DNA of 64,000 nt from Paraburkholderia sp. PGU19 (lineage in GTDB: Bacteria; Pseudomonadota; Gammaproteobacteria; Burkholderiales; Burkholderiaceae), in the NCBI RefSeq assembly GCF_013426915.1, contig NZ_AP023179.1, positions 930,001 through 994,000 on the forward strand, given 5' to 3'. This document shows positions 1 to 64,000 of the stretch, one piece after another (positions within the stretch are counted from its first letter, which is position 1; each line of letters opens with the position of its first letter). Under the pieces are notes generated by a model that saw only the letters and a list, made by a program, of their open reading frames with translations, was not told where the DNA came from and made no database searches. Both the position numbers and the translations under genes were made by a program.

Positions 1-656
1 TGACATTACGCGCCGCGTTGGTCGCTGCGTTGCTTGCTACGGTGAGCGTGAGTTCGTACGCGGCGACACAGCAGACGCAGTCTCAAGCGCAAAACGGCAA
101 CACCGCGCTCGTCTCGCAGGTCGCGTCGCGTCTTGCGCAAACGAAGGGCGTGCGCGCGCAGTTCACGCAGACACAGACGCTGTCCGCGATGAAGCAGCCT
201 TTGGTGAGCACGGGCACGCTTGTGTTTTTCCGCGAGCGCGGCGTAATTTGGCGCGTCGATACGCCGTACAAGGCGACGTATGTGATCACCGACTCAGGCG
301 TCAGCGAAGTCGACTCGAACGGTAAGCGCGTCAATAAGAAAAGCGCGCAGGGCGTGCGTGGCGTCGCGCAAGTGTCGAAGATGATGCGCGCGATGCTAGG
401 CGGCGATCTGTCCGCGCTCTATTCGCAGTTCGATGTCGACGCGCAGGGCACGCCGTCGCAATGGAAGCTCGAACTGAAGCCGAACCAGCCGCAGCTCGCG
501 CAGTCGATCAAGGGCTTGCAGATGACGGGCGGCGAGTTCCTGCAGTCGTTGCGCATCACGCTGGCGAATGGCGATGTCACGCAGATCGAGTTCACGAAGA
601 GCGAAGCGATCGACGATCTCTCGTCCGACGAGCGCACGCTGCTTGGAGCACAATGA
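1..656 (+). CDS. LolA-like outer-membrane lipoprotein carrier of the aryl-polyene cluster (5' end just outside window)
   Basis: LolA-like periplasmic carrier, the type found in aryl-polyene clusters where it is thought to help move lipid-linked pigment to the outer membrane. The frame is open to the left edge. The first bases read TG-ACA-TTA-CGC, so the natural start is probably an ATG whose A lies one base before the window, giving MTLRAALVAALLATV and a cleavable signal peptide ending SSYA|A. About 212-217 residues, normal for the family. The LolA beta-barrel pattern is visible: VRAQFTQTQ near residue 50, then GTLVFFRERGVIWRVDTPYK. The stop overlaps the next start (ATGA), so it is translationally coupled to the MMPL exporter. 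Function is inferred from family and context; it is not the housekeeping LolA of the Lol pathway. Confidence 0.85.
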   Translation, partial: TLRAALVAALLATVSVSSYAATQQTQSQAQNGNTALVSQVASRLAQTKGVRAQFTQTQTLSAMKQPLVSTGTLVFFRERGVIWRVDTPYKATYVITDSGVSEVDSNGKRVNKKSAQGVRGVAQVSKMMRAMLGGDLSALYSQFDVDAQGTPSQWKLELKPNQPQLAQSIKGLQMTGGEFLQSLRITLANGDVTQIEFTKSEAIDDLSSDERTLLGAQ

Positions 657-3061
657 TGCTGATGGCGCGACAGTGGACCAAGACGCAGTTGTGGGGCATC
701 CGGGCCGCATGGCTCGTGCTCGCGCTCGTCGCGTCGCTGTACTGCGTCTTTCGTTTCATGGGCCCGTCGCCGCTGGAGACGAATCTCCTCGCGCTGCTGC
801 CCGCGACGGAAGCCGATCCTGTCGCTGAAAAAGCCGTCGATACACTCGCTAACGCGCTCGGCGACCGCACGGTGTTTCTGGTGACGGACAAGGACGACAC
901 GCGCGCGAAAGCGGCGGCGAAACAGTTCGGCTCGGCGTTGCAGACAAGCGGTGCGTTCGCGTCGGTGACGGCGGAGTTGCCGCCGTTCGACATGTCGCAG
1001 ATCGGCGGGCTGTACATGCCGTATCGCTTCGGCCTGTTGACGCGAGACGACCGCGACGCGATCGCCAATAGCACGGCATCGCTGCACGACGCGCTGATGC
1101 AGCGCCTCTACAACCCGGTGCGCGGCCCGCTCGCCACGCAACTCGCCGACGATCCATTCGCCTGGCTCGAACACTTCCTGAGCGCCTTGCCGCTCGCCAC
1201 GTCGAATCTCGATCTCGAAGACAACATGCTCGTCGCGCATCGCGGCGACCTGACGAACGTGCTCGTCGTGACGACGCTGCCCGGTTCCGCGTACGAATCG
1301 CAGACGCAGCGCACGGTGCTGTCGGCTGTTGCGCAGGCGCAGGCAGCGCTGAAAGCGAGCTATCCCGATGCGAGCGTCGCGCGCACGGGCGCCGTGTTCT
1401 ATGCGGAATCGGCTCGCAGCGCGTCGGAGCGCGAAGTGCATCTGATCGGCGTCGCGTCCGCGTGCGGCATCGCGCTGCTGATGCTGTGGGTGTTCCGCTC
1501 GCCGCGTCTGTTGCTGTTCGGGTTCGTGTCGACAGCGCTCGGCATCGTTTGCGCGCTCGCTGTCACGATGCTCGTGTTCGGCAAGCTGCATCTGCTGACG
1601 CTCGTGTTCGGCGCGAGCCTGATCGGCGAGGCCGTCGATTATTCGATTCAATATTTCGTCGTCTACCTTGGTGCGCAGCGTGGCTGGAACGCGCGGCAGG
1701 GCGCTCGCTCGGTGCGGCCTGCGCTGACTGTTGCGCTCGCGACGAGCCTGCTCGGTTACGCGATCCTCGCGTGGGTGCCGTTCCCGGCGCTCAAGCAGAT
1801 TGCGTGCTTTGCGATCGCCGGGATCTGCACGGCGTTCGTGTCCGTGCTGTGGCTGCTGCCCGTGATGCTCGTCAAGGGGCCGAAGCATGCGCAGCGGCGT
1901 CTCTTCCTGCGCGCCGCGACGCTACTCGAACGGTGGCATTCGGCTATCGGCGGGCGGCGCGCGTGGATCGTCGCAGGCGTGCTCGTGCTGATCGCGATTC
2001 CCGGCTGGCTGCGCCTCACGAGCGACGACGATATCCATCTGCTGATCCAGCGCGATCCCGAACTCGTCGCGCAAGAAGATCAGGTGCGCAATGCGATCGG
2101 CGTCGATAACACCGCGCAGTTCTTCGTCGTGCGCGGGCCGTCGGCGGAAACCGTGTTGCAGCGCGCGGAAGCGCTCGGTGCGAAGCTCGATGCGTTGAGC
2201 GGCGCGCAAGCGGTCAATGGCTGGCAATCGGTGACGCAGTTCGTGCCGTCGGCGCAACGCCAGGCCGATACGCGCAACGTGCTCGCGCAACACGTGTTCA
2301 ACGATCGCGCCGCGCTTCGTTCGATGCTGCTGCAAGCAGGCTTTCGCGATGAAGTCGCCGATGCATGGCTCGCTTCCTACGCGAAGTTGAACGCTAAGCC
2401 TTTGACGGTCGAACGCTGGCTCGCCGCGCCGTGGTCGCAGCCTTATCGTCATCTATGGCTGGGCGCTGTGGACGCGCGCGGTGAGCACGGCTACGCAGCG
2501 ATTGTGATTCCACAACGCGTGACGCCGCAAAACGTCGCCGCGTTGATCGGCGCCGCGCATTCCGTCGATGGCGTCGTGTTCGTCGACAAGGCAGCGAGCG
2601 TGTCGAAGCTGTTCGGCGCCTATCGCATCGACAGCGGCATCTGGCTTGCGGGCGCGCTGCTGCTCGTGCTGATTCTGCTGATGGTGCGCTACACGCCGCG
2701 CGGCGGCATCGCGACGACGCTGCCCGTGCTGCTCGCCATTGGCGTGACGCTCGCCGCGTTCGGCTACGCGCGCGTGCCGCTCAATCTGTTCAACTGCCTC
2801 GCGCTGATGCTCGTGCTCGGCGTCGGCGCAAACTATGCGGTATTCCTGCGCGAAGGCTGCCTGCGCGACCACGCCGATCTCGGCGCGGTATGGACGGGCG
2901 TGCTGCTGTCGGCGGCGACTACGCTGCTGTCATTCGGCATGCTGGCCTTAAGCGCAATGCCCGCATTGAAGAGTTTTGGCGCCACGCTGGCGCTCGGCAT
3001 TCTCGTGTCGGTGCTGCTTGCGCCGATCGGCATGCCGCCTGGAAGAAGGAGAGTCGCATGA
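653..3061 (+). CDS. MMPL/RND-family exporter of the aryl-polyene cluster
   Basis: Inner-membrane MMPL-type exporter of about 802 residues, predicted to export or hand over the polyene lipid to the LolA-like partner. The start is the ATG overlapping the previous stop (ATGA); a second ATG follows immediately. The in-frame extension further upstream lies inside the LolA gene and is not credible. The layout is typical of the family: one N-terminal membrane helix (LVLALVASLYCVF), a large periplasmic loop, a block of five to six helices (LIGVASACGIALLML through VSVLWLLPVML), a second helix and loop, then a second helix block (IWLAGALLLVLILLMV to the C-terminus). The duplicated 12-TM plan and neighbouring ketosynthases support the APE role. 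The C-terminus ends shortly after the last helix and overlaps the next gene by ATGA. Confidence 0.88.
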   Translation: MMLMARQWTKTQLWGIRAAWLVLALVASLYCVFRFMGPSPLETNLLALLPATEADPVAEKAVDTLANALGDRTVFLVTDKDDTRAKAAAKQFGSALQTSGAFASVTAELPPFDMSQIGGLYMPYRFGLLTRDDRDAIANSTASLHDALMQRLYNPVRGPLATQLADDPFAWLEHFLSALPLATSNLDLEDNMLVAHRGDLTNVLVVTTLPGSAYESQTQRTVLSAVAQAQAALKASYPDASVARTGAVFYAESARSASEREVHLIGVASACGIALLMLWVFRSPRLLLFGFVSTALGIVCALAVTMLVFGKLHLLTLVFGASLIGEAVDYSIQYFVVYLGAQRGWNARQGARSVRPALTVALATSLLGYAILAWVPFPALKQIACFAIAGICTAFVSVLWLLPVMLVKGPKHAQRRLFLRAATLLERWHSAIGGRRAWIVAGVLVLIAIPGWLRLTSDDDIHLLIQRDPELVAQEDQVRNAIGVDNTAQFFVVRGPSAETVLQRAEALGAKLDALSGAQAVNGWQSVTQFVPSAQRQADTRNVLAQHVFNDRAALRSMLLQAGFRDEVADAWLASYAKLNAKPLTVERWLAAPWSQPYRHLWLGAVDARGEHGYAAIVIPQRVTPQNVAALIGAAHSVDGVVFVDKAASVSKLFGAYRIDSGIWLAGALLLVLILLMVRYTPRGGIATTLPVLLAIGVTLAAFGYARVPLNLFNCLALMLVLGVGANYAVFLREGCLRDHADLGAVWTGVLLSAATTLLSFGMLALSAMPALKSFGATLALGILVSVLLAPIGMPPGRRRVA

Positions 3062-4239
3062 CGCTGCCACCTGTTTATCTGCATGCGCTCGGCATGGTCA
3101 ACGCGCTCGGCGGCGATGTCGCTTCGATCGTGCCCGCGCTCGAAGCCGCGCAATCGCCCGGCATGGGATTGATGCACACGGGCATCGGCGATGCGTACGT
3201 CGGCCGCGTGTCGACGCCGCTCGACATCGCGTTGCCCGCGACGCTCAAGCGCTTCGATTGCCGCAACAACCGCATGCTGCTCACGGCGCTCGAACAGATT
3301 CGCCCCGAGATCGAGGCGGCGCGCGAGCGCTACGGCTCGCACCGAATCGGCGTCGTGCTCGGCACGAGCACATCGGGCATCGACGCGGCTGAGGTCGCCT
3401 TCGTGCACCAGGCGCAGGCGGGCGAGTTGCCCGACGACTTCAACTACCGGCAGATGGAAATCGGCACGGCCGCGCCATTCGCAGCCGCCGCGCTGAATGT
3501 GCAGGGGCCCGCGTTCACGATTTCGACGGCTTGCACGTCGAGCGCTAAAGCATTCGTGTCGGCGCGCCGTTTACTGCAACTGGGCGTGTGCGATGCGATG
3601 ATCGTTGGCGGTGTCGATTCGCTGTGCGAGCTAACGGTGCAGGGCTTTGCGTCGCTCGAATCGACGAGCGTGACGCGCACCAATCCGATGAGCCGCAACC
3701 GCAACGGCATCAATGTCGGCGAGGGGGCCACCGTGTTCCTGATGACGCGCGACGAAGACGAAGTGCGCCTCGCGGGCGCGGGCGAATCGAGCGACGCGCA
3801 TCATGTGTCGGCGCCGGACCCGCAGGGCATCGGCGGCGAGCTGGCGTTGCGCGCGGCGCTGAAGGACGCGGGCGTCGAGGCATCGGCGATTGCATATGTG
3901 AATCTGCACGCGACGGCTACGCGCAAGAACGACGACATGGAAGCGCATCTGATGTCGCGCGTGTTCGCGCACGGCGTGCCCGCGAGCGGCACGAAGCCGC
4001 TCACGGGGCATCAGCTCGGCGCGGCGGGCGCGACGGAACTGGGCTTCGCGTGGCTCACGCTCGCGCGCGACGACGTGGCGATGCCGCGCCATCGATGGGA
4101 TGGCGAAGCCGACCCGGCGTTGCCCGAACTCGATCTCGTGCAGGATACGCGGCGCATTCCGCGCGACGGCGCGCAATACGTGATGAGCAATTCGTTCGCG
4201 TTCGGCGGCAGCAACGTCAGCCTGATACTGGCGCGCTGA
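3058..4239 (+). CDS. beta-ketoacyl-ACP synthase (APE cluster, first of three)
   Basis: Thiolase-fold ketosynthase of 393 residues. It carries the three active-site regions: Cys in ISTACTSSAKAF, His in NLHATATRKND, His in KPLTGHQLGAAG. The start is the ATG overlapping the MMPL stop, preceded by GAAGGAGAG. The first His motif is NLHATAT rather than the usual NxHGTxT, a divergence seen in APE-type synthases. In APE systems one ketosynthase pairs with a chain-length-factor-like partner and another primes or acts alone; sequence reading cannot say which role this one has. It is followed by the dehydratase after 34 bp. Likely part of one long mRNA with the genes on both sides. Confidence 0.9.
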   Translation: MTLPPVYLHALGMVNALGGDVASIVPALEAAQSPGMGLMHTGIGDAYVGRVSTPLDIALPATLKRFDCRNNRMLLTALEQIRPEIEAARERYGSHRIGVVLGTSTSGIDAAEVAFVHQAQAGELPDDFNYRQMEIGTAAPFAAAALNVQGPAFTISTACTSSAKAFVSARRLLQLGVCDAMIVGGVDSLCELTVQGFASLESTSVTRTNPMSRNRNGINVGEGATVFLMTRDEDEVRLAGAGESSDAHHVSAPDPQGIGGELALRAALKDAGVEASAIAYVNLHATATRKNDDMEAHLMSRVFAHGVPASGTKPLTGHQLGAAGATELGFAWLTLARDDVAMPRHRWDGEADPALPELDLVQDTRRIPRDGAQYVMSNSFAFGGSNVSLILAR

Positions 4240-4273
4240 ACGGCGCGAACGCACGCAGCAAAAACATAACGAC

Positions 4274-4756
4274 ATGACGGCCACACCTGAGACCAGCGAA
4301 GCCTTTCCGCCCATCGACACAATCCTGCCGCATCGCGGCACGATGCTGCTTGTCGATGGCGTGAGCGCATGCGGCGACGAAGCATTGACGGCGTTTGCAA
4401 CCGTGCGCGGCGACGCATGGTATGCGGACGAAAACGGCGCGATGCCCGCCTGGATCGGCATCGAGCTGATGGCGCAGGGCGTGGCCGCGCATGTCGCGCT
4501 GCTCGCGATGCGTGCGGGCGGCCACGCGCGTCCTGGCGTGCTGCTCGGCACGCGCAGCTACAAGGCGCACATGAGCGCGTTTGCGCGCGACGCGCGGCTG
4601 ACGATCAGCGTGCAGGAAGTGCTGCGCAGCGAAGCAGGCCACAGCGCCTACGAATGCACGATCGATCACGACGGCACGCGTTGCGCGGACGCCGTCATCA
4701 AGGTCTTTCAACCGGGCGATTTTCAGACGTTCATCGAAGGGAGTATCAGTTCATGA
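4274..4756 (+). CDS. hotdog-fold 3-hydroxyacyl-ACP dehydratase (ApeP/ApeI-like)
   Basis: Hotdog-fold dehydratase of 160 residues, related to FabZ/FabA-type enzymes. It should remove water from the 3-hydroxyacyl-ACP intermediate so that the chain keeps its double bond, since no enoyl reductase is seen in the cluster part shown. The FabZ-like catalytic His lies in ILPHRGTMLLVDGV near residue 20, and the central helix region carries GIELMAQGVAAHVALLA. Start ATG at 4274 follows a short gap after the ketosynthase. The stop overlaps the ketoreductase start (ATGA). Confidence 0.85.
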   Translation: MTATPETSEAFPPIDTILPHRGTMLLVDGVSACGDEALTAFATVRGDAWYADENGAMPAWIGIELMAQGVAAHVALLAMRAGGHARPGVLLGTRSYKAHMSAFARDARLTISVQEVLRSEAGHSAYECTIDHDGTRCADAVIKVFQPGDFQTFIEGSISS

Positions 4757-5478
4757 GCCGGCGAGTTCTGGTTACGGGCGCCAGCCGCGGCATCGGCCGC
4801 GCGATTGCATATCAACTGGCAGCGGACGGTTTTGCGGTGTCCGTGCATTGCCGCACGGGCCGCACGGAAGCCGAGGCCGTCACGGCGGGCATCGCCGCGC
4901 AAGGCGGCTCGGCGCGCGTGCTGCAGTTCGACGTGCGCGAGCGCGCCGTCTGCCGCGAAGTGCTCGAAGCGGATGTCGCTGCGCACGGCCCGTACTACGG
5001 CATCGTGTGCAGCGCGGGCGTGACGCGCGACGCGGCCTTTCCCGCGCTCACCGACGAAGACTGGGACGTCGTGATCGAAACGGGTCTCGACGCGTTCTAT
5101 AACGTGGTGCATCCGCTGACGATGCCGATGGTCCGCGCGAAAAAAGGCGGCCGCATCGTGACGATCGCGTCGGTGTCGGGCGTGATCGGCAACCGCGGGC
5201 AGGTCAACTACAGCGCGGCCAAAGCGGGGCTGATCGGCGCGACGAAGGCGCTCGCCGTCGAACTCGCGTCGCGCAACATCACGGTCAACTGTGTGGCGCC
5301 GGGGCTGATCGAAACGGGCATGCTCGATGACATGCCGCTCGAACACGCGCTGAAGACCGTGCCGATGAACCGTGTCGGTCAACCGGCCGAAGTCGCGGCC
5401 GTGGTCAGCTTCCTGATGTCGGATGCGGCCTCGTACGTGACGCGCCAGGTGATCGGCGTCAATGGCGGGATGATCTGA
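4753..5478 (+). CDS. 3-oxoacyl-ACP reductase, FabG/ApeQ-like SDR
   Basis: Short-chain dehydrogenase/reductase of 241 residues, expected to reduce 3-oxoacyl-ACP with NADPH during polyene chain growth. Visible motifs: the nucleotide loop TGASRGIGRAIA at the N-terminus, Ser in IASVSGVIGN, and the catalytic Tyr-x3-Lys in NYSAAKAGLIGATKA. It ends with the FabG-like GQVI/NGGM stretch. The chosen ATG at 4753 overlaps the dehydratase stop. A long in-frame extension upstream runs through the dehydratase gene and is rejected. The stop and the next start share one base (TGATG), so the following ketosynthase is coupled. Confidence 0.9.
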   Translation: MSRRVLVTGASRGIGRAIAYQLAADGFAVSVHCRTGRTEAEAVTAGIAAQGGSARVLQFDVRERAVCREVLEADVAAHGPYYGIVCSAGVTRDAAFPALTDEDWDVVIETGLDAFYNVVHPLTMPMVRAKKGGRIVTIASVSGVIGNRGQVNYSAAKAGLIGATKALAVELASRNITVNCVAPGLIETGMLDDMPLEHALKTVPMNRVGQPAEVAAVVSFLMSDAASYVTRQVIGVNGGMI

Positions 5479-6704
5479 TGAAGCGCGTCGTCATTACGGG
5501 CATGGGCGGCGTCACGGCGCTCGGCAGCCGCTGGGACGAAATCGAAGCCGCGTTGAAGGCGGGCCGCAACGCGGTGCGGCGCATGCCGGAGTGGGACTAC
5601 TTCGAGTCGCTGCATACGCGCCTCGCGGCGCCGCTGCCCACGTTCGATCAACCCGCCGACTGGCCGCGCAAGAAGACGCGTTCGATGGGCGCAGTGTCGA
5701 TGTACGCGGTGCGCGCGAGCGAACTGGCGCTCGCCGACGCGGGCCTCGCGAACGATGAATCGATCAGGGACGGCCGCATGGGCGTCGCGTACGGTTCGTC
5801 GTCGGGTTCCGTCGAACCGATCCGCGCATTCGGCACGATGCTCGAAACGGGCTCGATGGCCAACGTCACGTCAAACAGCTATGTGCAGATGATGCCGCAC
5901 ACGACGGCCGTCAATGTGAGCCTGTTCTGGGACCTGAAAGGCCGCATCGTGCCGACCTCGTCGGCGTGCGCGTCGGGCAGCCAGGCGATCGGCTACGCGT
6001 ACGAAGCGATCGCGACGGGCAAGCAGACGTTGATGCTCGCGGGCGGCGCGGAAGAACTGTCGGGGCCCGCTGTCGCCGTGTTCGACACGCTGTATGCAAC
6101 CAGCACGCGCAACGACGAGCCACATCTGACGCCGCGTCCATTCGACGCGAAGCGCGACGGCCTCGTGGTCGGCGAGGGTGCGGCGACGCTCGTGCTCGAA
6201 GAATACGAACATGCGAAGGCGCGCGGCGCGACGATTCATGCGGAGATCGTCGGCTTCGGCTGCAATTCGGACGGCGCGCACATGACGCAGCCGACGGCGG
6301 CCACGATGGCGCGCGCAATGCAGCTCGCGCTCGAAGACGCGAAGCTCGACGCGAACGCGATTGCTTATGTGAACGCGCACGGCACGTCGACGGATCGCGG
6401 CGACATTGCGGAAAGCCAGGCGACTGCACAGACGTTCGGCGAGCGCATGCCGATTTCATCGCTGAAAAGCTACGTCGGCCATACGCTCGGCGCATGTGGC
6501 GCGCTCGAAGCGTGGTGGACCATCGAGATGATGAAGCGAAACTGGTACGCGCCGACGCTCAATCTCACGGAAGTCGATCCTGCGTGCGCACCGCTCGATT
6601 ACATCCTGGGCGAAGCGCGCAGCATCGACGCCGACTATGTGATGAGCAATAACTTCGCGTTCGGCGGCATCAATACATCGCTGATTTTCAGGCGCATTCG
6701 ATGA
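5478..6704 (+). CDS. beta-ketoacyl-ACP synthase, FabF-like (APE cluster, second)
   Basis: FabF-type condensing enzyme of 408 residues with a complete Cys-His-His triad: Cys in PTSSACASGSQAIGY, His in VNAHGTSTDRGD, His in KSYVGHTLGACG. The N-terminus KRVVITGMGGVTALG is classical for KAS II. It probably performs malonyl-ACP-dependent elongation of the polyene. It is embedded between the ketoreductase and the third ketosynthase with one- and four-base overlaps, the strongest sign of a single translation-coupled operon. Of the three synthases this one has the most canonical motifs. Confidence 0.92.
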   Translation: MKRVVITGMGGVTALGSRWDEIEAALKAGRNAVRRMPEWDYFESLHTRLAAPLPTFDQPADWPRKKTRSMGAVSMYAVRASELALADAGLANDESIRDGRMGVAYGSSSGSVEPIRAFGTMLETGSMANVTSNSYVQMMPHTTAVNVSLFWDLKGRIVPTSSACASGSQAIGYAYEAIATGKQTLMLAGGAEELSGPAVAVFDTLYATSTRNDEPHLTPRPFDAKRDGLVVGEGAATLVLEEYEHAKARGATIHAEIVGFGCNSDGAHMTQPTAATMARAMQLALEDAKLDANAIAYVNAHGTSTDRGDIAESQATAQTFGERMPISSLKSYVGHTLGACGALEAWWTIEMMKRNWYAPTLNLTEVDPACAPLDYILGEARSIDADYVMSNNFAFGGINTSLIFRRIR

Positions 6705-7933
6705 GCCGTAGAAGTTCGCAAGGCTTGCAGCGTGTCGTCGTCACGGGCATGGGCATCGTGTCGTGCATCGGCAATACGCTCGACGACGTGAGCGACGCGC
6801 TGCGCGCCGGGCGCAGCGGCATCACGGGCGTCGACGCGTGGCGCGAGCGCGGCTTCGGCACGCAGATCGCGGGCGTAGCGTCGGTGGCGGGCGAGCCACC
6901 GTTCGAACGCAAGCTCGAACGCTTCATGGGCGACACCGCGCGCTTCGCCTGTCACGCGGCGCGCAAGGCGATCGACGACGCGGGCCTCGACCTCGCGTCG
7001 CTGCGTTCGCCTGAAGTCGGCGCAGTGATCGGTTCGGGTGTCGGCACGATGTCGGCGTACGACGACGCGATCGCGGTGGCCAACGTGCGCGGCGTCGAGA
7101 AAACGCCGCCGTATACGGTGCCGCAGGCGATGAGCAGCACGGCATCGGCGAATGTCGCGCAGGTGTTCGGCATCGAGGGCGTGACGTATTCGCCGTCGTC
7201 GGCTTGCACGACCTCGGCGCTCGCAATCGGCCAGGCGATGCAGCTGATTCAGACGGGGCGTCAACAGGTCGTACTCGCGGGCGGCAGCGAATGCCTGCAC
7301 GACAACATGACGCTGTTGTTCGACGCGATGCATGCGTTGTCGCGCCATTTCAACGACACGCCCATGCGCGCGTCGCGTCCGTACGATACGGCGCGCGACG
7401 GTTTCGTGATCGCGTCGGGCGGCGGCGTGCTCGTGCTCGAAGCGCTCGACCATGCGCTCGCGCGCGGCGCGCGGATCTACGCGGAGCTGACGGGCTTTGG
7501 CCAAAGCACCGACGGCGCGGGCATGGTGACGCCGCACGCGCAGGGCATCGCGCGCGCGATTCAGGCTGCGCTCGACGAAGCGGGCGGGCGCCCGGACTAC
7601 GTGAACGCGCACGCGCCATCGACGCCGCTTGGCGACATCGAAGAACTGCGCGCGCTGCAAATGGTATTCGGTAACGACGTGCCGCCGTTTTCGTCGACGA
7701 AGGGTTTGACGGGGCATCCGCTCGGCGCATGCGGCGCGCACGAAGCGATCTACACGCTGCTGATGATGCGTGACGGTTTTATCGCGGGGACGACGGGCAT
7801 CGAACATCTCGAACCGCTCGCGCAGTCGGTGCCGCTCGTGCAGTCGACGCGCGAAGCGCAGATGAATAGCGCGCTGTCGGTGTCATTCGGCTTTGGCGGC
7901 AGTTGCGCGAGCCTGATGTTCGCAAGGATTTGA
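6701..7933 (+). CDS. beta-ketoacyl-ACP synthase (APE cluster, third)
   Basis: Third condensing enzyme, 410 residues. Cys is present in SPSSACTTSALAIG and the second His in KGLTGHPLGACG. The first His motif reads NAHAPSTPLGD instead of NAHGTSTPLGD, changing the glycine and threonine beside the catalytic His. The nucleophile is retained, so it is not a plain chain-length factor. In APE pathways paired or trimeric ketosynthases are known; this one could be the partner of the first. Start ATG overlaps the previous stop. The polyketide gene block ends here: the next gene starts 83 bp downstream. Confidence 0.9.
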   Translation: MSRRSSQGLQRVVVTGMGIVSCIGNTLDDVSDALRAGRSGITGVDAWRERGFGTQIAGVASVAGEPPFERKLERFMGDTARFACHAARKAIDDAGLDLASLRSPEVGAVIGSGVGTMSAYDDAIAVANVRGVEKTPPYTVPQAMSSTASANVAQVFGIEGVTYSPSSACTTSALAIGQAMQLIQTGRQQVVLAGGSECLHDNMTLLFDAMHALSRHFNDTPMRASRPYDTARDGFVIASGGGVLVLEALDHALARGARIYAELTGFGQSTDGAGMVTPHAQGIARAIQAALDEAGGRPDYVNAHAPSTPLGDIEELRALQMVFGNDVPPFSSTKGLTGHPLGACGAHEAIYTLLMMRDGFIAGTTGIEHLEPLAQSVPLVQSTREAQMNSALSVSFGFGGSCASLMFARI

Positions 7934-8016
7934 CCGCCGCCTGTCGGGCTCAATCACAGGCAAGCGAAGCAAGCAGCAGTACAGAGAATAAACAACTAAA
8001 AAGGGAAGTCGAAACA

Positions 8017-8445
8017 ATGAAAACGAAAATCGCATTGGGGTTGGTGGCTGCCGTCGTGCTGACGCAGGCCGGATGCACGACCAAAATCAAATCGCTGCCG
8101 ATGCCGGCTGCCGTCCAGACGCAGAACGGACAAGACGTCGCGCTTTACTTCGGCAACCAGACGCATGCGCCCGTCAAGCAGTCGTTCGGTAACAAGGAAT
8201 TTGCCGTACGCGTGCTGCGCAAGGTGGAAAACAGCCCGGAGGCCAATTGCAGCATTGCGCTGGAAAAGGCGGTGCAGGAACTGCGCGACTATGCGCGCGC
8301 GCAGCACGCGAACGCCGTCGTCGACGTCAGGACGCGCTTCCAGCATAACGAATCGGCCTCTTCGACCGAGTTCACCTGCGGCGCGAGCCTGAATGGATCG
8401 ACGCTCGCGGTGCGCGGCGATGTCGTGATGCTCGAAACGCAATAA
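8017..8445 (+). CDS. small lipoprotein of the APE cluster (often mislabelled excinuclease)
   Basis: Predicted lipoprotein of 142 residues. The ATG at 8017 follows AAAGGGAAG; in-frame codons further upstream are inside the ketosynthase end and are not used. Signal peptide MKTKIALGLVAAVVLTQAGC with a lipobox ending in Cys19. The mature part is a paralogue of the next gene. Shared blocks are DV-LYFGNQTHAPV, a Cys followed by AVQELRDYARAQ-ANAVVD, and STEFTCGAS...VRGDVVML. Two cysteines are conserved in both and could form a disulfide. The family has no proven function. I recall such proteins being annotated as excinuclease ABC subunit A, but nothing resembles UvrA. Role in pigment export or envelope localisation is inference from position. 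Confidence 0.8.
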   Translation: MKTKIALGLVAAVVLTQAGCTTKIKSLPMPAAVQTQNGQDVALYFGNQTHAPVKQSFGNKEFAVRVLRKVENSPEANCSIALEKAVQELRDYARAQHANAVVDVRTRFQHNESASSTEFTCGASLNGSTLAVRGDVVMLETQ

Positions 8446-8471
8446 CAATTCCAACCACGAGGGTCATAACC

Positions 8472-8903
8472 ATGAAGCGTCACCTGATCTGTGCAGCTGT
8501 CGTCGCCTGCCTCGCCTCGCACGCCTTCGCGCGCGACAGCGTCGAGAGCTATCCCGTTGCCGCCGCGCTCGCGAGCGAGCCTGGCAAAGTCGGCGACGAT
8601 ATCCCGCTGTATTTCGCGGGGCAGAAGCATGCGGCCGTCGTGAAGAGCTACGGCGAGTTCGCAACGAACAAGAAGACCAACGCGTTCGGCAAGAGCGACG
8701 AGACGGCGTGCCAGCACGTGTTCCTGTCGGCCGTGATCGAGTTGCAGGATCGTGCGCGCAAGGAAGGCGGCAACGCCGTCATCAACATCAAGAGCAACTA
8801 CAAGAACGAAGTGCGCGAGAGCGCAACGGAGTTCACCTGCGGTGCGGGCGCGGTGATTGCTGGTGTCGCGTTGAAGGGTGATGTGGTGACGCTGAAGAAG
8901 TAA
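8472..8903 (+). CDS. small secreted protein, paralogue of the preceding lipoprotein
   Basis: Exported protein of 143 residues with a type I signal peptide (MKRHLICAAVVACLASHAFA|RD) and no lipobox. The mature domain aligns by eye with the gene just upstream: IPLYFAGQKHAAVV, CQHVFLSAVIELQDRARKEGGNAVIN, ESATEFTCGAG and LKGDVVTLKK. The two gene products therefore look like a membrane-anchored and a soluble version of the same two-cysteine domain. Spacing of 26 bp suggests one mRNA. No enzymatic motif is recognisable. Confidence 0.8.
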   Translation: MKRHLICAAVVACLASHAFARDSVESYPVAAALASEPGKVGDDIPLYFAGQKHAAVVKSYGEFATNKKTNAFGKSDETACQHVFLSAVIELQDRARKEGGNAVINIKSNYKNEVRESATEFTCGAGAVIAGVALKGDVVTLKK

Positions 8904-8918
8904 CGGTTTAATGCCTGG

Positions 8919-8952
8919 GGCGGCTGCAGCGCCGAACTGCGATGCAGCCGCC
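8919..8952. terminator. GC-rich hairpin between convergent genes
   Basis: Ten-base perfect inverted repeat (GGCGGCTGCA ... TGCAGCCGCC) with a 14-base loop, lying between the convergent ends of the secreted protein and the methyltransferase. It has no strong T-run, so it may act as a bidirectional barrier or transcript end rather than a classic intrinsic terminator. Confidence 0.4.
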
Positions 8953-8960
8953 TGATGCCA

Positions 8961-9821
8961 TCAATCCGTTTTGATGGCTGCGACGTTGACGAGCGTTTCA
9001 CGCCGCTTGCCGGGTTTCGGCGTGTAGATATGCAGACGTTCGAGCAGGCCGAAGTCCTTGGCGCGGCTCCACCACAAATACGGCAGCGAGACGTTGTGCG
9101 CGCCGAATGTGAAGCCGCCGCGACGGATCATGTCGAGATAGCCGTCCGCGCTTTTTTGCACATGCATCGGATGACGGAACAGCAGGCGGATCACCCACGA
9201 CTTGATGTAGGCATCCGTCGATTCGGCGAACAGCAGCACGCCGCCCGGCTTCAGCACACGGCGGAACTCGGCGAGCGCGCGTTCCTGCTCGACGAGATGG
9301 TGAAAGGTTTGATGGCAGAACACGATGTCGGCGCTCGCATCGGGCAGCGGCAGGTTTGCGCAGTCACCGTGCAGTACGTCGATTCCGGTTTCGCGGGTGT
9401 CGGCGTGCTGGCGGCAAACTTGCGCGGACTGTTTGGCCAGTGCGAGCGACGGCTCGTGAAAATCGATACCGATGATGTGTTGCGGTTTGAACGCCTGCGC
9501 GAGCAGCCGGAACGAAATGCCCTGTCCGCAGCCGACGTCGACGATGACGGGTGCAGCGGGCAGCGGCGTATCGATCAGGCGCTTGAGGTCGTTGATTGCG
9601 ACGCGCAGCACATGGTGTTCCCACGTGTGGGTGCGCAGGAACCAGACGCCGAACGCTGTTTCCGGTACGAAGGGTACGTCGTCCGGCTCGCACTGCGGCA
9701 AGCCGTACGGCGAGCCATACGGTACGCGGTCCGTCACGTTGGATGATTCGGTGGACTGCACGTTATTCCCCGGTCGGTGATGGTCTTTAGGTTGTTTTTG
9801 ATCTGGGTGATTGTGCGACAT
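8961..9821 (-). CDS. class I SAM-dependent methyltransferase at the APE cluster end
   Basis: Methyltransferase of about 286 residues starting at the ATG reading MSHNHPDQKQ; upstream in-frame codons reach into the divergent flavoprotein gene and are not credible. Motif I is VIVDVGCGQGISFRLLAQAF, then the acidic motif IIGIDFHEPSL, a D-A-S-ADIVFCHQTFHHL post-motif and LKPGGVLLF, typical of the Methyltransf_11 family. It is divergent from the flavoprotein gene with 61 bp between the two starts and convergent with the secreted protein. Context suggests methylation of the aryl head group or of a pathway intermediate, but the substrate cannot be read from sequence. The N-terminal region of about 60 residues is Pro/Asp-rich and unassigned. 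Confidence 0.82.
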   Translation of the reverse strand: MSHNHPDQKQPKDHHRPGNNVQSTESSNVTDRVPYGSPYGLPQCEPDDVPFVPETAFGVWFLRTHTWEHHVLRVAINDLKRLIDTPLPAAPVIVDVGCGQGISFRLLAQAFKPQHIIGIDFHEPSLALAKQSAQVCRQHADTRETGIDVLHGDCANLPLPDASADIVFCHQTFHHLVEQERALAEFRRVLKPGGVLLFAESTDAYIKSWVIRLLFRHPMHVQKSADGYLDMIRRGGFTFGAHNVSLPYLWWSRAKDFGLLERLHIYTPKPGKRRETLVNVAAIKTD

Positions 9822-9882
9822 TGTAATCGCTGGTAAGGGTGGAAAGCGTTGCGTGCGCAATACGTTATGTGAAGGAAGATCA

Positions 9883-11124
9883 ATGAATATGGATTCGTCG
9901 ATGAGTGCGTCGGTAGACGTGGCCATCATCGGAGCGGGACCGTCGGGTGCTGTTGCGGCGGCGCTGTTGCGCAAGGCAGGGCATTCCGTGCTCGTGCTCG
10001 AGCGCCAGCATTTTCCGCGCTTCTCGATTGGCGAGAGCCTGTTGCCGCAGAGCATGGCTTACCTCGAAGAGGCGGGCATGCTGCAGGCCGTCGTTGAAGC
10101 GGGCTTTCAGTACAAGAACGGTGCGCACTTCGTGTATCGCAACCAGTCGTGCGCTTTCGACTTTCGCGACAAGCATTCGGAAGGCTGGGGCACGACCTAT
10201 CAGGTCGAGCGCGCGACGTTCGACGATCTACTGATCCGCTGCGCGGCGCAGCAGGGCGCCGACGTGCGCTTTGGCCACACGGTGAACGCGATGAAGACGG
10301 GCGATGCGCCCGTGCTGGATGTATCGGACGAAGTGGGCAACGCGTATCAGGTGCACGCGCGTTTCGTGCTCGACGCGAGCGGTTTTGGGCGCGTGCTGCC
10401 GCGGTTACTGAACCTCGAAGCGCCGACGCGCATGCCGACGCGTGCGGCCATCTTCACGCACGTGCGCGACGGCATTCCTGTCGACGCGCACGATCGCAAC
10501 AAGATCACGGTTGCTGTGCATCCTGAGCATCGGGATGTGTGGTACTGGATGATTCCGTTGGCGAACGGGCGCTCGTCGGTGGGATGCGTCGCAGAGGCGG
10601 CGTTTCTCGATTTGCCGGAGGCCGAACGTGACGCGAAGCTGCGCGCGCTGATCCAGAGCGAGCCTACGCTGAACCGTTTGATCGGCAATGCGCCGTTCCT
10701 GATGCCTGTACGGCATATAGGCGGGTATTCGGCGAATGTTGAACGGCTGCATGGGCCGGGGTTTGCATTGCTCGGGAATGCGGGTGAGTTTCTTGATCCC
10801 GTGTTTTCGTCGGGCGTGACGATTGCTTTGCGCTCTGCGCATCTTGCTGTTGCAACGCTTGAGCGTCAGTTTGCGGGCGAAAGCGTTGACTGGCAGTCTG
10901 CTTATGATGTTCCGCTGCGCAAGGGGATCGATACGTTTCGTGCGTTCGTTGAACGCTGGTATACCGGCGAGTTGCAGGACATCATCTTTTATCCCGAGCA
11001 GACGCCTGGGATTCGGCGCATGATCAGCGCCGTGCTGGCCGGCTATGCGTGGGATGAGACGAATCCTTTTGTTGCGGATGCCGGGCGCAGGTTGAATGCG
11101 CTTTATGAAGTGTGCAAGGGATAG
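9883..11124 (+). CDS. FAD-dependent oxidoreductase with flavin-halogenase-like motifs
   Basis: Flavoprotein of 413 residues starting at the ATG after GAAGGAAG. The FAD-binding GAGPSG lies at residues 17-22, with E40 closing the Rossmann fold. Flavin-halogenase-like features are present: GESLLP at 50-55, a Lys at 78 in the region where halogenases have their catalytic Lys, WYWMIP at 220-225 matching the WxWxIP pattern, and FLDPVFSSG at 303-311 matching the FxxPxxSxG pattern. The usual G-D in the second FAD motif is GNAG here. Similar genes in APE clusters are often called FAD-dependent or tryptophan halogenase-like oxidoreductases. It could halogenate or oxidise the aryl head group, or act as a reductase; the call is family-level. 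Confidence 0.8.
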   Translation: MNMDSSMSASVDVAIIGAGPSGAVAAALLRKAGHSVLVLERQHFPRFSIGESLLPQSMAYLEEAGMLQAVVEAGFQYKNGAHFVYRNQSCAFDFRDKHSEGWGTTYQVERATFDDLLIRCAAQQGADVRFGHTVNAMKTGDAPVLDVSDEVGNAYQVHARFVLDASGFGRVLPRLLNLEAPTRMPTRAAIFTHVRDGIPVDAHDRNKITVAVHPEHRDVWYWMIPLANGRSSVGCVAEAAFLDLPEAERDAKLRALIQSEPTLNRLIGNAPFLMPVRHIGGYSANVERLHGPGFALLGNAGEFLDPVFSSGVTIALRSAHLAVATLERQFAGESVDWQSAYDVPLRKGIDTFRAFVERWYTGELQDIIFYPEQTPGIRRMISAVLAGYAWDETNPFVADAGRRLNALYEVCKG

Positions 11125-11139
11125 GGTTTGGATTTGGTT

Positions 11140-11375
11140 TTGTCTGCGACGCTGGGCTGGTTTGTTTGGCTTTGAGCTGGCATCCGCGCTTTGCCTTCAT
11201 GCTTCACGCGTCGCCGTTTGGTTTGCTTGTGTATGCGCTGGCATCCGCGATTCGTTAGCGTGCTTCAGGTGCCGCCCCGCACAGGGGCGACGCTTGAAGC
11301 GCGAAAGCAAAACGCGGATGCCAGCGCAAACCGGCGCAAAGCCCGCGCAACCCAAACCCAACCGCGTCGCAGACG
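11140..11375. repeat. dispersed intergenic inverted-repeat element, copy A
   Basis: Non-coding 259-bp gap between the flavoprotein and guaD. It contains GGCATCCGCG units and a GCCGCCCCGCACAGGGGCGACGC stretch (interrupted naming; positions about 11271-11293), and is bounded by GTCTGCGACGC and its reverse complement GCGTCGCAGAC. The same modules recur beside both IS copies. No gene is seen. Confidence 0.6.
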
Positions 11376-11383
11376 AAAAAAAA

Positions 11384-12721
11384 TCAAGCAGCGATCAGCG
11401 CACTCCCGGCAACACTTTGCCGAACATCATCACGCCGATGCACGCGCTGCCCAGCAGCATAAGTCTCAAACACAGCGCGATCATCCCCAAGCAGCGCAAA
11501 CGCGAACAACAGCTCCTCGAGCGTCTCGGTGCGCTCAGTCCGCCGTGCCAACAACGGCGTAGCCTTAGGATCAAGCACCACAAAATCCGCCTCAGCCCGA
11601 GGCCTTAACGTCCCAACCCGATCGGCAAGATCAAGCGCCTCGGCCGCGCCAGCAGTCGCCAGCCAGAACATCCGCGTAGCGGTCAAATGATGCCCTCCCA
11701 GCCGCGCAACCTTATGCGCTTCATTCATGGTCTGCAGCATGGAGAACGACGTACCGCCGCCAACGTCAGTAGCCAGCGCAACAGGCATCCCCGATTCCCC
11801 AGCCTTGTCGAAATCAAAAAGACCACTGCCAAGAAACAGATTCGAAGTCGGGCAATGCGCAGCAACGGCGCGCGTTTCAGCCATGCGTCGACGATCTTCA
11901 GCATCGAGATGAATACAGTGCCCATACACGGCACGCGGCCGCAAAAGCCCATAGTGATCGTAGATGTCGAGATAACTGCGATGACCAGGAAAAAGACCCG
12001 CGACCCACTTCACTTCATCATGATTCTCGGCGACATGGCTCTGAATGAACACATCAGGATGCAGCTTCGCCAGCGCGCCCGTCGCTTCGAGTTGCGCCTC
12101 CGTCGAAGTCGGCGCAAAACGCGGCGTCAGCGCGTACATCTGACGTCCTTTGTTGTGCCAGCGCGCAATCAGCTCGGCGCTGTCGTCATAGCCCGATTGC
12201 GCGGTATCGCGCAGGAACTCGGGGCAGTTGCGGTCCATCAGCACCTTGCCGCCGATCATCCGCACATTGCGCCGCTGCGCTTCGGTAAACAAGGCATCCG
12301 CCGACTGCTTGTGCACCGTGCAGTAAACGAGTGCCGTCGTCGTGCCGCACGCAAGCAGCTCGTCGATGAAAAAGCGCGCCGTGTCCTGCGCAACACCAGC
12401 GTCGCTGAAGCCGCGCTCGGTCGGGAACGTGTACGTGTCGAGCCACGGCAACAGTCCCGGCGCGGGCGACGCGATCATGTCCGTCTGCGGATAATGAATG
12501 TGCGTATCGATGAAACCGGGGACGATCAGCTTGTCGCGCATCTCGACCACCTGCGTGGCGGGCGCGAGCTGCGCAGCGACGGACGCATACGCACCCGCCG
12601 CGACGACATGTCCGTCTTCGACGATCAGAAGGCCGTCTTCGTTGAAGACTGCAGCGTTGGACGATTGCGCAGGATCGCCGTTGAACGTCAGCAGTTGCGC
12701 GCGATAAGCTGTTTGAGTCAT
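11384..12721 (-). CDS. guaD: guanine deaminase
   Basis: Amidohydrolase of 445 residues that should deaminate guanine to xanthine. Visible: the metal-binding His pair in GFIDTHIHYPQTD near residue 70, the second His block in HVAENHDEVKW, VYGHCIHLDAEDRRRM, and the catalytic Asp in LATDVGGGTSFSML. Ends with the typical FALLGDDRAVFETYAAGQ stretch. It is last in a five-gene minus-strand operon with xdhA-xdhB-xdhC and the adenine-type deaminase (37 bp gap). Its product, xanthine, feeds the xanthine dehydrogenase encoded upstream. The 3' end abuts an intergenic repeat. Confidence 0.93.
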   Translation of the reverse strand: MTQTAYRAQLLTFNGDPAQSSNAAVFNEDGLLIVEDGHVVAAGAYASVAAQLAPATQVVEMRDKLIVPGFIDTHIHYPQTDMIASPAPGLLPWLDTYTFPTERGFSDAGVAQDTARFFIDELLACGTTTALVYCTVHKQSADALFTEAQRRNVRMIGGKVLMDRNCPEFLRDTAQSGYDDSAELIARWHNKGRQMYALTPRFAPTSTEAQLEATGALAKLHPDVFIQSHVAENHDEVKWVAGLFPGHRSYLDIYDHYGLLRPRAVYGHCIHLDAEDRRRMAETRAVAAHCPTSNLFLGSGLFDFDKAGESGMPVALATDVGGGTSFSMLQTMNEAHKVARLGGHHLTATRMFWLATAGAAEALDLADRVGTLRPRAEADFVVLDPKATPLLARRTERTETLEELLFAFALLGDDRAVFETYAAGQRVHRRDDVRQSVAGSALIAA

Positions 12722-12758
12722 GGTGAAACCGTCTCCGAACTATAAGATCAAGCGGGGA

Positions 12759-13805
<1,047 letters not shown>

Positions 13806-13890
13806 TCAATGATTCGGGTTATCGGTTGATTTATTCAACGCCCGATGGCTAGTCGGACGTCCCCCAATGCGTTCGATGCATGTTCGATGT

Positions 13891-14916
13891 TCAGGCCGTT
13901 TGCGCCGCATGTGCCGCGTTGGCCTCGACGGCCTGCAGCAGTTGCGCCGCCGCCGAAATCGCAATGATTTCCGGCGACTTGTCGACGATGCCGTCCACGC
14001 CGAGCGGACATTTCATCCGCGCAATCACGGCAGGATCGAAACCGCGCGCCGCAAGCCGGTGCTCGAACTGCTTGCGCTTCGTATGCGAGCCGATCATGCC
14101 GAAGAACGCGAAGTCGCCGCGCCGCAGGATGCGCTCGGCGAGATCGAGATCGAGCGCGTGGTTGTGCGTCATCACGATGAAGTACGTGTGCGGCATGGCC
14201 TTGTCGATTGCTTCGTCGGGCGCGTCGTTCGCTTCGATCGTCACGTTCGTCGCGCCCAGTGTGTCGGGTGGCGGGAACTGCGCGTCGCGTTCGTCGACCC
14301 AGTGCACATGGCAGGGCAGCGTCGCGAGCACACGCACGAGCGCGGCGCCCACGTGCCCTGCGCCGAACAGCACGACGGGGAAGTCGCGCGGCGCGATGGT
14401 CTCGGTGAGCAGCGCGCTGCTGTCGTCGAAACCCGCGCCGTCCCACAGCAGACAGTCGGCGCTTTCGACGCCCGGTTCCGGATCGGACAGCATCACCGCA
14501 TCGGGTGCGGGCCCGAATGATACGCTACGCACCATCGAATGGCCCGCCGCCACGCGCTTGGCCAGCGACGTCACCCAACCCAGGTCGCCGATATCGAGCC
14601 GCTCGAACGCGAGCACGACAGCGCCGCCGCAGCATTGGCCGAGGCTCGGTCCGAGCGCGAACCGTTCAAGCCGCCGCATGTTCGGCGCGCGCATGCCGTC
14701 GCGTAAGACGCGGCGCGCGCTTTCGATCGCTTTCCATTCGAGATGCCCGCCGCCGATCGTATGGCGCGCGGAATCGCGCGTGACAATCATCTTCGTGCCG
14801 GCATCGCGTGGCGCCGACCCTTCGGCGCGGGCGACAGTCACGAGCACGACGGCGTCGCCGTGCGCGAGCAGTTGCTGCAGATCGGTGAGCCAGGCATGCA
14901 TCCGGCGGTTCTCCAT
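13891..14916 (-). CDS. xdhC: xanthine dehydrogenase accessory protein XdhC
   Basis: Molybdenum-cofactor insertion factor for xanthine dehydrogenase, 341 residues. It has the XdhC/CoxI N-terminal domain (VTVARAEGSAPRDAGTKMIVT and HTIGGGHLEWKAI) and a C-terminal Rossmann domain with VLFGAGHVGAALVRVLA and the later AFFGMIGSHTKRKQF. An alternative start, MHAWLTDLQQ, lies five codons in. It binds Moco and promotes its sulfuration before insertion into XdhB. Gene order places it directly downstream of xdhB (72 bp gap), as in most proteobacterial xdhABC sets. Confidence 0.92.
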   Translation of the reverse strand: MENRRMHAWLTDLQQLLAHGDAVVLVTVARAEGSAPRDAGTKMIVTRDSARHTIGGGHLEWKAIESARRVLRDGMRAPNMRRLERFALGPSLGQCCGGAVVLAFERLDIGDLGWVTSLAKRVAAGHSMVRSVSFGPAPDAVMLSDPEPGVESADCLLWDGAGFDDSSALLTETIAPRDFPVVLFGAGHVGAALVRVLATLPCHVHWVDERDAQFPPPDTLGATNVTIEANDAPDEAIDKAMPHTYFIVMTHNHALDLDLAERILRRGDFAFFGMIGSHTKRKQFEHRLAARGFDPAVIARMKCPLGVDGIVDKSPEIIAISAAAQLLQAVEANAAHAAQTA

Positions 14917-14988
14917 ACGAAGCTGCGCGGGTTGGCCGCGCAGCCGGTTGATCTTCTGTGCGTTGCGGTCGTGTCGCGCGGCACGTCG

Positions 14989-17418
14989 TTATGCGGTCGT
15001 GCCCGCGCCCGCAGGTTCCTGCGAAGTTGGACTGGCCGTTGCGGCGATCGTTGCAACAGGCGCGCTTGCGTTCAGCGCGTCGATCGCATCGAGTATCGCT
15101 TCGGGTGTCGCGGGCGCGCGCAGCGGTGGCGCGTGTGGTGCATCGGGCGCGGTGGCCGCGACGGCATCGCGGATCGCGAGGAACACCGAGAACGGCAGCA
15201 AAAGCGGCGGCTCACCGACGGCCTTCGAGCGGAACACGGTCGGCTCCGCATTCGGGTTGTGGTACAGCTTCACGTTGAACGCGGCGGGCGTATCGCTGAC
15301 GGCGGGGATCTTGTACGTCGACGGCGCGTGCGTCATCAACCGGCCGTCGCGGTTCCACCAGAGTTCTTCCGTCGTGAGCCAGCCCATGCCCTGGATGAAC
15401 GCGCCTTCCACCTGGCCGAGATCGATGGCGGGATTGATCGACTGGCCGGCGTCGTGCAGCGCGTCGGCGCGCACGAGTTTCCATTCGCCCGTCAACGTAT
15501 CGATCACGACTTCGGATACGGCCGCGCCATACGCGAAGTAGTAGAACGGATGGCCCGTCAGCGTCTTTGCGTCCCAATGCACTTTCGGCGTCGCATAGAA
15601 GCCGTCGGACCACAACTGGATGCGCGCGAGATACGCCGCGCCGACCAGTTGCGCAAACGGCATCGCAGCGCCGTTCGCGTGTACTTCGCCGTTTTCGAAG
15701 GTCACGTCTTTCGCTTCGCCGCCGAGTTCTTTTGCGGCCAGCACCGCGAGGCGTTCACGGATGGCGTGCGCGGCCGCTTCGGCGGCCTTGCCGTTCAGGT
15801 CGCTGCCCGTCGATGCCGCCGTCGCCGATGTGTTCGCCACTTTTGATGTATCCGTGGCCGTCACGCGCACGCGGGAGAGCGGCAGGCCGAATGCGTTCGC
15901 GACCACCTGCGCGACTTTCGTATTCAGCCCCTGGCCCATCTCGGTGCCACCGTGATTCACGAGCGCTGAGCCGTCCTTGTAGACATGCACGAGCGCGCCC
16001 GCCTGATTCAGGAACGGCACGTTGAACGAGATGCCGAACTTCACAGGCGTATACGCGATGCCGCGCTTGAGCACGGGGCTCGACGCGTTGAACGCGGCAA
16101 TCGCTGCGCGCCGCGCCGTGTAGTCGCTCGATTCGATCAGTTCATCCGTCAGCGGCGCAATCACGTTGTCTTCGACGGTCTGGCCGTACGGCGTGACGTT
16201 GCGATCTTCGATGCCATAGAAGTTCGCGCGGCGCACGTCGAGTGGATCGCGCTTCAACTCGCGCGCGATGCCGTCCATCATCACTTCCATCACGAGCGCA
16301 CCCTGCGGGCCGCCGAAGCCGCGAAACGCGGTGTTCGACTGCGTGTTCGTTTTGCAAGGCAGCGCGACGATATCGACGTCCGACAGGTAATACGCGTTGT
16401 CGAAGTGGCACACGGCGCGCGTCGCGACGGCGCCCGACAGATCCGCCGAAAACCCCGCCCGCAACGCGATCTCGACGCGCGCGCCGAGAATGCGGCCGTC
16501 GTCGTCGAAGCCGGCTTCGTATTCGTAGATCGCGTCGTGACGCTTGCCCGTAATCATGAAGTCGTCGTCGCGATCGGCGCGCAGCTTCACGGGGCGACGC
16601 AACCGGTGCGCGGCCAGCGCAGCCGCGCACGCAAACAGCGCCGACTGCGATTCCTTGCCGCCGAAGCCGCCGCCCATGCGCCGGCATTCGCACATCACGC
16701 TATGCGTCGGCCAGCCGAACATATGCGCGACGACGTGCTGCATCTCGCTCGGATGCTGCGTCGAGCTATAGACGAGCATGCCGTCCATTTCCTTTGGCAC
16801 GGCATACGCGACCTGGCCTTCCAGATAGAACTGCTCCTGGCCGCCGACTTCGAACGTGCCTGTCATCCGATGCGGCGCTTGCGCGATCTTCTCCGCGGGC
16901 GCGCCGCGCTTCAGATGCAGCGGCGGCAGCACGTACTGCTTCTTCGCTTTCGCTTCGGCGGCAGTGAGCACGGCTTCGAGCGGCTCGTAGCGCACGACGT
17001 CGTCGCTCTTCGCGAGCGACGCCGCGCGTCGCGCGAGCTCATGGCTTTGCGCAACGACGATGAAGACGGGCTGGCCGAGATACAGCACTTCGCCGTCGGC
17101 GAGAATCGGGTCGTCGTGCAGCACGGGGCCGCAGTTGTTTTCACCGGGGATGTCGTCGACGGTCAGCACGGTGACGACACCGGGCGCCGCGCGCACGGCA
17201 TCGAGATCGAGCGACACGATGCGCGCATGCGCATGCCGCGACAAACCGAGCGCCGCGTGCAGCGTCTGCGCAAGCTCGGGGATGTCGTCGGTGTAGGTGG
17301 CTTCGCCACTCACGTGCAACGTCGCCGATTCGTGCGGCAGCGGCACGCCGATGGCGGCTTGCGCATCGTGTGCGGCAAGCGATGCGTGATGAACGAAGGC
17401 TTCCGTCTGCTTGTTCAT
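14989..17418 (-). CDS. xdhB: xanthine dehydrogenase, molybdopterin-binding (large) subunit
   Basis: Catalytic subunit of 809 residues oxidising hypoxanthine and xanthine to urate. The ATG at 17418 overlaps the xdhA stop by ATGA; an upstream in-frame extension of 23 codons is inside xdhA and rejected. Moco-binding stretches include GGGFGGKESQSALFA, AFRGFGGPQGALVMEV and GGTEMGQGLNTK. The catalytic Glu lies in AVGEPPLLLPFSVF near the C-terminus. The C-terminal tail is Ala/Pro-rich. Works as a heterotetramer with XdhA. Length and motifs are full, so the enzyme should be active. Confidence 0.94.
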   Translation of the reverse strand: MNKQTEAFVHHASLAAHDAQAAIGVPLPHESATLHVSGEATYTDDIPELAQTLHAALGLSRHAHARIVSLDLDAVRAAPGVVTVLTVDDIPGENNCGPVLHDDPILADGEVLYLGQPVFIVVAQSHELARRAASLAKSDDVVRYEPLEAVLTAAEAKAKKQYVLPPLHLKRGAPAEKIAQAPHRMTGTFEVGGQEQFYLEGQVAYAVPKEMDGMLVYSSTQHPSEMQHVVAHMFGWPTHSVMCECRRMGGGFGGKESQSALFACAAALAAHRLRRPVKLRADRDDDFMITGKRHDAIYEYEAGFDDDGRILGARVEIALRAGFSADLSGAVATRAVCHFDNAYYLSDVDIVALPCKTNTQSNTAFRGFGGPQGALVMEVMMDGIARELKRDPLDVRRANFYGIEDRNVTPYGQTVEDNVIAPLTDELIESSDYTARRAAIAAFNASSPVLKRGIAYTPVKFGISFNVPFLNQAGALVHVYKDGSALVNHGGTEMGQGLNTKVAQVVANAFGLPLSRVRVTATDTSKVANTSATAASTGSDLNGKAAEAAAHAIRERLAVLAAKELGGEAKDVTFENGEVHANGAAMPFAQLVGAAYLARIQLWSDGFYATPKVHWDAKTLTGHPFYYFAYGAAVSEVVIDTLTGEWKLVRADALHDAGQSINPAIDLGQVEGAFIQGMGWLTTEELWWNRDGRLMTHAPSTYKIPAVSDTPAAFNVKLYHNPNAEPTVFRSKAVGEPPLLLPFSVFLAIRDAVAATAPDAPHAPPLRAPATPEAILDAIDALNASAPVATIAATASPTSQEPAGAGTTA

Positions 17419-18962
17419 GGCCTCTGCTCCTGCGCGCTCGCGGTTTGCATCGCGGCTGCATCGAATGCGAACGCGTTGACGTCGCACAGCGCGAGCGGAT
17501 TAGAGTCGCGTGTTTCCAGATGGAAGCGCCACAGCAGATTGCGCGCGACTTTCAGTCGATAGGCGCTCGTTGCGCGCATATCGGTGAGCGGCTGATAGTC
17601 GGCGGCAAGCGCGTTCATCGCGCGCTGGGTGGTGGCGGCGTCCCAAGGCGCGCCTTTGAGCGCGGCTTCGGCGTGCTGCGCGCGCTTCGGCGTCGCGGCT
17701 ACGCCGCCGAACGCAATGCGCGCATCGACGATCACGCCATCCGCGATGCGCAGCGCAAACGCGCCGCATACGGCCGAGATGTCCTGGTCGTAGCGCTTCG
17801 CGACCTTGTACGTGCGAAAGCGCAGATCCGGCGCGGGACGCGGCACGCGGATCGCCGCGACGAACTCGCCGGGTTCGAGCGCCGTCTTCTGGTAGCCGAC
17901 GTAGAACGCGTCGAGCGGCAGCGTGCGCGTCCTGCGCTCGCGCTGCAGCACGACGAGCGCGTTCAGCGCGATCAGCGCCGGCATCGAATCGCCGATGGGC
18001 GAACCGTTCGCGACGTTGCCGCCGAGCGTGCCCGCATTGCGGATCGGGAGCGACGCGAAGCGCGTCCACAATTCGGCGAGTTCCGGATAGTCGGCGGTGA
18101 GCGCGGCATACGCATCTTCCAGCGATACAGCCGCGCCGATCGTCAGCGTCTGCGCATCGCGTTCAATCGTCTTCAGTTCGGTGACGTTGCCGATATACAG
18201 GATGTCGCCGAGATCGCGGAACTGTTTCGTGACCCACAGGCCGACGTCGGTGCTGCCTGCCAGCAGTCGCGCATGCGGATGCTGCGCGCGCAGCGCGGCG
18301 AATGCGTCGAGCGTGACGGGGGCGAAGAAAGCTGGCGTGCCGTAGTCGGTGCCGCGCGTGTCGGGCGCGCGGTATTCGAAGGTGCCGTTGCGCTGGATCG
18401 ATTGCAGCGCCTTGACGACGGCGGCGCGGTCCAGCGCGACGCGCGGATACTGCTGCTCGTCGAACATTCTCTGCGACGCTTCGACGATCGGCCGATAGCC
18501 GGTGCAGCGGCACAGATTGCCGGAGAGGGCGGTGTTGATTTCGTCGCGTGTCGGCAGGCCGGCGCCGGCGGGCTGGTTCTCGTACAGCGCCCACATCGAC
18601 ATCGCGAAGCCCGGCGTGCAGAACCCGCATTGCGAGCCGTGGCAGTCGACCAGCGCTTCCTGGACCGGGTGCAGCGCGCCGCTCGCGGTGCGCAGGTCTT
18701 CGACCGTGAAGAGCGCCTTGCCGTCGAGGGTCGGCAGGAACTGGATGCACGCGTTGACGGCTTTGAGCATCAGTTGCCCGAGCGAGTCCAGTTCGCCGAC
18801 GACGACCGTGCAAGCGCCGCAATCGCCTTCCGCGCAACCTTCCTTGGTGCCCGTGCAGTGCAGGTCTTCACGCAGGTGCTGGAGCACGGTGCGCGAGGCG
18901 GGCGCGCCGCTGATCTCGCGGACGGTCCCCTGGTGATAGAAGCGGATGGTTTGCGTTGTCAC
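17415..18962 (-). CDS. xdhA: xanthine dehydrogenase, FeS/FAD (small) subunit
   Basis: Electron-transfer subunit of about 515 residues. The first 2Fe-2S cluster uses C36, C43, C48 and C51 in CTGTKEGCAEGDCGAC; the second uses CHGSQCGFC and CRCTGYRP. A FAD-binding region (LLAGSTDVGLWVTKQFRD, GGNVANGSPIGDSMP) and a C-terminal CO-dehydrogenase-flavoprotein-like domain follow. I chose the GTG at 18962 because AGGA lies six bases upstream. An ATG six codons earlier and another at 19046 remain possible but lack a ribosome-binding site. First gene of the purine operon; no regulator gene is adjacent. Confidence 0.92.
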   Translation of the reverse strand: MTTQTIRFYHQGTVREISGAPASRTVLQHLREDLHCTGTKEGCAEGDCGACTVVVGELDSLGQLMLKAVNACIQFLPTLDGKALFTVEDLRTASGALHPVQEALVDCHGSQCGFCTPGFAMSMWALYENQPAGAGLPTRDEINTALSGNLCRCTGYRPIVEASQRMFDEQQYPRVALDRAAVVKALQSIQRNGTFEYRAPDTRGTDYGTPAFFAPVTLDAFAALRAQHPHARLLAGSTDVGLWVTKQFRDLGDILYIGNVTELKTIERDAQTLTIGAAVSLEDAYAALTADYPELAELWTRFASLPIRNAGTLGGNVANGSPIGDSMPALIALNALVVLQRERRTRTLPLDAFYVGYQKTALEPGEFVAAIRVPRPAPDLRFRTYKVAKRYDQDISAVCGAFALRIADGVIVDARIAFGGVAATPKRAQHAEAALKGAPWDAATTQRAMNALAADYQPLTDMRATSAYRLKVARNLLWRFHLETRDSNPLALCDVNAFAFDAAAMQTASAQEQRP

Positions 18963-19574
18963 GGCGAATCCTGAAGACATTGCGGACCGGGCGCGCGTTA
19001 CGCTTGGGGTCGCGCCGTAGCCGGCCTCGCGCACGTAGATCGCCATCCATGCTCGAACATAACACCACTTTGTCCCAAAAATATTTCCCTGCGCGAATGG
19101 GGGTTATTCGGCGGCGGTCATGAGGGGGCGGGCTTGGTGCGCTTCGAGCGCGCGAAGTCCGCGCGGGGCCTTGTGGGGCGGGGCTTTGCTGTGCACTGGT
19201 GTGTGCGCCTGGCAGGCGGGGTGTGGCGGTATGCATACAGCGTCGAGCGTCGACGGTAGCCGGCCGGGATCTGGTTTTTGCAGCGCGAGATGCTGGGGGG
19301 ATTTTTGGGTTTACGGTGGGGCGGGGGATGGTTTGGGTTTTTGATGGCATCCCGCGTTGTGTTTTTGGTGCTTATGGGTTGCGCCTGTGCGTTTGCTTTT
19401 GCGATGGCATCCGCGATTTGCTTTCGCCGTTCACGCGTTGCTCTTGTGCGGGGCGGCACCTGCTTTTTGGTTGTCTGCGACGCTGGGTGGCTTGCTTGTT
19501 TTGCCGTTGGCATCCGCATTTTGTTAGCGTGCTTCAAGCGTCGCCCCCGTGCGGGGCGGCACCTACTTTTCTTT
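18963..19574. repeat. non-coding region with dispersed repeat modules, left of IS copy 1
   Basis: About 610 bp with no credible gene. The part next to xdhA should hold its promoter. From about 19350 onward it consists of G/T-rich stretches punctuated by GGCATCC(G)CG units, GTCTGCGACGCTGG (about 19471-19485) and then GTGCGGGGCGGCACC plus CCTACTTTTCTTT leading into the IS. Short reading frames here are repeat-derived. Confidence 0.6.
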
Positions 19575-19582
19575 GCCGCCGC

Positions 19583-21056
19583 GTAACTATTCAGCGCTTG
19601 TAAACTGCTACCAGGCTGTGCATAGTGAGGGACATGACGAAGATGCCCGACCTCAAGGACCTGACACCGGAGCAGAAGGACGCACTCATCGTTGATCTGG
19701 TGAGGCGTCTGAACGAGCTCGAGGCAAAGCTTGAGAAGGACAGTCGTAACTCCAGCAAGCCGCCGTCAAGCGATGGTCCAAGGCGCAAGCCGAAGTCATT
19801 GCGCGGCACGAGCGGGGCCAGGCCTGGCGCGCAACCGGGGCACAAGGGCAAGACGCTCAAACGCGTCGCGCAACCCGATCACATCGAGATTCACCCGGTG
19901 GCGCTGGTGTGCGATGCATGTGGCCAACGCATCGCAGCAGCCCGCGTGGCCGTGTTGCCCGAAGGCCGTCAGGTGATCGATTTGCCACCCACGCGCTTTG
20001 AGGTGACCGAGCATCGCGTGCAGATCGCGCAGTGCCGCTGCGGCAAGCATCACTCGGGCGCATTTCCCAAGGGCGTGAGCCAGGCGGTTCAGTACGGCCC
20101 CCAGATTCGCGCCGCAGCCGTCTATCTGACGCAATACCAGCAGTTGCCGGTTGCGCGCACCGCCCAGGCGCTGAAGGACCTGTTTGGTCTGCATGTGGTT
20201 ACGGGAACCGTCCAGCACAGCATTGATCAGGCCGCGCAGTTACTGGTGCCAGCCGTTGAGCAGATCCGGCAGGCGCTACGCGGGCAACCCGTGGTGCATT
20301 TCGATGAGAGCTGCATGCGCGTGGGGCGCGAGTCCCGCTGGCTGCATGTCGCCTCGACGCACGCGTTGAGCTGGTATGGCGCGCACCGCAAGCGCGGCAG
20401 CGAGGCGCTGGACAGCTTCGGCATTCTTCCCGGCTTTAGGGGAGTCGCGGTCCATGACGGCTGGCGGCCGTATGCCGGCTATGAGTGTGAGCATGCGCTG
20501 TGCAATGCTCATCATCTGCGCGAACTGGTGTTTGTCCTGGAGTCCACGCAGCAACGCTGGGCCCAGCAGATGATTGACCTGCTTTGTCAGGCAAAGCGCG
20601 AGGTCGACCTCAGTCAGGCTGCAGGAAACACCGCGCTGAGTCAGGCGCGCCAACGCTATTACACACGGCGCAGCCGCGCCCTGATCGCCCAGGCACGCAA
20701 GCTCAATCCGCAGCAGGCACGTGAGTCCGGGCGCCGGGAACGCCGCGGCAGGATCAGGCAAAGCTTTACCTGCAACCTGCTCACACGGCTTCACAAGTAT
20801 GCCGATGAGGTGTGGCGTTTCATTGCCGATCACCGCGTACCGTTCGACAACAACCAGGCCGAACGCGATATCCGCATGCCCAAACTCAAACAGAAGATCT
20901 CCGGGTGCTTCCGCTCGGAATCGGGTATGGAGGCGTTCTGCACGATCCGCTCCTACCTTGCCACCTTACGCAAGCAGAGCCGTTCGCTGATCGACGCGCT
21001 CGCCCTGGCCTTTACAGGAGTCGTCGTTTCGCCTCTGGTTACCGCTGAATAGTTAC
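19583..21056 (+). mobile_element. IS66-family element (tnpC-only, ISBst12-like), copy 1
   Basis: Complete insertion sequence of 1474 bp. Ends are perfect 14-bp inverted repeats, GTAACTATTCAGCG at the left and its complement at the right; GTAA termini are typical of IS66. An 8-bp direct repeat, GCCGCCGC, flanks it at 19575-19582 and 21057-21064, matching the 8-bp duplication of the family. A single transposase gene fills the element and its stop codon lies within the right inverted repeat. No tnpA or tnpB is present, as in the ISBst12 subgroup. It sits at the centre of a palindrome. Confidence 0.93.
19625..21052 (+). CDS. tnpC: IS66-family transposase TnpC, copy 1
   Basis: Transposase of 475 residues (start GTG at 19625; ATG three codons later also possible). 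The N-terminal part carries a leucine-rich coiled segment and the family signature NSSKPPSSD near residue 42-50, then a zinc-finger-like CDACGQ...CRCGKHH region at about 95-140. The DDE catalytic residues are readable: Asp in VVHFDESCMRVG, Asp in GVAVHDGWRPY, Glu in FDNNQAERDIRMPK. Residue 41 is Arg here and His in copy 2. No frameshift, so the element could be active. Confidence 0.93.
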   Translation: MRDMTKMPDLKDLTPEQKDALIVDLVRRLNELEAKLEKDSRNSSKPPSSDGPRRKPKSLRGTSGARPGAQPGHKGKTLKRVAQPDHIEIHPVALVCDACGQRIAAARVAVLPEGRQVIDLPPTRFEVTEHRVQIAQCRCGKHHSGAFPKGVSQAVQYGPQIRAAAVYLTQYQQLPVARTAQALKDLFGLHVVTGTVQHSIDQAAQLLVPAVEQIRQALRGQPVVHFDESCMRVGRESRWLHVASTHALSWYGAHRKRGSEALDSFGILPGFRGVAVHDGWRPYAGYECEHALCNAHHLRELVFVLESTQQRWAQQMIDLLCQAKREVDLSQAAGNTALSQARQRYYTRRSRALIAQARKLNPQQARESGRRERRGRIRQSFTCNLLTRLHKYADEVWRFIADHRVPFDNNQAERDIRMPKLKQKISGCFRSESGMEAFCTIRSYLATLRKQSRSLIDALALAFTGVVVSPLVTAE

Positions 21057-21576
21057 GCCGCCGCAAAGAAAAGTAGGCAAAAGAAAGCGGCTCACACCGC
21101 CAACATTTCTTCCTGCCTGAGGGCCCCCAACCGGTCTTACGCTTCACACGGCAATCACGTGACCCATGTCCGTTGCCAGCGCTCTTGCGTTGCGCCTCAC
21201 CCGCTTCACGCACCCGCGCTGCACCATGCCGCGCCAGACATTCCTCCGCCGCCCAGGTGGCAAACTGTATGTAGGCCGTGGTGCCTCGCACGCCTCACTC
21301 CGGACCGATAGCGCACGCGTTCCACCCTGTAAGAGCGCCGAGCTATACGCCGCGACAACCTACACACAGTTTGCCACCTGGGCGGCGCAAACCATTCGCT
21401 GCCGCTAGCCCGTGTACGGGTGCTTGAAGTGGGTGAGGTGCCCATTCACCGCGTTAGCAACACGCGCCAACAGAGCCGTTGCCGTGTGAGGCGTAGGACC
21501 GGTTGGGGGCCCTCAGGCAAACACAAGAGTTAGCGGTGTGAGCCGCTTTCTTTTGCCTACTTTTCTTTGCGGCGGC
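21057..21576. repeat. 520-bp non-coding element bounded by 44-bp perfect inverted repeats
   Basis: The segment right of IS copy 1 begins and ends with a perfect 44-bp inverted repeat (21057-21100 and 21533-21576; core GCCGCCGCAAAG ... CTTTGCGGCGGC). Two further internal inverted pairs are present: about 21118-21136 with 21497-21516 (GAGGGCCCCCAACCGGT), and a perfect 22-bp pair at 21247-21268 with 21366-21387 (core CCAGGTGGCAAACTG). The arms nest, so the whole element could fold on itself. Short reading frames inside it are repeat-derived and I do not support them as genes. Confidence 0.8.
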
Positions 21577-21589
21577 AAAGAAAAGTAGG
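21556..21589. repeat. unoccupied IS66 target palindrome
   Basis: Intact palindrome CCTACTTTTCTTT-GCGGCGGC-AAAGAAAAGTAGG. Its 8-bp centre is the reverse complement of the GCCGCCGC target duplication seen at both IS copies, so this is an empty site. Repeat modules (GCCGCCCCGCACAGGGGC, GCGGATGCCAGC) continue to about 21645. The rest of the gap to dsbB shows no gene. Confidence 0.85.
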
Positions 21590-21760
21590 TGCCGCCCCGC
21601 ACAGGGGCGACGCGTGAAGCACGCTAACGAATCGCGGATGCCAGCGCAGAAAAGGCAAGCCGCAAATGCGGGCAAAAAGGCAAGCCGCAGGCCAACACAC
21701 CAACAGAACCGTTGACCATTCAAACCCGCGGTCCGCAGAAAACCCTCAATAAACCCTTTC

Positions 21761-22267
21761 TTACCGCGCGCGGCGATTCCGCCACAGACTAAACGCCAGC
21801 GCGACAAACGCAACAACGAACCCAATCAGCGACCAGCCTGGCAGAGAAATGCCAAAAATCGGCGGATACGGCGTTTCGCACAGACCTGCGACCTTGAACA
21901 CACCCGGCAGCCAGTGAGCGGGAGGCAGACCGTCGACGATCGGCTGCAACGCGTCGAACCCACAACTGAAGTTCGGATGCGACTGCACATACACGTGCCG
22001 GGCGGCCGTCAGAATTCCGCCGAGCGCCGACAAAACCGCGAGCACTTCGAGCAGCCTGACGCCCGTCCAGCCGCGGAATCGCGCGCCGAGAAACGCGAAG
22101 ATCGCGATCAGCAGATAGAAATAGCGCTGGATGATGCACAACGGGCAAGGATCTTCGTGCTCGACGAACTGCAGGTACAGCGCGCCCCCCACAAGCGCGA
22201 GACAGACGAGACCGAGTAGTACGAGCAGACTGCGCTCGCGGCGCAATGTAACGTTGTCGATGATCAT
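21761..22267 (-). CDS. dsbB: disulfide bond formation protein B
   Basis: Inner-membrane quinone reductase of 168 residues that reoxidises DsbA. Four helices are visible. The catalytic pairs are C41 and C44 ([11 protein letters not shown]) and C102 and C130 (SCGFDAL ... AGLCETPYP), positions almost identical to E. coli DsbB. The start ATG overlaps nothing; 97 bp separate it from the amidase stop upstream on the same strand, so it may share that transcript. Downstream lies the repeat region. Confidence 0.95.
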
Positions 22268-22364
22268 GATCCTGCTAGCGGTGGAAGTTCGGTAAAAGGT
22301 GCGGCGATTCTAGCCGAAGCACGCGGCGCATGCCGGTGCCTCCGCAAGCACGACTCCGGGCGTG

Positions 22365-23765
22365 TCAGCGAATCGTATTCAGTACCGCTTCGACGGCCCG
22401 TCCTATTCCCAGCAGCGAGTCGTCCGCGTGCGGCGCGGCGGCCAGCATCAGCCCGACAGGCGCGCCGCCGCGCGGATGACAGGGCAGCGAGATCGCGCAC
22501 GCGTCGAGGAAATTGAACGCGCTCGGGTTGCGCAGCACGAGGCCATTGGCGCGGAAGAACGCCTCGTCGTCATCGACCAGACCGGCTACACGCGGCGGCA
22601 CGATCGGCACCGTCGGCGCGACGACGGCGTCGAAGCGCTGCCACATCGTGCGCGCCTCGGCCAGCACGGCGGCGCGTTCGGCGAGCAGGTCGAGATAGTC
22701 GGCGGCTGTCGCCGGCTGGCCCTTCAGGATGCGCGTGAGCACGCGCGGATCGTACGCGTCGCGCTGGGCTTCGAGCAGCGGCCGGTGCCACGCGTAGGCT
22801 TCGATCGGGGAAAAGCCAAAGCGGTTGATCGTGGCGAGCCGGTCGAGCGGCGCGAACCGCACGTCGCTGACGATCGCGCCCGCCGCCTCCAGATGCTTGA
22901 GCGCGGCGTCGTAGGCCTGTGCGACTTCTGGCTCGATATCGTCCGTGACATAGTGATTCAGCACGCCCAGCCGTACGCCTTCGAGCGGACGGGCGGCGGG
23001 AACGACGGGCTCCAGCCCGGCGAGAATCCGGTCGACCAGCGCGCAGCACGCGACCGTCGCGCCGATCGGGCCGAAGGCGTCGAGCGTCGGCGAGAGCGGC
23101 ACGCCGCCTTGCTTCGGCACGCGGTCGGCGGTCGGCTTGAAGCCTGTCAGGCCGCATAGCGCGGCGGGAATGCGCAGCGAGCCGCCCGTGTCGCTGCCGA
23201 GCGCGACGGCCGCCATGCCGTCCGCCACCGACGCCGCTGCGCCCGACGACGATCCGCCCGACACCCGCTCGTCGCCCTTCACGCCGCGCCGGTAAGGCGA
23301 CAGCGGGTGGCCGTAGTGCGGGTTGAGGCCGAGGCCGGAGAACGCGAACTCGCTCATGTTCGTGCGTCCGACGATCACCGCGCCCGCGCGCTTGAGCCGC
23401 GCGACGGCGGGGGCGTCGGACGTGGCGGGCGCGGCGCCCGCGAGCACTTTCGAGCCGGCGCGCGTCACCTGGCCTTCGATGTCGAACAGGTCCTTCACCG
23501 ACACGGGAATGCCCGCGAGCGGCGATAGCACGGTGCCCGCTGCGCGCAGGCGGTCGTGCGCATCGGCCGTGGCGCGGGCGTTGTCGGCGTCGACCTGCAT
23601 GAAGACGGCCGCGCCCTGGCCGGTGGGATCGGCGATGCGTTCCAGCGCCGCTTCGACGAGCGCGCGGCTGGTGGTGCGGCCAGCAGCGAGATCGGCGGCG
23701 AGCTGGGCGAGCGGCGGGAAGGGCGTTGAATCGGGTGACGCGGCGGGTGACGTGGCGGTGGTCAT
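22365..23765 (-). CDS. amidase (amidase-signature family)
   Basis: Amidase-signature hydrolase of 466 residues. The Ser-cisSer-Lys triad is readable: Lys91 in IPVSVKDLFD, Ser172/173 in the GGSSSG motif, and Ser196 in GSDTGGSLRIP. It is GatA-like in fold but has no gatB or gatC beside it, so it is a stand-alone amidase whose substrate is unknown. Ala/Pro-rich first 20 residues could be disordered. Divergent from the antiporter gene with about 200 bp between. Confidence 0.88.
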   Translation of the reverse strand: MTTATSPAASPDSTPFPPLAQLAADLAAGRTTSRALVEAALERIADPTGQGAAVFMQVDADNARATADAHDRLRAAGTVLSPLAGIPVSVKDLFDIEGQVTRAGSKVLAGAAPATSDAPAVARLKRAGAVIVGRTNMSEFAFSGLGLNPHYGHPLSPYRRGVKGDERVSGGSSSGAAASVADGMAAVALGSDTGGSLRIPAALCGLTGFKPTADRVPKQGGVPLSPTLDAFGPIGATVACCALVDRILAGLEPVVPAARPLEGVRLGVLNHYVTDDIEPEVAQAYDAALKHLEAAGAIVSDVRFAPLDRLATINRFGFSPIEAYAWHRPLLEAQRDAYDPRVLTRILKGQPATAADYLDLLAERAAVLAEARTMWQRFDAVVAPTVPIVPPRVAGLVDDDEAFFRANGLVLRNPSAFNFLDACAISLPCHPRGGAPVGLMLAAAPHADDSLLGIGRAVEAVLNTIR

Positions 23766-23969
23766 GGCGTGAGATCGAAGGTCGGCAGTCGAGAACCGTA
23801 TTGTGACGCGTCAGGCGCAATCGGCGCGAATGCATCGAGACCGCGCGACGCCGCGCGAGTTTCGCCGAAAGCCTGTGTTTGTATCCTTTCTTCGTGCTGC
23901 GCTAAATCGTTTTTAACCGTTCGTGCGTTACCATCGCGTTCTGGATTACTTTTTGTAAGGAATAAGGCT

Positions 23970-25727
23970 ATGCACCACGGTATCGGCTTCATTCAGGATC
24001 TGGCAGTCGTAATGGCGCTTGCCGGCGTCGTTACCGTGCTGTTCCATCGCCTGAAACAGCCGGTGGTGCTCGGCTATATCGCGGCGGGCGTGATCATCGG
24101 GCCGTACACGCCGCCGTTCCAGCTGATCCACGACGAGCAGACCATCCAGACGCTCGGCGAACTCGGCGTCGTGTTCCTGATGTTTTCGCTCGGTCTGGAA
24201 TTCAGTCTGCGCAAGCTCTTCAAGGTCGGCGCGACGGCCATCGTCGCCGCGCTGTCGGAGATCGTGCTGATGCTGTGGATCGGTTACGAGATCGGCAGCG
24301 CGTTCGGCTGGAGTTCGATGGATTCGCTGTTTCTCGGCGCGATCCTCGCTATTTCGTCGACCACCATCATCGTCAAGGCGCTCTCCGAACTGGGCCTCAA
24401 GCGTGAGAGCTTCGCGCAACTGGTGTTCGGCATTCTGATCGTCGAGGACATTCTCGCCATCGCGATGCTGGTGCTGCTGTCGGGTATCGCTCAGACGGGC
24501 GAGTTGTCGGCGGGCGTCGCGTTCGTCACGCTCGGCAAACTGCTGCTGTTCATGACGGTGTCGCTGGTGGTCGGCATTCTCGTCGTGCCGCGCGCGCTCA
24601 ACTACGTCGCGAAGTCGCAGAGTGACGAGATGCTGCTCGTCTCCGTGCTCGGCTTCTGCTTTGCGTTCTGTCTGCTGGTCGTCAAGCTCGATTACAGCAT
24701 CGCGCTCGGCGCGTTCCTGATCGGCGCGATCATGGCCGAGTCGCGTCACCTGCACCGTATCGAGCATCTGATCGCGCCGCTGCGTGACGCGTTTTCGGCG
24801 ATCTTCTTCGTGACCATCGGGCTGATGCTCAACCTGGCCGTGCTGGTCGACTACGCGTGGCCGATCGCCGTCATCACGGTTGCCGTGATTCTCGGCAAGA
24901 TCGTCTCGTGCGGGCTCGGCACGTTCCTCGCGGGCAAGGACGGGCGCACGGCGATGCGCGTCGGCATGACGGTGTCGCAGATCGGCGAGTTCTCGTTCAT
25001 CATCGCGTCGCTCGGCCTCACGCTGAAGGTGACGAGCGCGTTCCTCTATCCGATTGCCGTTGCCGTCTCCGCGCTCACCACGCTTTTCACGCCCTATCTG
25101 ATCCGCGCCGCCGACCCGCTCACGCAGCGCCTCGGCCGCGCGATGCCGCGCACCGTCGCCAACGTGTTCGGCATGTACGGGCAGTGGCTCGGCAGTCTGC
25201 GGCCGGCTTCGGGCGAGCCAACCGTGTTCGGCCTCACGCGTCGGATCATTCTGCAGATCGCGGTCAATCTCGCGATCGTCGCGGCAATTTTTCTGGGTGC
25301 GTCTTATGGAGCGCCTTACGGGAGTGGATTCATTGAGAAATGGCTGCCGTCCGAGCCGATGCAGCGCGTCTTGCTGTGGGGCGCGGCGCTGCTCGTCTCG
25401 CTACCGTTTCTTGTCGCGGTCTACCGGAAGACCAAGTCGCTTGCGCTGTTGCTGGCCGAAATCAGCGTTCAGCCGGCGAAGGCCGGGCGCTTCACGAGCG
25501 CGATCCGCTACGCCATTTCGGACCTCGTACCTGTCGTTTCGATGCTAGGCGTGTTTCTGCTCGTCGCAGCGCTGTCGAGCACGATCCTGCCGCCGACGGG
25601 CCTGCTCGTCGCCGTGCTGGTCGTCGCCGCGCTGCTGCTGGCGCTGCTGTGGCGCTGGTGCGTGCGGATTCACGCGACGATGCAGATCGCGCTGCGCGAA
25701 ACCTTCGACGAGCAGCCCGATCCATGA
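23970..25727 (+). CDS. CPA2-family cation:proton antiporter (KefB/YbaL-like membrane domain)
   Basis: Membrane protein of 585 residues. Start chosen at the ATG after GTAAGGAATAAGG; an in-frame extension upstream is not conserved-looking. The first about 390 residues form the Na+/H+-exchanger domain with repeated helices (VLGYIAAGVIIGP, AILAISSTTIIVKALSELG, ALGAFLIGAIMAESRH, VSQIGEFSFIIASLG). The C-terminal part adds further helices (LAIVAAIFLGASYG, VLLWGAALLVSLPFL, LVPVVSMLGVFLLVAAL) and lacks a visible TrkA/RCK nucleotide-binding domain. It likely exchanges K+ or Na+ for protons. Ion and regulation cannot be read. Confidence 0.87.
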   Translation: MHHGIGFIQDLAVVMALAGVVTVLFHRLKQPVVLGYIAAGVIIGPYTPPFQLIHDEQTIQTLGELGVVFLMFSLGLEFSLRKLFKVGATAIVAALSEIVLMLWIGYEIGSAFGWSSMDSLFLGAILAISSTTIIVKALSELGLKRESFAQLVFGILIVEDILAIAMLVLLSGIAQTGELSAGVAFVTLGKLLLFMTVSLVVGILVVPRALNYVAKSQSDEMLLVSVLGFCFAFCLLVVKLDYSIALGAFLIGAIMAESRHLHRIEHLIAPLRDAFSAIFFVTIGLMLNLAVLVDYAWPIAVITVAVILGKIVSCGLGTFLAGKDGRTAMRVGMTVSQIGEFSFIIASLGLTLKVTSAFLYPIAVAVSALTTLFTPYLIRAADPLTQRLGRAMPRTVANVFGMYGQWLGSLRPASGEPTVFGLTRRIILQIAVNLAIVAAIFLGASYGAPYGSGFIEKWLPSEPMQRVLLWGAALLVSLPFLVAVYRKTKSLALLLAEISVQPAKAGRFTSAIRYAISDLVPVVSMLGVFLLVAALSSTILPPTGLLVAVLVVAALLLALLWRWCVRIHATMQIALRETFDEQPDP

Positions 25728-25887
25728 TGCAGCGCCCCGCGTCGCGCCGATTGAGACACATTCGCGCAAGGTTGCATGTTGTGTCCTGATGTGACGAATT
25801 GTGTGCTGGTTTGCCCCGGTGGGGCGCGAGGCGGATAATGAGACATGTCTAATCGTTCGCGCGCGAAGACGCGTCTGTCAAACAGTC

Positions 25888-27312
25888 ATGAGCGAGAACA
25901 ACTCCGATAACGCTGGCACACCCGGCACACCTTCTCCTTCGATGAGCCAATCCGGCGCAGCCGGGTCGCCATCGTCACCGGCGCCTTCATCGACTCCCTC
26001 GGCGCCGACGCCGACGCCCACTCCAGCACGGGAAGCCAAAGAAGCGGCTTCCACCGATTCCCCCGAAAGCGCCTCCAACGTGACGGCCGAGAGCGCGGCC
26101 GCCGCGCAGCGACGCGACGCCGAACAGGCACGCACGAGCGCTGCGCAGGCTGCCGCGCAACAGGAAGCGGCGGCGCGGGTCCAATCGGTCGTATCGAACG
26201 CGGAACGGGCGGCGGCGACGGCGGCGTCGGCGAACCCGCCAGCCGCGAACGCTGCGTCAGGCACGACGTCCGGTGCGGCGGACGCGGCGGCTAAGGCGCC
26301 TGCGGGCGGCGAGCCGGACGGCACGCTCGGCGCGTCGGCCAAAAAAGACGGCGCGCCGCCGCCGGGCTTCGGCTCGGCACCGGATTTCAGCGCATCCAAT
26401 CCGCCACCCGCGAGCGCCTATCCGCCGGGACCGCCTGCCTATCTGAAGCACAACGATTCGGCGTGGTCCGTGTTCGGACGGGTCATTGCGGCGCACGCGC
26501 GGCAGATTTTCGACCGCGCGGGCCGCAGGATCACACAGCGGACGTTGCGCATTGGCGTGTCGGCGCGGATCTTTCACCCGGAGCCGGGTGCGAAAGGGCT
26601 GCGCGGGAAGACGCTGCAGTATCTGGAAGAGTCGATCGCGCACTGGGTGATGTCGCGCGACGTGCTCGTCTTCATGATTCCGACGGTCGGCCATCAGGGG
26701 ATGCTGCACCCGAGCAACATCCGCCTGCGCGACTATGCGAAGCATCTGGACGGTCTGCTGCTGCAAGGCGGCGCCGACGTGTCGCCGCAGTCGTACGCCG
26801 AGGTGGCGACGCGTCCCGAATGGCCCGGCGATCGCGTGCGCGACATGTACGAACTCGAGCTGCTGCACGAGTTCGTCGAGTCGGGCAAGCCCGTGCTCGG
26901 CGTGTGCCGAGGCTGCCAGCTGATCAACGTCGCGTTCGGCGGCACGCTGTATCAGGACATCGCGACGGATGTGCCGACGGCGGGCGTCCACGTCAACGAG
27001 CATTACGACCAGCATCGACATTCGATTCATTTCCCCGAAGGCTCGACGCTCGTCAACATGTTCCCCGGCCGGCGCGAGGCGATCGTCAACTCGATCCACC
27101 ACCAGGCGGTCAACCAGCTGGGACGCGATCTGAACATCGAGGCAGTGTCGGGGACGGACGGCATCATCGAAGCCGTGCGCTACCGGCGCGCGCCGTTCGT
27201 GATGGGCGTGCAGTGGCACCCTGAGTTCCACCGCGCGGGCGGTCCCGAACTGCTCGATTGCACGCCGTTGCTCGATACGTTCCTGCGGGTCGCGCGCGAA
27301 ACGCGTTTCTGA
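25888..27312 (+). CDS. class I glutamine amidotransferase-like hydrolase (peptidase C26, PuuD-like) with disordered N-terminus
   Basis: Protein of 474 residues. Residues 1 to about 185 are Ser/Pro/Thr/Ala-rich and of low complexity, with no signal peptide. Residues about 218-470 form a gamma-glutamyl hydrolase domain: nucleophile Cys340 in VLGVCRGCQL, then IHHQAVN, and His444/Glu446 in GVQWHPEF. PuuD-type enzymes cleave gamma-glutamyl-GABA in putrescine breakdown, but no other puu gene is near, so the substrate is open. Start ATG at 25888 is preferred over an upstream in-frame codon because the low-complexity tail begins there naturally; SD is weak. Confidence 0.82.
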   Translation: MSENNSDNAGTPGTPSPSMSQSGAAGSPSSPAPSSTPSAPTPTPTPAREAKEAASTDSPESASNVTAESAAAAQRRDAEQARTSAAQAAAQQEAAARVQSVVSNAERAAATAASANPPAANAASGTTSGAADAAAKAPAGGEPDGTLGASAKKDGAPPPGFGSAPDFSASNPPPASAYPPGPPAYLKHNDSAWSVFGRVIAAHARQIFDRAGRRITQRTLRIGVSARIFHPEPGAKGLRGKTLQYLEESIAHWVMSRDVLVFMIPTVGHQGMLHPSNIRLRDYAKHLDGLLLQGGADVSPQSYAEVATRPEWPGDRVRDMYELELLHEFVESGKPVLGVCRGCQLINVAFGGTLYQDIATDVPTAGVHVNEHYDQHRHSIHFPEGSTLVNMFPGRREAIVNSIHHQAVNQLGRDLNIEAVSGTDGIIEAVRYRRAPFVMGVQWHPEFHRAGGPELLDCTPLLDTFLRVARETRF

Positions 27313-27580
27313 TTGCCACGTCTTTCGATTTGACGCGAGCGGGCCGCTGATGGCTCGCTCGCGTTTTTCATTTGTATCTGTCAAACATCTGCGCGACGCC
27401 TGGTTGAAAACCCATTCGCTTGAGAGAACAGCCGTCGTTTTTACGATCTTTTGCGTTTGCGCGTCGAATTGCTTAGTTGTCCGTTCATCTCGATTTAAAG
27501 TCCTGCCGCAGCGCGTCAGAAAGGGCAGATTCCGCGCGATAATCCGAGGCTGTTTCTGGATACGCATGGAGTATCGACGT

Positions 27581-28324
27581 ATGAAGTACCCCTTCGATCT
27601 GCGCCGCACGGTCTTGCTCGCGCTTGCTTGCGCGCTCATGCATGGCGGCGTCGCGCTGGCGGCCAGCCAGTCGGCGGCAGGAGCGGGCGTCGTGCGCGCG
27701 GGCGCGGTGAAAGGCGCAGCCGCCGACGCGCCGGACACTCAAAGCGATGTCGCGTCCGCCGACGACACGGGCAGTGCATCCGGCCTCGACGCGAATGCCG
27801 ACGCAAGCGGCAGCGTACAAGGCGAGGTCGCCGATCTGATGCAACTGATCCACGACGGCGGGCTGACGGAAATGCGCACCACGTACAACGGTGGTTATGG
27901 CGCTTCGCTGTTCTTTTACGCGCAGAGCATGACGTACTACGTCGCGCTGTTTCAGGACAAGCACTTCTGGCGCGTCATCAGGACGTCCGACCAGGCGCGG
28001 GCCGAATCCATCTATACCGGTTTCGCGCGGCACACGGCGCAACTCGCTGACGTCGAGATCCGCCGCGCCCAGTTGCAGGCGCAGAAGGCATCGATCGAGC
28101 GGGTGATCGGCGAGTCGCATGCGCACGCACAGCGGCTGCAAGCGGATATCGAAGTGGCGCGCGCCCAGGAAGCGAAGGTCGCCGATTATCAGCGGCAAAC
28201 GCAGGACGAAACGCTCGCGTTGCGTGACGAAAAGGACAAGGCTCAGGCGCAATTGCGTCAGTTGCAGCAGCAGGTGTTGCAGTTGCAGCGTCAGGCGGAG
28301 GCTGGGCTGCCGGGGAACCGGTGA
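27581..28324 (+). CDS. DUF2968 family exported coiled-coil protein
   Basis: Protein of about 247 residues. ATG at 27581 has GGAG ten bases upstream; an ATG five codons earlier is an alternative. The N-terminus LRRTVLLALACALMHGGVALA is a signal peptide. Then an Ala/Asp-rich linker, the DUF2968 core (VADLMQLIHDGGLTEMRTTYNG ... YVALFQDKHFWRVI), and a long coiled coil from about residue 160 to the end, rich in Gln/Ala/Arg. Unknown function; family is common in Burkholderia. Followed by a clear terminator. Confidence 0.82.
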   Translation: MKYPFDLRRTVLLALACALMHGGVALAASQSAAGAGVVRAGAVKGAAADAPDTQSDVASADDTGSASGLDANADASGSVQGEVADLMQLIHDGGLTEMRTTYNGGYGASLFFYAQSMTYYVALFQDKHFWRVIRTSDQARAESIYTGFARHTAQLADVEIRRAQLQAQKASIERVIGESHAHAQRLQADIEVARAQEAKVADYQRQTQDETLALRDEKDKAQAQLRQLQQQVLQLQRQAEAGLPGNR

Positions 28325-28378
28325 CGGCGTTTGCCAGGCGGCAACGGAAACGCAGCGTTGTGTTTTCGCGGGAAGGGG

Positions 28379-28421
28379 AAAAGGGCTGAGTCCATGATTT
28401 TGCTGGACTCAGCCCTTTTTG
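28379..28421 (+). terminator. intrinsic terminator after the DUF2968 gene
   Basis: Perfect 16-base stem (AAAAGGGCTGAGTCCA with its complement) around a nine-base loop, ending in a T-run. It ends the plus-strand transcript and also faces the convergent hypothetical gene. Confidence 0.9.
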
Positions 28422-28455
28422 TTTGAGACTGATTTGATTGATCGCCGCTCGCGAC

Positions 28456-29634
28456 TTACTTCGAAAAGCTATCGGGGACTTCGGTCACGCGCCGCTGTGA
28501 CATGTGGTTCATCCACTCAGTGCTGTTGGTGTTCACGCGGTCCTGGCGGACCGAGGCAGGCGCGACGTCCCGTACATGCGTGCCCGCTGACATCGTGATG
28601 GAATCGTAATCACCCTTCAGGCGAGCCGACGGCGCGAGAGGCGAGTAGTCGCCCGCGACGGAAGGCAGGTGACGCGCGCGATGTCCCGTCGAAAGCTGTG
28701 TTTCCGACGATGCATGCAAGTCGTGATGTGGCGCGATGTCCCGCGCTAGGTCGACCGCATGTGGCACGCGACGCGCGCTCGTATTCGCCAACTCGTTGCG
28801 CTCGCGCTTCGTCGAGTTCGCTTTGCGTACGTCTCGCGCAGAACGAGCTATGCCGGACGGCTTCGCGCGCTTCGTCGAGACGCTTGCGTGGGCATCGACA
28901 GCGCGCGGAGCGACGGGCGCCGCGCGCTCGGCGGTGATCCGCGAAGGGTGAGCAGCAGGTGTTTCGTGGCCAGTAGCGGGCGAAGCAGAAGCATGCGTCG
29001 TTGCGGGCCCGCTACGCTCGGAGGAAACATGTCGGGCCTCACTGCCCGACGTGTTGATCGTCGTGCTCTCGTCCGGTTTGCGCGCCGTCAGATCCCCGCG
29101 CGTGCGATTCCACGCGACGGGCGCATCCGCCGGGCGCGCGATATTCCCGGAACGGCTATGCACGTTTTCAGCCTGATTCGCAGCGGCGTTGAGCGTCACC
29201 TCGGGCGCGGCGGCGAGCGTCGGCGACGCAGGCTGTCGCGGATGGTTCGCCATCAGCCACGCAATCGCGGCCACACCACCGATTGCGCAAGCGCCGCCCG
29301 CAAGCGTGTTCCATTGACGGCTCTCACGAGCCGGCGCGTGCGTCGGATGACGCATGTCCAGTGGAATCGGGCTGGGCATGGCGACAGGTGCCAGCGTGGC
29401 GGAGGGCTTTTGCAGACTGTCAGGGTCCCAACGGCACATGGCGCGGATAGCGTCGGCACTCAGGCAAAAGGTGCGCAGCATCGCCGCGTACAGCGCCTTC
29501 AGTTCCATGCGGAAGCTGACATTGGGCGGCAGCAGTGACCATTCGCGGCCGAGCGAGCGCGATACCAGCTCAAGAGGGCGAAGGCGCGGCATTCTGATTT
29601 CGCCGACTACTAGTGTGAGTGCGGATGTCGACAC
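28456..29634 (-). CDS. hypothetical single-pass membrane protein with low-complexity C-terminal region
   Basis: I do not recognise this 392-residue protein. Residues 1-75 look folded (LELVSRSLGREWSLLPPN, LKALYAAMLRTFCLSADAIRAM). One predicted membrane helix lies at about 109-129 (NTLAGGACAIGGVAAIAWLMA). The remaining 260 residues are rich in Ala, Ser, Thr, His and Arg and probably disordered, consistent with a cytoplasmic N-domain and an extended periplasmic tail. An alternative start is the Met at residue 15. No neighbour suggests a role. Confidence 0.6.
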   Translation of the reverse strand: MSTSALTLVVGEIRMPRLRPLELVSRSLGREWSLLPPNVSFRMELKALYAAMLRTFCLSADAIRAMCRWDPDSLQKPSATLAPVAMPSPIPLDMRHPTHAPARESRQWNTLAGGACAIGGVAAIAWLMANHPRQPASPTLAAAPEVTLNAAANQAENVHSRSGNIARPADAPVAWNRTRGDLTARKPDESTTINTSGSEARHVSSERSGPATTHASASPATGHETPAAHPSRITAERAAPVAPRAVDAHASVSTKRAKPSGIARSARDVRKANSTKRERNELANTSARRVPHAVDLARDIAPHHDLHASSETQLSTGHRARHLPSVAGDYSPLAPSARLKGDYDSITMSAGTHVRDVAPASVRQDRVNTNSTEWMNHMSQRRVTEVPDSFSK

Positions 29635-29797
29635 GGTCTTCGCCTCGTTCTTGTTCGTGTGTTTGGCCTCGAAGCGGCGGACGACAGCGGATGTGAACGC
29701 AACGCACGTTCACGGCCCGGTCGAGGCGTTGGGTCGCGGTATCGTGGCAGACGGTTGTCGATTCAACGATCAGATGAATCTGAAATATTTAGTTATC

Positions 29798-30355
29798 TTA
29801 ATAATTTGGAGATTCGCGATTCAAGCGATAGACATATCTCAACGCCGTGATGTCGACGCCGCCCATATGATCGGGCTCGGCGCCCGAAAACTGCCAGCCT
29901 TGCCGTTCGTAGAACGCGATCGCGGGCGCATTGCCTTCCAGCACATATAGATACAGCTGCGCCTCGCCATGCTCGCGCGCCCAGTCCTGCGCGGCGCGCA
30001 TCAGCAGCTTGCCAGCGCCGATTCCCTGGTGCGCGGGCAGCGCGTGCAGATTGTCGAGCAGCACGCCCCACGGCGAATCCGGCTGACGCTCGACGCACAC
30101 GAAGCCGATCGGCTCGCCTGCACGCTCGGCCACCAGCACGGTCCGCCGGTCGGCGCCCGGCGCCGACATCCGCGCGCGCCAGTACGATGCGCGCTCCTGC
30201 GTGACCTCGCCGTCGAGAAATGCATCCGGCAGCAGCCCGCGATAGGTCGCCTGCCAGCTAGCGCTATGGATGGCGGCAATGAGATCGGCGTCGGCCTCGG
30301 TCGCGGGGCGCAGCGTGAGGGACGAAAGAGCGGGCAGCGAAGCGGAATCGGACAT
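29798..30355 (-). CDS. GNAT-family N-acetyltransferase
   Basis: Acetyltransferase of 185 residues, start at MSDSASLPAL; codons upstream in frame lack support. The acetyl-CoA-binding motif A is readable as LHALPAHQGIGAGKLLMRAA, followed by YLYVLEGNAPAIAFYERQGWQ (motif B). The N-terminal LRPATEADADLIAAIHSASWQATYRG is typical of the RimI-like/YobR-type group. Substrate unknown. It is a single gene, divergent from the transporter that starts at 30780. Confidence 0.87.
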   Translation of the reverse strand: MSDSASLPALSSLTLRPATEADADLIAAIHSASWQATYRGLLPDAFLDGEVTQERASYWRARMSAPGADRRTVLVAERAGEPIGFVCVERQPDSPWGVLLDNLHALPAHQGIGAGKLLMRAAQDWAREHGEAQLYLYVLEGNAPAIAFYERQGWQFSGAEPDHMGGVDITALRYVYRLNRESPNY

Positions 30356-30779
30356 TGCGGCGGTAGTGCGCGGTAGAAAGGAACGGATTGGCCACCAGCA
30401 GGCGGCAAGAGAGTCACAGAGAGTCACGATACGGCGCATGTCGCCCGGCGTCACCTGGCTCGGCTTGCCGGTCGAAAACCATATCGGAAGAATTTTCTTG
30501 GAAGTGCGTGATTGTAAGGAAATTGTATTGAATGCACGCCCTTCAGAGTAACGTTATTATCACGTCAGGCAGATGTTGTAAGTGAAACATCACGTTTACC
30601 CTGATATCTCGACAGCATGTGCCGCATGAGAATACCGCGCCCACGCAAAGCGCCACGCCCTGAAGGGCGCAGGCGCGACCCGGCCGAGCCGGACCGGGCA
30701 TCCGCGCTGTTCCGGCGGATCGTTTGAACTGCCCAGCGCTGTCTGTTCCTGCAGGCAGCGGGCTCATTTCGAGAAGGTC
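30356..30779. promoter_or_regulatory. 424-bp divergent intergenic region
   Basis: No gene seen. It should contain promoters for the acetyltransferase and the symporter. An AT-rich patch at about 30510-30570 contains GTGCGTG...GCACGC and a TAACGTTA palindrome, possible regulator sites. Further right are GC-rich repeats (GCCCTGAAGGGC at about 30657). Assignment is tentative. Confidence 0.3.
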
Positions 30780-32081
30780 ATGGCAACTGCATCCCATGCT
30801 CACGTAGCGACGGACGAATCCAAGGTCCGTACCGTATTCCGCGTCGTCAGCGGCAATTTCCTGGAAATGTACGACTTCATGGTCTACGGCTACTACGCCG
30901 CTGCGATCGCGAAGACGTATTTTCCGAGCGGCAATGACTTCGCATCGCTGATGCTGTCGCTGTCGGTGTTCGGCGCGGGCTTCCTGATGCGTCCGCTCGG
31001 CGCGATCGTGCTCGGCGCGTACATCGACCATCACGGCCGTCGCAAGGGCCTGATCCTGACGCTCGCGCTGATGGCGCTCGGTACGCTGACGGTCGCGGCG
31101 ATTCCCGGCTACGCGACGATCGGCGTGCTCGCGCCCGTGCTCGTGCTGCTCGGGCGTCTGCTGCAAGGTTTCTCGGCAGGTGTGGAACTGGGCGGTGTGT
31201 CGGTCTATCTGTCGGAGATCGCGACCAAGGGCAACAAGGGCTTCTATTGTTCGTGGCAATCGGGCAGCCAGCAGGTGGCTGTCGTGTTCGCCGCGCTGAT
31301 CGGCGTAATCCTGAACCGCATGCTGCCTGCCGACCAGATGACGTCCTGGGGCTGGCGCGTGCCGTTCCTGATCGGCTGTCTGATCGTGCCGTTCCTGTTC
31401 ATCATTCGCCGCTCGCTGAAGGAGACGGACGAGTTCCTCGCGAAGAAGCATCGTCCCTCCGTCAGCGAGATTTTCGCGTCGATGCTGCAGAACTGGGGCG
31501 TCGTGCTGGGCGGCATGGGCATGGTCATCATGACGACGGTGTCGTTCTACATGATCACCGCGTACACGCCGACCTTCGGCAAGGAAGTGCTGAAAATGTC
31601 GTCGATCGACACGCTGATCGTCACCGTCTGCATCGGCGTATCGAACCTGGTCTGGCTGCCTGTGTCGGGTGCGATCTCGGACCGCATCGGCCGCCGTCCC
31701 GTGCTGCTGACGTTCACGATCCTCACGATCCTGACGTCGTATCCGGCCGTGCAATGGCTCGTCGCCGATCCGTCGTTCGCGCGCCTGCTGATGGTCGAGC
31801 TGTGGCTGTCGTTCCTGTATGGCTGCTACAACGGCGGCATGGTCGTTGCGCTGACGGAAGTGATGCCGGCCGACGTGCGTACGGCGGGCTTCTCGCTGGC
31901 ATACAGCCTGGCGACGACGATCGGCGGCTTCACGCCCGCTATCGCGACGTACCTGATCCACTCGACGGGCAACAAGGCGGCGCCCGGCCTGTGGATGAGC
32001 GTCGCGGCCGTCTGCGGCCTGATTGCGACGCTCGTGCTGTATCGCACGCCGGAAGCGCGCAACCAGTATCGGACGGCGTAA
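30780..32081 (+). CDS. MFS transporter, MHS family (citrate/tricarballylate-type proton symporter)
   Basis: Twelve-helix symporter of 433 residues. GAGAAGG lies just upstream of the ATG. Family marks: [26 protein letters not shown] in the first helix, the loop 2-3 motif [26 protein letters not shown] in helix 4-5 and [11 protein letters not shown] in the second half. This resembles the proton symporters for citrate and tricarballylate (CitA/TcuC group), so import of a tri- or dicarboxylate is likely. No catabolic genes lie beside it. Followed by a strong terminator. Confidence 0.88.
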
Positions 32082-32131
32082 GCGGTCGGTGCGCGGGGCG
32101 CCAGCCCCGCCTGATTCTGAAGCTGCAAAGC

Positions 32132-32161
32132 AAAACCCCCGCACGCGTGCGGGGGTTTTTA
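32132..32161 (+). terminator. intrinsic terminator after the MHS symporter
   Basis: Stem AAAACCCCCGCACG / CGTGCGGGGGTTTT with almost no loop and a following T-run. Because A- and T-runs flank it on both sides it can also stop the convergent TPR gene. Confidence 0.9.
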
Positions 32162-32190
32162 TTTGATCGACGGCTTCGGCAAAGCGGTGC

Positions 32191-34038
32191 TCAACTGCGT
32201 AATGCCGCCGCAACCTCGTCGACGACGTCTCCCCACGCGCCAGGCCGCGGCTGCCGCACGAGCCGCGCGGACGGGTACCACGGGCTGCGCGTATCGCGTG
32301 TGAACCAGCGCCAGTCGGCGGCGAACGGCAGCATCAGCCAGAGCGGCTTGTCGAGCGCGCCCGCCAGATGGGCGATTGCCGTGTCGACCGACACCACGCC
32401 GTCGAGCCGCTCAATGATCGCCGCCGTATCCGCAAAGTCGCGGATACGCCCATCGAAGCGATGAATGTTCTTCGCGTGCGGATGCGCGTCTAGCGTGGCG
32501 CGTTCGTCGTCGCTCAGCGCGGGCTGCAGCACGATCCAGTCGATGCCGTCGAGCGCGAACAGCGGCTCGAGCGCGGCCAGCGGCAGCGAGCGGTTTTCCT
32601 GACGCTGCGCGCGTCCCGACCACGCAAGTCCGATCTTGCGCTTCGCCTGTCCGCCGAGCGAGCCTCGCCACGCGCGGCGCGCCGCGGCGGGCGCATTCAG
32701 ATACGGTGTGCGCGCCGGAATCGTGTCCAGCTCGGTGCCGAGCGCGAGCGGCAGGCTCAACAGCGGGCATTGCAGGTCGGCGCGGGGCCGCGGCGCGCCT
32801 TGCGCGATCAGCGTGACACGCCATTGCTGCGCCATCGGCTCGAGTAGCGACAGCAACTGCGGCTGCACTTCGAGCACCACACGTGCTGCGCGCTGCGCCA
32901 CCACCTCGACGAATCGGACGAATTGCAGTGTGTCGCCGAAACCCTGTTCGGCGTGCACGAGCAGCGTGCGCCCGGTAATCGGCTCGCCATTCCAGCGCGG
33001 CAGCGGCGTCGCGTCCGACTGTAGCGCCGCGTTTTCCAGCCGCCATTCGTATTCGGGCAGCCCGCGCTTGAAATCGCCGAGCGTGAGCAGCGTTACGCCG
33101 CGATTCATGTGCGCGATGGCTTGATCGGGCCGCAGGCGCAGCGCCTGCTCGAAGGCGCGCAGGGCGGCGTCGTACGCGCCGAGCGCGTGATGCGCGGCGC
33201 CGAGACTCAGCCAGGCAAGCGCGAAGTTCGGATCGAGACCCACGGTGCGCTCGAAGCGCGGCCGGGCCTCTTCGTGACGGCCGAGCGACGCGAGGGCGTT
33301 GCCAAGGCCGAACAGCGCGGGCGGCAGGTTCGACTGCAGCGCGAGCGCGGCTTCGAACTCGGCGACGGCTTCGTGATGCTGTCCCGTCGCGTCGAGCGTA
33401 TTGCCGAGGTTGAAGCGCGCGGCGACGAAGCGCGGCTCGATCTTGAACGCCGCGCGAAAATGCGCGATGGCCTCCTTGGCCGAACCCAGCGCATTGAGCG
33501 CCATGCCGATGTTGTTGTGCGCACCCGCATGGCCGGGCCGCAGTTCGAGCGCGCGGCGGAATGAATCGACGGCTTCGCGGTGCCGGCCGAGCGCGTGCAG
33601 CGCATTGCCGAGATTGACGTGCGACGAGGCGTCCATCGGCTGCAGGCGCAGCGACTTCTCGAACGCGTCGACGGCGTCTTCGTGGCGCCCGGCGAGCGCG
33701 TACGCATTGCCGAGGTTGTAATGCGCCATCGGAAACGCCGGCGCGAGCGTCAGCGCATTGCGAAAGCGTTCGATTGCCTGGTCGAGCCGGCCGAGCGCCT
33801 TCAGCGCGTTGCCGAGGTTCAGCTGCAGCGCGGCGTCCTGCGGGCGCAAATCCGCGGCGCGGCGCACGAGGTCGGCCGCTTCTTCGTGCTGGCCTTGCTG
33901 ATGGCGCAGCACGCCAAGCAGATGCAGCGCATCGACGTGGACGGGATCGAGTTCAAGCGTGGCGCGATAGTCGCGCTCGGCGTCGTCGAGCCGTCCGTCG
34001 CGATGCGCGCTGTAGGCGCGGTCGAATACTGGATGCAT
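32191..34038 (-). CDS. TPR-repeat protein with C-terminal glycosyltransferase-like domain
   Basis: Protein of 615 residues starting at MHPVFDRAYS. Residues 1 to about 340 are ten consecutive 34-residue TPR units (for example LNLGNALKALGRLDQAIERFRNAL). Residues about 365-615 resemble GT9 heptosyltransferase-like proteins: LLVHAEQGFGDTLQFVRFV, RKIGLAWSGRAQRQENRS and VVSVDTAIAHLAGALDKPLWLMLP. Proteins of this plan are common in Burkholderia near surface-polysaccharide or flagellar genes. A protein or glycan glycosyltransferase role is plausible; acceptor unknown. The upstream in-frame extension runs into the neighbouring operator and is rejected. Confidence 0.84.
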   Translation of the reverse strand: MHPVFDRAYSAHRDGRLDDAERDYRATLELDPVHVDALHLLGVLRHQQGQHEEAADLVRRAADLRPQDAALQLNLGNALKALGRLDQAIERFRNALTLAPAFPMAHYNLGNAYALAGRHEDAVDAFEKSLRLQPMDASSHVNLGNALHALGRHREAVDSFRRALELRPGHAGAHNNIGMALNALGSAKEAIAHFRAAFKIEPRFVAARFNLGNTLDATGQHHEAVAEFEAALALQSNLPPALFGLGNALASLGRHEEARPRFERTVGLDPNFALAWLSLGAAHHALGAYDAALRAFEQALRLRPDQAIAHMNRGVTLLTLGDFKRGLPEYEWRLENAALQSDATPLPRWNGEPITGRTLLVHAEQGFGDTLQFVRFVEVVAQRAARVVLEVQPQLLSLLEPMAQQWRVTLIAQGAPRPRADLQCPLLSLPLALGTELDTIPARTPYLNAPAAARRAWRGSLGGQAKRKIGLAWSGRAQRQENRSLPLAALEPLFALDGIDWIVLQPALSDDERATLDAHPHAKNIHRFDGRIRDFADTAAIIERLDGVVSVDTAIAHLAGALDKPLWLMLPFAADWRWFTRDTRSPWYPSARLVRQPRPGAWGDVVDEVAAALRS

Positions 34039-34102
34039 GACGCAGGCGAGGGTGTGAGGCAGGAAAACGCGCATTTTCCCACACTCGGCGCATGCCCCCG
34101 AC

Positions 34103-34151
34103 TTGACGCGGACAGTGTTGTTCAATAACATATGAACACCTGTTCACATGT
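34103..34151 (+). promoter_or_regulatory. promoter and zinc-type ArsR/SmtB operator
   Basis: A -35 box TTGACG (34103-34108) and a -10 box TAACAT (34126-34131) are separated by exactly 17 bp. Over and just after the -10 lies an imperfect 11-2-11 inverted repeat, ACATATGAACA-CC-TGTTCACATGT (34128-34151). This is the 12-2-12-like operator form bound by SmtB/CzrA-type zinc sensors. Bound repressor would cover -10 and +1, so the arsR-type/CDF operon should be autorepressed and derepressed by zinc. Confidence 0.75.
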
Positions 34152-34185
34152 ATGTATCGATGCTGTGTCGATACGGGTGCCCTCC

Positions 34186-34530
34186 ATGTCTACCGCGCTT
34201 TCTCTGAATACCGACGACCGTGTCGTGCAGATCGCCGATCTGTTCCGCCTGCTGGGCGACCCGACGCGCCTGCGCATCGTGCTCGCGTGCGTCGACGAGC
34301 GACGCGCGGTGGGCGCGATCGCCGAATCGTTGAATCTGTCGCCTTCGCTCGTCAGCCACCATCTGCGGCTGTTACGGGCGGCGCGCATCGTGCGCGCGGA
34401 GCGGCAGGGCAAGCAGGTTTTCTACGTCGCCGCCGACGGCCACATCAGCGGCATGCTGACCGACATGCTCGAACACGTCGCCGAACCCGTCAGCGAATCC
34501 GCCGCCGACCTCACGCAGGATCACGCATGA
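34186..34530 (+). CDS. ArsR/SmtB-family zinc-type metal sensor repressor
   Basis: Repressor of 114 residues if started at the ATG at 34186. An ATG at 34132 would sit inside the promoter's operator and is unlikely. The winged-helix core is LFRLLGDPTRLRIVLACV ... AIAESLNLSPSLVSHHLRLLRAARIVRAERQGKQVFYVA. The C-terminal helix has Asp84, His86, His97 and Glu100 with spacing D-x-H-x10-H-x2-E, the alpha5 zinc site of SmtB. No ArsR-type CxC arsenic site is seen. The stop overlaps the CDF start by ATGA. Confidence 0.9.
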   Translation: MSTALSLNTDDRVVQIADLFRLLGDPTRLRIVLACVDERRAVGAIAESLNLSPSLVSHHLRLLRAARIVRAERQGKQVFYVAADGHISGMLTDMLEHVAEPVSESAADLTQDHA

Positions 34531-35594
34531 AATACACCGCTCACACCACCGACGGACCCACGGCGCAGCATCAGCCGAAGTCCGACGCGCATGTCCACAC
34601 GGACGCGTGCAATCACGCGGCGCACGACCACGAACCGCACGAAGCGGGCAACAAGGCGTCGCACGCGCATCATCACGGGGCGGATGGACATCACCACCAC
34701 CATCACGCCCCCGCGTCAGGCCATGGACGCGCGTTCGCGCTCGCCGTCGCGCTGAACGTCACGATCGTCGTCGTGCAGGCGATCTACGGCGTGCTCGCCA
34801 ACTCGACCGCGCTGCTCGCCGACGCCGGACACAATCTCTCCGACGTACTCGGCCTGCTGCTCGCCTGGGGCGCCACCTGGCTCGCGACGCGCCGGCCGTC
34901 CGCGCGCTACACGTTCGGTCTCGGCGGTTCGTCGATCCTCGCGAGCCTGCTCAACGCGGGCCTGCTGCTCTTCGCGTGCGGCGTGATCGTCGCGGAAGCG
35001 GTCGGCAGGCTGTTTCATCCGGCGCCCGTCGCGGGGCTCGACGTATTTATCGTCGCGCTCGTCGGTATGGTTGTGAACGGCTTCTCGGCATGGCTTTTCA
35101 TGCGCGGCCAGGAAGACGACCTGAACATTCGCGGCGCGTTTCTGCATATGGTTGCCGACGCGGCCGTGTCGGCCGCCGTTGCCGTCAGCGGCCTCGCCAT
35201 TCTGTTCAGCGGCTGGACGTGGCTGGACCCGGTGATGAGCATCGTCGTGGTCGCTGTGATCGTCTACGGCACGTGGGGCCTGCTGCGCGATTCCATCAAG
35301 CTCGCGCTCAACGGCGTGCCGCCCGGCGTCGACCTGCAGAAGATTCGCGCGTATCTCGCCGCGCAGCCCGGCGTCACCGACGTGCACGATCTGCATGTGT
35401 GGGCGCTGTCGACGACGGGCAACGCGCTGTCCGCGCATCTCGTGATTCCGGACGGCCATCCGGGCGACATGGTGATCGACGGGATCGTCGGCACGCTGCG
35501 CGCGGAATTCGACATGCACCACGCGACCCTGCAGGTCGACATGGGCACGACGCAGCATCGTTGTTCGCTGGATCGCGCGCCGCACGCGCACTGA
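34527..35594 (+). CDS. cation diffusion facilitator, zinc/cobalt/cadmium efflux (CzcD/ZitB-like)
   Basis: CDF transporter of 355 residues. The first 65 residues are His-rich (up to six His in a row), a metal-collecting tail. Six helices follow. Intramembrane metal-site pairs are readable as DAGHNLSDVLGLL and HMVADAAVSAAVA (HxxxD twice). The C-terminal cytoplasmic domain has VTDVHDLHVWALSTTGNALSAHLVI. It should export Zn2+ in exchange for protons under control of the ArsR-type gene it overlaps. Confidence 0.93.
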   Translation: MKYTAHTTDGPTAQHQPKSDAHVHTDACNHAAHDHEPHEAGNKASHAHHHGADGHHHHHHAPASGHGRAFALAVALNVTIVVVQAIYGVLANSTALLADAGHNLSDVLGLLLAWGATWLATRRPSARYTFGLGGSSILASLLNAGLLLFACGVIVAEAVGRLFHPAPVAGLDVFIVALVGMVVNGFSAWLFMRGQEDDLNIRGAFLHMVADAAVSAAVAVSGLAILFSGWTWLDPVMSIVVVAVIVYGTWGLLRDSIKLALNGVPPGVDLQKIRAYLAAQPGVTDVHDLHVWALSTTGNALSAHLVIPDGHPGDMVIDGIVGTLRAEFDMHHATLQVDMGTTQHRCSLDRAPHAH

Positions 35595-35705
35595 GCGATA
35601 TGTCGCACGGCTGATGCGGGATTGATGCGGCGCGTCGTCGGCCACACGGCAGCGAGCGGAACGCTCGGCGTACACTAGCGAGCATGTCCGACTGCGGAGG
35701 TCTGC

Positions 35706-37433
35706 ATGACGGGTGCTTCCTTCGACGTACCGCCCGTGCTGATCGTCGGCGCGGGGCCGACGGGGCTGGCGGCCGCCATGAGTCTTGCGCGCGCGCAGGT
35801 GCCCGTGCGGCTCATCGACAAGGCGCAGCAAGCGGATCCGCATTCGCGCGCGATCGGCATTCAGGCGCGCACGCTCGAATTGCTGGAGCAACATCGCCTC
35901 GTCGACCGGTTTCTCGAACTCGGTCATCGGGCGCGCACCGCGAATCTGTATTCGAACGGGCAGCGGCTGACGCGGCTCGATTTCGATCCGCTGCAAACGC
36001 GCTATCCGTATCTGCTATTTCTCGATCAGTCCGTCACCGAGCGCCTGCTGACCGAGCATCTCGCGACGTTCGGCGTGCAGGTCGAACGCGGCGTCGAGCT
36101 GACGATGTTCGCGCAGGGCTCGGCGGGCATCAACGCGACGCTGCAACGCGCGGACGGCCATGTCGAGACGCTGCATCCTTCTTACATGATCGCCGCCGAC
36201 GGCGCGCACAGCGCGATCCGTCACCGGCTCGGCATGAGCTTCGCGGGCAAGACCTTCGAGCAGACCTTTCTGCTTGCCGACATCGAAGCGGATACCGGCT
36301 GGTCCGACGACGAGTTTCATATTTTCGCGTCGGGCGCGGGGCTGGCGGCGCTCTTTCCGATGGGCAAGGGCAGACACCGGCTGATTGCCGATCATCCCAC
36401 GATGCCGGCGCGCGAGCCGGCCGAGGCAGCGTCGAGCGGCGACCCGGCGCCGCTTGCGTCGATTCCCGCGCCGACGCTCGACGAATGCCGGCTGATCGCG
36501 AAAAGCCGTATTCACTATCCCGTCGAACTGAGCGACCTGTCGTGGTCCGGCTACTTTCATCTGAATAGCCGCATGGTCGAGCAGTTGCGCGCGCAGCGCG
36601 TGTTCCTGGCGGGCGATTCTGCGCATGTGCACAGTCCTGCGGGCGCGCAGGGGATGAATACGGGCATTCAGGAAGCGTTCAATCTCGGCTGGAAAATCGC
36701 GCGTGTGCTGAAGGGCGACGCGCCCGACCGGCTGCTCGATACCTACCATCTCGAACGTCATCCGATCGAACGCGACGTGCTGCGGCAGACGAGTTTCGTC
36801 ACGCAGATGGCGGAAGCGGACCACGGGCCGCTCAAGCTGCTGCGCGAGCGCGTGATGCCCGTGCTCGCCGCGCTGGGGCCGTTGCGCGATGCCGCGCGTC
36901 TCACCGTCAGCGAACTGTCGATTCAATACCGGCGCTCGCCGCTGACGCTCGAACGCATACTCGACGGCGGGCCGCGTGCGGGCGAACGCGCGCCCGATGC
37001 GCTCGTGCATGTCGTCGATGGACCGTTGGGACGCGCGCCCGGCATCGGCTGCATTTTCGATCTGCACGACCCGGCGTTTTTCTCGCTGTTTCTGCTCGTC
37101 GATCCGCCGGAGGAACCGGGAACGGGTAACGGCAAGATACTGTCGTTGCATCGCAAGCCCGTGCGGGCTGCCGATCTGGACCGGTTCGCCGCTGCCGTCG
37201 AAGATCTGCTGCCGGGTGCGGTGCGCGTGTGGCGCGTGTCGGATGTGAATGGCGAGGGCGGCGGGCCGTCGCTTAGTGAATCGTTTGGGCGTACGCGGCC
37301 TTCGTTTTATCTGGTGCGGCCTGACGGTTATGTTTGCGCGCGCGGGCGCCCGGGCTCTGATTTGAATGGGCTGTTAAGGCATTGCGAGGCATGGTTCGCG
37401 AAAAGTGTGCCGGTCGAGCCGGCGGCGTCGTGA
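35706..37433 (+). CDS. FAD-dependent aromatic monooxygenase (PheA/TfdB/MhpA family)
   Basis: Flavin monooxygenase of 575 residues, ATG with GGAGGT seven bases upstream. FAD motif GAGPTGLAAAMSLA near residue 17, the DG motif ADGAHSAIRHRLG near 165, and the GD motif FLAGDSAHVHSPAGAQGMNTGIQEAFNLGWK near 305. The last 170 residues look like the thioredoxin-like C-terminal domain of the phenol hydroxylase group. It should hydroxylate a phenolic or polycyclic aromatic substrate with NAD(P)H and O2; the substrate is unknown. A single gene, not in an obvious catabolic operon. Confidence 0.87.
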   Translation: MTGASFDVPPVLIVGAGPTGLAAAMSLARAQVPVRLIDKAQQADPHSRAIGIQARTLELLEQHRLVDRFLELGHRARTANLYSNGQRLTRLDFDPLQTRYPYLLFLDQSVTERLLTEHLATFGVQVERGVELTMFAQGSAGINATLQRADGHVETLHPSYMIAADGAHSAIRHRLGMSFAGKTFEQTFLLADIEADTGWSDDEFHIFASGAGLAALFPMGKGRHRLIADHPTMPAREPAEAASSGDPAPLASIPAPTLDECRLIAKSRIHYPVELSDLSWSGYFHLNSRMVEQLRAQRVFLAGDSAHVHSPAGAQGMNTGIQEAFNLGWKIARVLKGDAPDRLLDTYHLERHPIERDVLRQTSFVTQMAEADHGPLKLLRERVMPVLAALGPLRDAARLTVSELSIQYRRSPLTLERILDGGPRAGERAPDALVHVVDGPLGRAPGIGCIFDLHDPAFFSLFLLVDPPEEPGTGNGKILSLHRKPVRAADLDRFAAAVEDLLPGAVRVWRVSDVNGEGGGPSLSESFGRTRPSFYLVRPDGYVCARGRPGSDLNGLLRHCEAWFAKSVPVEPAAS

Positions 37434-37496
37434 TGCTGGAGTTTTTGCTGGCATCAGCGGTTTGGTTTTGCGGTGGTATCCGGGATTTGCTTATGT

Positions 37497-37573
37497 GCTG
37501 GCATCCGCGTTATGCCTACGTGCTTCACGCGTTGCCCCTGTGCGGGGCGGCACCTACTTTTCTTTGCCGCCGC
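37497..37573. repeat. left arm of the palindromic repeat interrupted by IS copy 2
   Basis: Non-coding arm reading GCTGGCATCCGCG ... GTGCTTCACGCG ... CCTACTTTTCTTTGCCGCCGC. It is nearly the exact reverse complement of 39048-39123 on the other side of the IS (one base missing and a few changes), so the pre-insertion site was a palindrome of about 145 bp. Its last eight bases (37566-37573) are the target duplication. Confidence 0.8.
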
Positions 37574-39047
37574 GTAACTATTCAGCGCTTGTAAACTGCT
37601 ACCAGGCTGTGCATAGTGAGGGACATGACGAAGATGCCCGACCTCAAGGACCTGACACCGGAGCAGAAGGACGCACTCATCGTTGATCTGGTGAGGCGTC
37701 TGAACGAGCTCGAGGCAAAGCTTGAGAAGGACAGTCATAACTCCAGCAAGCCGCCGTCAAGCGATGGTCCAAGGCGCAAGCCGAAGTCATTGCGCGGCAC
37801 GAGCGGGGCCAGGCCTGGCGCGCAACCGGGGCACAAGGGCAAGACGCTCAAACGCGTCGCGCAACCCGATCACATCGAGATTCACCCGGTGGCGCTGGTG
37901 TGCGATGCATGTGGCCAACGCATCGCAGCAGCCCGCGTGGCCGTGTTGCCCGAAGGCCGTCAGGTGATCGATTTGCCACCCACGCGCTTTGAGGTGACCG
38001 AGCATCGCGTGCAGATCGCGCAGTGCCGCTGCGGCAAGCATCACTCGGGCGCATTTCCCAAGGGCGTGAGCCAGGCGGTTCAGTACGGCCCCCAGATTCG
38101 CGCCGCAGCCGTCTATCTGACGCAATACCAGCAGTTGCCGGTTGCGCGCACCGCCCAGGCGCTGAAGGACCTGTTTGGTCTGCATGTGGTTACGGGAACC
38201 GTCCAGCACAGCATTGATCAGGCCGCGCAGTTACTGGTGCCAGCCGTTGAGCAGATCCGGCAGGCGCTACGCGGGCAACCCGTGGTGCATTTCGATGAGA
38301 GCTGCATGCGCGTGGGGCGCGAGTCCCGCTGGCTGCATGTCGCCTCGACGCACGCGTTGAGCTGGTATGGCGCGCACCGCAAGCGCGGCAGCGAGGCGCT
38401 GGACAGCTTCGGCATTCTTCCCGGCTTTAGGGGAGTCGCGGTCCATGACGGCTGGCGGCCGTATGCCGGCTATGAGTGTGAGCATGCGCTGTGCAATGCT
38501 CATCATCTGCGCGAACTGGTGTTTGTCCTGGAGTCCACGCAGCAACGCTGGGCCCAGCAGATGATTGACCTGCTTTGCCAGGCAAAGCGCGAGGTCGACC
38601 TCAGTCAGGCTGCAGGAAACACCGCGCTGAGTCAGGCGCGCCAACGCTATTACACACGGCGCAGCCGCGCCCTGATCGCCCAGGCACGCAAGCTCAATCC
38701 GCAGCAGGCACGTGAGTCCGGGCGCCGGGAACGCCGCGGCAGGATCAGGCAAAGCTTTACCTGCAACCTGCTCACACGGCTTCACAAGTATGCCGATGAG
38801 GTGTGGCGTTTCATTGCCGATCACCGCGTACCGTTCGACAACAACCAGGCCGAACGCGATATCCGCATGCCCAAACTCAAACAGAAGATCTCCGGGTGCT
38901 TCCGCTCGGAATCGGGTATGGAGGCGTTCTGCACGATCCGCTCCTACCTTGCCACCTTACGCAAGCAGAGCCGTTCGCTGATCGACGCGCTCGCCCTGGC
39001 CTTTACAGGAGTCGTCGTTTCGCCTCTGGTTACCGCTGAATAGTTAC
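37574..39047 (+). mobile_element. IS66-family element (tnpC-only), copy 2
   Basis: Second 1474-bp copy in the same orientation, with the same 14-bp inverted ends (GTAACTATTCAGCG) and the same 8-bp target duplication GCCGCCGC at 37566-37573 and 39048-39055. By eye it differs from copy 1 at only two places: 37737 (A here, G at 19746) and 38578 (C here, T at 20587). Confidence 0.93.
37616..39043 (+). CDS. tnpC: IS66-family transposase TnpC, copy 2
   Basis: 475-residue transposase identical to copy 1 apart from His41 in place of Arg41, within KDSHNSSKPPSSD. Most IS66 transposases have Asn or a similar small polar residue near this position, so neither form is obviously inactivating. All three DDE residues and the zinc-finger-like cysteines are intact. 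The stop lies in the right inverted repeat. Confidence 0.93.
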   Translation: MRDMTKMPDLKDLTPEQKDALIVDLVRRLNELEAKLEKDSHNSSKPPSSDGPRRKPKSLRGTSGARPGAQPGHKGKTLKRVAQPDHIEIHPVALVCDACGQRIAAARVAVLPEGRQVIDLPPTRFEVTEHRVQIAQCRCGKHHSGAFPKGVSQAVQYGPQIRAAAVYLTQYQQLPVARTAQALKDLFGLHVVTGTVQHSIDQAAQLLVPAVEQIRQALRGQPVVHFDESCMRVGRESRWLHVASTHALSWYGAHRKRGSEALDSFGILPGFRGVAVHDGWRPYAGYECEHALCNAHHLRELVFVLESTQQRWAQQMIDLLCQAKREVDLSQAAGNTALSQARQRYYTRRSRALIAQARKLNPQQARESGRRERRGRIRQSFTCNLLTRLHKYADEVWRFIADHRVPFDNNQAERDIRMPKLKQKISGCFRSESGMEAFCTIRSYLATLRKQSRSLIDALALAFTGVVVSPLVTAE

Positions 39048-39190
39048 GCCGCCGCAAAGAAAAGTAGGTGCCGCCCGCACAGGGGCAACGCGTGAAGCAC
39101 GAAGGCAATACGCGGATGCCAGCGCATAAGCAAACCGCGAATGCCAGCAAAAACACAAGCAAACCACGCAGCGTCGCAGACAACCCCCAA
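39048..39190. repeat. right arm of the palindrome plus repeat modules
   Basis: Mirror of 37497-37573 up to about 39123, then GCGAATGCCAGC and a GCAGCGTCGCAGAC module at about 39168-39181 that also appears inverted at 11141 and 19471. No gene. Lies just downstream of the fdsD stop on the minus strand, so it may hold the end of the fds transcript. Confidence 0.7.
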
Positions 39191-39277
39191 AAAAAAGCGT
39201 CCGCATCGTTTCCGACACGAACGCCCAACTGCTGTTGCTATTGCGCGAACATCAGCGCGCCTGGAACATCAAGCACC

Positions 39278-39532
39278 TTAAACCGCCGCAGCCTCCTTCG
39301 GCGTCAAATCCTCGCGATGCCTGACCAGCGCCTCACGAACCATTTCGTGCAATTCCAGCTCGACGCCTTCAGGATTCGCATGCAGCGTAGCCAGAATCGA
39401 GCGCCGCATACGCGGTTCCCAAAACCGCCGGATATGATCGGCAATATTGTCGATCGCCTCATCGCGGTCCGGCATCGATTCGAAGAAATCGCCGATGCGG
39501 TTCGCCATGTCGACCAGATTATGTGCGTCCAT
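39278..39532 (-). CDS. fdsD: formate dehydrogenase subunit delta
   Basis: Small protein of 84 residues matching FdsD: MDAHNLVDMANRIGDFFESMPDRDEAIDNIADHI (read in parts: VDMANRIGDFF, ADHIRRFWEPRMR). In Cupriavidus-type soluble formate dehydrogenases it is needed for a functional, Moco-loaded complex. It starts nine bases after fdsA and is the last gene of the operon. The fdsC/fdhD gene usually placed between fdsA and fdsD is missing here. Confidence 0.9.
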   Translation of the reverse strand: MDAHNLVDMANRIGDFFESMPDRDEAIDNIADHIRRFWEPRMRRSILATLHANPEGVELELHEMVREALVRHREDLTPKEAAAV

Positions 39533-39541
39533 TGCGTTGCC

Positions 39542-42481
39542 TCATTTGCCTGACGTTGTCGCCATCTCACGCTTGCTGAGATGCTCGAGCTGCTCGTTGT
39601 TGAAGCGCGAGTACTCCTTCTGCCATTGCGACGGCTGCTCGACGGGCATCACCTGCACGGCCGTCACCTTGTACTCGGGGCAGTTGGTCGCCCAGTCGGA
39701 ACTGTCCGTCGTAATCACGTTCGCGCCGGATTCGGGGAAGTGGAACGTCGTGTAGACGACGCCCGGCTGCATCCGGTCCGCCACCTTCGCGCGCAGCACG
39801 GTGTAACCCGCGCGAGACTCGATGCCGACCCAGTCGTCATCCTTGATGCCTCGGTCTTCGGCGTCATGCGGATGAATCTCCAGACGATCCTCGTCGTGCC
39901 AGAGCGAGTTCTCCGTGCGGCGCGTCTGTGCACCGACGTTGTACTGCGACAGAATGCGGCCCGTGGTCAGGATCAGCGGGAACTTCTGGTTGACCTTTTC
40001 CGGCGTCGCGACGTACTTCGTGATCACGAACTTGCCCTTGCCGCGCACGAACTCGTCGATGTGCATCGTCGGCGTGCCTTCCGGCGCGTTCTCGTTGCAC
40101 GGCCACTGGATGCTGCCCAGCTTGTCGAGCTTCTCGTACGACACGCCGTGGAAAGTCGGAGTGAGGCGCGCGATTTCGTCCATGATCTGCGACGGATGCG
40201 TGTAGTTCATCTCGTAGCCAAGCGCGCGGGCGAGCAGGATCGTCACTTCCCAGTCCGAGTAGCCGGCGAGCGGCGGCATCACCTTGCGTACGCGCGAGAT
40301 GCGGCGCTCTGCGTTGGTGAAGGTGCCGTCCTTTTCGAGGAAGGTCGAGCCCGGCAGCAGCACGTGTGCGTACTTCGCGGTTTCGTTCAGGAAGATGTCC
40401 TGCACGACGATACATTCCATCGACGACAGCGCCGCGCCCACATGCTGCGTGTTCGGGTCGGACTGCACGATGTCTTCGCCCTGGCAATACAGGCCCATGA
40501 AGCTGCCGTGCAGTGCCGCATCGAACATGTTCGGGATGCGCAGGCCAGGCTCCGGTTGCAGCGTCACGCCCCATTCACCTTCGAACAGCGTGCGCGTCAC
40601 CGTGTCGCTGATATGACGGTAGCCGGGCAGTTCGTGCGGGAACGAGCCCATGTCGCACGAACCCTGCACGTTGTTCTGGCCACGCAGCGGATTCACGCCG
40701 ACGCCTTCGCGGCCGATATTGCCCGTCGCCATCGCAAGGTTCGCGATGCCCATCACGGTCGTCGAGCCTTGCGCGTGTTCCGTCACGCCGAGACCGTAGT
40801 AGATCGCCGCGTTGCCGCCCGTCGCATAGAGGCGGGCGGCTTCGCGCACCTGCTGCGCCGGCACGCCCGTCACGCTTTCCATCATTTCCGGCGAGTTCTC
40901 CGGCAGCGCGACGAAATCGCGCCAGTGCTGGAATGCGCGCGTCTCGCAGCGCTCGGCGATGAACGCCTCGTTGAGCAGCCCTTCCGACACGAGCACGTGC
41001 GCGAGCGACGTGACCATCGCGACGTTCGTGCCCGGACGCAATTGCAGGTGATGCGTGGCCTTCACGTGTGCCGTATCGACGATGTCGATGCGGCGCGGAT
41101 CGACGACGATCAGCTTCGCGCCTTCGCGCACGCGCCGCTTCAGGCGCGAGCCGAACACCGGGTGGCCGTCGGTCGGATTCGCGCCGATCACGATGATGAC
41201 GTCGGATTTATCGACGGAAGCGAAGGTCTGCGTGCCCGCCGATTCGCCGAGCGTCGTCTTCAGGCCGTAGCCCGTCGGCGAGTGGCAGACGCGTGCGCAG
41301 GTGTCGACGTTGTTGTTGCCGAACGCGGCGCGCACCAGCTTCTGCACCAGATACGTTTCTTCGTTCGTGCAGCGCGACGACGTGATGCCGCCGATCGAAT
41401 CGCGGCCGTACTTTTCCTGGATGCGGCGGAACTCCGACGCCGCATAGCTCAGCGCTTCTTCCCAGCTGACTTCGCGCCACGGATCGGTGATCTTCGCGCG
41501 GATCATCGGCTTCTTGATGCGGTCCTTGTGCGTCGCGTATCCCCATGCGAAGCGGCCCTTCACGCACGCATGGCCTTCGTTCGCCTGGCCGTTCTTGTGC
41601 GGCACCATCCGCACGACTGTGTTGCCCTTCATCTCGGCCTTGAACGAGCAACCGACGCCGCAGTATGCGCAGGTCGTCACGACGGAATGCTCTGCCTGAC
41701 CCAGCATCACGATGCTCTTTTCCGACAGCGTTGCGGTCGGGCATGCGGCGACGCATGCACCGCACGACACGCATTCCGAGTCCATGAACGGCTGGCTTTC
41801 GCTCGCGGCGACGCGCGACTCGAAGCCGCGTCCGGAGATGGTCAGCGCGAACGTGCCTTGCGTCTCTTCACAGGCGCGCACGCAGCGGTTACAGACGATG
41901 CACTTCGACGGGTCGTACGTGAAGTACGGGTTCGACTCGTCTTTCTTGTCCTTCAGGTGATTCGCGCCGTCGAAGCCATAGCGCACTTCGCGCAGGCCCG
42001 TGACGCCCGCCATGTCCTGCAGTTCGCAGTTGCCGTTGGCGGGGCAGGTGAGGCAGTCGAGCGGGTGATCGGAGATGTACAGCTCCATCACGTTGCGGCG
42101 CAGTCCTTGCAGACGGTCCGTTTGCGTGCGGACCTTCATGCCTGCTTCGACGGGCGTCGTGCACGACGCCGGATAACCGCGCCGTCCTTCGATTTCGACG
42201 AGACACAGACGGCACGAGCCGAACGGTTCGAGCGAATCGGTTGCGCACAGCTTCGGAATGTTGACGCCTGCCTCGGCGGCGGCGCGCATCACCGATGTGC
42301 CCGCGGGCACCGTGATCGACTCGCCGTCGATTTCGAGCGTCACGTCGACGTCGGAATGACGCAGCGGCGTGCCGTAATCGGTATCGTCCATCGGGCCGCG
42401 TTCGTTGCGCAGCGCGCCGGCCTTGCAGGCGCAGTTGCCGGAGCCGCAGCCGCCGGATTTGAAAGTGATCGGATCGGACAT
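39542..42481 (-). CDS. fdsA: NAD-dependent formate dehydrogenase, alpha (molybdenum) subunit
   Basis: Catalytic subunit of 979 residues oxidising formate to CO2. The N-terminal NuoG-like part carries a 2Fe-2S motif (C79, C90, C93, C107), a His-Cys3 cluster around 139-152 and two 4Fe-4S ferredoxin motifs (C194-C204, C237-C247). A further cluster sits at C271-C278 and C306. The bis-MGD domain has the Mo ligand Cys399 in ARVCHSPTGYG, followed by His400, so it is a Cys and not a selenocysteine enzyme. The C-terminal molybdopterin dinucleotide domain ends near VITTDSSDW. Works with FdsB and FdsG. Confidence 0.95.
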   Translation of the reverse strand: MSDPITFKSGGCGSGNCACKAGALRNERGPMDDTDYGTPLRHSDVDVTLEIDGESITVPAGTSVMRAAAEAGVNIPKLCATDSLEPFGSCRLCLVEIEGRRGYPASCTTPVEAGMKVRTQTDRLQGLRRNVMELYISDHPLDCLTCPANGNCELQDMAGVTGLREVRYGFDGANHLKDKKDESNPYFTYDPSKCIVCNRCVRACEETQGTFALTISGRGFESRVAASESQPFMDSECVSCGACVAACPTATLSEKSIVMLGQAEHSVVTTCAYCGVGCSFKAEMKGNTVVRMVPHKNGQANEGHACVKGRFAWGYATHKDRIKKPMIRAKITDPWREVSWEEALSYAASEFRRIQEKYGRDSIGGITSSRCTNEETYLVQKLVRAAFGNNNVDTCARVCHSPTGYGLKTTLGESAGTQTFASVDKSDVIIVIGANPTDGHPVFGSRLKRRVREGAKLIVVDPRRIDIVDTAHVKATHHLQLRPGTNVAMVTSLAHVLVSEGLLNEAFIAERCETRAFQHWRDFVALPENSPEMMESVTGVPAQQVREAARLYATGGNAAIYYGLGVTEHAQGSTTVMGIANLAMATGNIGREGVGVNPLRGQNNVQGSCDMGSFPHELPGYRHISDTVTRTLFEGEWGVTLQPEPGLRIPNMFDAALHGSFMGLYCQGEDIVQSDPNTQHVGAALSSMECIVVQDIFLNETAKYAHVLLPGSTFLEKDGTFTNAERRISRVRKVMPPLAGYSDWEVTILLARALGYEMNYTHPSQIMDEIARLTPTFHGVSYEKLDKLGSIQWPCNENAPEGTPTMHIDEFVRGKGKFVITKYVATPEKVNQKFPLILTTGRILSQYNVGAQTRRTENSLWHDEDRLEIHPHDAEDRGIKDDDWVGIESRAGYTVLRAKVADRMQPGVVYTTFHFPESGANVITTDSSDWATNCPEYKVTAVQVMPVEQPSQWQKEYSRFNNEQLEHLSKREMATTSGK

Positions 42482-42495
42482 GTTGGGCTCCAGGG

Positions 42496-44055
42496 TCAGG
42501 CTGCCGCTTTTGGAATGGCGGTTTCGAGACCGAAGTCTTCGGGGAAATGGTCAAGGGCGGAGACGACGGGGAAAGGCGTCATGCCGCCCATCGCGCACAG
42601 CGAACCCGACACCATCGTGTCGCACAGATCGCGCAGCAGTTGCACCTGCTTCGTCGACGTGTCGCCGTTGCGAATCCGCTGGATCACTTCGACGCCGCGC
42701 GTCGAGCCGATCCGGCACGGCGTGCACTTGCCGCACGATTCGAGCGCGCAGAAGTGCATCGCGTATTGCGCGAGATCGGCGAGGTTCGACGTGTCGTCGT
42801 GAATTACCAGACCGCCGTGACCGACGACGGCGCCGACCTTCGCGTATTCCTCATAGTCGAGCGGAATGTCCCACTGGCTCTCGGGCAGATACGTGCCGAG
42901 CGGGCCGCCCACCTGCACCGCGCGCGCCGGACGGCCGCTTGCCGTGCCGCCGCCGAAGTCGAACATCAGCTCGCGCAGCGTGCAACCGAACGCAAGCTCG
43001 ACGAGACCGCCGCGCTTCACATTGCCCGCCACCTGGAACGGCAGCGTGCCGCGCGAGCGGCCCATGCCGAAGTCCTTATAGAACGCCGCGCCCTTCGCGA
43101 AGATGATCGGCACGGTGGCGAGCGTGATCACGTTGTTGATCACTGTCGGCTTGCCCCACAGACCTTCGAGCGCGGGCAGCGGCGGCTTCGCGCGCACGAT
43201 GCCGCGCTTGCCTTCGAGCGATTCGAGCAGCGCCGTTTCCTCGCCGCACACATACGCGCCCGCGCCCTTCGCGACGAACAGTTCGAAGCGATGTTCCGAG
43301 CCGAGCACGCTGTCGCCGAGCCAGCCGGCGGCACGCGCCTTGACGATCGCGGCTTCGAGCGTGGCGATCGAATGCGGATACTCGCTGCGCACGTAGATAT
43401 GGCCAACGGTTGCGCCCGCCACGATCCCCGCGATGATCATCCCTTCGATCAGCACGAACGGATCGCTTTCCATCACGAGGCGGTCGGAGAAGGTGCCCGA
43501 ATCGCCTTCGTCCGCATTGCAGACGATGTACTTCTGATCGGCCTTCGCGGCGCGCACCGTGCGCCACTTGATACCGGCCGGGAACGCCGCGCCGCCGCGG
43601 CCGCGCAGGCCGGATTCGATCAGCGCGTCGACGGCCGCGTCGCCGGACATCGCGAGCGCGTTATACAGGCCGACGATGCCGCCATTGGCGATGTAGTCGT
43701 CGGTCGAAAGCGGGTCGGTGATGCCGATGCGCGCGAACGTCAGGCGCTGCTGCTTCTTCAGATACGGAATCTCGTCGACGACACCGACATGCTTCGTGTG
43801 CGTCGCCTTGCCTTCGATAAAGCCCGCGTCGAACAGCGATGCCACGTCTTCCACTTCGACATTCCCGTAGCCGATGCGGCCTTCGGGTGTCTGCACTTCG
43901 ACGAGCGGTTCGAGATACAGCAGACCGCGCGAGCCATTGCGCACGAGTTCGATATCGATGCCGCGCGCTTGCGCTTCATCGACGATGGCCGTGGCGAGTG
44001 CGTCCGCGCCGAGCGCCAGCGCCGAGGAATCGCGGGGAACGTAAATGCGCGTCAT
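42496..44055 (-). CDS. fdsB: NAD-dependent formate dehydrogenase, beta (FMN/NADH) subunit
   Basis: NuoF-like diaphorase of 519 residues. It has the NADH/FMN loop GRGGAAFPAGIKW, GAGAYVCGEETALLESLEGKRG for FMN, and a 4Fe-4S motif ESCGKCTPCRIGSTRG near the C-terminus. The first about 140 residues form a thioredoxin-like domain as in other FdsB proteins. It passes electrons from FdsA to NAD+. The start overlaps the fdsG stop by ATGA, and a 14-bp gap leads to fdsA. Confidence 0.94.
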   Translation of the reverse strand: MTRIYVPRDSSALALGADALATAIVDEAQARGIDIELVRNGSRGLLYLEPLVEVQTPEGRIGYGNVEVEDVASLFDAGFIEGKATHTKHVGVVDEIPYLKKQQRLTFARIGITDPLSTDDYIANGGIVGLYNALAMSGDAAVDALIESGLRGRGGAAFPAGIKWRTVRAAKADQKYIVCNADEGDSGTFSDRLVMESDPFVLIEGMIIAGIVAGATVGHIYVRSEYPHSIATLEAAIVKARAAGWLGDSVLGSEHRFELFVAKGAGAYVCGEETALLESLEGKRGIVRAKPPLPALEGLWGKPTVINNVITLATVPIIFAKGAAFYKDFGMGRSRGTLPFQVAGNVKRGGLVELAFGCTLRELMFDFGGGTASGRPARAVQVGGPLGTYLPESQWDIPLDYEEYAKVGAVVGHGGLVIHDDTSNLADLAQYAMHFCALESCGKCTPCRIGSTRGVEVIQRIRNGDTSTKQVQLLRDLCDTMVSGSLCAMGGMTPFPVVSALDHFPEDFGLETAIPKAAA

Positions 44056-44561
44056 ACCGTTTCCTCCACACGTTTCATTGCCGCTGCGAGCAGCGCGTCG
44101 AACTTCTGCGGCGTGACTTTGGCATGCAACTCACCGTTGATCATCATTGCGGGCGACAGCGCGCATTGACCGAGGCAATACACCGATTCGAGACCGACAG
44201 CGCCATCGCATGCGTGGTCATGGGCGTGTGCGTCGTGCTTGTGCGCGTCGAAGCGACAACCCGTGCGCGCCTCGATGTGCTGCGCGAGCGCTTCCGTACC
44301 CATGCTGCGGCATGCTTCCGCGCGGCACAGCTGCACCGTGACGGGCGCGGCGGGCGACTGGCGGAAGTGGTGGTAGTAAGTGATGACGCCATGCACTTCG
44401 GCGCGTGACAGGTTCATCGTCCGCGCGAGCGGCGCCACGGTGTCGGGCGGCACGAAGCCGACGTCGTCCTGAATGGCGTGCAGTAGTGCAACTAGCGACA
44501 TGCCGGGTCGTGCGTGACGTTGCACGAGTTCGTCTGGCGCAATGGCGTTCGGTCGATCCAC
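44052..44561 (-). CDS. fdsG: NAD-dependent formate dehydrogenase, gamma subunit
   Basis: NuoE-like 2Fe-2S protein of 169 residues. I take the GTG at 44561 because GGAGGAG lies seven bases upstream; the ATG 14 codons earlier has no such site. Cluster ligands are C79, C84, C129 and C133 (QLCRAEACRSMG and VYCLGQCALSP). Between them, residues about 105-118 are a His/Asp-rich insert (DAHKHDAHAHDHAC), unusual for the family as I know it. First gene of fdsGBAD; the divergent regulator starts 134 bp upstream. Confidence 0.92.
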   Translation of the reverse strand: MDRPNAIAPDELVQRHARPGMSLVALLHAIQDDVGFVPPDTVAPLARTMNLSRAEVHGVITYYHHFRQSPAAPVTVQLCRAEACRSMGTEALAQHIEARTGCRFDAHKHDAHAHDHACDGAVGLESVYCLGQCALSPAMMINGELHAKVTPQKFDALLAAAMKRVEETV

Positions 44562-44695
44562 AGTGGGGCTCCTCCAAAGTCGATATATGCACTTGTTATT
44601 CATAACCCGTGCATCTATGCTTTGCTTGTTTGATATATCAATGCGAACGATAGGCGGGTGGATCGGCTTTCGCAATAGGAACTGCTAGAACATAT
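44562..44695. promoter_or_regulatory. divergent fds/regulator control region
   Basis: The 134 bp between fdsG and the regulator contain an inverted pair ATGCAC-N16-GTGCAT (44587-44592 and 44109+500, i.e. 44609-44614) and a perfect ten-base palindrome TGATATATCA (44631-44640). It is AT-rich compared with its surroundings. These are candidate binding sites for the adjacent regulator; no experimental assignment is possible from sequence. Confidence 0.5.
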
Positions 44696-45774
44696 ATGAT
44701 TCGAATCGAATGCCAAGCACAGCTCATGGTGCGGGACAGCAACGGCCAAACGTCCAGCCTGACTGACGCTGTGCCGCTACTGTCCCTTGTCGACCAGACG
44801 GGTAGCATTGCGCAGGCCGCCGCGCTTAAGGGTTTGTCCTACCGTCATGCGTGGGGTTTGCTACGCGCCATCGAGACTCAGCTAGGCGGCGCGCTAATCG
44901 AGAAAGAGCGCGGCCGCGGCTCCGCACTCTCGGAACTCGGGCGGGCTGTGTTGCGCGCGCAACGACTTTGCGGCGAGCGTCTGGACGGCAACATGCAGGC
45001 GCTGGCGAGCGAAGTCGCCGCCGATCTGAACCGCTGGCTGGCGCCGCCCGCAGAAGACGTACGCATTCACGCGTCGCATGGCTATGCGGTGGCGGCGCTC
45101 GTGACGGCGCTCGTCGCCGACGCAGTCCCCTCGACATCAAATACCGCGACAGCGCCGAAGCGATCACGGCGCTTGCGCGCGGCGAGTGCGATCTGGCGGG
45201 CTTCCATTTGCCGCGCGGCGAGTTTCGCGCGGTGTGCGCGGATAAGTATCGTCAGTGGCTCGATCCGCAGCGACATGTGCTCGTGCATCTGACGCGGCGT
45301 AAGCAGGGGCTCTTTCTCGCGAAGGGCAATCCGAAGGGGATCGGCGGTTTGACCGACCTCGCGCGCGACGACATCCGCTTCGTCAACCGGCAGCATGGTT
45401 CCGGCACGCGCATGTTGATCGATCTCGCGCTGCGGCGCGTCGGCGTCGATCCGGATCGCGTCAACGGCTATGCGTCGACGGAACTGACGCATTCGGCGAT
45501 CGCGGCTTTCGTCGCGAGCGGGATGGCGGACGTGGGCTTCGGCGTCGAGCCGGCGGCGCATCACTTCGGGCTCGACTTCATCCCGATCGTCGACGAGGAC
45601 TATTACTTCGCATGCGATCGCGCGCGCCTGGAGCGCGAGCCGCTGACAACGGTGATGTCGGTGATGCGCGGCAATGCGTTCCGGCAGAGCGTTGCGCATC
45701 TGGAAGGCTACGATCCCGGCGATTGCGGGAAACTGCTCGAACTGGAAGCAGGTCTGGAGGAGAGCGGGGCTTGA
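44696..45774 (+). pseudogene. ModE-like HTH regulator with PBP_like domain, frameshifted (FdsR-type position)
   Basis: Two overlapping frames together encode one regulator. Frame 1 from the ATG at 44696 gives the winged-helix part (LLSLVDQTGSIAQAAALKGLSYRHAWGLLRAIE, KERGRGSALSELG) up to ALVADAVP. The continuation LDIKYRDSAEAITALARGECDLAGFHLPRG ... is in another frame to 45774. One missing C in the run at 45127-45130 (CCCC where five would restore the frame) explains the break. Restored length is about 360 residues. The C-terminal part resembles the PBP_like domain. It is divergent from fdsG, so a formate- or molybdenum-responsive control of fds is likely if intact. Sequencing error and true decay cannot be told apart here. 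Confidence 0.82.
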
Positions 45775-45929
45775 GACGAAGGGCCGGTGCGGGCCGTCGA
45801 AGCGCGGAGTAAGCGCCCGTAACAACGATTACGGCCGCAGACGCTGCGCTGCACGGCGCTTTGCGCTAATCTCTACGCTTTCGTAATCCTGCCTCAATTG
45901 CGCGGTGTCGTCGGCCGCATCGATTCGAT

Positions 45930-46196
45930 ATGAAATATTTCGTTCCCGCTTGCGCTGCCGCCCTCACGGCGGGCGCCTTGTTTGCCACCATGTCCGTTGC
46001 TTTTGCGCAGAATTCGCCGGGCGTGCCGGGCGGTATCCTGACCGAAGAGTTCAAGCTGAACGAGCATCCGCAGATGCCGTTCGGTGCATCGGCTCCTTCG
46101 AAGAAGTATCAGAGCGACAAGCCTACGAAGATGCGCAAGCGCGGCGACAACGGCGATCCGAACGGCTGCAACCTCAAGTGCCCTGAGGATCAGTAA
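45930..46196 (+). CDS. small exported protein, unknown function
   Basis: Protein of 88 residues with a clear signal peptide (MKYFVPACAAALTAGALFA ... SVAFA|QN). The mature part of about 60 residues is Pro/Lys-rich (GVPGGILTEEFKLNEHPQMP) and ends NGCNLKCPEDQ with two cysteines three apart from each other. No family recognised. The nearest same-strand neighbour is the frameshifted regulator 155 bp upstream, so it probably has its own promoter. It is convergent with the next gene. Confidence 0.6.
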   Translation: MKYFVPACAAALTAGALFATMSVAFAQNSPGVPGGILTEEFKLNEHPQMPFGASAPSKKYQSDKPTKMRKRGDNGDPNGCNLKCPEDQ

Positions 46197-46204
46197 ACGA
46201 CACA

Positions 46205-46236
46205 ACGCACGCGGCGCCTTGCGGCGTCGCGTGCGT
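46205..46236. terminator. hairpin between convergent genes
   Basis: Strong GC stem ACGCACGCGGCGCC / GGCGTCGCGTGCGT with a TTGC loop between two converging genes. No T-run, so a bidirectional barrier is more likely than a classical terminator. Confidence 0.45.
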
Positions 46237-46256
46237 CATTGAAACGGCTGGCTGGA

Positions 46257-46615
46257 TTACGGCTTCGCTGTGTGCCACATGTCCTTGAAGCCGTCCCCTT
46301 CAGGTCGCCGGGCTTCTCGTCCTTCGCGAAGCGGTAGAGCGGCTTGCCTTTGTACGCCCACTGCTTCTGGCCGTCCGCGCCGTCGATCATGGTCCAGTCG
46401 CCCGAGGGCTTGTCGCTGGCTCCGGCGGCGGCGGCGGGCCATGCAGCCGCGCAACCACCCGAGCAGGCGCTCTTGCCCGGTGTCGTGTCCTTGTCGAAGG
46501 TGTAGAGCGTGCGTCCCTGTTCGTCGACGAAACGTCCGTCCATGGTTTTCGGCGGCGCGGCGAAGGTGGCCTGTTGCGCGGCGAGCGCGGCGATGAGAAG
46601 GAGAGTCTTGCGCAT
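46257..46615 (-). pseudogene. COG4315-type exported protein, C-terminal frameshift
   Basis: Small secreted protein with signal peptide MRKTLLLIAALAAQQATFA|AP. It has the repeated pattern of this family (GRTLYTFDKDTTPGKSACSGGCAAAWP and KGKPLYRFAKDEKPGD). The natural end DGFKDMWHTAKP is in another frame. A run of four C on the plus strand at 46295-46298 (five would restore the frame) causes the switch, and the unshifted frame runs on to 46190 with non-family residues. Restored length about 119 residues. Function unknown. Either a sequencing error or a damaged gene. Confidence 0.78.
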
Positions 46616-46776
46616 GATGCGGCTCCTGTTCTGACGTGTTGTGTATGGAGTTTATGCAATCGTTCGGTAGGTGCGCGCTTTAAATGCGTTGAATGTGCGC
46701 GCATCGAATAAACGGCTGGTGCGCCTTGTTATTCCATCCGTTGTTCGTCGAAAAGCGACCATCGCTTGCGTTAAAG

Positions 46777-46807
46777 AAGGCCCGTCTTGTTTGAGAGCGG
46801 GCCTTTT
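46777..46807 (+). terminator. intrinsic terminator-like hairpin in a gene-free stretch
   Basis: Stem AAGGCCCG / CGGGCCTT with a 13-base loop and a T-run on the plus strand. No plus-strand gene precedes it for about 580 bp. The 375-bp gap 46616-46990 otherwise shows only the promoter side of the COG4315 gene and the leader of the glycosyltransferase. It may end an unannotated small RNA. Confidence 0.55.
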
Positions 46808-46990
46808 CATTTCCGTTTGTTCTGATCTGACCACGCTCTGGCTGTCCCGGAAGTCTAAAAGGGGCGCGACCCGGCCGGTATAATTCCCCTGATCTATCAA
46901 GAGGCAATGCAAATTGCATTGCGCCGGCCTGCACTGTTCGACGCGGGCCGAGCGGCGAATTCAAGCCCTCGCATACGGGGAACGCCGGGA

Positions 46991-48118
46991 ATGAAAATAC
47001 TATTGACCAACTTCCATAGCGGTCGTGGAGGCGGTCACGACACGTACGTCGTTTCTATTGCGCGGGCCTTGGCCGCGCGTCACGAAGTCTTCGTCGGTGC
47101 GCCGAAAACCAGCAGGCTGTTGCAGTACGCAAGTGGCGTTGCCAATATCCGCGCACTGCCAATGGAGTTTCCCGCCAAGCTCAAGGAACTCGGGCGCCTT
47201 GTCGGTGCGATCCGGGCACTGCGCGCACTGCTCGAGCGCGAGCGCTTCGACGTGGTTCATATGAACGGCTCGCCTGATCATCGGCTCGTGATGCTGGCGA
47301 CGCTGTTCGCCCCGTTCAAGCGGCCGTATTGCGTGTACACCAAGCACAACACGATCCGCGTCAAGCGCGATTTCATGACGAAGCTCAAGGCGCGGCGCGC
47401 GACGCATCATGTGATCGCCGTGTCGAAGCCAGCGGCGCAATTGCTCGAAGGGTCGGTGTATGCGGACTGCGGGTTATCGGTGATTCCGAATGGCGTCGAC
47501 ATCGATTTTTATGCGCCTTTCGACGACGCAGCGGCCGCGCTCAGGCGCGATGCGCTTCTCGGTGCGAAACATGCCGGAAAGCTGGTGGTCGGCACGATCA
47601 CCGGGTTCGACTGGTACAAGGGGACGATGGACATGGTGGCGGCCGTCGCCGCGTTGCCTGAGGATCTGCGCAAACAGGTCGTGCTGGTGGTTGTCGGCAC
47701 GGAGCCGAATGACGAGCAACGCAAGGTCATCGACTCGCTGGGCATGGACGAGCACTTGTTGATCATCGGCTTCACGGACGACGTGCGCGACTATATCGCG
47801 ACGTTCGATGCCGGCTTCATGGTGTCGTACGCGGTGGAAAGCAGCTCGTTCGCGTGCCGCGAGATGATGGCGATGGGGCGGCCGGTGCTCCTCACGCGCT
47901 ACGCAAGCTTGCCCGAGAACGTCGACGAAGGCGTCGACGGCTGGATCGTCGAGCCGCGCGACACGCAGGCGATGACCGGGCGGCTGCGCGCGATGCTCGC
48001 AAACCGCGGCCAGTTACGCGCGATGGGGCGACATGCGCGTGCGAAAGCGGTCCGGGAGTTCTGCAACAGCAAGTTCATTCAGGAAACGGAAGAGGTGTAC
48101 GAGCGCGCCGCAGTGTGA
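46991..48118 (+). CDS. GT4-family glycosyltransferase
   Basis: Group 1 glycosyltransferase of 375 residues starting at MKILLTNFHSGRGGGHDTYV; the upstream in-frame stretch is leader. N-domain RGGGHDTYVVSIARALA, DVVHMNGSPDHR; C-domain VGTITGFDWYKGTMDMV, and the donor-binding SYAVESSSFACREMMAMGRPVLLT followed by NVDEGVDGWIVEP, equivalent to the E-x7-E motif. Predicted to add a nucleotide-sugar to lipopolysaccharide or another surface glycan. It is alone on its strand and ends at a terminator. Confidence 0.88.
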   Translation: MKILLTNFHSGRGGGHDTYVVSIARALAARHEVFVGAPKTSRLLQYASGVANIRALPMEFPAKLKELGRLVGAIRALRALLERERFDVVHMNGSPDHRLVMLATLFAPFKRPYCVYTKHNTIRVKRDFMTKLKARRATHHVIAVSKPAAQLLEGSVYADCGLSVIPNGVDIDFYAPFDDAAAALRRDALLGAKHAGKLVVGTITGFDWYKGTMDMVAAVAALPEDLRKQVVLVVVGTEPNDEQRKVIDSLGMDEHLLIIGFTDDVRDYIATFDAGFMVSYAVESSSFACREMMAMGRPVLLTRYASLPENVDEGVDGWIVEPRDTQAMTGRLRAMLANRGQLRAMGRHARAKAVREFCNSKFIQETEEVYERAAV

Positions 48119-48156
48119 TCGTTCCTGCTCTGCGAATGTCGGGCAACCGGCGTGCG

Positions 48157-48194
48157 GCCCGCGCAGCATGATGCTGCCGCGGGCTTTATTTTTT
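48157..48194 (+). terminator. intrinsic terminator after the GT4 gene
   Basis: Stem GCCCGCGCAGC ... GCTGCCGCGGGC with one bulge, followed by TTTATTTTTT. Confidence 0.88.
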
Positions 48195-48219
48195 GGGGGA
48201 AGGGACGTATAGCGCGTGG

Positions 48220-48471
48220 TTACGCGCGGACGAGCGTCGCGCCACAGGTCGTGATGTCGCCGATGTAGGCGATGCGCTTGCCGTTGTGCCGGCGTCGGCC
48301 GCTAGCGATGATCGGATATTTGCCGCCGCAGCGCGGACATGCGACCAGGTGACCGTCGAGCGCAATGGCGATACCTTCATCGGTCAGATCCTGCGTCGCC
48401 TCGACGATCTTGCCGCCGTGGTCGGTGGCGTCACCGAGGCGGGCCATGATGGGGTCGTCTGTGTAGCTCAT
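48220..48471 (-). CDS. PAAR-domain protein
   Basis: PAAR protein of 83 residues. Start at MSYTDDPIMARLGD because GGGAG lies nine bases upstream; an ATG three codons earlier would touch the SD. Family marks: LGDATDHGGKIVEA, VACPRCGGKYPIIA and IGDITTCGATLV. PAAR proteins cap the VgrG spike of type VI secretion systems. Here it stands alone, with no vgrG or effector beside it. It may be loaded in trans. Confidence 0.85.
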   Translation of the reverse strand: MSYTDDPIMARLGDATDHGGKIVEATQDLTDEGIAIALDGHLVACPRCGGKYPIIASGRRRHNGKRIAYIGDITTCGATLVRA

Positions 48472-48670
48472 TGTGTGCATCTCCCGTTTGGTTAGTTGTA
48501 CTGGGCGGATAGGGCGTACCGTCGGACTTGAAGACGGCCGTTCATTTGACGTCAGGTCAACCGCAGTGACTATCAGAAAAGGTTGAAAACGGGGTGCGAA
48601 CGGGTGTCGGATGCGCGGGATGAGGGGGGCGAACCGGCGCCCGTGGTACTCGCGTGCGGCCGAAGTCAAC

Positions 48671-48705
48671 AAAAAACCCGCAGAGCGCTTCGCTGTGCGG
48701 GTTTT
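48671..48705 (-). terminator. intrinsic terminator of ssrA
   Basis: On the minus strand, AAAACCCGCACAGCG / CGCTCTGCGGGTTTTTT forms a hairpin with a six-T tail just after the tmRNA gene. Confidence 0.88.
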
Positions 48706-48737
48706 CGTACTGCGGCGTGCTGCACCGTATTGAATAT

Positions 48738-49107
48738 TGGTGGAGGCGGCGGGAATCGAACCCGCGTCCAGAAGTCCTCTACGACTAGTTCTACATGTTT
48801 AGTTCTGTCATTTGATTTAACCGTAGCGACGCGGACGAACACGCTGCACTACAGCGATTCACTAAATTTTCGACCCGGACGTCGTGACGCCGCCAAGGCT
48901 TAACTGACGTATATGACCTCTGTCGGTATTGCTACCGGTCTTGCGACACTAGCCCGTCAGTGAACTAGGCAGAGGACGGCGGCCCTTAGGCTGCCAGTGC
49001 GAACGTATCGTCGTTTGCAGTTACGTTTTTCCCATTGATTAACGAGGTGACGGGTCCTCGACATGCCCTAGCCGCTTCGCAACCCCTGTCGAAACCAGGT
49101 CGCCCCC
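48738..49107 (-). ncRNA. ssrA: transfer-messenger RNA (tmRNA)
   Basis: tmRNA of about 370 nt. The 5' end GGGGGCGACC pairs with the 3' acceptor CGCCTCC-ACCA, and CCA is encoded. The T-loop GGTTCGATTCC is near the 3' end. The tag frame GCA AAC GAC GAT ACG ... GCC TAA (48986-49018) encodes ANDDTFALAA and stop, a betaproteobacterial-type degradation tag. It rescues stalled ribosomes together with SmpB. The 3' region is a standard single-piece form. Confidence 0.96.
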
Positions 49108-49144
49108 ACAGAAGGAATGAGCCACGCAAGTGGCTCAATGAACC

Positions 49145-49173
49145 ATTTTACAGTAGCGGGGCCCGAGAGTCAC
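49145..49173 (-). promoter_or_regulatory. ssrA promoter
   Basis: On the minus strand a -35-like GTGACT (49168-49173) and a -10 TAAAAT (49145-49150) are 17 bp apart. Transcription would start about 35-40 nt before the mature tmRNA. The leader (about 49120-49137) contains GAGCCAC-TTGC-GTGGCTC, a perfect hairpin that could guide 5' processing by RNase P. Confidence 0.65.
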
Positions 49174-49215
49174 GGCGAAACGAACGCGCGCTCCCGCACG
49201 CAGCGGATGGGGCCG

Positions 49216-49929
49216 TCAACTGATGTCGCGCAGCAGGTTGTGCAGTTCGCCCGTTGTCTTGACGACATGCTGGGCGTGCCATTGCGTAGGCGGAATGTCG
49301 TTGCCGCAATAACCATACGCCGCCGCGACGGTCACCATGCCGGCCGCAAAGCCCGCTTGCACATCGCGCAGATCGTCGCCGACATAGACGATCCGCTCCG
49401 GCGGCAGGTCCAGTTCCTTCGCGGCGTGCAGGAGCGGCGCGGGATGGGGCTTCGAATGCGGCGTCGTGTCGCCGCTGACGACGCAGCCTGCACGCGCCCC
49501 CAGCCCCAGCTGGGCGACGAGCGGCTCCGTCAGCCGCGCGACCTTGTTCGTCACGATGCCCCAGCGCACGCCGCGCGCGTCGAGGTCATCGAGAATGTCA
49601 CCAATGCCTGGGAACAGTAGCGTTTCGATGCATAGATCCGCTTCGTAGTTTGCCAAGAACTCGTCGCGCATGGACGTGTAGTCGTGATGGTCGGGGCCGA
49701 TGCCAAACGCGCCGCCGAGCAGGCCGCGCGCGCCCGCTGACGCGAGCGGGCGCAGCTGTTCCAGCGGCACCATCTCGAGGCCGCGCTCATGGCGCATCTT
49801 GTTGACGGCTGCGGCGAGGTCGGGCGCGGTGTCGGCAAGCGTACCGTCGAGGTCGAACAGAATGCCCTGGCAAAGACCGACAGATGCTTCTTCGTCTTCG
49901 CGCTGTGGCAGGGGCGTGGGATCGCTCAT
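49216..49929 (-). CDS. gph: phosphoglycolate phosphatase
   Basis: HAD-superfamily phosphatase of 237 residues; start at MSDPTPLPQRED, whereas the upstream in-frame stretch is inside ubiG. Motif I ILFDLDGTLADTAPDL, motif II GIVTNKV, and the Lys/Asp motifs KPHPAPLL and YVGDDLRDVQAGFAAG are readable. It removes 2-phosphoglycolate from oxidative damage repair or RubisCO-type side reactions. It follows ubiG by 16 bp, a pairing typical of Burkholderiaceae. Confidence 0.93.
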   Translation of the reverse strand: MSDPTPLPQREDEEASVGLCQGILFDLDGTLADTAPDLAAAVNKMRHERGLEMVPLEQLRPLASAGARGLLGGAFGIGPDHHDYTSMRDEFLANYEADLCIETLLFPGIGDILDDLDARGVRWGIVTNKVARLTEPLVAQLGLGARAGCVVSGDTTPHSKPHPAPLLHAAKELDLPPERIVYVGDDLRDVQAGFAAGMVTVAAAYGYCGNDIPPTQWHAQHVVKTTGELHNLLRDIS

Positions 49930-49945
49930 TGAAGTAGGCGCTGGA

Positions 49946-50644
49946 TCAGGCTTCGCGACGGCACGCGAGCATGTAGTTGACGTCGGTATCGTTCGACACG
50001 CCGAAATGGCGCGTGAGCGGGTTGTAGGTGATGCCCTTGATTTCGACGGTGTGCAGATCCGCCGCGCGCGCGAAGCCGGCAAGCTCCGACGGACGGATGA
50101 AGCGGGCGTAGTCGTGCGTGCCCTTCGGCAGCATGCGCGCGATGTACTCCGCGCCGACCACCGCAAGCAGGTACGACTTCACATTGCGATTGAGCGTCGA
50201 AAAGAACACCCAGCCGCCCGGCTTGACGAGCGTCTTGCACGCTTCGACGACCTTCGACGGGTCGGGCACGTGCTCCAGCATTTCCATGCAGGTGACGACA
50301 TCGAACGAGGCAGGTTCGCGGGCCGCCAGCACCTCTGCGGCGATCTCCTCGTAATTTACCGTTACACCACTTTCAAGGCTGTGAAGATCGGCGACGCCCA
50401 AGGCCTCATTGGAAAGGTCGATTCCCTTCACGTCGGCGCCCAAAGTCGCCATCGACTCCGACAGAATCCCGCCGCCGCAACCGATATCGAGCACGCGCTT
50501 GCCCGCGAGATGCGCGTGCGAGTCGATCCAGTTGAGCCGCACCGGATTCAGTTCGTGCAACGGTTTGAACTCGGCGTTCGGGTCCCACCAGCGATGCGCG
50601 AGATCGCTGAATTTCTGCAGTTCGTGGGGATCGGCATTGGTCAT
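49946..50644 (-). CDS. ubiG: ubiquinone biosynthesis O-methyltransferase UbiG
   Basis: SAM-dependent O-methyltransferase of 232 residues catalysing two O-methylations in ubiquinone synthesis. Start [21 protein letters not shown]. Signature blocks: [32 protein letters not shown] (SAM motif I), [11 protein letters not shown] and [16 protein letters not shown]. Upstream in-frame codons are in the ompA-ubiG gap and lack support. Co-transcribed with gph. Confidence 0.95.
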
Positions 50645-50789
50645 GACGGATGCGGCCTCGAAGGCGGGAGGGCGGGTGGATCGGAGAAACCCTGAGTATA
50701 TAGGGCTGCGCACGGGGCGGCAAAAAGCGCCCGGTCGCGCGTGTTGTGTGTCGTCTCGCGCGGTAGCTGACGCCGCGCAGGCGGAGCAT

Positions 50790-50818
50790 AAAAAAAGCCC
50801 CGCCGAAGCGGGGCTTTG
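50790..50818 (-). terminator. intrinsic terminator of ompA
   Basis: AAAGCCCCGC-TTCG-GCGGGGCTTTTTTT on the minus strand, directly after the ompA stop. Confidence 0.92.
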
Positions 50819-50839
50819 CATACTGCGGTTTTTTGTAGC

Positions 50840-51490
50840 TTACTGCTTCGAAGTACCGACAACTTCGACTTCCACGCGACGATCCGGTGCGAGGCAGGCG
50901 ATGAGTTGCTTGCGGTTCTTCTGGTTGCAGCCCGTCGTAACCGGGTTGCGCTTGCCCTTGCCTTCCGTGTAGATACGGTTGGCTTCGATGCCCTTGCTGA
51001 CCAGGTATGCCTTGACAGCTTGTGCACGACGCAGCGACAGACGGTCGTTGTACTTGTCCGAACCGATGCGGTCGGTGTAGCCGGTGGCCACGACGACTTC
51101 CAGGTTCAGGCCTTGAATCTTCGATGCGAGATCGTCCAGCTTTTCCTTGCCAGCCGGCTTCAGGATTGCCTTGTCGAAGTCGAACAGCGTGTCAGCTTGA
51201 TACGTGATCTTCTGGCTGGTGATAGCCGGAGCGACCGGTGCCGGAGGTGCCGGCGGCGTCGGTGCTTGTGCGACCAGTGCGCCATCGCACTTTGCGTTAG
51301 CCGTTGCCGGCGTCCAGAACGCGTCGCGCCAGCAAAGCTCATTCGTGCCGTTCATCCACACGTATTCGCCGGTGCCGTTCACCCAGTTGTCGTTCGTGGC
51401 TTGTCGCGACGCCGGCACCGACTGTGCCATAGCGGATGCAGCCATAACTGCGGTAGCTGCAATGAACGCGAGCTTTGAAAGTTTATTCAT
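50840..51490 (-). CDS. ompA: OmpA-family outer-membrane protein
   Basis: Protein of 216 residues with a signal peptide (MNKLSKLAFIAATAVMAASAMA|Q) and a good SD (GAGAGGAG). N-terminal short domain WVNGTGEYVWMNGTNELCWRD with a Cys pair, a Pro/Ala linker, then a C-terminal peptidoglycan-binding OmpA domain (TLFDFDKAILKPAGKEKLDD, ATGYTDRIGSDKYNDRLSLRRAQAVKAYL). It has no eight-strand barrel, so it is more Pal/RmpM-like than enteric OmpA. Upstream of gyrA on the opposite strand, as in Burkholderia. Confidence 0.92.
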   Translation of the reverse strand: MNKLSKLAFIAATAVMAASAMAQSVPASRQATNDNWVNGTGEYVWMNGTNELCWRDAFWTPATANAKCDGALVAQAPTPPAPPAPVAPAITSQKITYQADTLFDFDKAILKPAGKEKLDDLASKIQGLNLEVVVATGYTDRIGSDKYNDRLSLRRAQAVKAYLVSKGIEANRIYTEGKGKRNPVTTGCNQKNRKQLIACLAPDRRVEVEVVGTSKQ

Positions 51491-51992
51491 ATTTCTCCTC
51501 TCGAAATTGAGATTACCGCAGGTTTACTGCGAGCCTGTTGACAAAGACCAGTCATACATTGCTCGAAGTATAACATCGGTGCGGAACAAAAGACGCTGTG
51601 CGTAGACTTCGAGCAGTGTCTAACTTTGTGCGTTGGCATTTTGCCATATCGTTCCCTTCCGACGATAAAAAAATCCGCCCCCTATTCATACGCCCGGTCG
51701 AATGTGGTGCATGCGCAACAAAAGGTGTCAAGTTCGTCAAGAGCCCGCCGGAGGCCGTTTCGGGAGGTTTGCGAGACAGCATTTTCCGGGCCTGGTCACC
51801 ACGGTCGCGAGGCGCTTCCAGGTGCCGTTTTCGCGCGTCCCACTAATAGGTATACGCATGTCGCCGGGAGCGGATGCGGCGCATGGTAGAATCGCGTGAT
51901 GCGCTGCGCTCGCAGATGCATAGGGGTAGGCCCAAGCGGTGAGGTGAAGAACGCGTTTCCCTCATCGTCTTCGCGCGTAAACGATACGGACA
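51491..51992. promoter_or_regulatory. ompA-gyrA divergent region with a candidate gyrA promoter
   Basis: About 500 bp without a gene. For gyrA a -35 TTGCCA (51641-51646) and -10 GATAAA (51664-51669) are 17 bp apart, a plausible promoter about 320 bp upstream of the start. The minus-strand ompA leader has the SD. No other feature is recognised. Confidence 0.35.
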
Positions 51993-54620
51993 ATGGATCA
52001 ATTCGCCAAAGAGACTCTACCAATCTCCCTAGAGGAGGAAATGCGCCGCTCGTATATCGAGTACGCGATGAGCGTGATTGTAGGGCGCGCGCTTCCCGAT
52101 GTCCGCGATGGTCTGAAGCCGGTTCACCGGCGCGTGCTGTACGCCATGCACGAGCTGAACAACGACTGGAACCGGGCGTACAAGAAGTCGGCGCGTATCG
52201 TCGGCGATGTGATCGGTAAGTATCACCCGCACGGCGACTCGGCTGTATACGACACGATCGTCCGCATGGCGCAGGATTTTTCGCTGCGCTACATGCTCGT
52301 CGACGGACAAGGCAATTTCGGGTCAGTCGACGGCGACAACGCCGCGGCGATGCGTTACACCGAAATCCGCATGGCGAAGATCGGCCACGAGCTGCTCGCC
52401 GACATCGACAAGGAAACGGTCGACTTCCAGCCGAACTACGACGGCAGCGAAAACGAACCGACCATTCTGCCCGCGCGCATCCCGAACCTGCTGATCAACG
52501 GCTCGTCGGGCATTGCTGTCGGCATGGCGACGAATATTCCGCCGCACAATCTGACCGAAATCGTCGACGCCTGCCATCACCTGCTGAAGAACCCGGAAGC
52601 GACGATCGACGAGCTGATCGAGATCGTGCCGGCGCCGGATTTCCCGACGGCGGGCATCATCTATGGCGTCGCCGGCGTGCGCGACGGCTACCGCACGGGG
52701 CGCGGGCGCGTCGTGATGCGCGCGACCACGCACTTTGAAGAGATCGATCGCGGCCAGCGCATGGCGATCATCGTCGACGAACTGCCGTACCAGGTGAACA
52801 AGCGTTCGCTGCTCGAGCGGATTGCCGAGCTTGTGAATGAGAAAAAGCTGGAAGGCATCTCGGACATTCGCGACGAATCCGACAAGAGCGGCATGCGCGT
52901 CGTGATCGAGCTGAAGCGCGGCGAAGTGCCTGAGGTCATTCTCAACAATCTGTACAAGGCGACGCAGCTTCAGGACACGTTCGGCATGAACATGGTCGCG
53001 CTGGTCGATGGCCAGCCGAAGCTGCTGAACCTGAAGGAAATGCTGTCGCATTTCCTGTCGCACCGTCGCGAAGTATTGACGCGGCGCACTGTATACGAAT
53101 TGCGCAAGGCGCGCGAACGCGGCCACGTGCTCGAAGGCCTCGCCGTCGCGCTCGCCAACATCGACGATTTCATCGCGATCATCAAGGCCGCGCCGACGCC
53201 GCCCATCGCGAAGCAGGAGTTGATGGACCGCCCGTGGGATTCGTCGATCGTGCGCGAAATGCTGCAGCGCGCGGAGACGGACAATGCTTCGTCGGGCGGC
53301 CGCGCCGCGTACCGTCCGGAAGGGTTGAACCCGGCGTATGGCATGCAGGCCGACGGACTCTACCGTCTGTCGGACACGCAGGCGCAGGAAATTTTGCAGA
53401 TGCGTCTGCAACGCCTGACGGGCCTCGAGCAGGACAAGATCCTCAGTGAGTATCGTGACGTGATGACGCAGATCGCCGATTTGCTGGATATCCTCGCGCG
53501 TCCCGAGCGCATAACTTCGATCATCTTCGACGAACTCACCTCGATCAAGGGCGAATTCGGCGACGAGCGCCGCTCGCGCATCGAGATGAACGCGACCGAG
53601 CTGAACACGGAAGACCTCATCACGCCGCAGGACATGGTCGTGACGATGTCGCACTCCGGTTACGTGAAATCGCAGCCGTTGTCCGAATATCGCGCCCAGA
53701 AGCGCGGAGGTCGCGGCAAGCAGGCGACGCAGATGAAGGAAGACGACTGGATCGACACGCTCTTCATCGCGAACACGCATGACCACATCCTGTGCTTCTC
53801 GAACCGCGGCCGCGTTTACTGGCTGAAGGTTTACGAAGTGCCGCAGGGCTCGCGCAATTCGCGCGGCCGTCCGATCGTCAACATGTTCCCGCTGCTGGAA
53901 GGCGAGAAGATCACTGTCGTGCTGCCCGTCAAGGAATTCTCGGCCGACAAGTTCATCTTCATGGCGACGGCCCTCGGCACGGTCAAGAAGACGCCGCTCG
54001 AAGCATTCAGCCGTCCGCTGAAGAAGGGCATCATCGCGGTCGGTCTCGATGACGGTGATTACCTGATCGGCGCGGCGATCACCGACGGCGAGCATGACGT
54101 GATGCTGTTCTCGGATTCGGGCAAGGCAGTCCGCTTCGACGAGAACGACGTTCGTCCGATGGGCCGTGAAGCGCGCGGCGTGCGCGGCATGCAGCTCGAA
54201 GACGGTCAGCAGGTGATTGCGCTGCTCGTCGCGGGCGACGAACAGGAGTCGGTGCTGACGGCAACGGAAAACGGCTACGGCAAGCGCACCCCGATCACGG
54301 AGTACACGCGCCACGGCCGCGGCACAAAGGGCATGATCGCGATCCAGACGTCTGAGCGTAACGGCAAGGTGGTCGCCGCGACGCTGGTCGACGCGGAAGC
54401 GCAGATCATGCTGATCACCAATACGGGCGTGCTGATCCGCACGCGTGTGTCGGAAATTCGAGAAATGGGCCGCGCTACGCAAGGTGTTACACTCATCAGC
54501 CTTGATGAAGGCACCAAGCTTTCCGGTCTGCAGCAGGTTGCTGAAGCGGAAGCAGACGTGGACGGCGACGCCGACGCGCCTGCGGACGAAGCGGGCGGCG
54601 ACGAAAACGAAGCGTCGTGA
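51993..54620 (+). CDS. gyrA: DNA gyrase subunit A
   Basis: Full-length GyrA of 875 residues, start [27 protein letters not shown]. Catalytic Tyr122 is in [11 protein letters not shown]. The quinolone-resistance region [19 protein letters not shown] has Ser83 and Asp87 in E. coli numbering, the sensitive form. The C-terminal beta-pinwheel contains the GyrA box as QKRGGRG. The acidic C-terminal tail ends [11 protein letters not shown]. It is followed by the DUF2059 gene after 116 bp and leads the supra-operon. Confidence 0.97.
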
Positions 54621-54736
54621 TCCGCAGCGAAGCTTCTCAAGTAATGCGTAAAGCCACGCGGGCATGTTGAGCGCATCGGGCCGATGCGCCGCCTGCGCGG
54701 CGAAGCAGTTAGGTTAATTTCTCTTAGGGAGTAGTG

Positions 54737-55342
54737 ATGCAAAAACGTTTCAAGCAGTTGATGGTTCTGGCCGCTTTCGTCCCGACCCTCGCGATGGCGC
54801 AAGCGCTGCAAACCCAGCAGCCGGCTCCGGCTGCCCCGGCTGCCGCTGCCCCCGTCGACCCGGCGAAGCAGGCTGCCATCAAGAATCTGCTCGACGCGAT
54901 CGACGCACAGAAGCTGGTCGGCGCGATCGGCAACAGCGCGCAGATGCAGGCAAAGCAGCTCGTCCCGGCCATCCTGTCGGACGCGCTGTCGGAAAACAAG
55001 ACGATGACGGACAAGCAGAAGCAGGCTTCCGTGCCGTCGCTGCAGAAGAACGCCGTGCCGAAGCTGGTTGACTCGGCAGGCCAGGTCTTCGCAACGGACG
55101 CATTCAAGCAGGACGCGATGCAAGCTCAGTACGACGCCTACGCGAAGTACTACAGCACGCAGGAAATCAACGACCTGACCGCGTTCTACAAGAGCCCGAC
55201 GGGCCGCAAGTTCATCCAGGTTCAAGACCAGGTTGGCCGCGACGTCGTGAACGGTCTGATGCAGAAGTACATGCCGCAATCGATCAAGGCAACGCGCGAC
55301 CAGGCTGACAAGGAAGTCGCTTCCGTCAAGCCGGCGAAGTAA
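54737..55342 (+). CDS. DUF2059 exported protein
   Basis: Protein of 201 residues with a signal peptide (FKQLMVLAAFVPTLAMA|QA), start ATG five bases after AGGGAG. An Ala/Pro/Gln linker then the DUF2059 core: KYYSTQEINDLTAFYKSPTGRKFIQVQDQVGRDVV and MQKYMP. Function unknown; the same gene sits between gyrA and serC in Burkholderia. It ends before a terminator, so it is likely a separate unit from serC. Confidence 0.88.
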   Translation: MQKRFKQLMVLAAFVPTLAMAQALQTQQPAPAAPAAAAPVDPAKQAAIKNLLDAIDAQKLVGAIGNSAQMQAKQLVPAILSDALSENKTMTDKQKQASVPSLQKNAVPKLVDSAGQVFATDAFKQDAMQAQYDAYAKYYSTQEINDLTAFYKSPTGRKFIQVQDQVGRDVVNGLMQKYMPQSIKATRDQADKEVASVKPAK

Positions 55343-55457
55343 GCAGGTCGAACGAGGCTGAACGGCGCTCGGTGCGCCTGTCACGAGTGGCGTGAGAGGG
55401 AATGCGTTAATTCCCTTGAAACGCCGGGGTTTGGCGGGTTTCGAGCGTCAATGCGAT

Positions 55458-55497
55458 AATGGCCGTTTGCGCTTGCGCGCAGACGGCCATTTTCTTT
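55458..55497 (+). terminator. intrinsic terminator after the DUF2059 gene
   Basis: AATGGCCGT / ACGGCCATT stem with a 16-base loop and TTTCTTT tail, 60 bp before serC. Confidence 0.8.
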
Positions 55498-55554
55498 CAG
55501 GCGCGGTTTTCGGCTCTTTCCCATGCCGCGTGCCTGCTTCCCAGGGTTCTCACG

Positions 55555-56637
55555 ATGCGCGTCTTCAATTTCTCCGCCGGTCCTGCGGCCATGCCCGAAG
55601 AAGTGCTGCGCCAGGCAGCCGACGAAATGCTCGATTGGCGCGGCAGCGGCATGAGCGTGATGGAAATGAGCCATCGCGGCAAAGAGTTCATGGCGATTCA
55701 TGAAGAAGCGCTGACCGACCTGCGCGAATTGCTGCGGGTGCCCGCAAGCCATCAGATTCTATTTCTGCAAGGCGGCGGTCTCGGCGAAAACGCAATCGTG
55801 CCGATGAACCTGATGGGCCGCAAGGCGCGCGCAGACTTCGTCGTGACGGGGTCCTGGTCGCAGAAGTCGTTCAAGGAAGCGCAGAAATACGGCGCGGCGC
55901 ATATCGCGGCGAGCGGCGAAACGGCTGACGGCTTCACCCGCGCGCCGGCGCGCGCCGAGTGGAACCTGTTCGACGATCCCGCCTATGTGCACCTGTGCAC
56001 GAACGAAACGATCCACGGCGTCGAGACCTTCGAGATTCCCGATCTCGGCGACATTCCGCTGGTCGCCGACGCGTCGTCGCACATCCTGTCGCGCCCGATG
56101 GACATCGCTAAATATGGCGTGCTGTTCGGCGGCGCGCAGAAGAACATCGGGATGGCGGGCGTGACCGTCGTGATCGTCCGCGAAGATCTGCTCGATCGTT
56201 CGATGACCATGTGTCCGTCGGCATTCGAATGGAAAACGGTCGCGCTGAACAATTCGATGTACAACACGCCGCCCACTTACGCGATCTACATCGCCGGGCT
56301 GGTGTTCAAGTGGTTGAAGAAGCAGGGCGGGTTGACTGCGATCGAGGCACGCAACGTCGAGAAGGCGAAGCTGCTGTACGACACGATTGATTCCAGCCGC
56401 TTCTATCTGAACAAGGTGGAGCGCAACGCGCGGTCGCGGATGAACGTACCGTTCTTCCTCGCTGACGAGTCGCGCAACGAAGATTTCCTGGCCGGCGCGA
56501 AGGCGCGCGGGCTGGTGCAGCTGAAGGGCCACAAGTCCGTCGGCGGCATGCGGGCGTCGATTTACAACGCGGTGCCGCTCGAAGGCGTCAAAGCGCTTGT
56601 CGAGTACATGAGGGAATTCGAACAGCGCAGCGCGTGA
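55555..56637 (+). CDS. serC: phosphoserine aminotransferase
   Basis: PLP enzyme of 360 residues making phosphoserine from phosphohydroxypyruvate. Start [18 protein letters not shown]; in-frame codons upstream cross the terminator. The PLP Lys is in [14 protein letters not shown], and the substrate motif SHRGKEF and [20 protein letters not shown] at the C-terminus are typical. Also used in pyridoxal phosphate synthesis. First of a run of amino-acid genes; pheA starts 72 bp later. Confidence 0.96.
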
Positions 56638-56709
56638 TCCTTCCGGTCGCAGCGCGCGCATCCTCTCCGAACTGGCCCTATACAGGACTCGAAGCGGTCC
56701 TTTAGAAGC

Positions 56710-57792
56710 ATGGACGACGAACTCAATTCTCAACTCAAACCGCTGCGCGAACGCATCGACGCGATCGACGCGCAGCTCATCGCGCTGCTGAATCAGCGCG
56801 CGGCGGTCGCACTCGAAGTCGGCGAGGTCAAGAAGCACTTCAACGCGCCCGTGTTTCGTCCGGAGCGCGAGCAGCAGGTCATTGCCCGCCTGCAGGACAT
56901 GAGCGCCGGGCCGCTCGCGGGCGAGCACATCAGCGCGATCTGGCGCGAAATCATGGCCGCGAGCCGCGCGCTGGAGAAGAACATCACGGCCGCCTACCTC
57001 GGGCCGGCCGGCACCTATAGCGAACAGGCGATGCACGAGTACTTCGGTCAGTCGATCGAAGGCTTGCCTTGTTCTTCGATCGACGAAGTGTTTCGCTCGG
57101 TCGAAGCGGGCGGCGCGGAATTCGGCGTCGTGCCTATCGAGAATTCGACGGAAGGCGCAGTGTCGCGCACGCTCGATCTGCTGCTGCAAACGCAATTGCT
57201 GATCGGCGGCGAACTCGCATTGCCCATCCATCATAATCTGCTGACGCTCAACGGCGGTCTGGCCGGCGTGACGCGCGTGTGCGCGCATGCGCAGGCGCTC
57301 GCGCAGTGCCAGCGCTGGCTGGCCACGCACGCGCCGCATCTCGAGCGCCAGGCCGTGTCGAGCAACGCCGAAGCCGCGCGCATGGCCGCGGAAGATCCGA
57401 CCATCGCGGCCATCGCGGGCGATCGTGCCGCGACGCAATACGGTCTGCACGTCGCTTACGCGCTGATCCAGGACGATCCGCACAACCGCACGCGCTTCGT
57501 GATGATCGGCAAGCAGCCGACAGGCGCGAGCGGCTACGACAAGACGTCGCTGATCGTGTCCGTCGCGAACGAGCCCGGTGCGATGTTCAAGCTGCTCGAA
57601 CCGCTCGCGCGCCACGGTGTGTCGATGACGCGTTTCGAGTCGCGTCCGGCGCGCGTCGGCACGTGGGAGTACTACTTCTACATCGACGTCGAAGGCCATC
57701 GCGACGACGCGCCCGTTACAGCCGCGCTCGCCGATCTCGGCCGGAAAGCAGACTTCCTGAAGATTCTCGGCTCGTATCCGCGCGCCCGCTGA
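56710..57792 (+). CDS. pheA: bifunctional chorismate mutase/prephenate dehydratase (P-protein)
   Basis: P-protein of 360 residues for phenylalanine synthesis. Residues about 1-90 are an AroQ chorismate mutase (LREIDAI-type helix, LKPLRERIDAIDAQLIALLNQRA). Residues about 95-275 are the prephenate dehydratase (AYLGPAGTYSEQAMHEYF, VVPIENSTEGAV). The C-terminal ACT domain has MTRFESRPARVGTWEYYFYIDVEG for phenylalanine feedback. Full length and intact. Confidence 0.96.
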   Translation: MDDELNSQLKPLRERIDAIDAQLIALLNQRAAVALEVGEVKKHFNAPVFRPEREQQVIARLQDMSAGPLAGEHISAIWREIMAASRALEKNITAAYLGPAGTYSEQAMHEYFGQSIEGLPCSSIDEVFRSVEAGGAEFGVVPIENSTEGAVSRTLDLLLQTQLLIGGELALPIHHNLLTLNGGLAGVTRVCAHAQALAQCQRWLATHAPHLERQAVSSNAEAARMAAEDPTIAAIAGDRAATQYGLHVAYALIQDDPHNRTRFVMIGKQPTGASGYDKTSLIVSVANEPGAMFKLLEPLARHGVSMTRFESRPARVGTWEYYFYIDVEGHRDDAPVTAALADLGRKADFLKILGSYPRAR

Positions 57793-57850
57793 TACGTCCG
57801 ACATCGTTTCGCAACCCGTAAGCAAGCCCAAGAATTATCCGGAGATACAC

Positions 57851-58963
57851 ATGACAACGTCTTTCGGTCCGTCCTACGTTCGCGCGATCGCGCCTTATGT
57901 GGCTGGCAAGCCGATCTCGGAAGTCGCGCGCGAATTTGGGCTGGACGAAGCGCGTATCGTGAAGCTCGCGTCGAATGAGAATCCGCTTGGCATGCCGGAG
58001 TCCGCGAAAACGGCGATGGCGCAGGCGGCGAGCGAACTCGGCCGCTATCCGGACGCGAACGCCTTCGAACTGAAGGCCGCGCTTTCCGCGCAATACGACG
58101 TGCCCGCCGACTGGATCACGCTCGGCAACGGCAGCAACGACATTCTCGAACTGGCCGCCCATGCGTTTGTCGAGAAGAACCAGTCGGTCGTCTACGCACA
58201 ATATTCGTTCGCCGTGTACGCGCTGGCGACGCAAGGCCTCGGCGCGCGCGCGATCGTCGTGCCCGCCGTGGAGTACGGCCACGATCTCGACGCGATGCTC
58301 GCCGCAATCAGCGACGACACGCGCCTCGTGTTCGTCGCGAACCCGAATAACCCGACGGGCACGTTCATCGACGGTGCGACGATCGAAGCGTTTCTGTCGA
58401 AGGTGGCGCGCCACGTCGCCGTGGTGCTCGACGAGGCGTACACGGAATACCTGAGCGCAGACAAGCGCTACGACTCGATTGCGTGGGTGCGCCGCTATCC
58501 GAACCTGCTGGTGTCGCGCACGTTCTCGAAGGCGTTCGGTCTTGCCGGTCTGCGTGTCGGCTTCGCCATCGCGCAGCCGGAACTGACCGATCTGATGAAC
58601 CGTCTGCGTCAGCCGTTCAATGTGAACACGCTCGCGCAAGCGGCCGCGATTGCCGCCCTGAACGACAAGCCGTTCCTGCAAAAGAGCGCTGAACTGAATG
58701 CACAGGGCTATCAACGTCTGACGCAAGCGTTCGACAAGCTCGGTCTCGAATACGTGCCGTCGCATGGCAACTTCGTGCTGGTGCGCGTCGGCAATGACGA
58801 CGGCGCGGGCAATCGTGTGAATCTCGAACTGCTGAAGCAGGGCGTGATCGTGCGGCCGGTGGGCAGCTACGGCCTGCCGCAGTGGCTGCGCGTGACGATC
58901 GGCCTGCCGGAAGAAAACGAGGCGTTCATCGCGGCGCTCGAAAAGACGCTGGCGACGGCCTGA
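57851..58963 (+). CDS. hisC: histidinol-phosphate aminotransferase
   Basis: Aminotransferase class I/II of 370 residues, with GGAG before the start. ASNENPLGMPESA, VFVANPNNPTGTFI, DEAYTEYL and the PLP Lys in RTFSKAFGLAGLRVGFA are readable. In this context the second HisC copy of Burkholderia may work on aromatic keto acids as well as imidazole acetol phosphate, because it sits between pheA and tyrA; that is inference. Confidence 0.95.
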   Translation: MTTSFGPSYVRAIAPYVAGKPISEVAREFGLDEARIVKLASNENPLGMPESAKTAMAQAASELGRYPDANAFELKAALSAQYDVPADWITLGNGSNDILELAAHAFVEKNQSVVYAQYSFAVYALATQGLGARAIVVPAVEYGHDLDAMLAAISDDTRLVFVANPNNPTGTFIDGATIEAFLSKVARHVAVVLDEAYTEYLSADKRYDSIAWVRRYPNLLVSRTFSKAFGLAGLRVGFAIAQPELTDLMNRLRQPFNVNTLAQAAAIAALNDKPFLQKSAELNAQGYQRLTQAFDKLGLEYVPSHGNFVLVRVGNDDGAGNRVNLELLKQGVIVRPVGSYGLPQWLRVTIGLPEENEAFIAALEKTLATA

Positions 58964-58980
58964 GCGTTTCAATGCAATCC

Positions 58981-59012
58981 ACGCGCCTCGACAATAGCGG
59001 GGCGCGTTTTTT
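58981..59012 (+). terminator. terminator-like hairpin just before tyrA
   Basis: Stem ACGCGCCTC / GGGGCGCGT followed by TTTTTT, ending three bases before the proposed tyrA start. A premature stop or attenuating structure inside the operon. Confidence 0.75.
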
Positions 59013-59014
59013 CT

Positions 59015-59977
59015 GTGACTGACGTGGCAGCGTTCTCTTTCGACAAACTGGTGATTTTCGGCGTCGGGCTGATCGGCGGATCGCTTGCGCGCGCGCTGCG
59101 CGAACGCGGCGACGTGGGCGGTGAGCGGCGGGTGATTGGCGTGGGGCGGTCGGCTGCATCGACAGAGCGCGCGCTCGAACTGGGCGTGATCGACGCGAGC
59201 GCCTCGCTCGCCGACGACGCCGCGCTGCGCGCCGCGCTGGAAGGCGCCGACGTGGTATTGCTCGCGGCGCCCGTCGCGCAGACGCAGCCTTTGCTGGAAC
59301 GCATCGCACCGTTTCTCGACCCGTCGACGATCGTCACCGACGCCGGCAGCACGAAGTCGGACGTCGTCGCGGCGGCACGCGCGGCGCTGGGCGAGCGGAT
59401 CGGCCAGTTCGTGCCCGGTCATCCGATTGCGGGCCGCGAATCGAGCGGCGTCGACGCCGCTTTGCCCGACCTGTACGTGAACCGCAACGTCGTGCTGTGC
59501 GCGTTGCCGGAGAACGCGCAGGCATCGGTTGATCGTATTGCCGCGATGTGGCGCGCCACGGGCGCCAGCGTGCACGCGATGCCGGCGGATCAGCACGACC
59601 GCGTGTTCGCGTCGGTCAGCCATTTGCCGCATGTGTTGTCGTTCGCGCTGGTCGAGCAAATTCTCAATTCATCCGATGCCGCGCTGAAGTTCTCCTTCGC
59701 GGCGGGCGGTTTCCGCGACTTCACGCGCATCGCTGCGTCGAGCCCGGAAATGTGGCGCGACGTCTGCGTGGCGAACCGCTCGGCGCTGCTCGACGAGATC
59801 GACGGCTATACGGCGGTGCTGGCGCGTCTGCGCAGCGCGATCGAAGCCGGCGACGGTGCGACGCTCGAAGCCGTGTTCGCCCGCTCGCGCGCGGCGCGCA
59901 GCGAATGGCAGGAGCGCGCAACGCCCACGCAAAAAGCGTCGCCCGAACGCTCCGCAACCGACGACGCGTCGAAATAA
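59015..59977 (+). CDS. tyrA: prephenate dehydrogenase
   Basis: Monofunctional TyrA of about 320 residues for tyrosine synthesis. NAD-binding GVGLIGGSLARALRERG, TDAGSTKSDVV, FVPGHPIAGRESSG and SHLPHVLSFALVEQ are readable. The start is GTG at 59015, or GTG at 59024; neither has a Shine-Dalgarno because the terminator-like hairpin occupies that position. The Rossmann motif begins about 15 residues in, so the start cannot be much further down. No chorismate mutase domain. C-terminal tail is Ala/Arg-rich. Confidence 0.93.
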   Translation: MTDVAAFSFDKLVIFGVGLIGGSLARALRERGDVGGERRVIGVGRSAASTERALELGVIDASASLADDAALRAALEGADVVLLAAPVAQTQPLLERIAPFLDPSTIVTDAGSTKSDVVAAARAALGERIGQFVPGHPIAGRESSGVDAALPDLYVNRNVVLCALPENAQASVDRIAAMWRATGASVHAMPADQHDRVFASVSHLPHVLSFALVEQILNSSDAALKFSFAAGGFRDFTRIAASSPEMWRDVCVANRSALLDEIDGYTAVLARLRSAIEAGDGATLEAVFARSRAARSEWQERATPTQKASPERSATDDASK

Positions 59978-59995
59978 CTGGACACTGGAATTCAC

Positions 59996-61300
59996 ATGGA
60001 ACATCTCGATCTCGGACCCTTTTCCCGCGCGTCCGGCACCGTCCGTCTGCCCGGCTCGAAGAGCATCTCGAACCGCGTGCTGCTGCTCGCGGCATTGTCC
60101 GAGGGCGAGACGACGATTACCAATCTGCTCGATTCCGACGACACCCGCGTGATGCTCGACGCGCTCGAAAAGCTCGGCGTGAAGGTCAAGCGCGACGGCG
60201 ACACTTGCGTCGTGACGGGCACGCGCGGCGCGCTGCCGGCAGCGCGGGCGGATCTGTTCCTCGGCAACGCGGGCACGGCGGTGCGGCCGCTGACGGCAGC
60301 GCTTGCTGTGAACGGCGGCGACTATCGGATTCACGGCGTGCCGCGCATGCATGAGCGGCCGATCGGCGATCTGGTCGACGGCCTGCGGCAGATCGGCGCG
60401 AAGATCGACTACGAAGAGAACGAAGGCTTTCCGCCGCTGCGTATCCGTCCGGGGCAGATTTCCGTCGATGCACCCATCCGCGTGCGCGGCGACGTGTCGA
60501 GCCAGTTCCTGACGGCGCTGCTGATGACGCTGCCGCTCGTGAAAACGGAAAGCGGCGAGACAATCGTCGAAGTGGCGGGCGAGCTGATTTCGAAGCCGTA
60601 TATCGAGATCACGATCGCGCTGATGGCGCGCTTCGGTATCAAGGTCGAGCGGCTCGGCTGGGAGCGCTTCACGATTCCGAACGGCGTGCGGTACCAGTCG
60701 CCCGGGAAGGTCATGGTGGAAGGCGACGCGTCGTCGGCCTCGTATTTCCTCGCGGCGGGCGCGCTGGGCGGCGGACCGCTGCGGGTCGAAGGCGTGGGGC
60801 GCGCGAGCATCCAGGGCGACGTCGGTTTCGCGACGGCGCTGATGAAGATGGGCGCGAACGTCACGATGGGCGACGACTGGATCGAAGTGCGCGGCGTCGG
60901 CAACGACCACGGCAAGCTCGATCCCATCGACATGGATTTCAACCTGATCCCCGACGCGGCCATGACGATCGCCGTCGCCGCGCTGTTCGCCGACGGCACG
61001 TCGACGCTGCGCAACATCGCGAGCTGGCGGGTGAAGGAAACCGACCGCATCGCCGCGATGGCGACCGAGTTGCGCAAAGTGGGCGCGAAGGTGCAGGAGG
61101 GCGAGGATTTCCTCGTCGTCACGCCGCCTGAAACGCTGACGCCGAATGCCGCCATCGACACTTACGACGATCACCGCATGGCGATGTGCTTCTCGCTGGT
61201 GAGCCTCGGCGGCGTGCCCGTGCGGATCAACGACCCGAAATGCGTCGGCAAGACGTTCCCCGATTATTTCGAGCGCTTCCTCGCGCTCGCCCAACCCTGA
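59996..61300 (+). CDS. aroA: 3-phosphoshikimate 1-carboxyvinyltransferase (EPSP synthase)
   Basis: EPSP synthase of 434 residues. [51 protein letters not shown] and the late [17 protein letters not shown] and [14 protein letters not shown] are classical. The GNAGTA...RP form marks a class I enzyme, which is normally glyphosate-sensitive. It starts 18 bp after tyrA. Confidence 0.97.
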
Positions 61301-61347
61301 CCCGTCTTGACAACATTCGCTGCCTGTTCCCACGGGCGACTTTCTCG

Positions 61348-62034
61348 ATGAAACCGACCCGTCCCTTTCACCAGACGCCCGTCATCACGATCGACGGCCC
61401 GACCGCATCCGGCAAAGGCACCGTGGCCGCCGTGGTGGCCGCCGAACTCGGCTTTCACCTGCTCGATAGCGGCGCGCTGTACCGGCTCGCCGCGCTTGCC
61501 AGCGTCCGTTACAACATCGCCGCCGACGATGCCGACGCACTTGCAAACCTGATCGGCGAGCTCCATATCACTTTCCGCGAGGGCATTGCGCAACTGGACG
61601 GCGTCGACGTATCGACCGACATCCGCGCCGAGGAAGTCGGCAACCGCGCGTCGGCAATCGCCGTTCATGCGCCCGTCAGAGCCGCTTTGGTGGCCCGTCA
61701 GCGGGCCTTTCGCAAGCAGCCGGGCCTGGTCGCGGACGGCCGCGACATGGGCACGGTGATCTTTCCGGACGCCGTCCTGAAGGTGTTTTTGACGGCCAGC
61801 GTCGAGGCTCGCGCGGCCCGCCGGCATAAGCAATTGATCCAAAAAGGATTTTCTGCTAATATGGATGACTTGCTCCGGGATTTGCGTGAACGCGACGAGC
61901 GCGATAGCAAGCGCACAGCCGCGCCGCTCAAGCCCGCAGCGGATGCACAGCTCCTCGATACCTCGGCATTGTCGATCGACCAGGCGGTCGAACAGGTGAC
62001 GCAGTGGTACAAGGCGCTGGTTCCGCAAAGCTGA
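61348..62034 (+). CDS. cmk: cytidylate kinase
   Basis: CMP/dCMP kinase of 228 residues. P-loop [17 protein letters not shown] near the N-terminus, [33 protein letters not shown] and [10 protein letters not shown] are readable. The ATG at 61348 is preferred over an in-frame extension inside aroA. Located before rpsA, the usual order. Confidence 0.96.
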
Positions 62035-62202
62035 ACGCGGAATCTCGCATCGAAGTGTTTTTTTGTTGTTGTGTAGGTGCCTCGTGAGCAACACGAAGCG
62101 ATTGTTTAACCCTTAACCCCGTATGGCTTTCGCTCCTTTGCCGTAGTGATGAACCGTGACGGTTCACCTGACGCTGCGAGAACCATGCAAATTCAGATTT
62201 TT

Positions 62203-63915
62203 ATGTCCGACCTGCAAACCTCTACCCCGAATACCGAATCTTTTGCGGCTCTGTTCGAAGAGTCGCTGACCAAGCAAGACATGCGCGCTGGCGAAGTGAT
62301 CTCCGCCGAAGTCGTGCGTGTCGACCACAACTTCGTGGTCGTCAACGCTGGTCTCAAGTCCGAAGCCTACATCCCGCTCGAAGAGTTTCTGAATGACGCG
62401 GGCGAGGTAGAAGTGCAGGCGGGCGACTTCGTTTCCGTCGCGATCGACGCGCTGGAAAACGGCTACGGCGACACCATCCTGTCGCGCGACAAGGCGAAGC
62501 GTCTGGCTTCGTGGCTGTCGCTGGAAAAGGCCCTCGACAACAACGAACTCGTGACGGGCACCATCACGGGCAAGGTCAAGGGCGGCATGACCGTCATGGT
62601 CAACGGCATTCGCGCATTCCTGCCGGGCTCGCTGGTCGACACGCGCCCTGTGAAGGATACGACGCCGTACGAAGGCAAGACGCTGGAATTCCGCGTCATC
62701 AAGCTGGACCGCAAGCGTAACAACGTCGTGCTGTCGCGCCGCGCTGTCATCGAAGCGACGCAAGGCGAAGAGCGCGCAAAGCTGCTCGAAACGCTGAAGG
62801 AAGGCGCGATCGTCGAAGGCGTGGTCAAGAACATCACCGACTACGGCGCGTTCGTGGACCTCGGCGGCATCGACGGCCTGCTGCACATCACCGACATTGC
62901 ATGGCGTCGCGTGCGTCACCCGAGCGAAGTTCTGTCGGTTGGCCAGGAAGTCACCGCAAAGATCCTCAAGTTCGATCAAGAGAAGAACCGCGTCTCGCTC
63001 GGTATCAAGCAACTGGGCGACGATCCGTGGGAAGGCATCTCGCGCCGTTACCCGTCGGGCACGCGTCTGTTCGGCAAGGTCACGAACATCACCGACTACG
63101 GCGCGTTCGTTGAAGTCGAATCGGGCATCGAAGGCCTTGTCCACGTTTCGGAAATGGACTGGACGAACAAGAACGTTGCGCCGTCGAAGGTTGTCCAGCT
63201 GGGCGACGAAGTCGAAGTCATGGTTCTCGAAATCGACGAAGACCGCCGCCGTATCAGCCTCGGCATGAAGCAATGCAAGCCGAATCCGTGGGATGACTTC
63301 AGCCGCAACTTCAAGAAGGGCGACAAGATCCAGGGCGCAATCAAGTCGATCACCGACTTCGGTGTCTTCATCGGTCTGCCTGGCGGCATCGACGGTCTGG
63401 TTCACCTGTCGGACCTGTCGTGGTCGGAAACGGGCGAAGAAGCTGTCCGCAAGTACAAGAAGGGCGACGAAGTGGAAGCGATCGTTCTCGGCATCGACGT
63501 CGAGAAGGAACGTATTTCGCTGGGTATCAAGCAGCTCGAAGGCGACCCGTTCAGCAACTTCGTTGCAATGAACGACAAGGGTTCGATCGTTGACGGCGTG
63601 GTCAAGACGGTTGACGCGAAGGGTGCAGTGGTTCAGCTGACGGCGGACGTCGAAGGCTACCTGCGCGCTTCGGAAATCGCACAAGATCGCGTGGAAGACG
63701 CTCGCAACGTGCTGAAGGAAGGCGACAAGGTCAATGCGATGATCATCAACATCGACCGCAAGTCGCGTGGCATCAACCTGTCGATCAAGGCGAAGGATTC
63801 GGCTGAGCAACAGGAAGCGATTCGCGGCCTGGCAGCTGACACCAGCTCGGCAGCCAGCGGCACGACGAACCTGGGCGCGCTGCTGAAGGCCAAGCTCGAC
63901 GGCCAGAATCAGTAA
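62203..63915 (+). CDS. rpsA: 30S ribosomal protein S1
   Basis: S1 of 570 residues with six OB-fold S1 repeats ([26 protein letters not shown], then four repeats of the form [27 protein letters not shown], and a last [25 protein letters not shown]). Start [22 protein letters not shown] at 62203, not the longer frame upstream. No strong Shine-Dalgarno is present, as usual for rpsA. The 168-bp leader may hold the autoregulatory structure and has T-rich and palindromic patches near 62050-62160. Confidence 0.97.
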
Positions 63916-63937
63916 GCCTTAAGGGGTCTGCTGCAGT

Positions 63938-64000
63938 ATGACCAAATCAGAATTGGTCGCCCAGCTGGCTACGCGATTTCCGCAACTTGTCCTCAAGGAT
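63938..64000 (+). CDS. ihfB: integration host factor beta subunit, 5' part only
   Basis: Partial gene of 21 codons cut by the window end: MTKSELVAQLATRFPQLVLK matches IhfB. AAGGGG lies 12 bases upstream of the ATG. Gene order rpsA-ihfB is standard. Too short to be in a simple ORF list. Confidence 0.93.
   Translation, partial: MTKSELVAQLATRFPQLVLKD

Follow-up and report, generated by a model that had tools for sequence, protein, structure and literature searches.

Two copies of one IS66-family insertion sequence lie in the 64,000-nucleotide stretch of the Paraburkholderia sp. PGU19 genome analyzed here (contig NZ_AP023179.1; hereafter, the window), and both are found precisely in the middle of a 34-bp palindrome. 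This raises the question of whether the element selects such sites and, if so, what its transposase recognizes in them.

The element and its palindromic target

Copy A (19583..21056) and copy B (37574..39047) are each 1474 bp long, lie on the forward strand, and encode on that strand a 475-residue TnpC transposase (19625..21052 and 37616..39043, respectively). TnpC harbors an IS66-type DDE domain (DDE_Tnp_IS66, PF03050, E 6e-49), a DUF6444 domain and a weak zf-IS66 match, and scores 307.9 bits against NCBIfam NF033517 (cut-off 180). Terminal inverted repeats of the IS66 family start with GTAA, as does GTAACTATTCAGCG, which is present at each end of the element. Typical family members also carry the accessory genes tnpA and tnpB; both are missing here, since tnpC occupies 1428 of the 1474 bp and leaves no space for them. 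With tnpC as its sole ORF the element fits the ISBst12 group, for which the accessible text on the group member ISDge4 gives a single ORF as the hallmark and reports ends that start similarly to GTAA (PMC12898284). The closest solved fold to the predicted TnpC structure is that of the ISCth4 transposase, a loose match (TM-score ≤0.49) to structures that comprise pre-cleaved and strand-transfer complexes; a PDB sequence search gave no significant match (best E 0.61).

Each copy is flanked by an 8-bp target-site duplication, GCCGCCGC, and outside this by the arms of the palindrome, all on the forward strand and as the first-pass annotation had described them. In copy A, the left arm (CCTACTTTTCTTT, 19562..19574) and duplication (19575..19582) are mirrored by a right duplication (21057..21064) and arm (AAAGAAAAGTAGG, 21065..21077); the corresponding features of copy B are at 37553..37565, 37566..37573, 39048..39055 and 39056..39068. 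The empty site with a reverse-complement centre that had been noted at 21556..21589 is also present (centre GCGGCGGC at 21569-21576), and can now be described as the intact partner palindrome of copy A's own repeat unit, 512 bp away. The two palindromes of this unit enclose a 478-bp core (21078..21555) that itself contains inverted repeats, and are bordered by outer arms at 19485..19561 (reverse strand) and 21590..21665 (forward strand). Copy B has outer arms on both sides, and thus occupies a palindrome that lacks the 478-bp core. The left outer arm with its adjoining palindrome arm (19485-19572) and the right outer arm (21579-21665) give sub-threshold matches to Rfam RF02421 (Bp1_684), whereas matches to mir-784 and Six3os1 were taken as chance. 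A literature search for the arm sequences returned only an unrelated human-cell paper.

The 34-bp palindrome occurs in 251 uninterrupted copies in this genome and in 31 of 58 genomes of the genus, with 1 to 365 copies each. Among the 84 listed of the 251, we find 39 left-right pairs, 34 of them spaced 386-522 bp apart (typically ≈512 bp), which bound a unit of ≈550 bp. The target is therefore a dispersed palindrome, but the earlier term "REP-like" is only partly apt, since the listed palindromes are mostly paired around this longer unit and are not classical short REPs. In the window, the 13-nt arm with up to two mismatches is found six times against 0.18 expected, a number reached in none of 100 shuffles; GCCGCCGC alone is common (40 sites, 26.7 expected), so that the evidential weight rests on the arms. 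In single-strand DNA folding, the palindrome forms a stem of 15 bp closed by a 4-nt loop, at −14.8 and −15.2 kcal/mol (z −7.7 and −8.1). The duplicated 8 bp thus span the loop and, to either side of it, two base pairs, and the element enters the exact centre of the palindrome rather than strictly its loop, as had been proposed. Separately, an IS30-family element in the same genome uses the edge of this palindrome; two unrelated IS families thus have one dispersed repeat as their landing pad.

Insertion sites in the genus and in distant relatives

All 11 copies in the PGU19 genome sit at the palindrome centre. The same is true of copies with both ends present in genomes G053 (6/6) and G085 (4/4), at the centre of the palindrome or a variant, and in G047 (3/3, all in variant palindromes), for a total of 24/24 copies with both ends across four genomes. 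When single ends are included, 84 of 86 element ends adjoin the dispersed palindrome family in six genomes of the genus. TnpC identity in these is ≥75% wherever a long TnpC is present; in G017, only pieces of 40 residues were seen. The other two ends belong to one insertion, in G096, into an unrelated palindrome with the half-site AAWGAA. A copy on a P. caribensis replicon, left out of these counts because it may be from the same strain as G053, is likewise at a palindrome centre. Specific insertion into dispersed extragenic palindromes, the defining property of REP-targeting elements, is thus found for 84/86 ends and 11/11 copies in the PGU19 genome and strongly supports the centre targeting proposed in the first-pass annotation; both window copies lie between genes recognized by family searches. 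The 75% and 87% subtypes that coexist in G047 both sit at palindrome centres, and the element is found in either orientation relative to the unit. In the comparison with unoccupied orthologous loci called for earlier, the unit at the copy A site, next to dsbB, is empty in four sister genomes. In G000, nine intact copies are 99.7-100% identical, whereas their 300-bp flanks are only 38-92% identical, pointing to recent, separate events. At locus L138, the palindrome arm is a variant.

More distant relatives behave differently. We scanned 76 loci (75 from a set of 79, plus L155) and by eye kept 19 in which the ends resemble GTAACT and the 8-bp flanks are equal, dropping 57 that had no clear ends or no equal repeats. 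None of the 19 sites (18 from relatives at ≤55% identity and one at 67%) is palindromic, with a mean of 2.8 of 12 arm positions pairing compared to 3.5 in cross-paired controls. Insertion mostly at unrelated, nonpalindromic sites, the outcome named beforehand as contrary to palindrome targeting, is therefore absent from the six genomes and present in these relatives; this rules out a palindrome preference general to the ISBst12 group and makes it the trait of one small clade. Of the dropped loci, L127 alone looked palindromic at first scan (9/12 pairs) and was rejected, as with GTAACT-type ends its flanks are unequal and 5/12 positions pair; at such ends, L129, L116 and L114 have no equal flanks and 6/12, 7/12 and 3/12 pairs, respectively. 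A complete 67%-identity copy in G095 lies at AAACGATC, though that genome has 12 motif sites (see below). The 67% copy in G458 (L172) was rejected as a palindrome insertion because the sequence on its left, GCGGTGGG-CTTGTAAC, does not match an arm; a tree group test (1 change, 79/50) had counted it as palindromic, a wrong label. The three G458 ends that do adjoin the palindrome lie on stretches in which no such TnpC was seen, and no palindrome arm is found at the fifth G458 end or at one-sided remnants in G106 and G032.

Duplications, half-sites and the mode of recognition

In 18 of 21 copies the flanks are exact direct 8-bp repeats, and one of these copies (L153) has the variant centre GCCGCGGC; in the other three copies the flanks are reverse complements of one another. 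The three G047 copies with both ends show, respectively, an 8-bp repeat, a 9-bp repeat at the centre variant GCCTGCCGC (L049) and two different centres (L034); together with the reverse-complement flanks, the last of these indicates that arms or copies are exchanged to some extent. Where the centre is 9 bp long, 12 ends have 9 nt before the arm and three have 8 nt. That the arms set the duplication length is only suggested by these numbers, since both ends of an insertion stem from a single event and copies undergo exchange.

The motif TTCWTT-N8-AAWGAA has 7-356 sites per genome, compared to 0-1 for a reversed control, and from these sequences the inverted half-site motif appears almost private to the repeat. 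AAWGAA lies at offset 8 or 9 at each of the 86 ends counted in the six genomes, so that none of them entered the other long inverted repeat that the core contains (CCGCCCAGGTGGCAAACTGTG...). The off-repeat site in G096 has perfect 8-bp arms, fits TTCWTT-N8-AAWGAA and folds weakly (−4.1 kcal/mol). As this is the single known insertion outside the dispersed repeat, the half-site consensus derives mostly from one repeat family.

We consider it probable (roughly 0.8) that this is a site-specific, single-ORF, ISBst12-like IS66-family element whose transposase inserts at the centre of inverted TTCWTT-N8-AAWGAA half-sites. The argument is one of sequence comparison, which covers position, symmetry, occurrence in either orientation, an 8-bp duplication enclosed by the arms, the copy A site found empty in sister genomes and the absence of the trait in distant relatives. 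In this model, each of two transposase subunits in a strand-transfer complex would bind one half-site of the duplex and cut where that half-site meets the spacer, such that the duplication would equal the spacer; with its 251 copies in this genome, the palindrome would then serve as an abundant landing pad between genes.

The first-pass annotation had favored a palindrome-reading transposase, and centre targeting bears this out; what exactly is read is a further matter. The transposase might recognize an extruded hairpin or cruciform rather than half-site sequence, as would suit insertion at the axis, the strong single-strand folding of the palindrome and the perfect symmetry of the G096 site, weak as that site is when folded. 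This is unlikely: the G096 site retains AAWGAA, which pure structure reading would not need, the half-site is found at 86 of 86 ends and never in the core's other long inverted repeat, and a cruciform would be expected to place the two attacked phosphates on separate hairpins. We give as little credence to the form of this proposal in which the transposase measures from the arms and duplicates the intervening sequence (8 bp, or 9 bp where the centre is that long), although such an element could be aimed at any palindrome of the right spacing. The shared AAWGAA half-site fits two-half-site reading of duplex DNA better than reading of a folded hairpin. Recruitment of a transposase of little sequence preference by a palindrome-bound host protein seems quite improbable; the palindrome is abundant enough in some genomes for a host factor to bind, and distant relatives of the transposase lack the preference, but insertion is base-precise at the inner edge of the arms, except at 9-bp centres, where 8 or 9 nt precede the arm, and only the short half-site recurs at the off-repeat site.

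A different kind of explanation is that the copies are not independent choices, a single old insertion having been carried between repeat units by recombination or gene conversion. All targets but one do belong to one repeat family, and the reverse-complement flanks (3/21) and the two-centre G047 copy show that some exchange does occur. We nonetheless regard it as very unlikely, and as the main cause it is ruled out by the divergent flanks of near-identical copies in G000, the occurrence of both orientations, duplications that match local centre variants (GCCGCGGC in L153 and GCCTGCCGC in L049) and the insertion into an unrelated palindrome; the two G047 subtypes, moreover, behave alike. Finally, random insertion followed by selection for harmless intergenic places would account for the intergenic position of both window copies, yet exact centres, 251 of them empty and 11 occupied, make up only ≈260 of 11.25 million bases, a chance of ≈2 in 100,000 per event, and 11 of 11 copies are found there. 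Base-level precision of this order rules out chance and leaves this explanation a negligible probability.

Relation to known systems

The site-specific reading, if true, would place IS66 among the few transposase families that insert at the axis of genomic palindromes. The target, an inverted half-site motif, would be unusually clear, and there is a 67%-identity relative whose one complete copy ignores it. That combination would make the target-setting part of an IS66 transposase mappable, and would offer a lead toward a small, protein-only, site-specific insertion tool. Targeting of REPs is known for IS3, IS110, IS4, IS5 and IS256 elements, according to the accessible portion of PMC1525189; our literature search found no report of it for an IS66-family element.

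The comparisons that follow draw on the accessible portions of the papers cited. REPINs, which have an associated RAYT transposase, consist of REP pairs 60-70 bp apart (PMC3390384), and judged by spacing the pairs described here (≈512 bp) are of another kind. The IS30 family also prefers nearly palindromic hot spots, although IS30 itself is of a different family and makes a 2-bp target duplication (PMC9333248). IS1397 and ISKpn1 (IS3) and IS621, ISPpu9, ISPpu10 and ISPa11 (IS110) share with the present element the use of REP sequences as specific targets, but use other recombination enzymes (PMC1525189), and IS110 elements work with a bridge RNA (PMC11208158). ISDge4 from Deinococcus geothermalis, of the ISBst12 group, shares the single transposase ORF and 8-bp direct repeat and has similar ends (GTGACTACTCAGCA and GTAACTGCTCAGCA); unlike the present element, it entered a coding gene, at CCTCGATG, and the word "palindrome" is absent from the accessible text of that paper (PMC12898284). 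ISRm22 of Sinorhizobium meliloti differs in having an IS4-family transposase and a 6-bp direct repeat, and the accessible text describes no off-repeat site that would define a half-site, as G096 does here; like the present element, it inserts at the axis of genomic palindromes, in 10 of 10 tabulated copies at the REP palindromy axis, and generates its direct repeat there (PMC1525189, Tobes and Pareja 2006).

The two window copies and the repeat that they occupy

The window (bases 930001-994000 of contig C1, in a genome of 11.25 Mb and five contigs) harbors two near-identical 1474-bp copies of an IS66-family element, copy A at 19583-21056 and copy B at 37574-39047. Each carries perfect 14-bp terminal inverted repeats (GTAACTATTCAGCG) and encodes one transposase of 475 aa with an IS66 DDE domain. 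As the first-pass annotation had described, both lie between duplications nested within palindrome arms: GCCGCCGC directly flanks the two copies, with CCTACTTTTCTTT and AAAGAAAAGTAGG outside it, and the palindrome-arm 13-mer occurs six times in the window versus 0.18 expected. The window also contains a tmRNA gene at 48738-49107 (-) (Rfam RF00023, 220 bits).

The uninterrupted palindrome, CCTACTTTTCTTTGC(CGCC or GGCG)GCAAAGAAAAGTAGG, is found in 251 copies in this genome (≤3 mismatches) and its reversed control in 0. The 84 of these 251 palindromes listed comprise 39 left–right pairs, each with GCCGCCGC as left center and GCGGCGGC as right center, and six unpaired palindromes; 32 of the 39 pairs are spaced by 510-515 bp. 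Palindromes among those listed thus usually frame a ≈550-bp unit; its core, 478 bp long, harbors additional inverted repeats, and its outer arms are inverted. In the window this unit falls within 19391-21665, with a 34-bp palindrome at each end and nested inverted repeats in the core. Its center orientation is fixed among the copies listed, it is found beside dsbB in several species, and no transposase gene is evident within the copies read. The predicted Burkholderia sRNA family RF02421 (Bp1_684) matches window positions 19485-19572 (-) and 21579-21665 (+) at 40.1 and 38.5 bits, below its gathering score of 44, and may in part correspond to the outer arm of the unit. Across the genus, the palindrome is present in 31 of 58 genomes, in 1 to 365 copies; genomes G001 (342 palindromes) and G042 (365) give no transposase match at E 0.001, which argues that the repeat is independent of the insertion sequence.

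The annotation had proposed a comparison with unoccupied orthologous loci, which we carried out for copy A by retrieving the same locus from ten genomes via the adjoining gene, dsbB. In G053, G001, G042, and G085, the unit beside dsbB is uninterrupted, its two palindromes lie 512 bp apart, and alignment with the window continues past the unit on either side; these loci represent the pre-insertion state of the copy A site. G020 and G043 harbor palindromes with other centers at this locus, and the patterns used detected no palindrome in the stretch retrieved from G037, G051, G063, or G018.

Insertion at the palindrome center across genomes

Collecting every copy in the window's own genome, as had been suggested, yielded 14 matches, corresponding to nine intact copies and two decayed copies (the latter over five matches), and all 11 occupy the exact palindrome center. 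The nine intact copies are 99.7-100% identical, and their 300-bp flanks 38-92%. Some copies have the transposase pointing toward the unit core and others away, and the flanking 8-mer, GCCGCCGC or GCGGCGGC, tracks the orientation of the copy. The two flanking 8-mers are identical in 9 of 11 copies and reverse complements of one another at loci L003 and L011, as they are at L159, a G085 copy; exact 8-bp repeats flank 18 of 21 copies over the own genome, G053, and G085. At these three loci, the two arms together form a perfect inverted repeat around the element, and it is possible that one arm was corrected from the other.

Close copies are found in Paraburkholderia solitsugae, P. polaris, and P. 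caribensis. All six copies in G053 (91% identity) and all four in G085 (94%) lie within the palindrome, one of the latter at a variant center, GCCGCGGC, with a matching duplication. G047 copies (87% and 75%) match those of P. solitsugae; its three two-ended copies all sit in variant palindromes, with 8-bp repeats in one, 9-bp repeats in another, and two different centers in the third. We then scanned 11 genomes for the terminal repeat plus 28 nt of outward flank, which gave 111 matches, of which 16 were excluded for a mismatched 13-base end and 95 kept. The expectation that other copies share this palindrome is borne out in six genomes (G000, the window's own, G053, G085, G017, G047, and G096), where 84 of 86 ends adjoin the dispersed family. 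The 86 ends should not be read as independent events: one insertion can contribute two of them, and many copies coincide with assembly breaks in G017, G047, and G096. The arm offset is 8 in 72 of these 84 ends and 9 in 12; AAWGAA would occur at either offset by chance in ≈3 in 10,000 ends (random DNA, 63% G+C assumed). At 9-bp centers, 12 ends have a 9-nt flank and three an 8-nt flank, which hints at a cut position set by the arms.

Proposed half-site recognition and limits of the trait among relatives

Both off-repeat ends derive from G096 (matching P. polaris) and are taken as one insertion, given a 261-base identical overlap between their contigs and the shared duplication GCTGTATG. The target, GATTCATT-GCTGTATG-AATGAATC, is a perfect palindrome with 8-bp arms, unrelated to the dispersed repeat save for the half-site AAWGAA. 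A porin gene lies ≈260 bases away, and no family was recognized in the ORFs tested beside the insertion. Sites of the form TTCWTT-N8-AAWGAA number 253 in G000, 20 in G096, 356 in G053, 309 in G085, 35 in G047, seven in G017, 12 in G095, and 10 in G458, with 0 or 1 reversed-control site in each. Among the matches listed, these sites resemble the palindromes of the repeat, so the G096 insertion struck one of few alternatives; this favors the reading of two inverted half-sites over that of any hairpin.

Sequence comparison establishes the identity and symmetry of the target, the base-exact insertion position, and the duplication between the arms. In the mechanism that we infer, the two transposase subunits in the strand-transfer complex would each grip one AAWGAA half-site in duplex DNA, with cuts placed at its inner edge. 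In the predicted transposase structure (mean pLDDT 83.7), residues 15-43 form a long N-terminal helix, followed by a low-confidence stretch and a core of mixed strands and helices, taken as an RNase-H-like DDE fold. Among solved folds, the closest is that of the ISCth4 transposase, determined in pre-cleaved and strand-transfer complexes, a loose match (E 1e-6 to 4e-5, TM-score ≤0.49). The N-terminal region and conserved cysteines 96, 99, 137, and 139 are candidates for target reading.

Insertion into unrelated, nonpalindromic sites, the outcome set against this proposal in the annotation, is not the pattern in the six genomes and is that of the relatives: of the 19 relatives' sites that have well-defined ends and matching 8-bp flanks (G095 plus 18 at ≤55% identity), none is palindromic. 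The nine remaining ends of the scan adjoin a related palindrome in 3/5 cases in G458, 0/2 in G095, 0/1 in G106, and 0/1 in G032. The G095 copy (67%) lies at AAACGATC, which has no symmetric arms, despite the 12 motif sites in that genome; the single readable flank of the G458 copy (67%) and one more G458 end are not arms, and the three G458 ends at the center of a related palindrome belong to a relative whose transposase was not seen. One-sided remnants in G106 and G032 have no arm. In the tree, six palindrome users group with support of 100/99, and joining the 75% G047 sequence to them is weakly supported (85/44).

Other insertion sequences at the repeat and known palindrome-targeting elements

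At G000 loci L174 and L176, the outer edge of the palindrome targeted by the IS66-family element is occupied by an IS30-family element (transposase of 356 aa, NCBIfam NF033563, 293-295 bits), which has AGG on either side in both copies read. Its right-end pattern has 12 matches in G000, two of which were set aside as resembling sequence in other genomes that lack the element; eight of the other 10 adjoin the palindrome, six on the core side and two reading CCTACTTTTC, and two do not. The palindrome is one landing pad common to two unrelated families, IS66 and IS30. At L175 (G000:C1:1726900-1729500), the core of one unit contains a transposase gene of the IS4 family (466 aa, NF033592, 145.8 bits versus a cut-off of 115), and the unit has thus taken up a third type of insertion sequence.

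In the literature searched, which covered few subscription papers and included portions of PMC1525189, PMC12898284, PMC8024623, PMC3281130, PMC3390384, PMC3189936, and PMC9333248, we came across no IS66-family element described as targeting palindromes. The portion of PMC1525189 consulted describes REP-specific or REP-preferring elements of the IS3, IS110, IS4, IS256, and IS5 families, including ISRm22, which inserts at the axis of palindromy; by word count, IS66 has zero occurrences in that text. The behavior of the window element is known in kind, and here it is found in a family for which it was unreported in the sources covered, at an unusually clean target.
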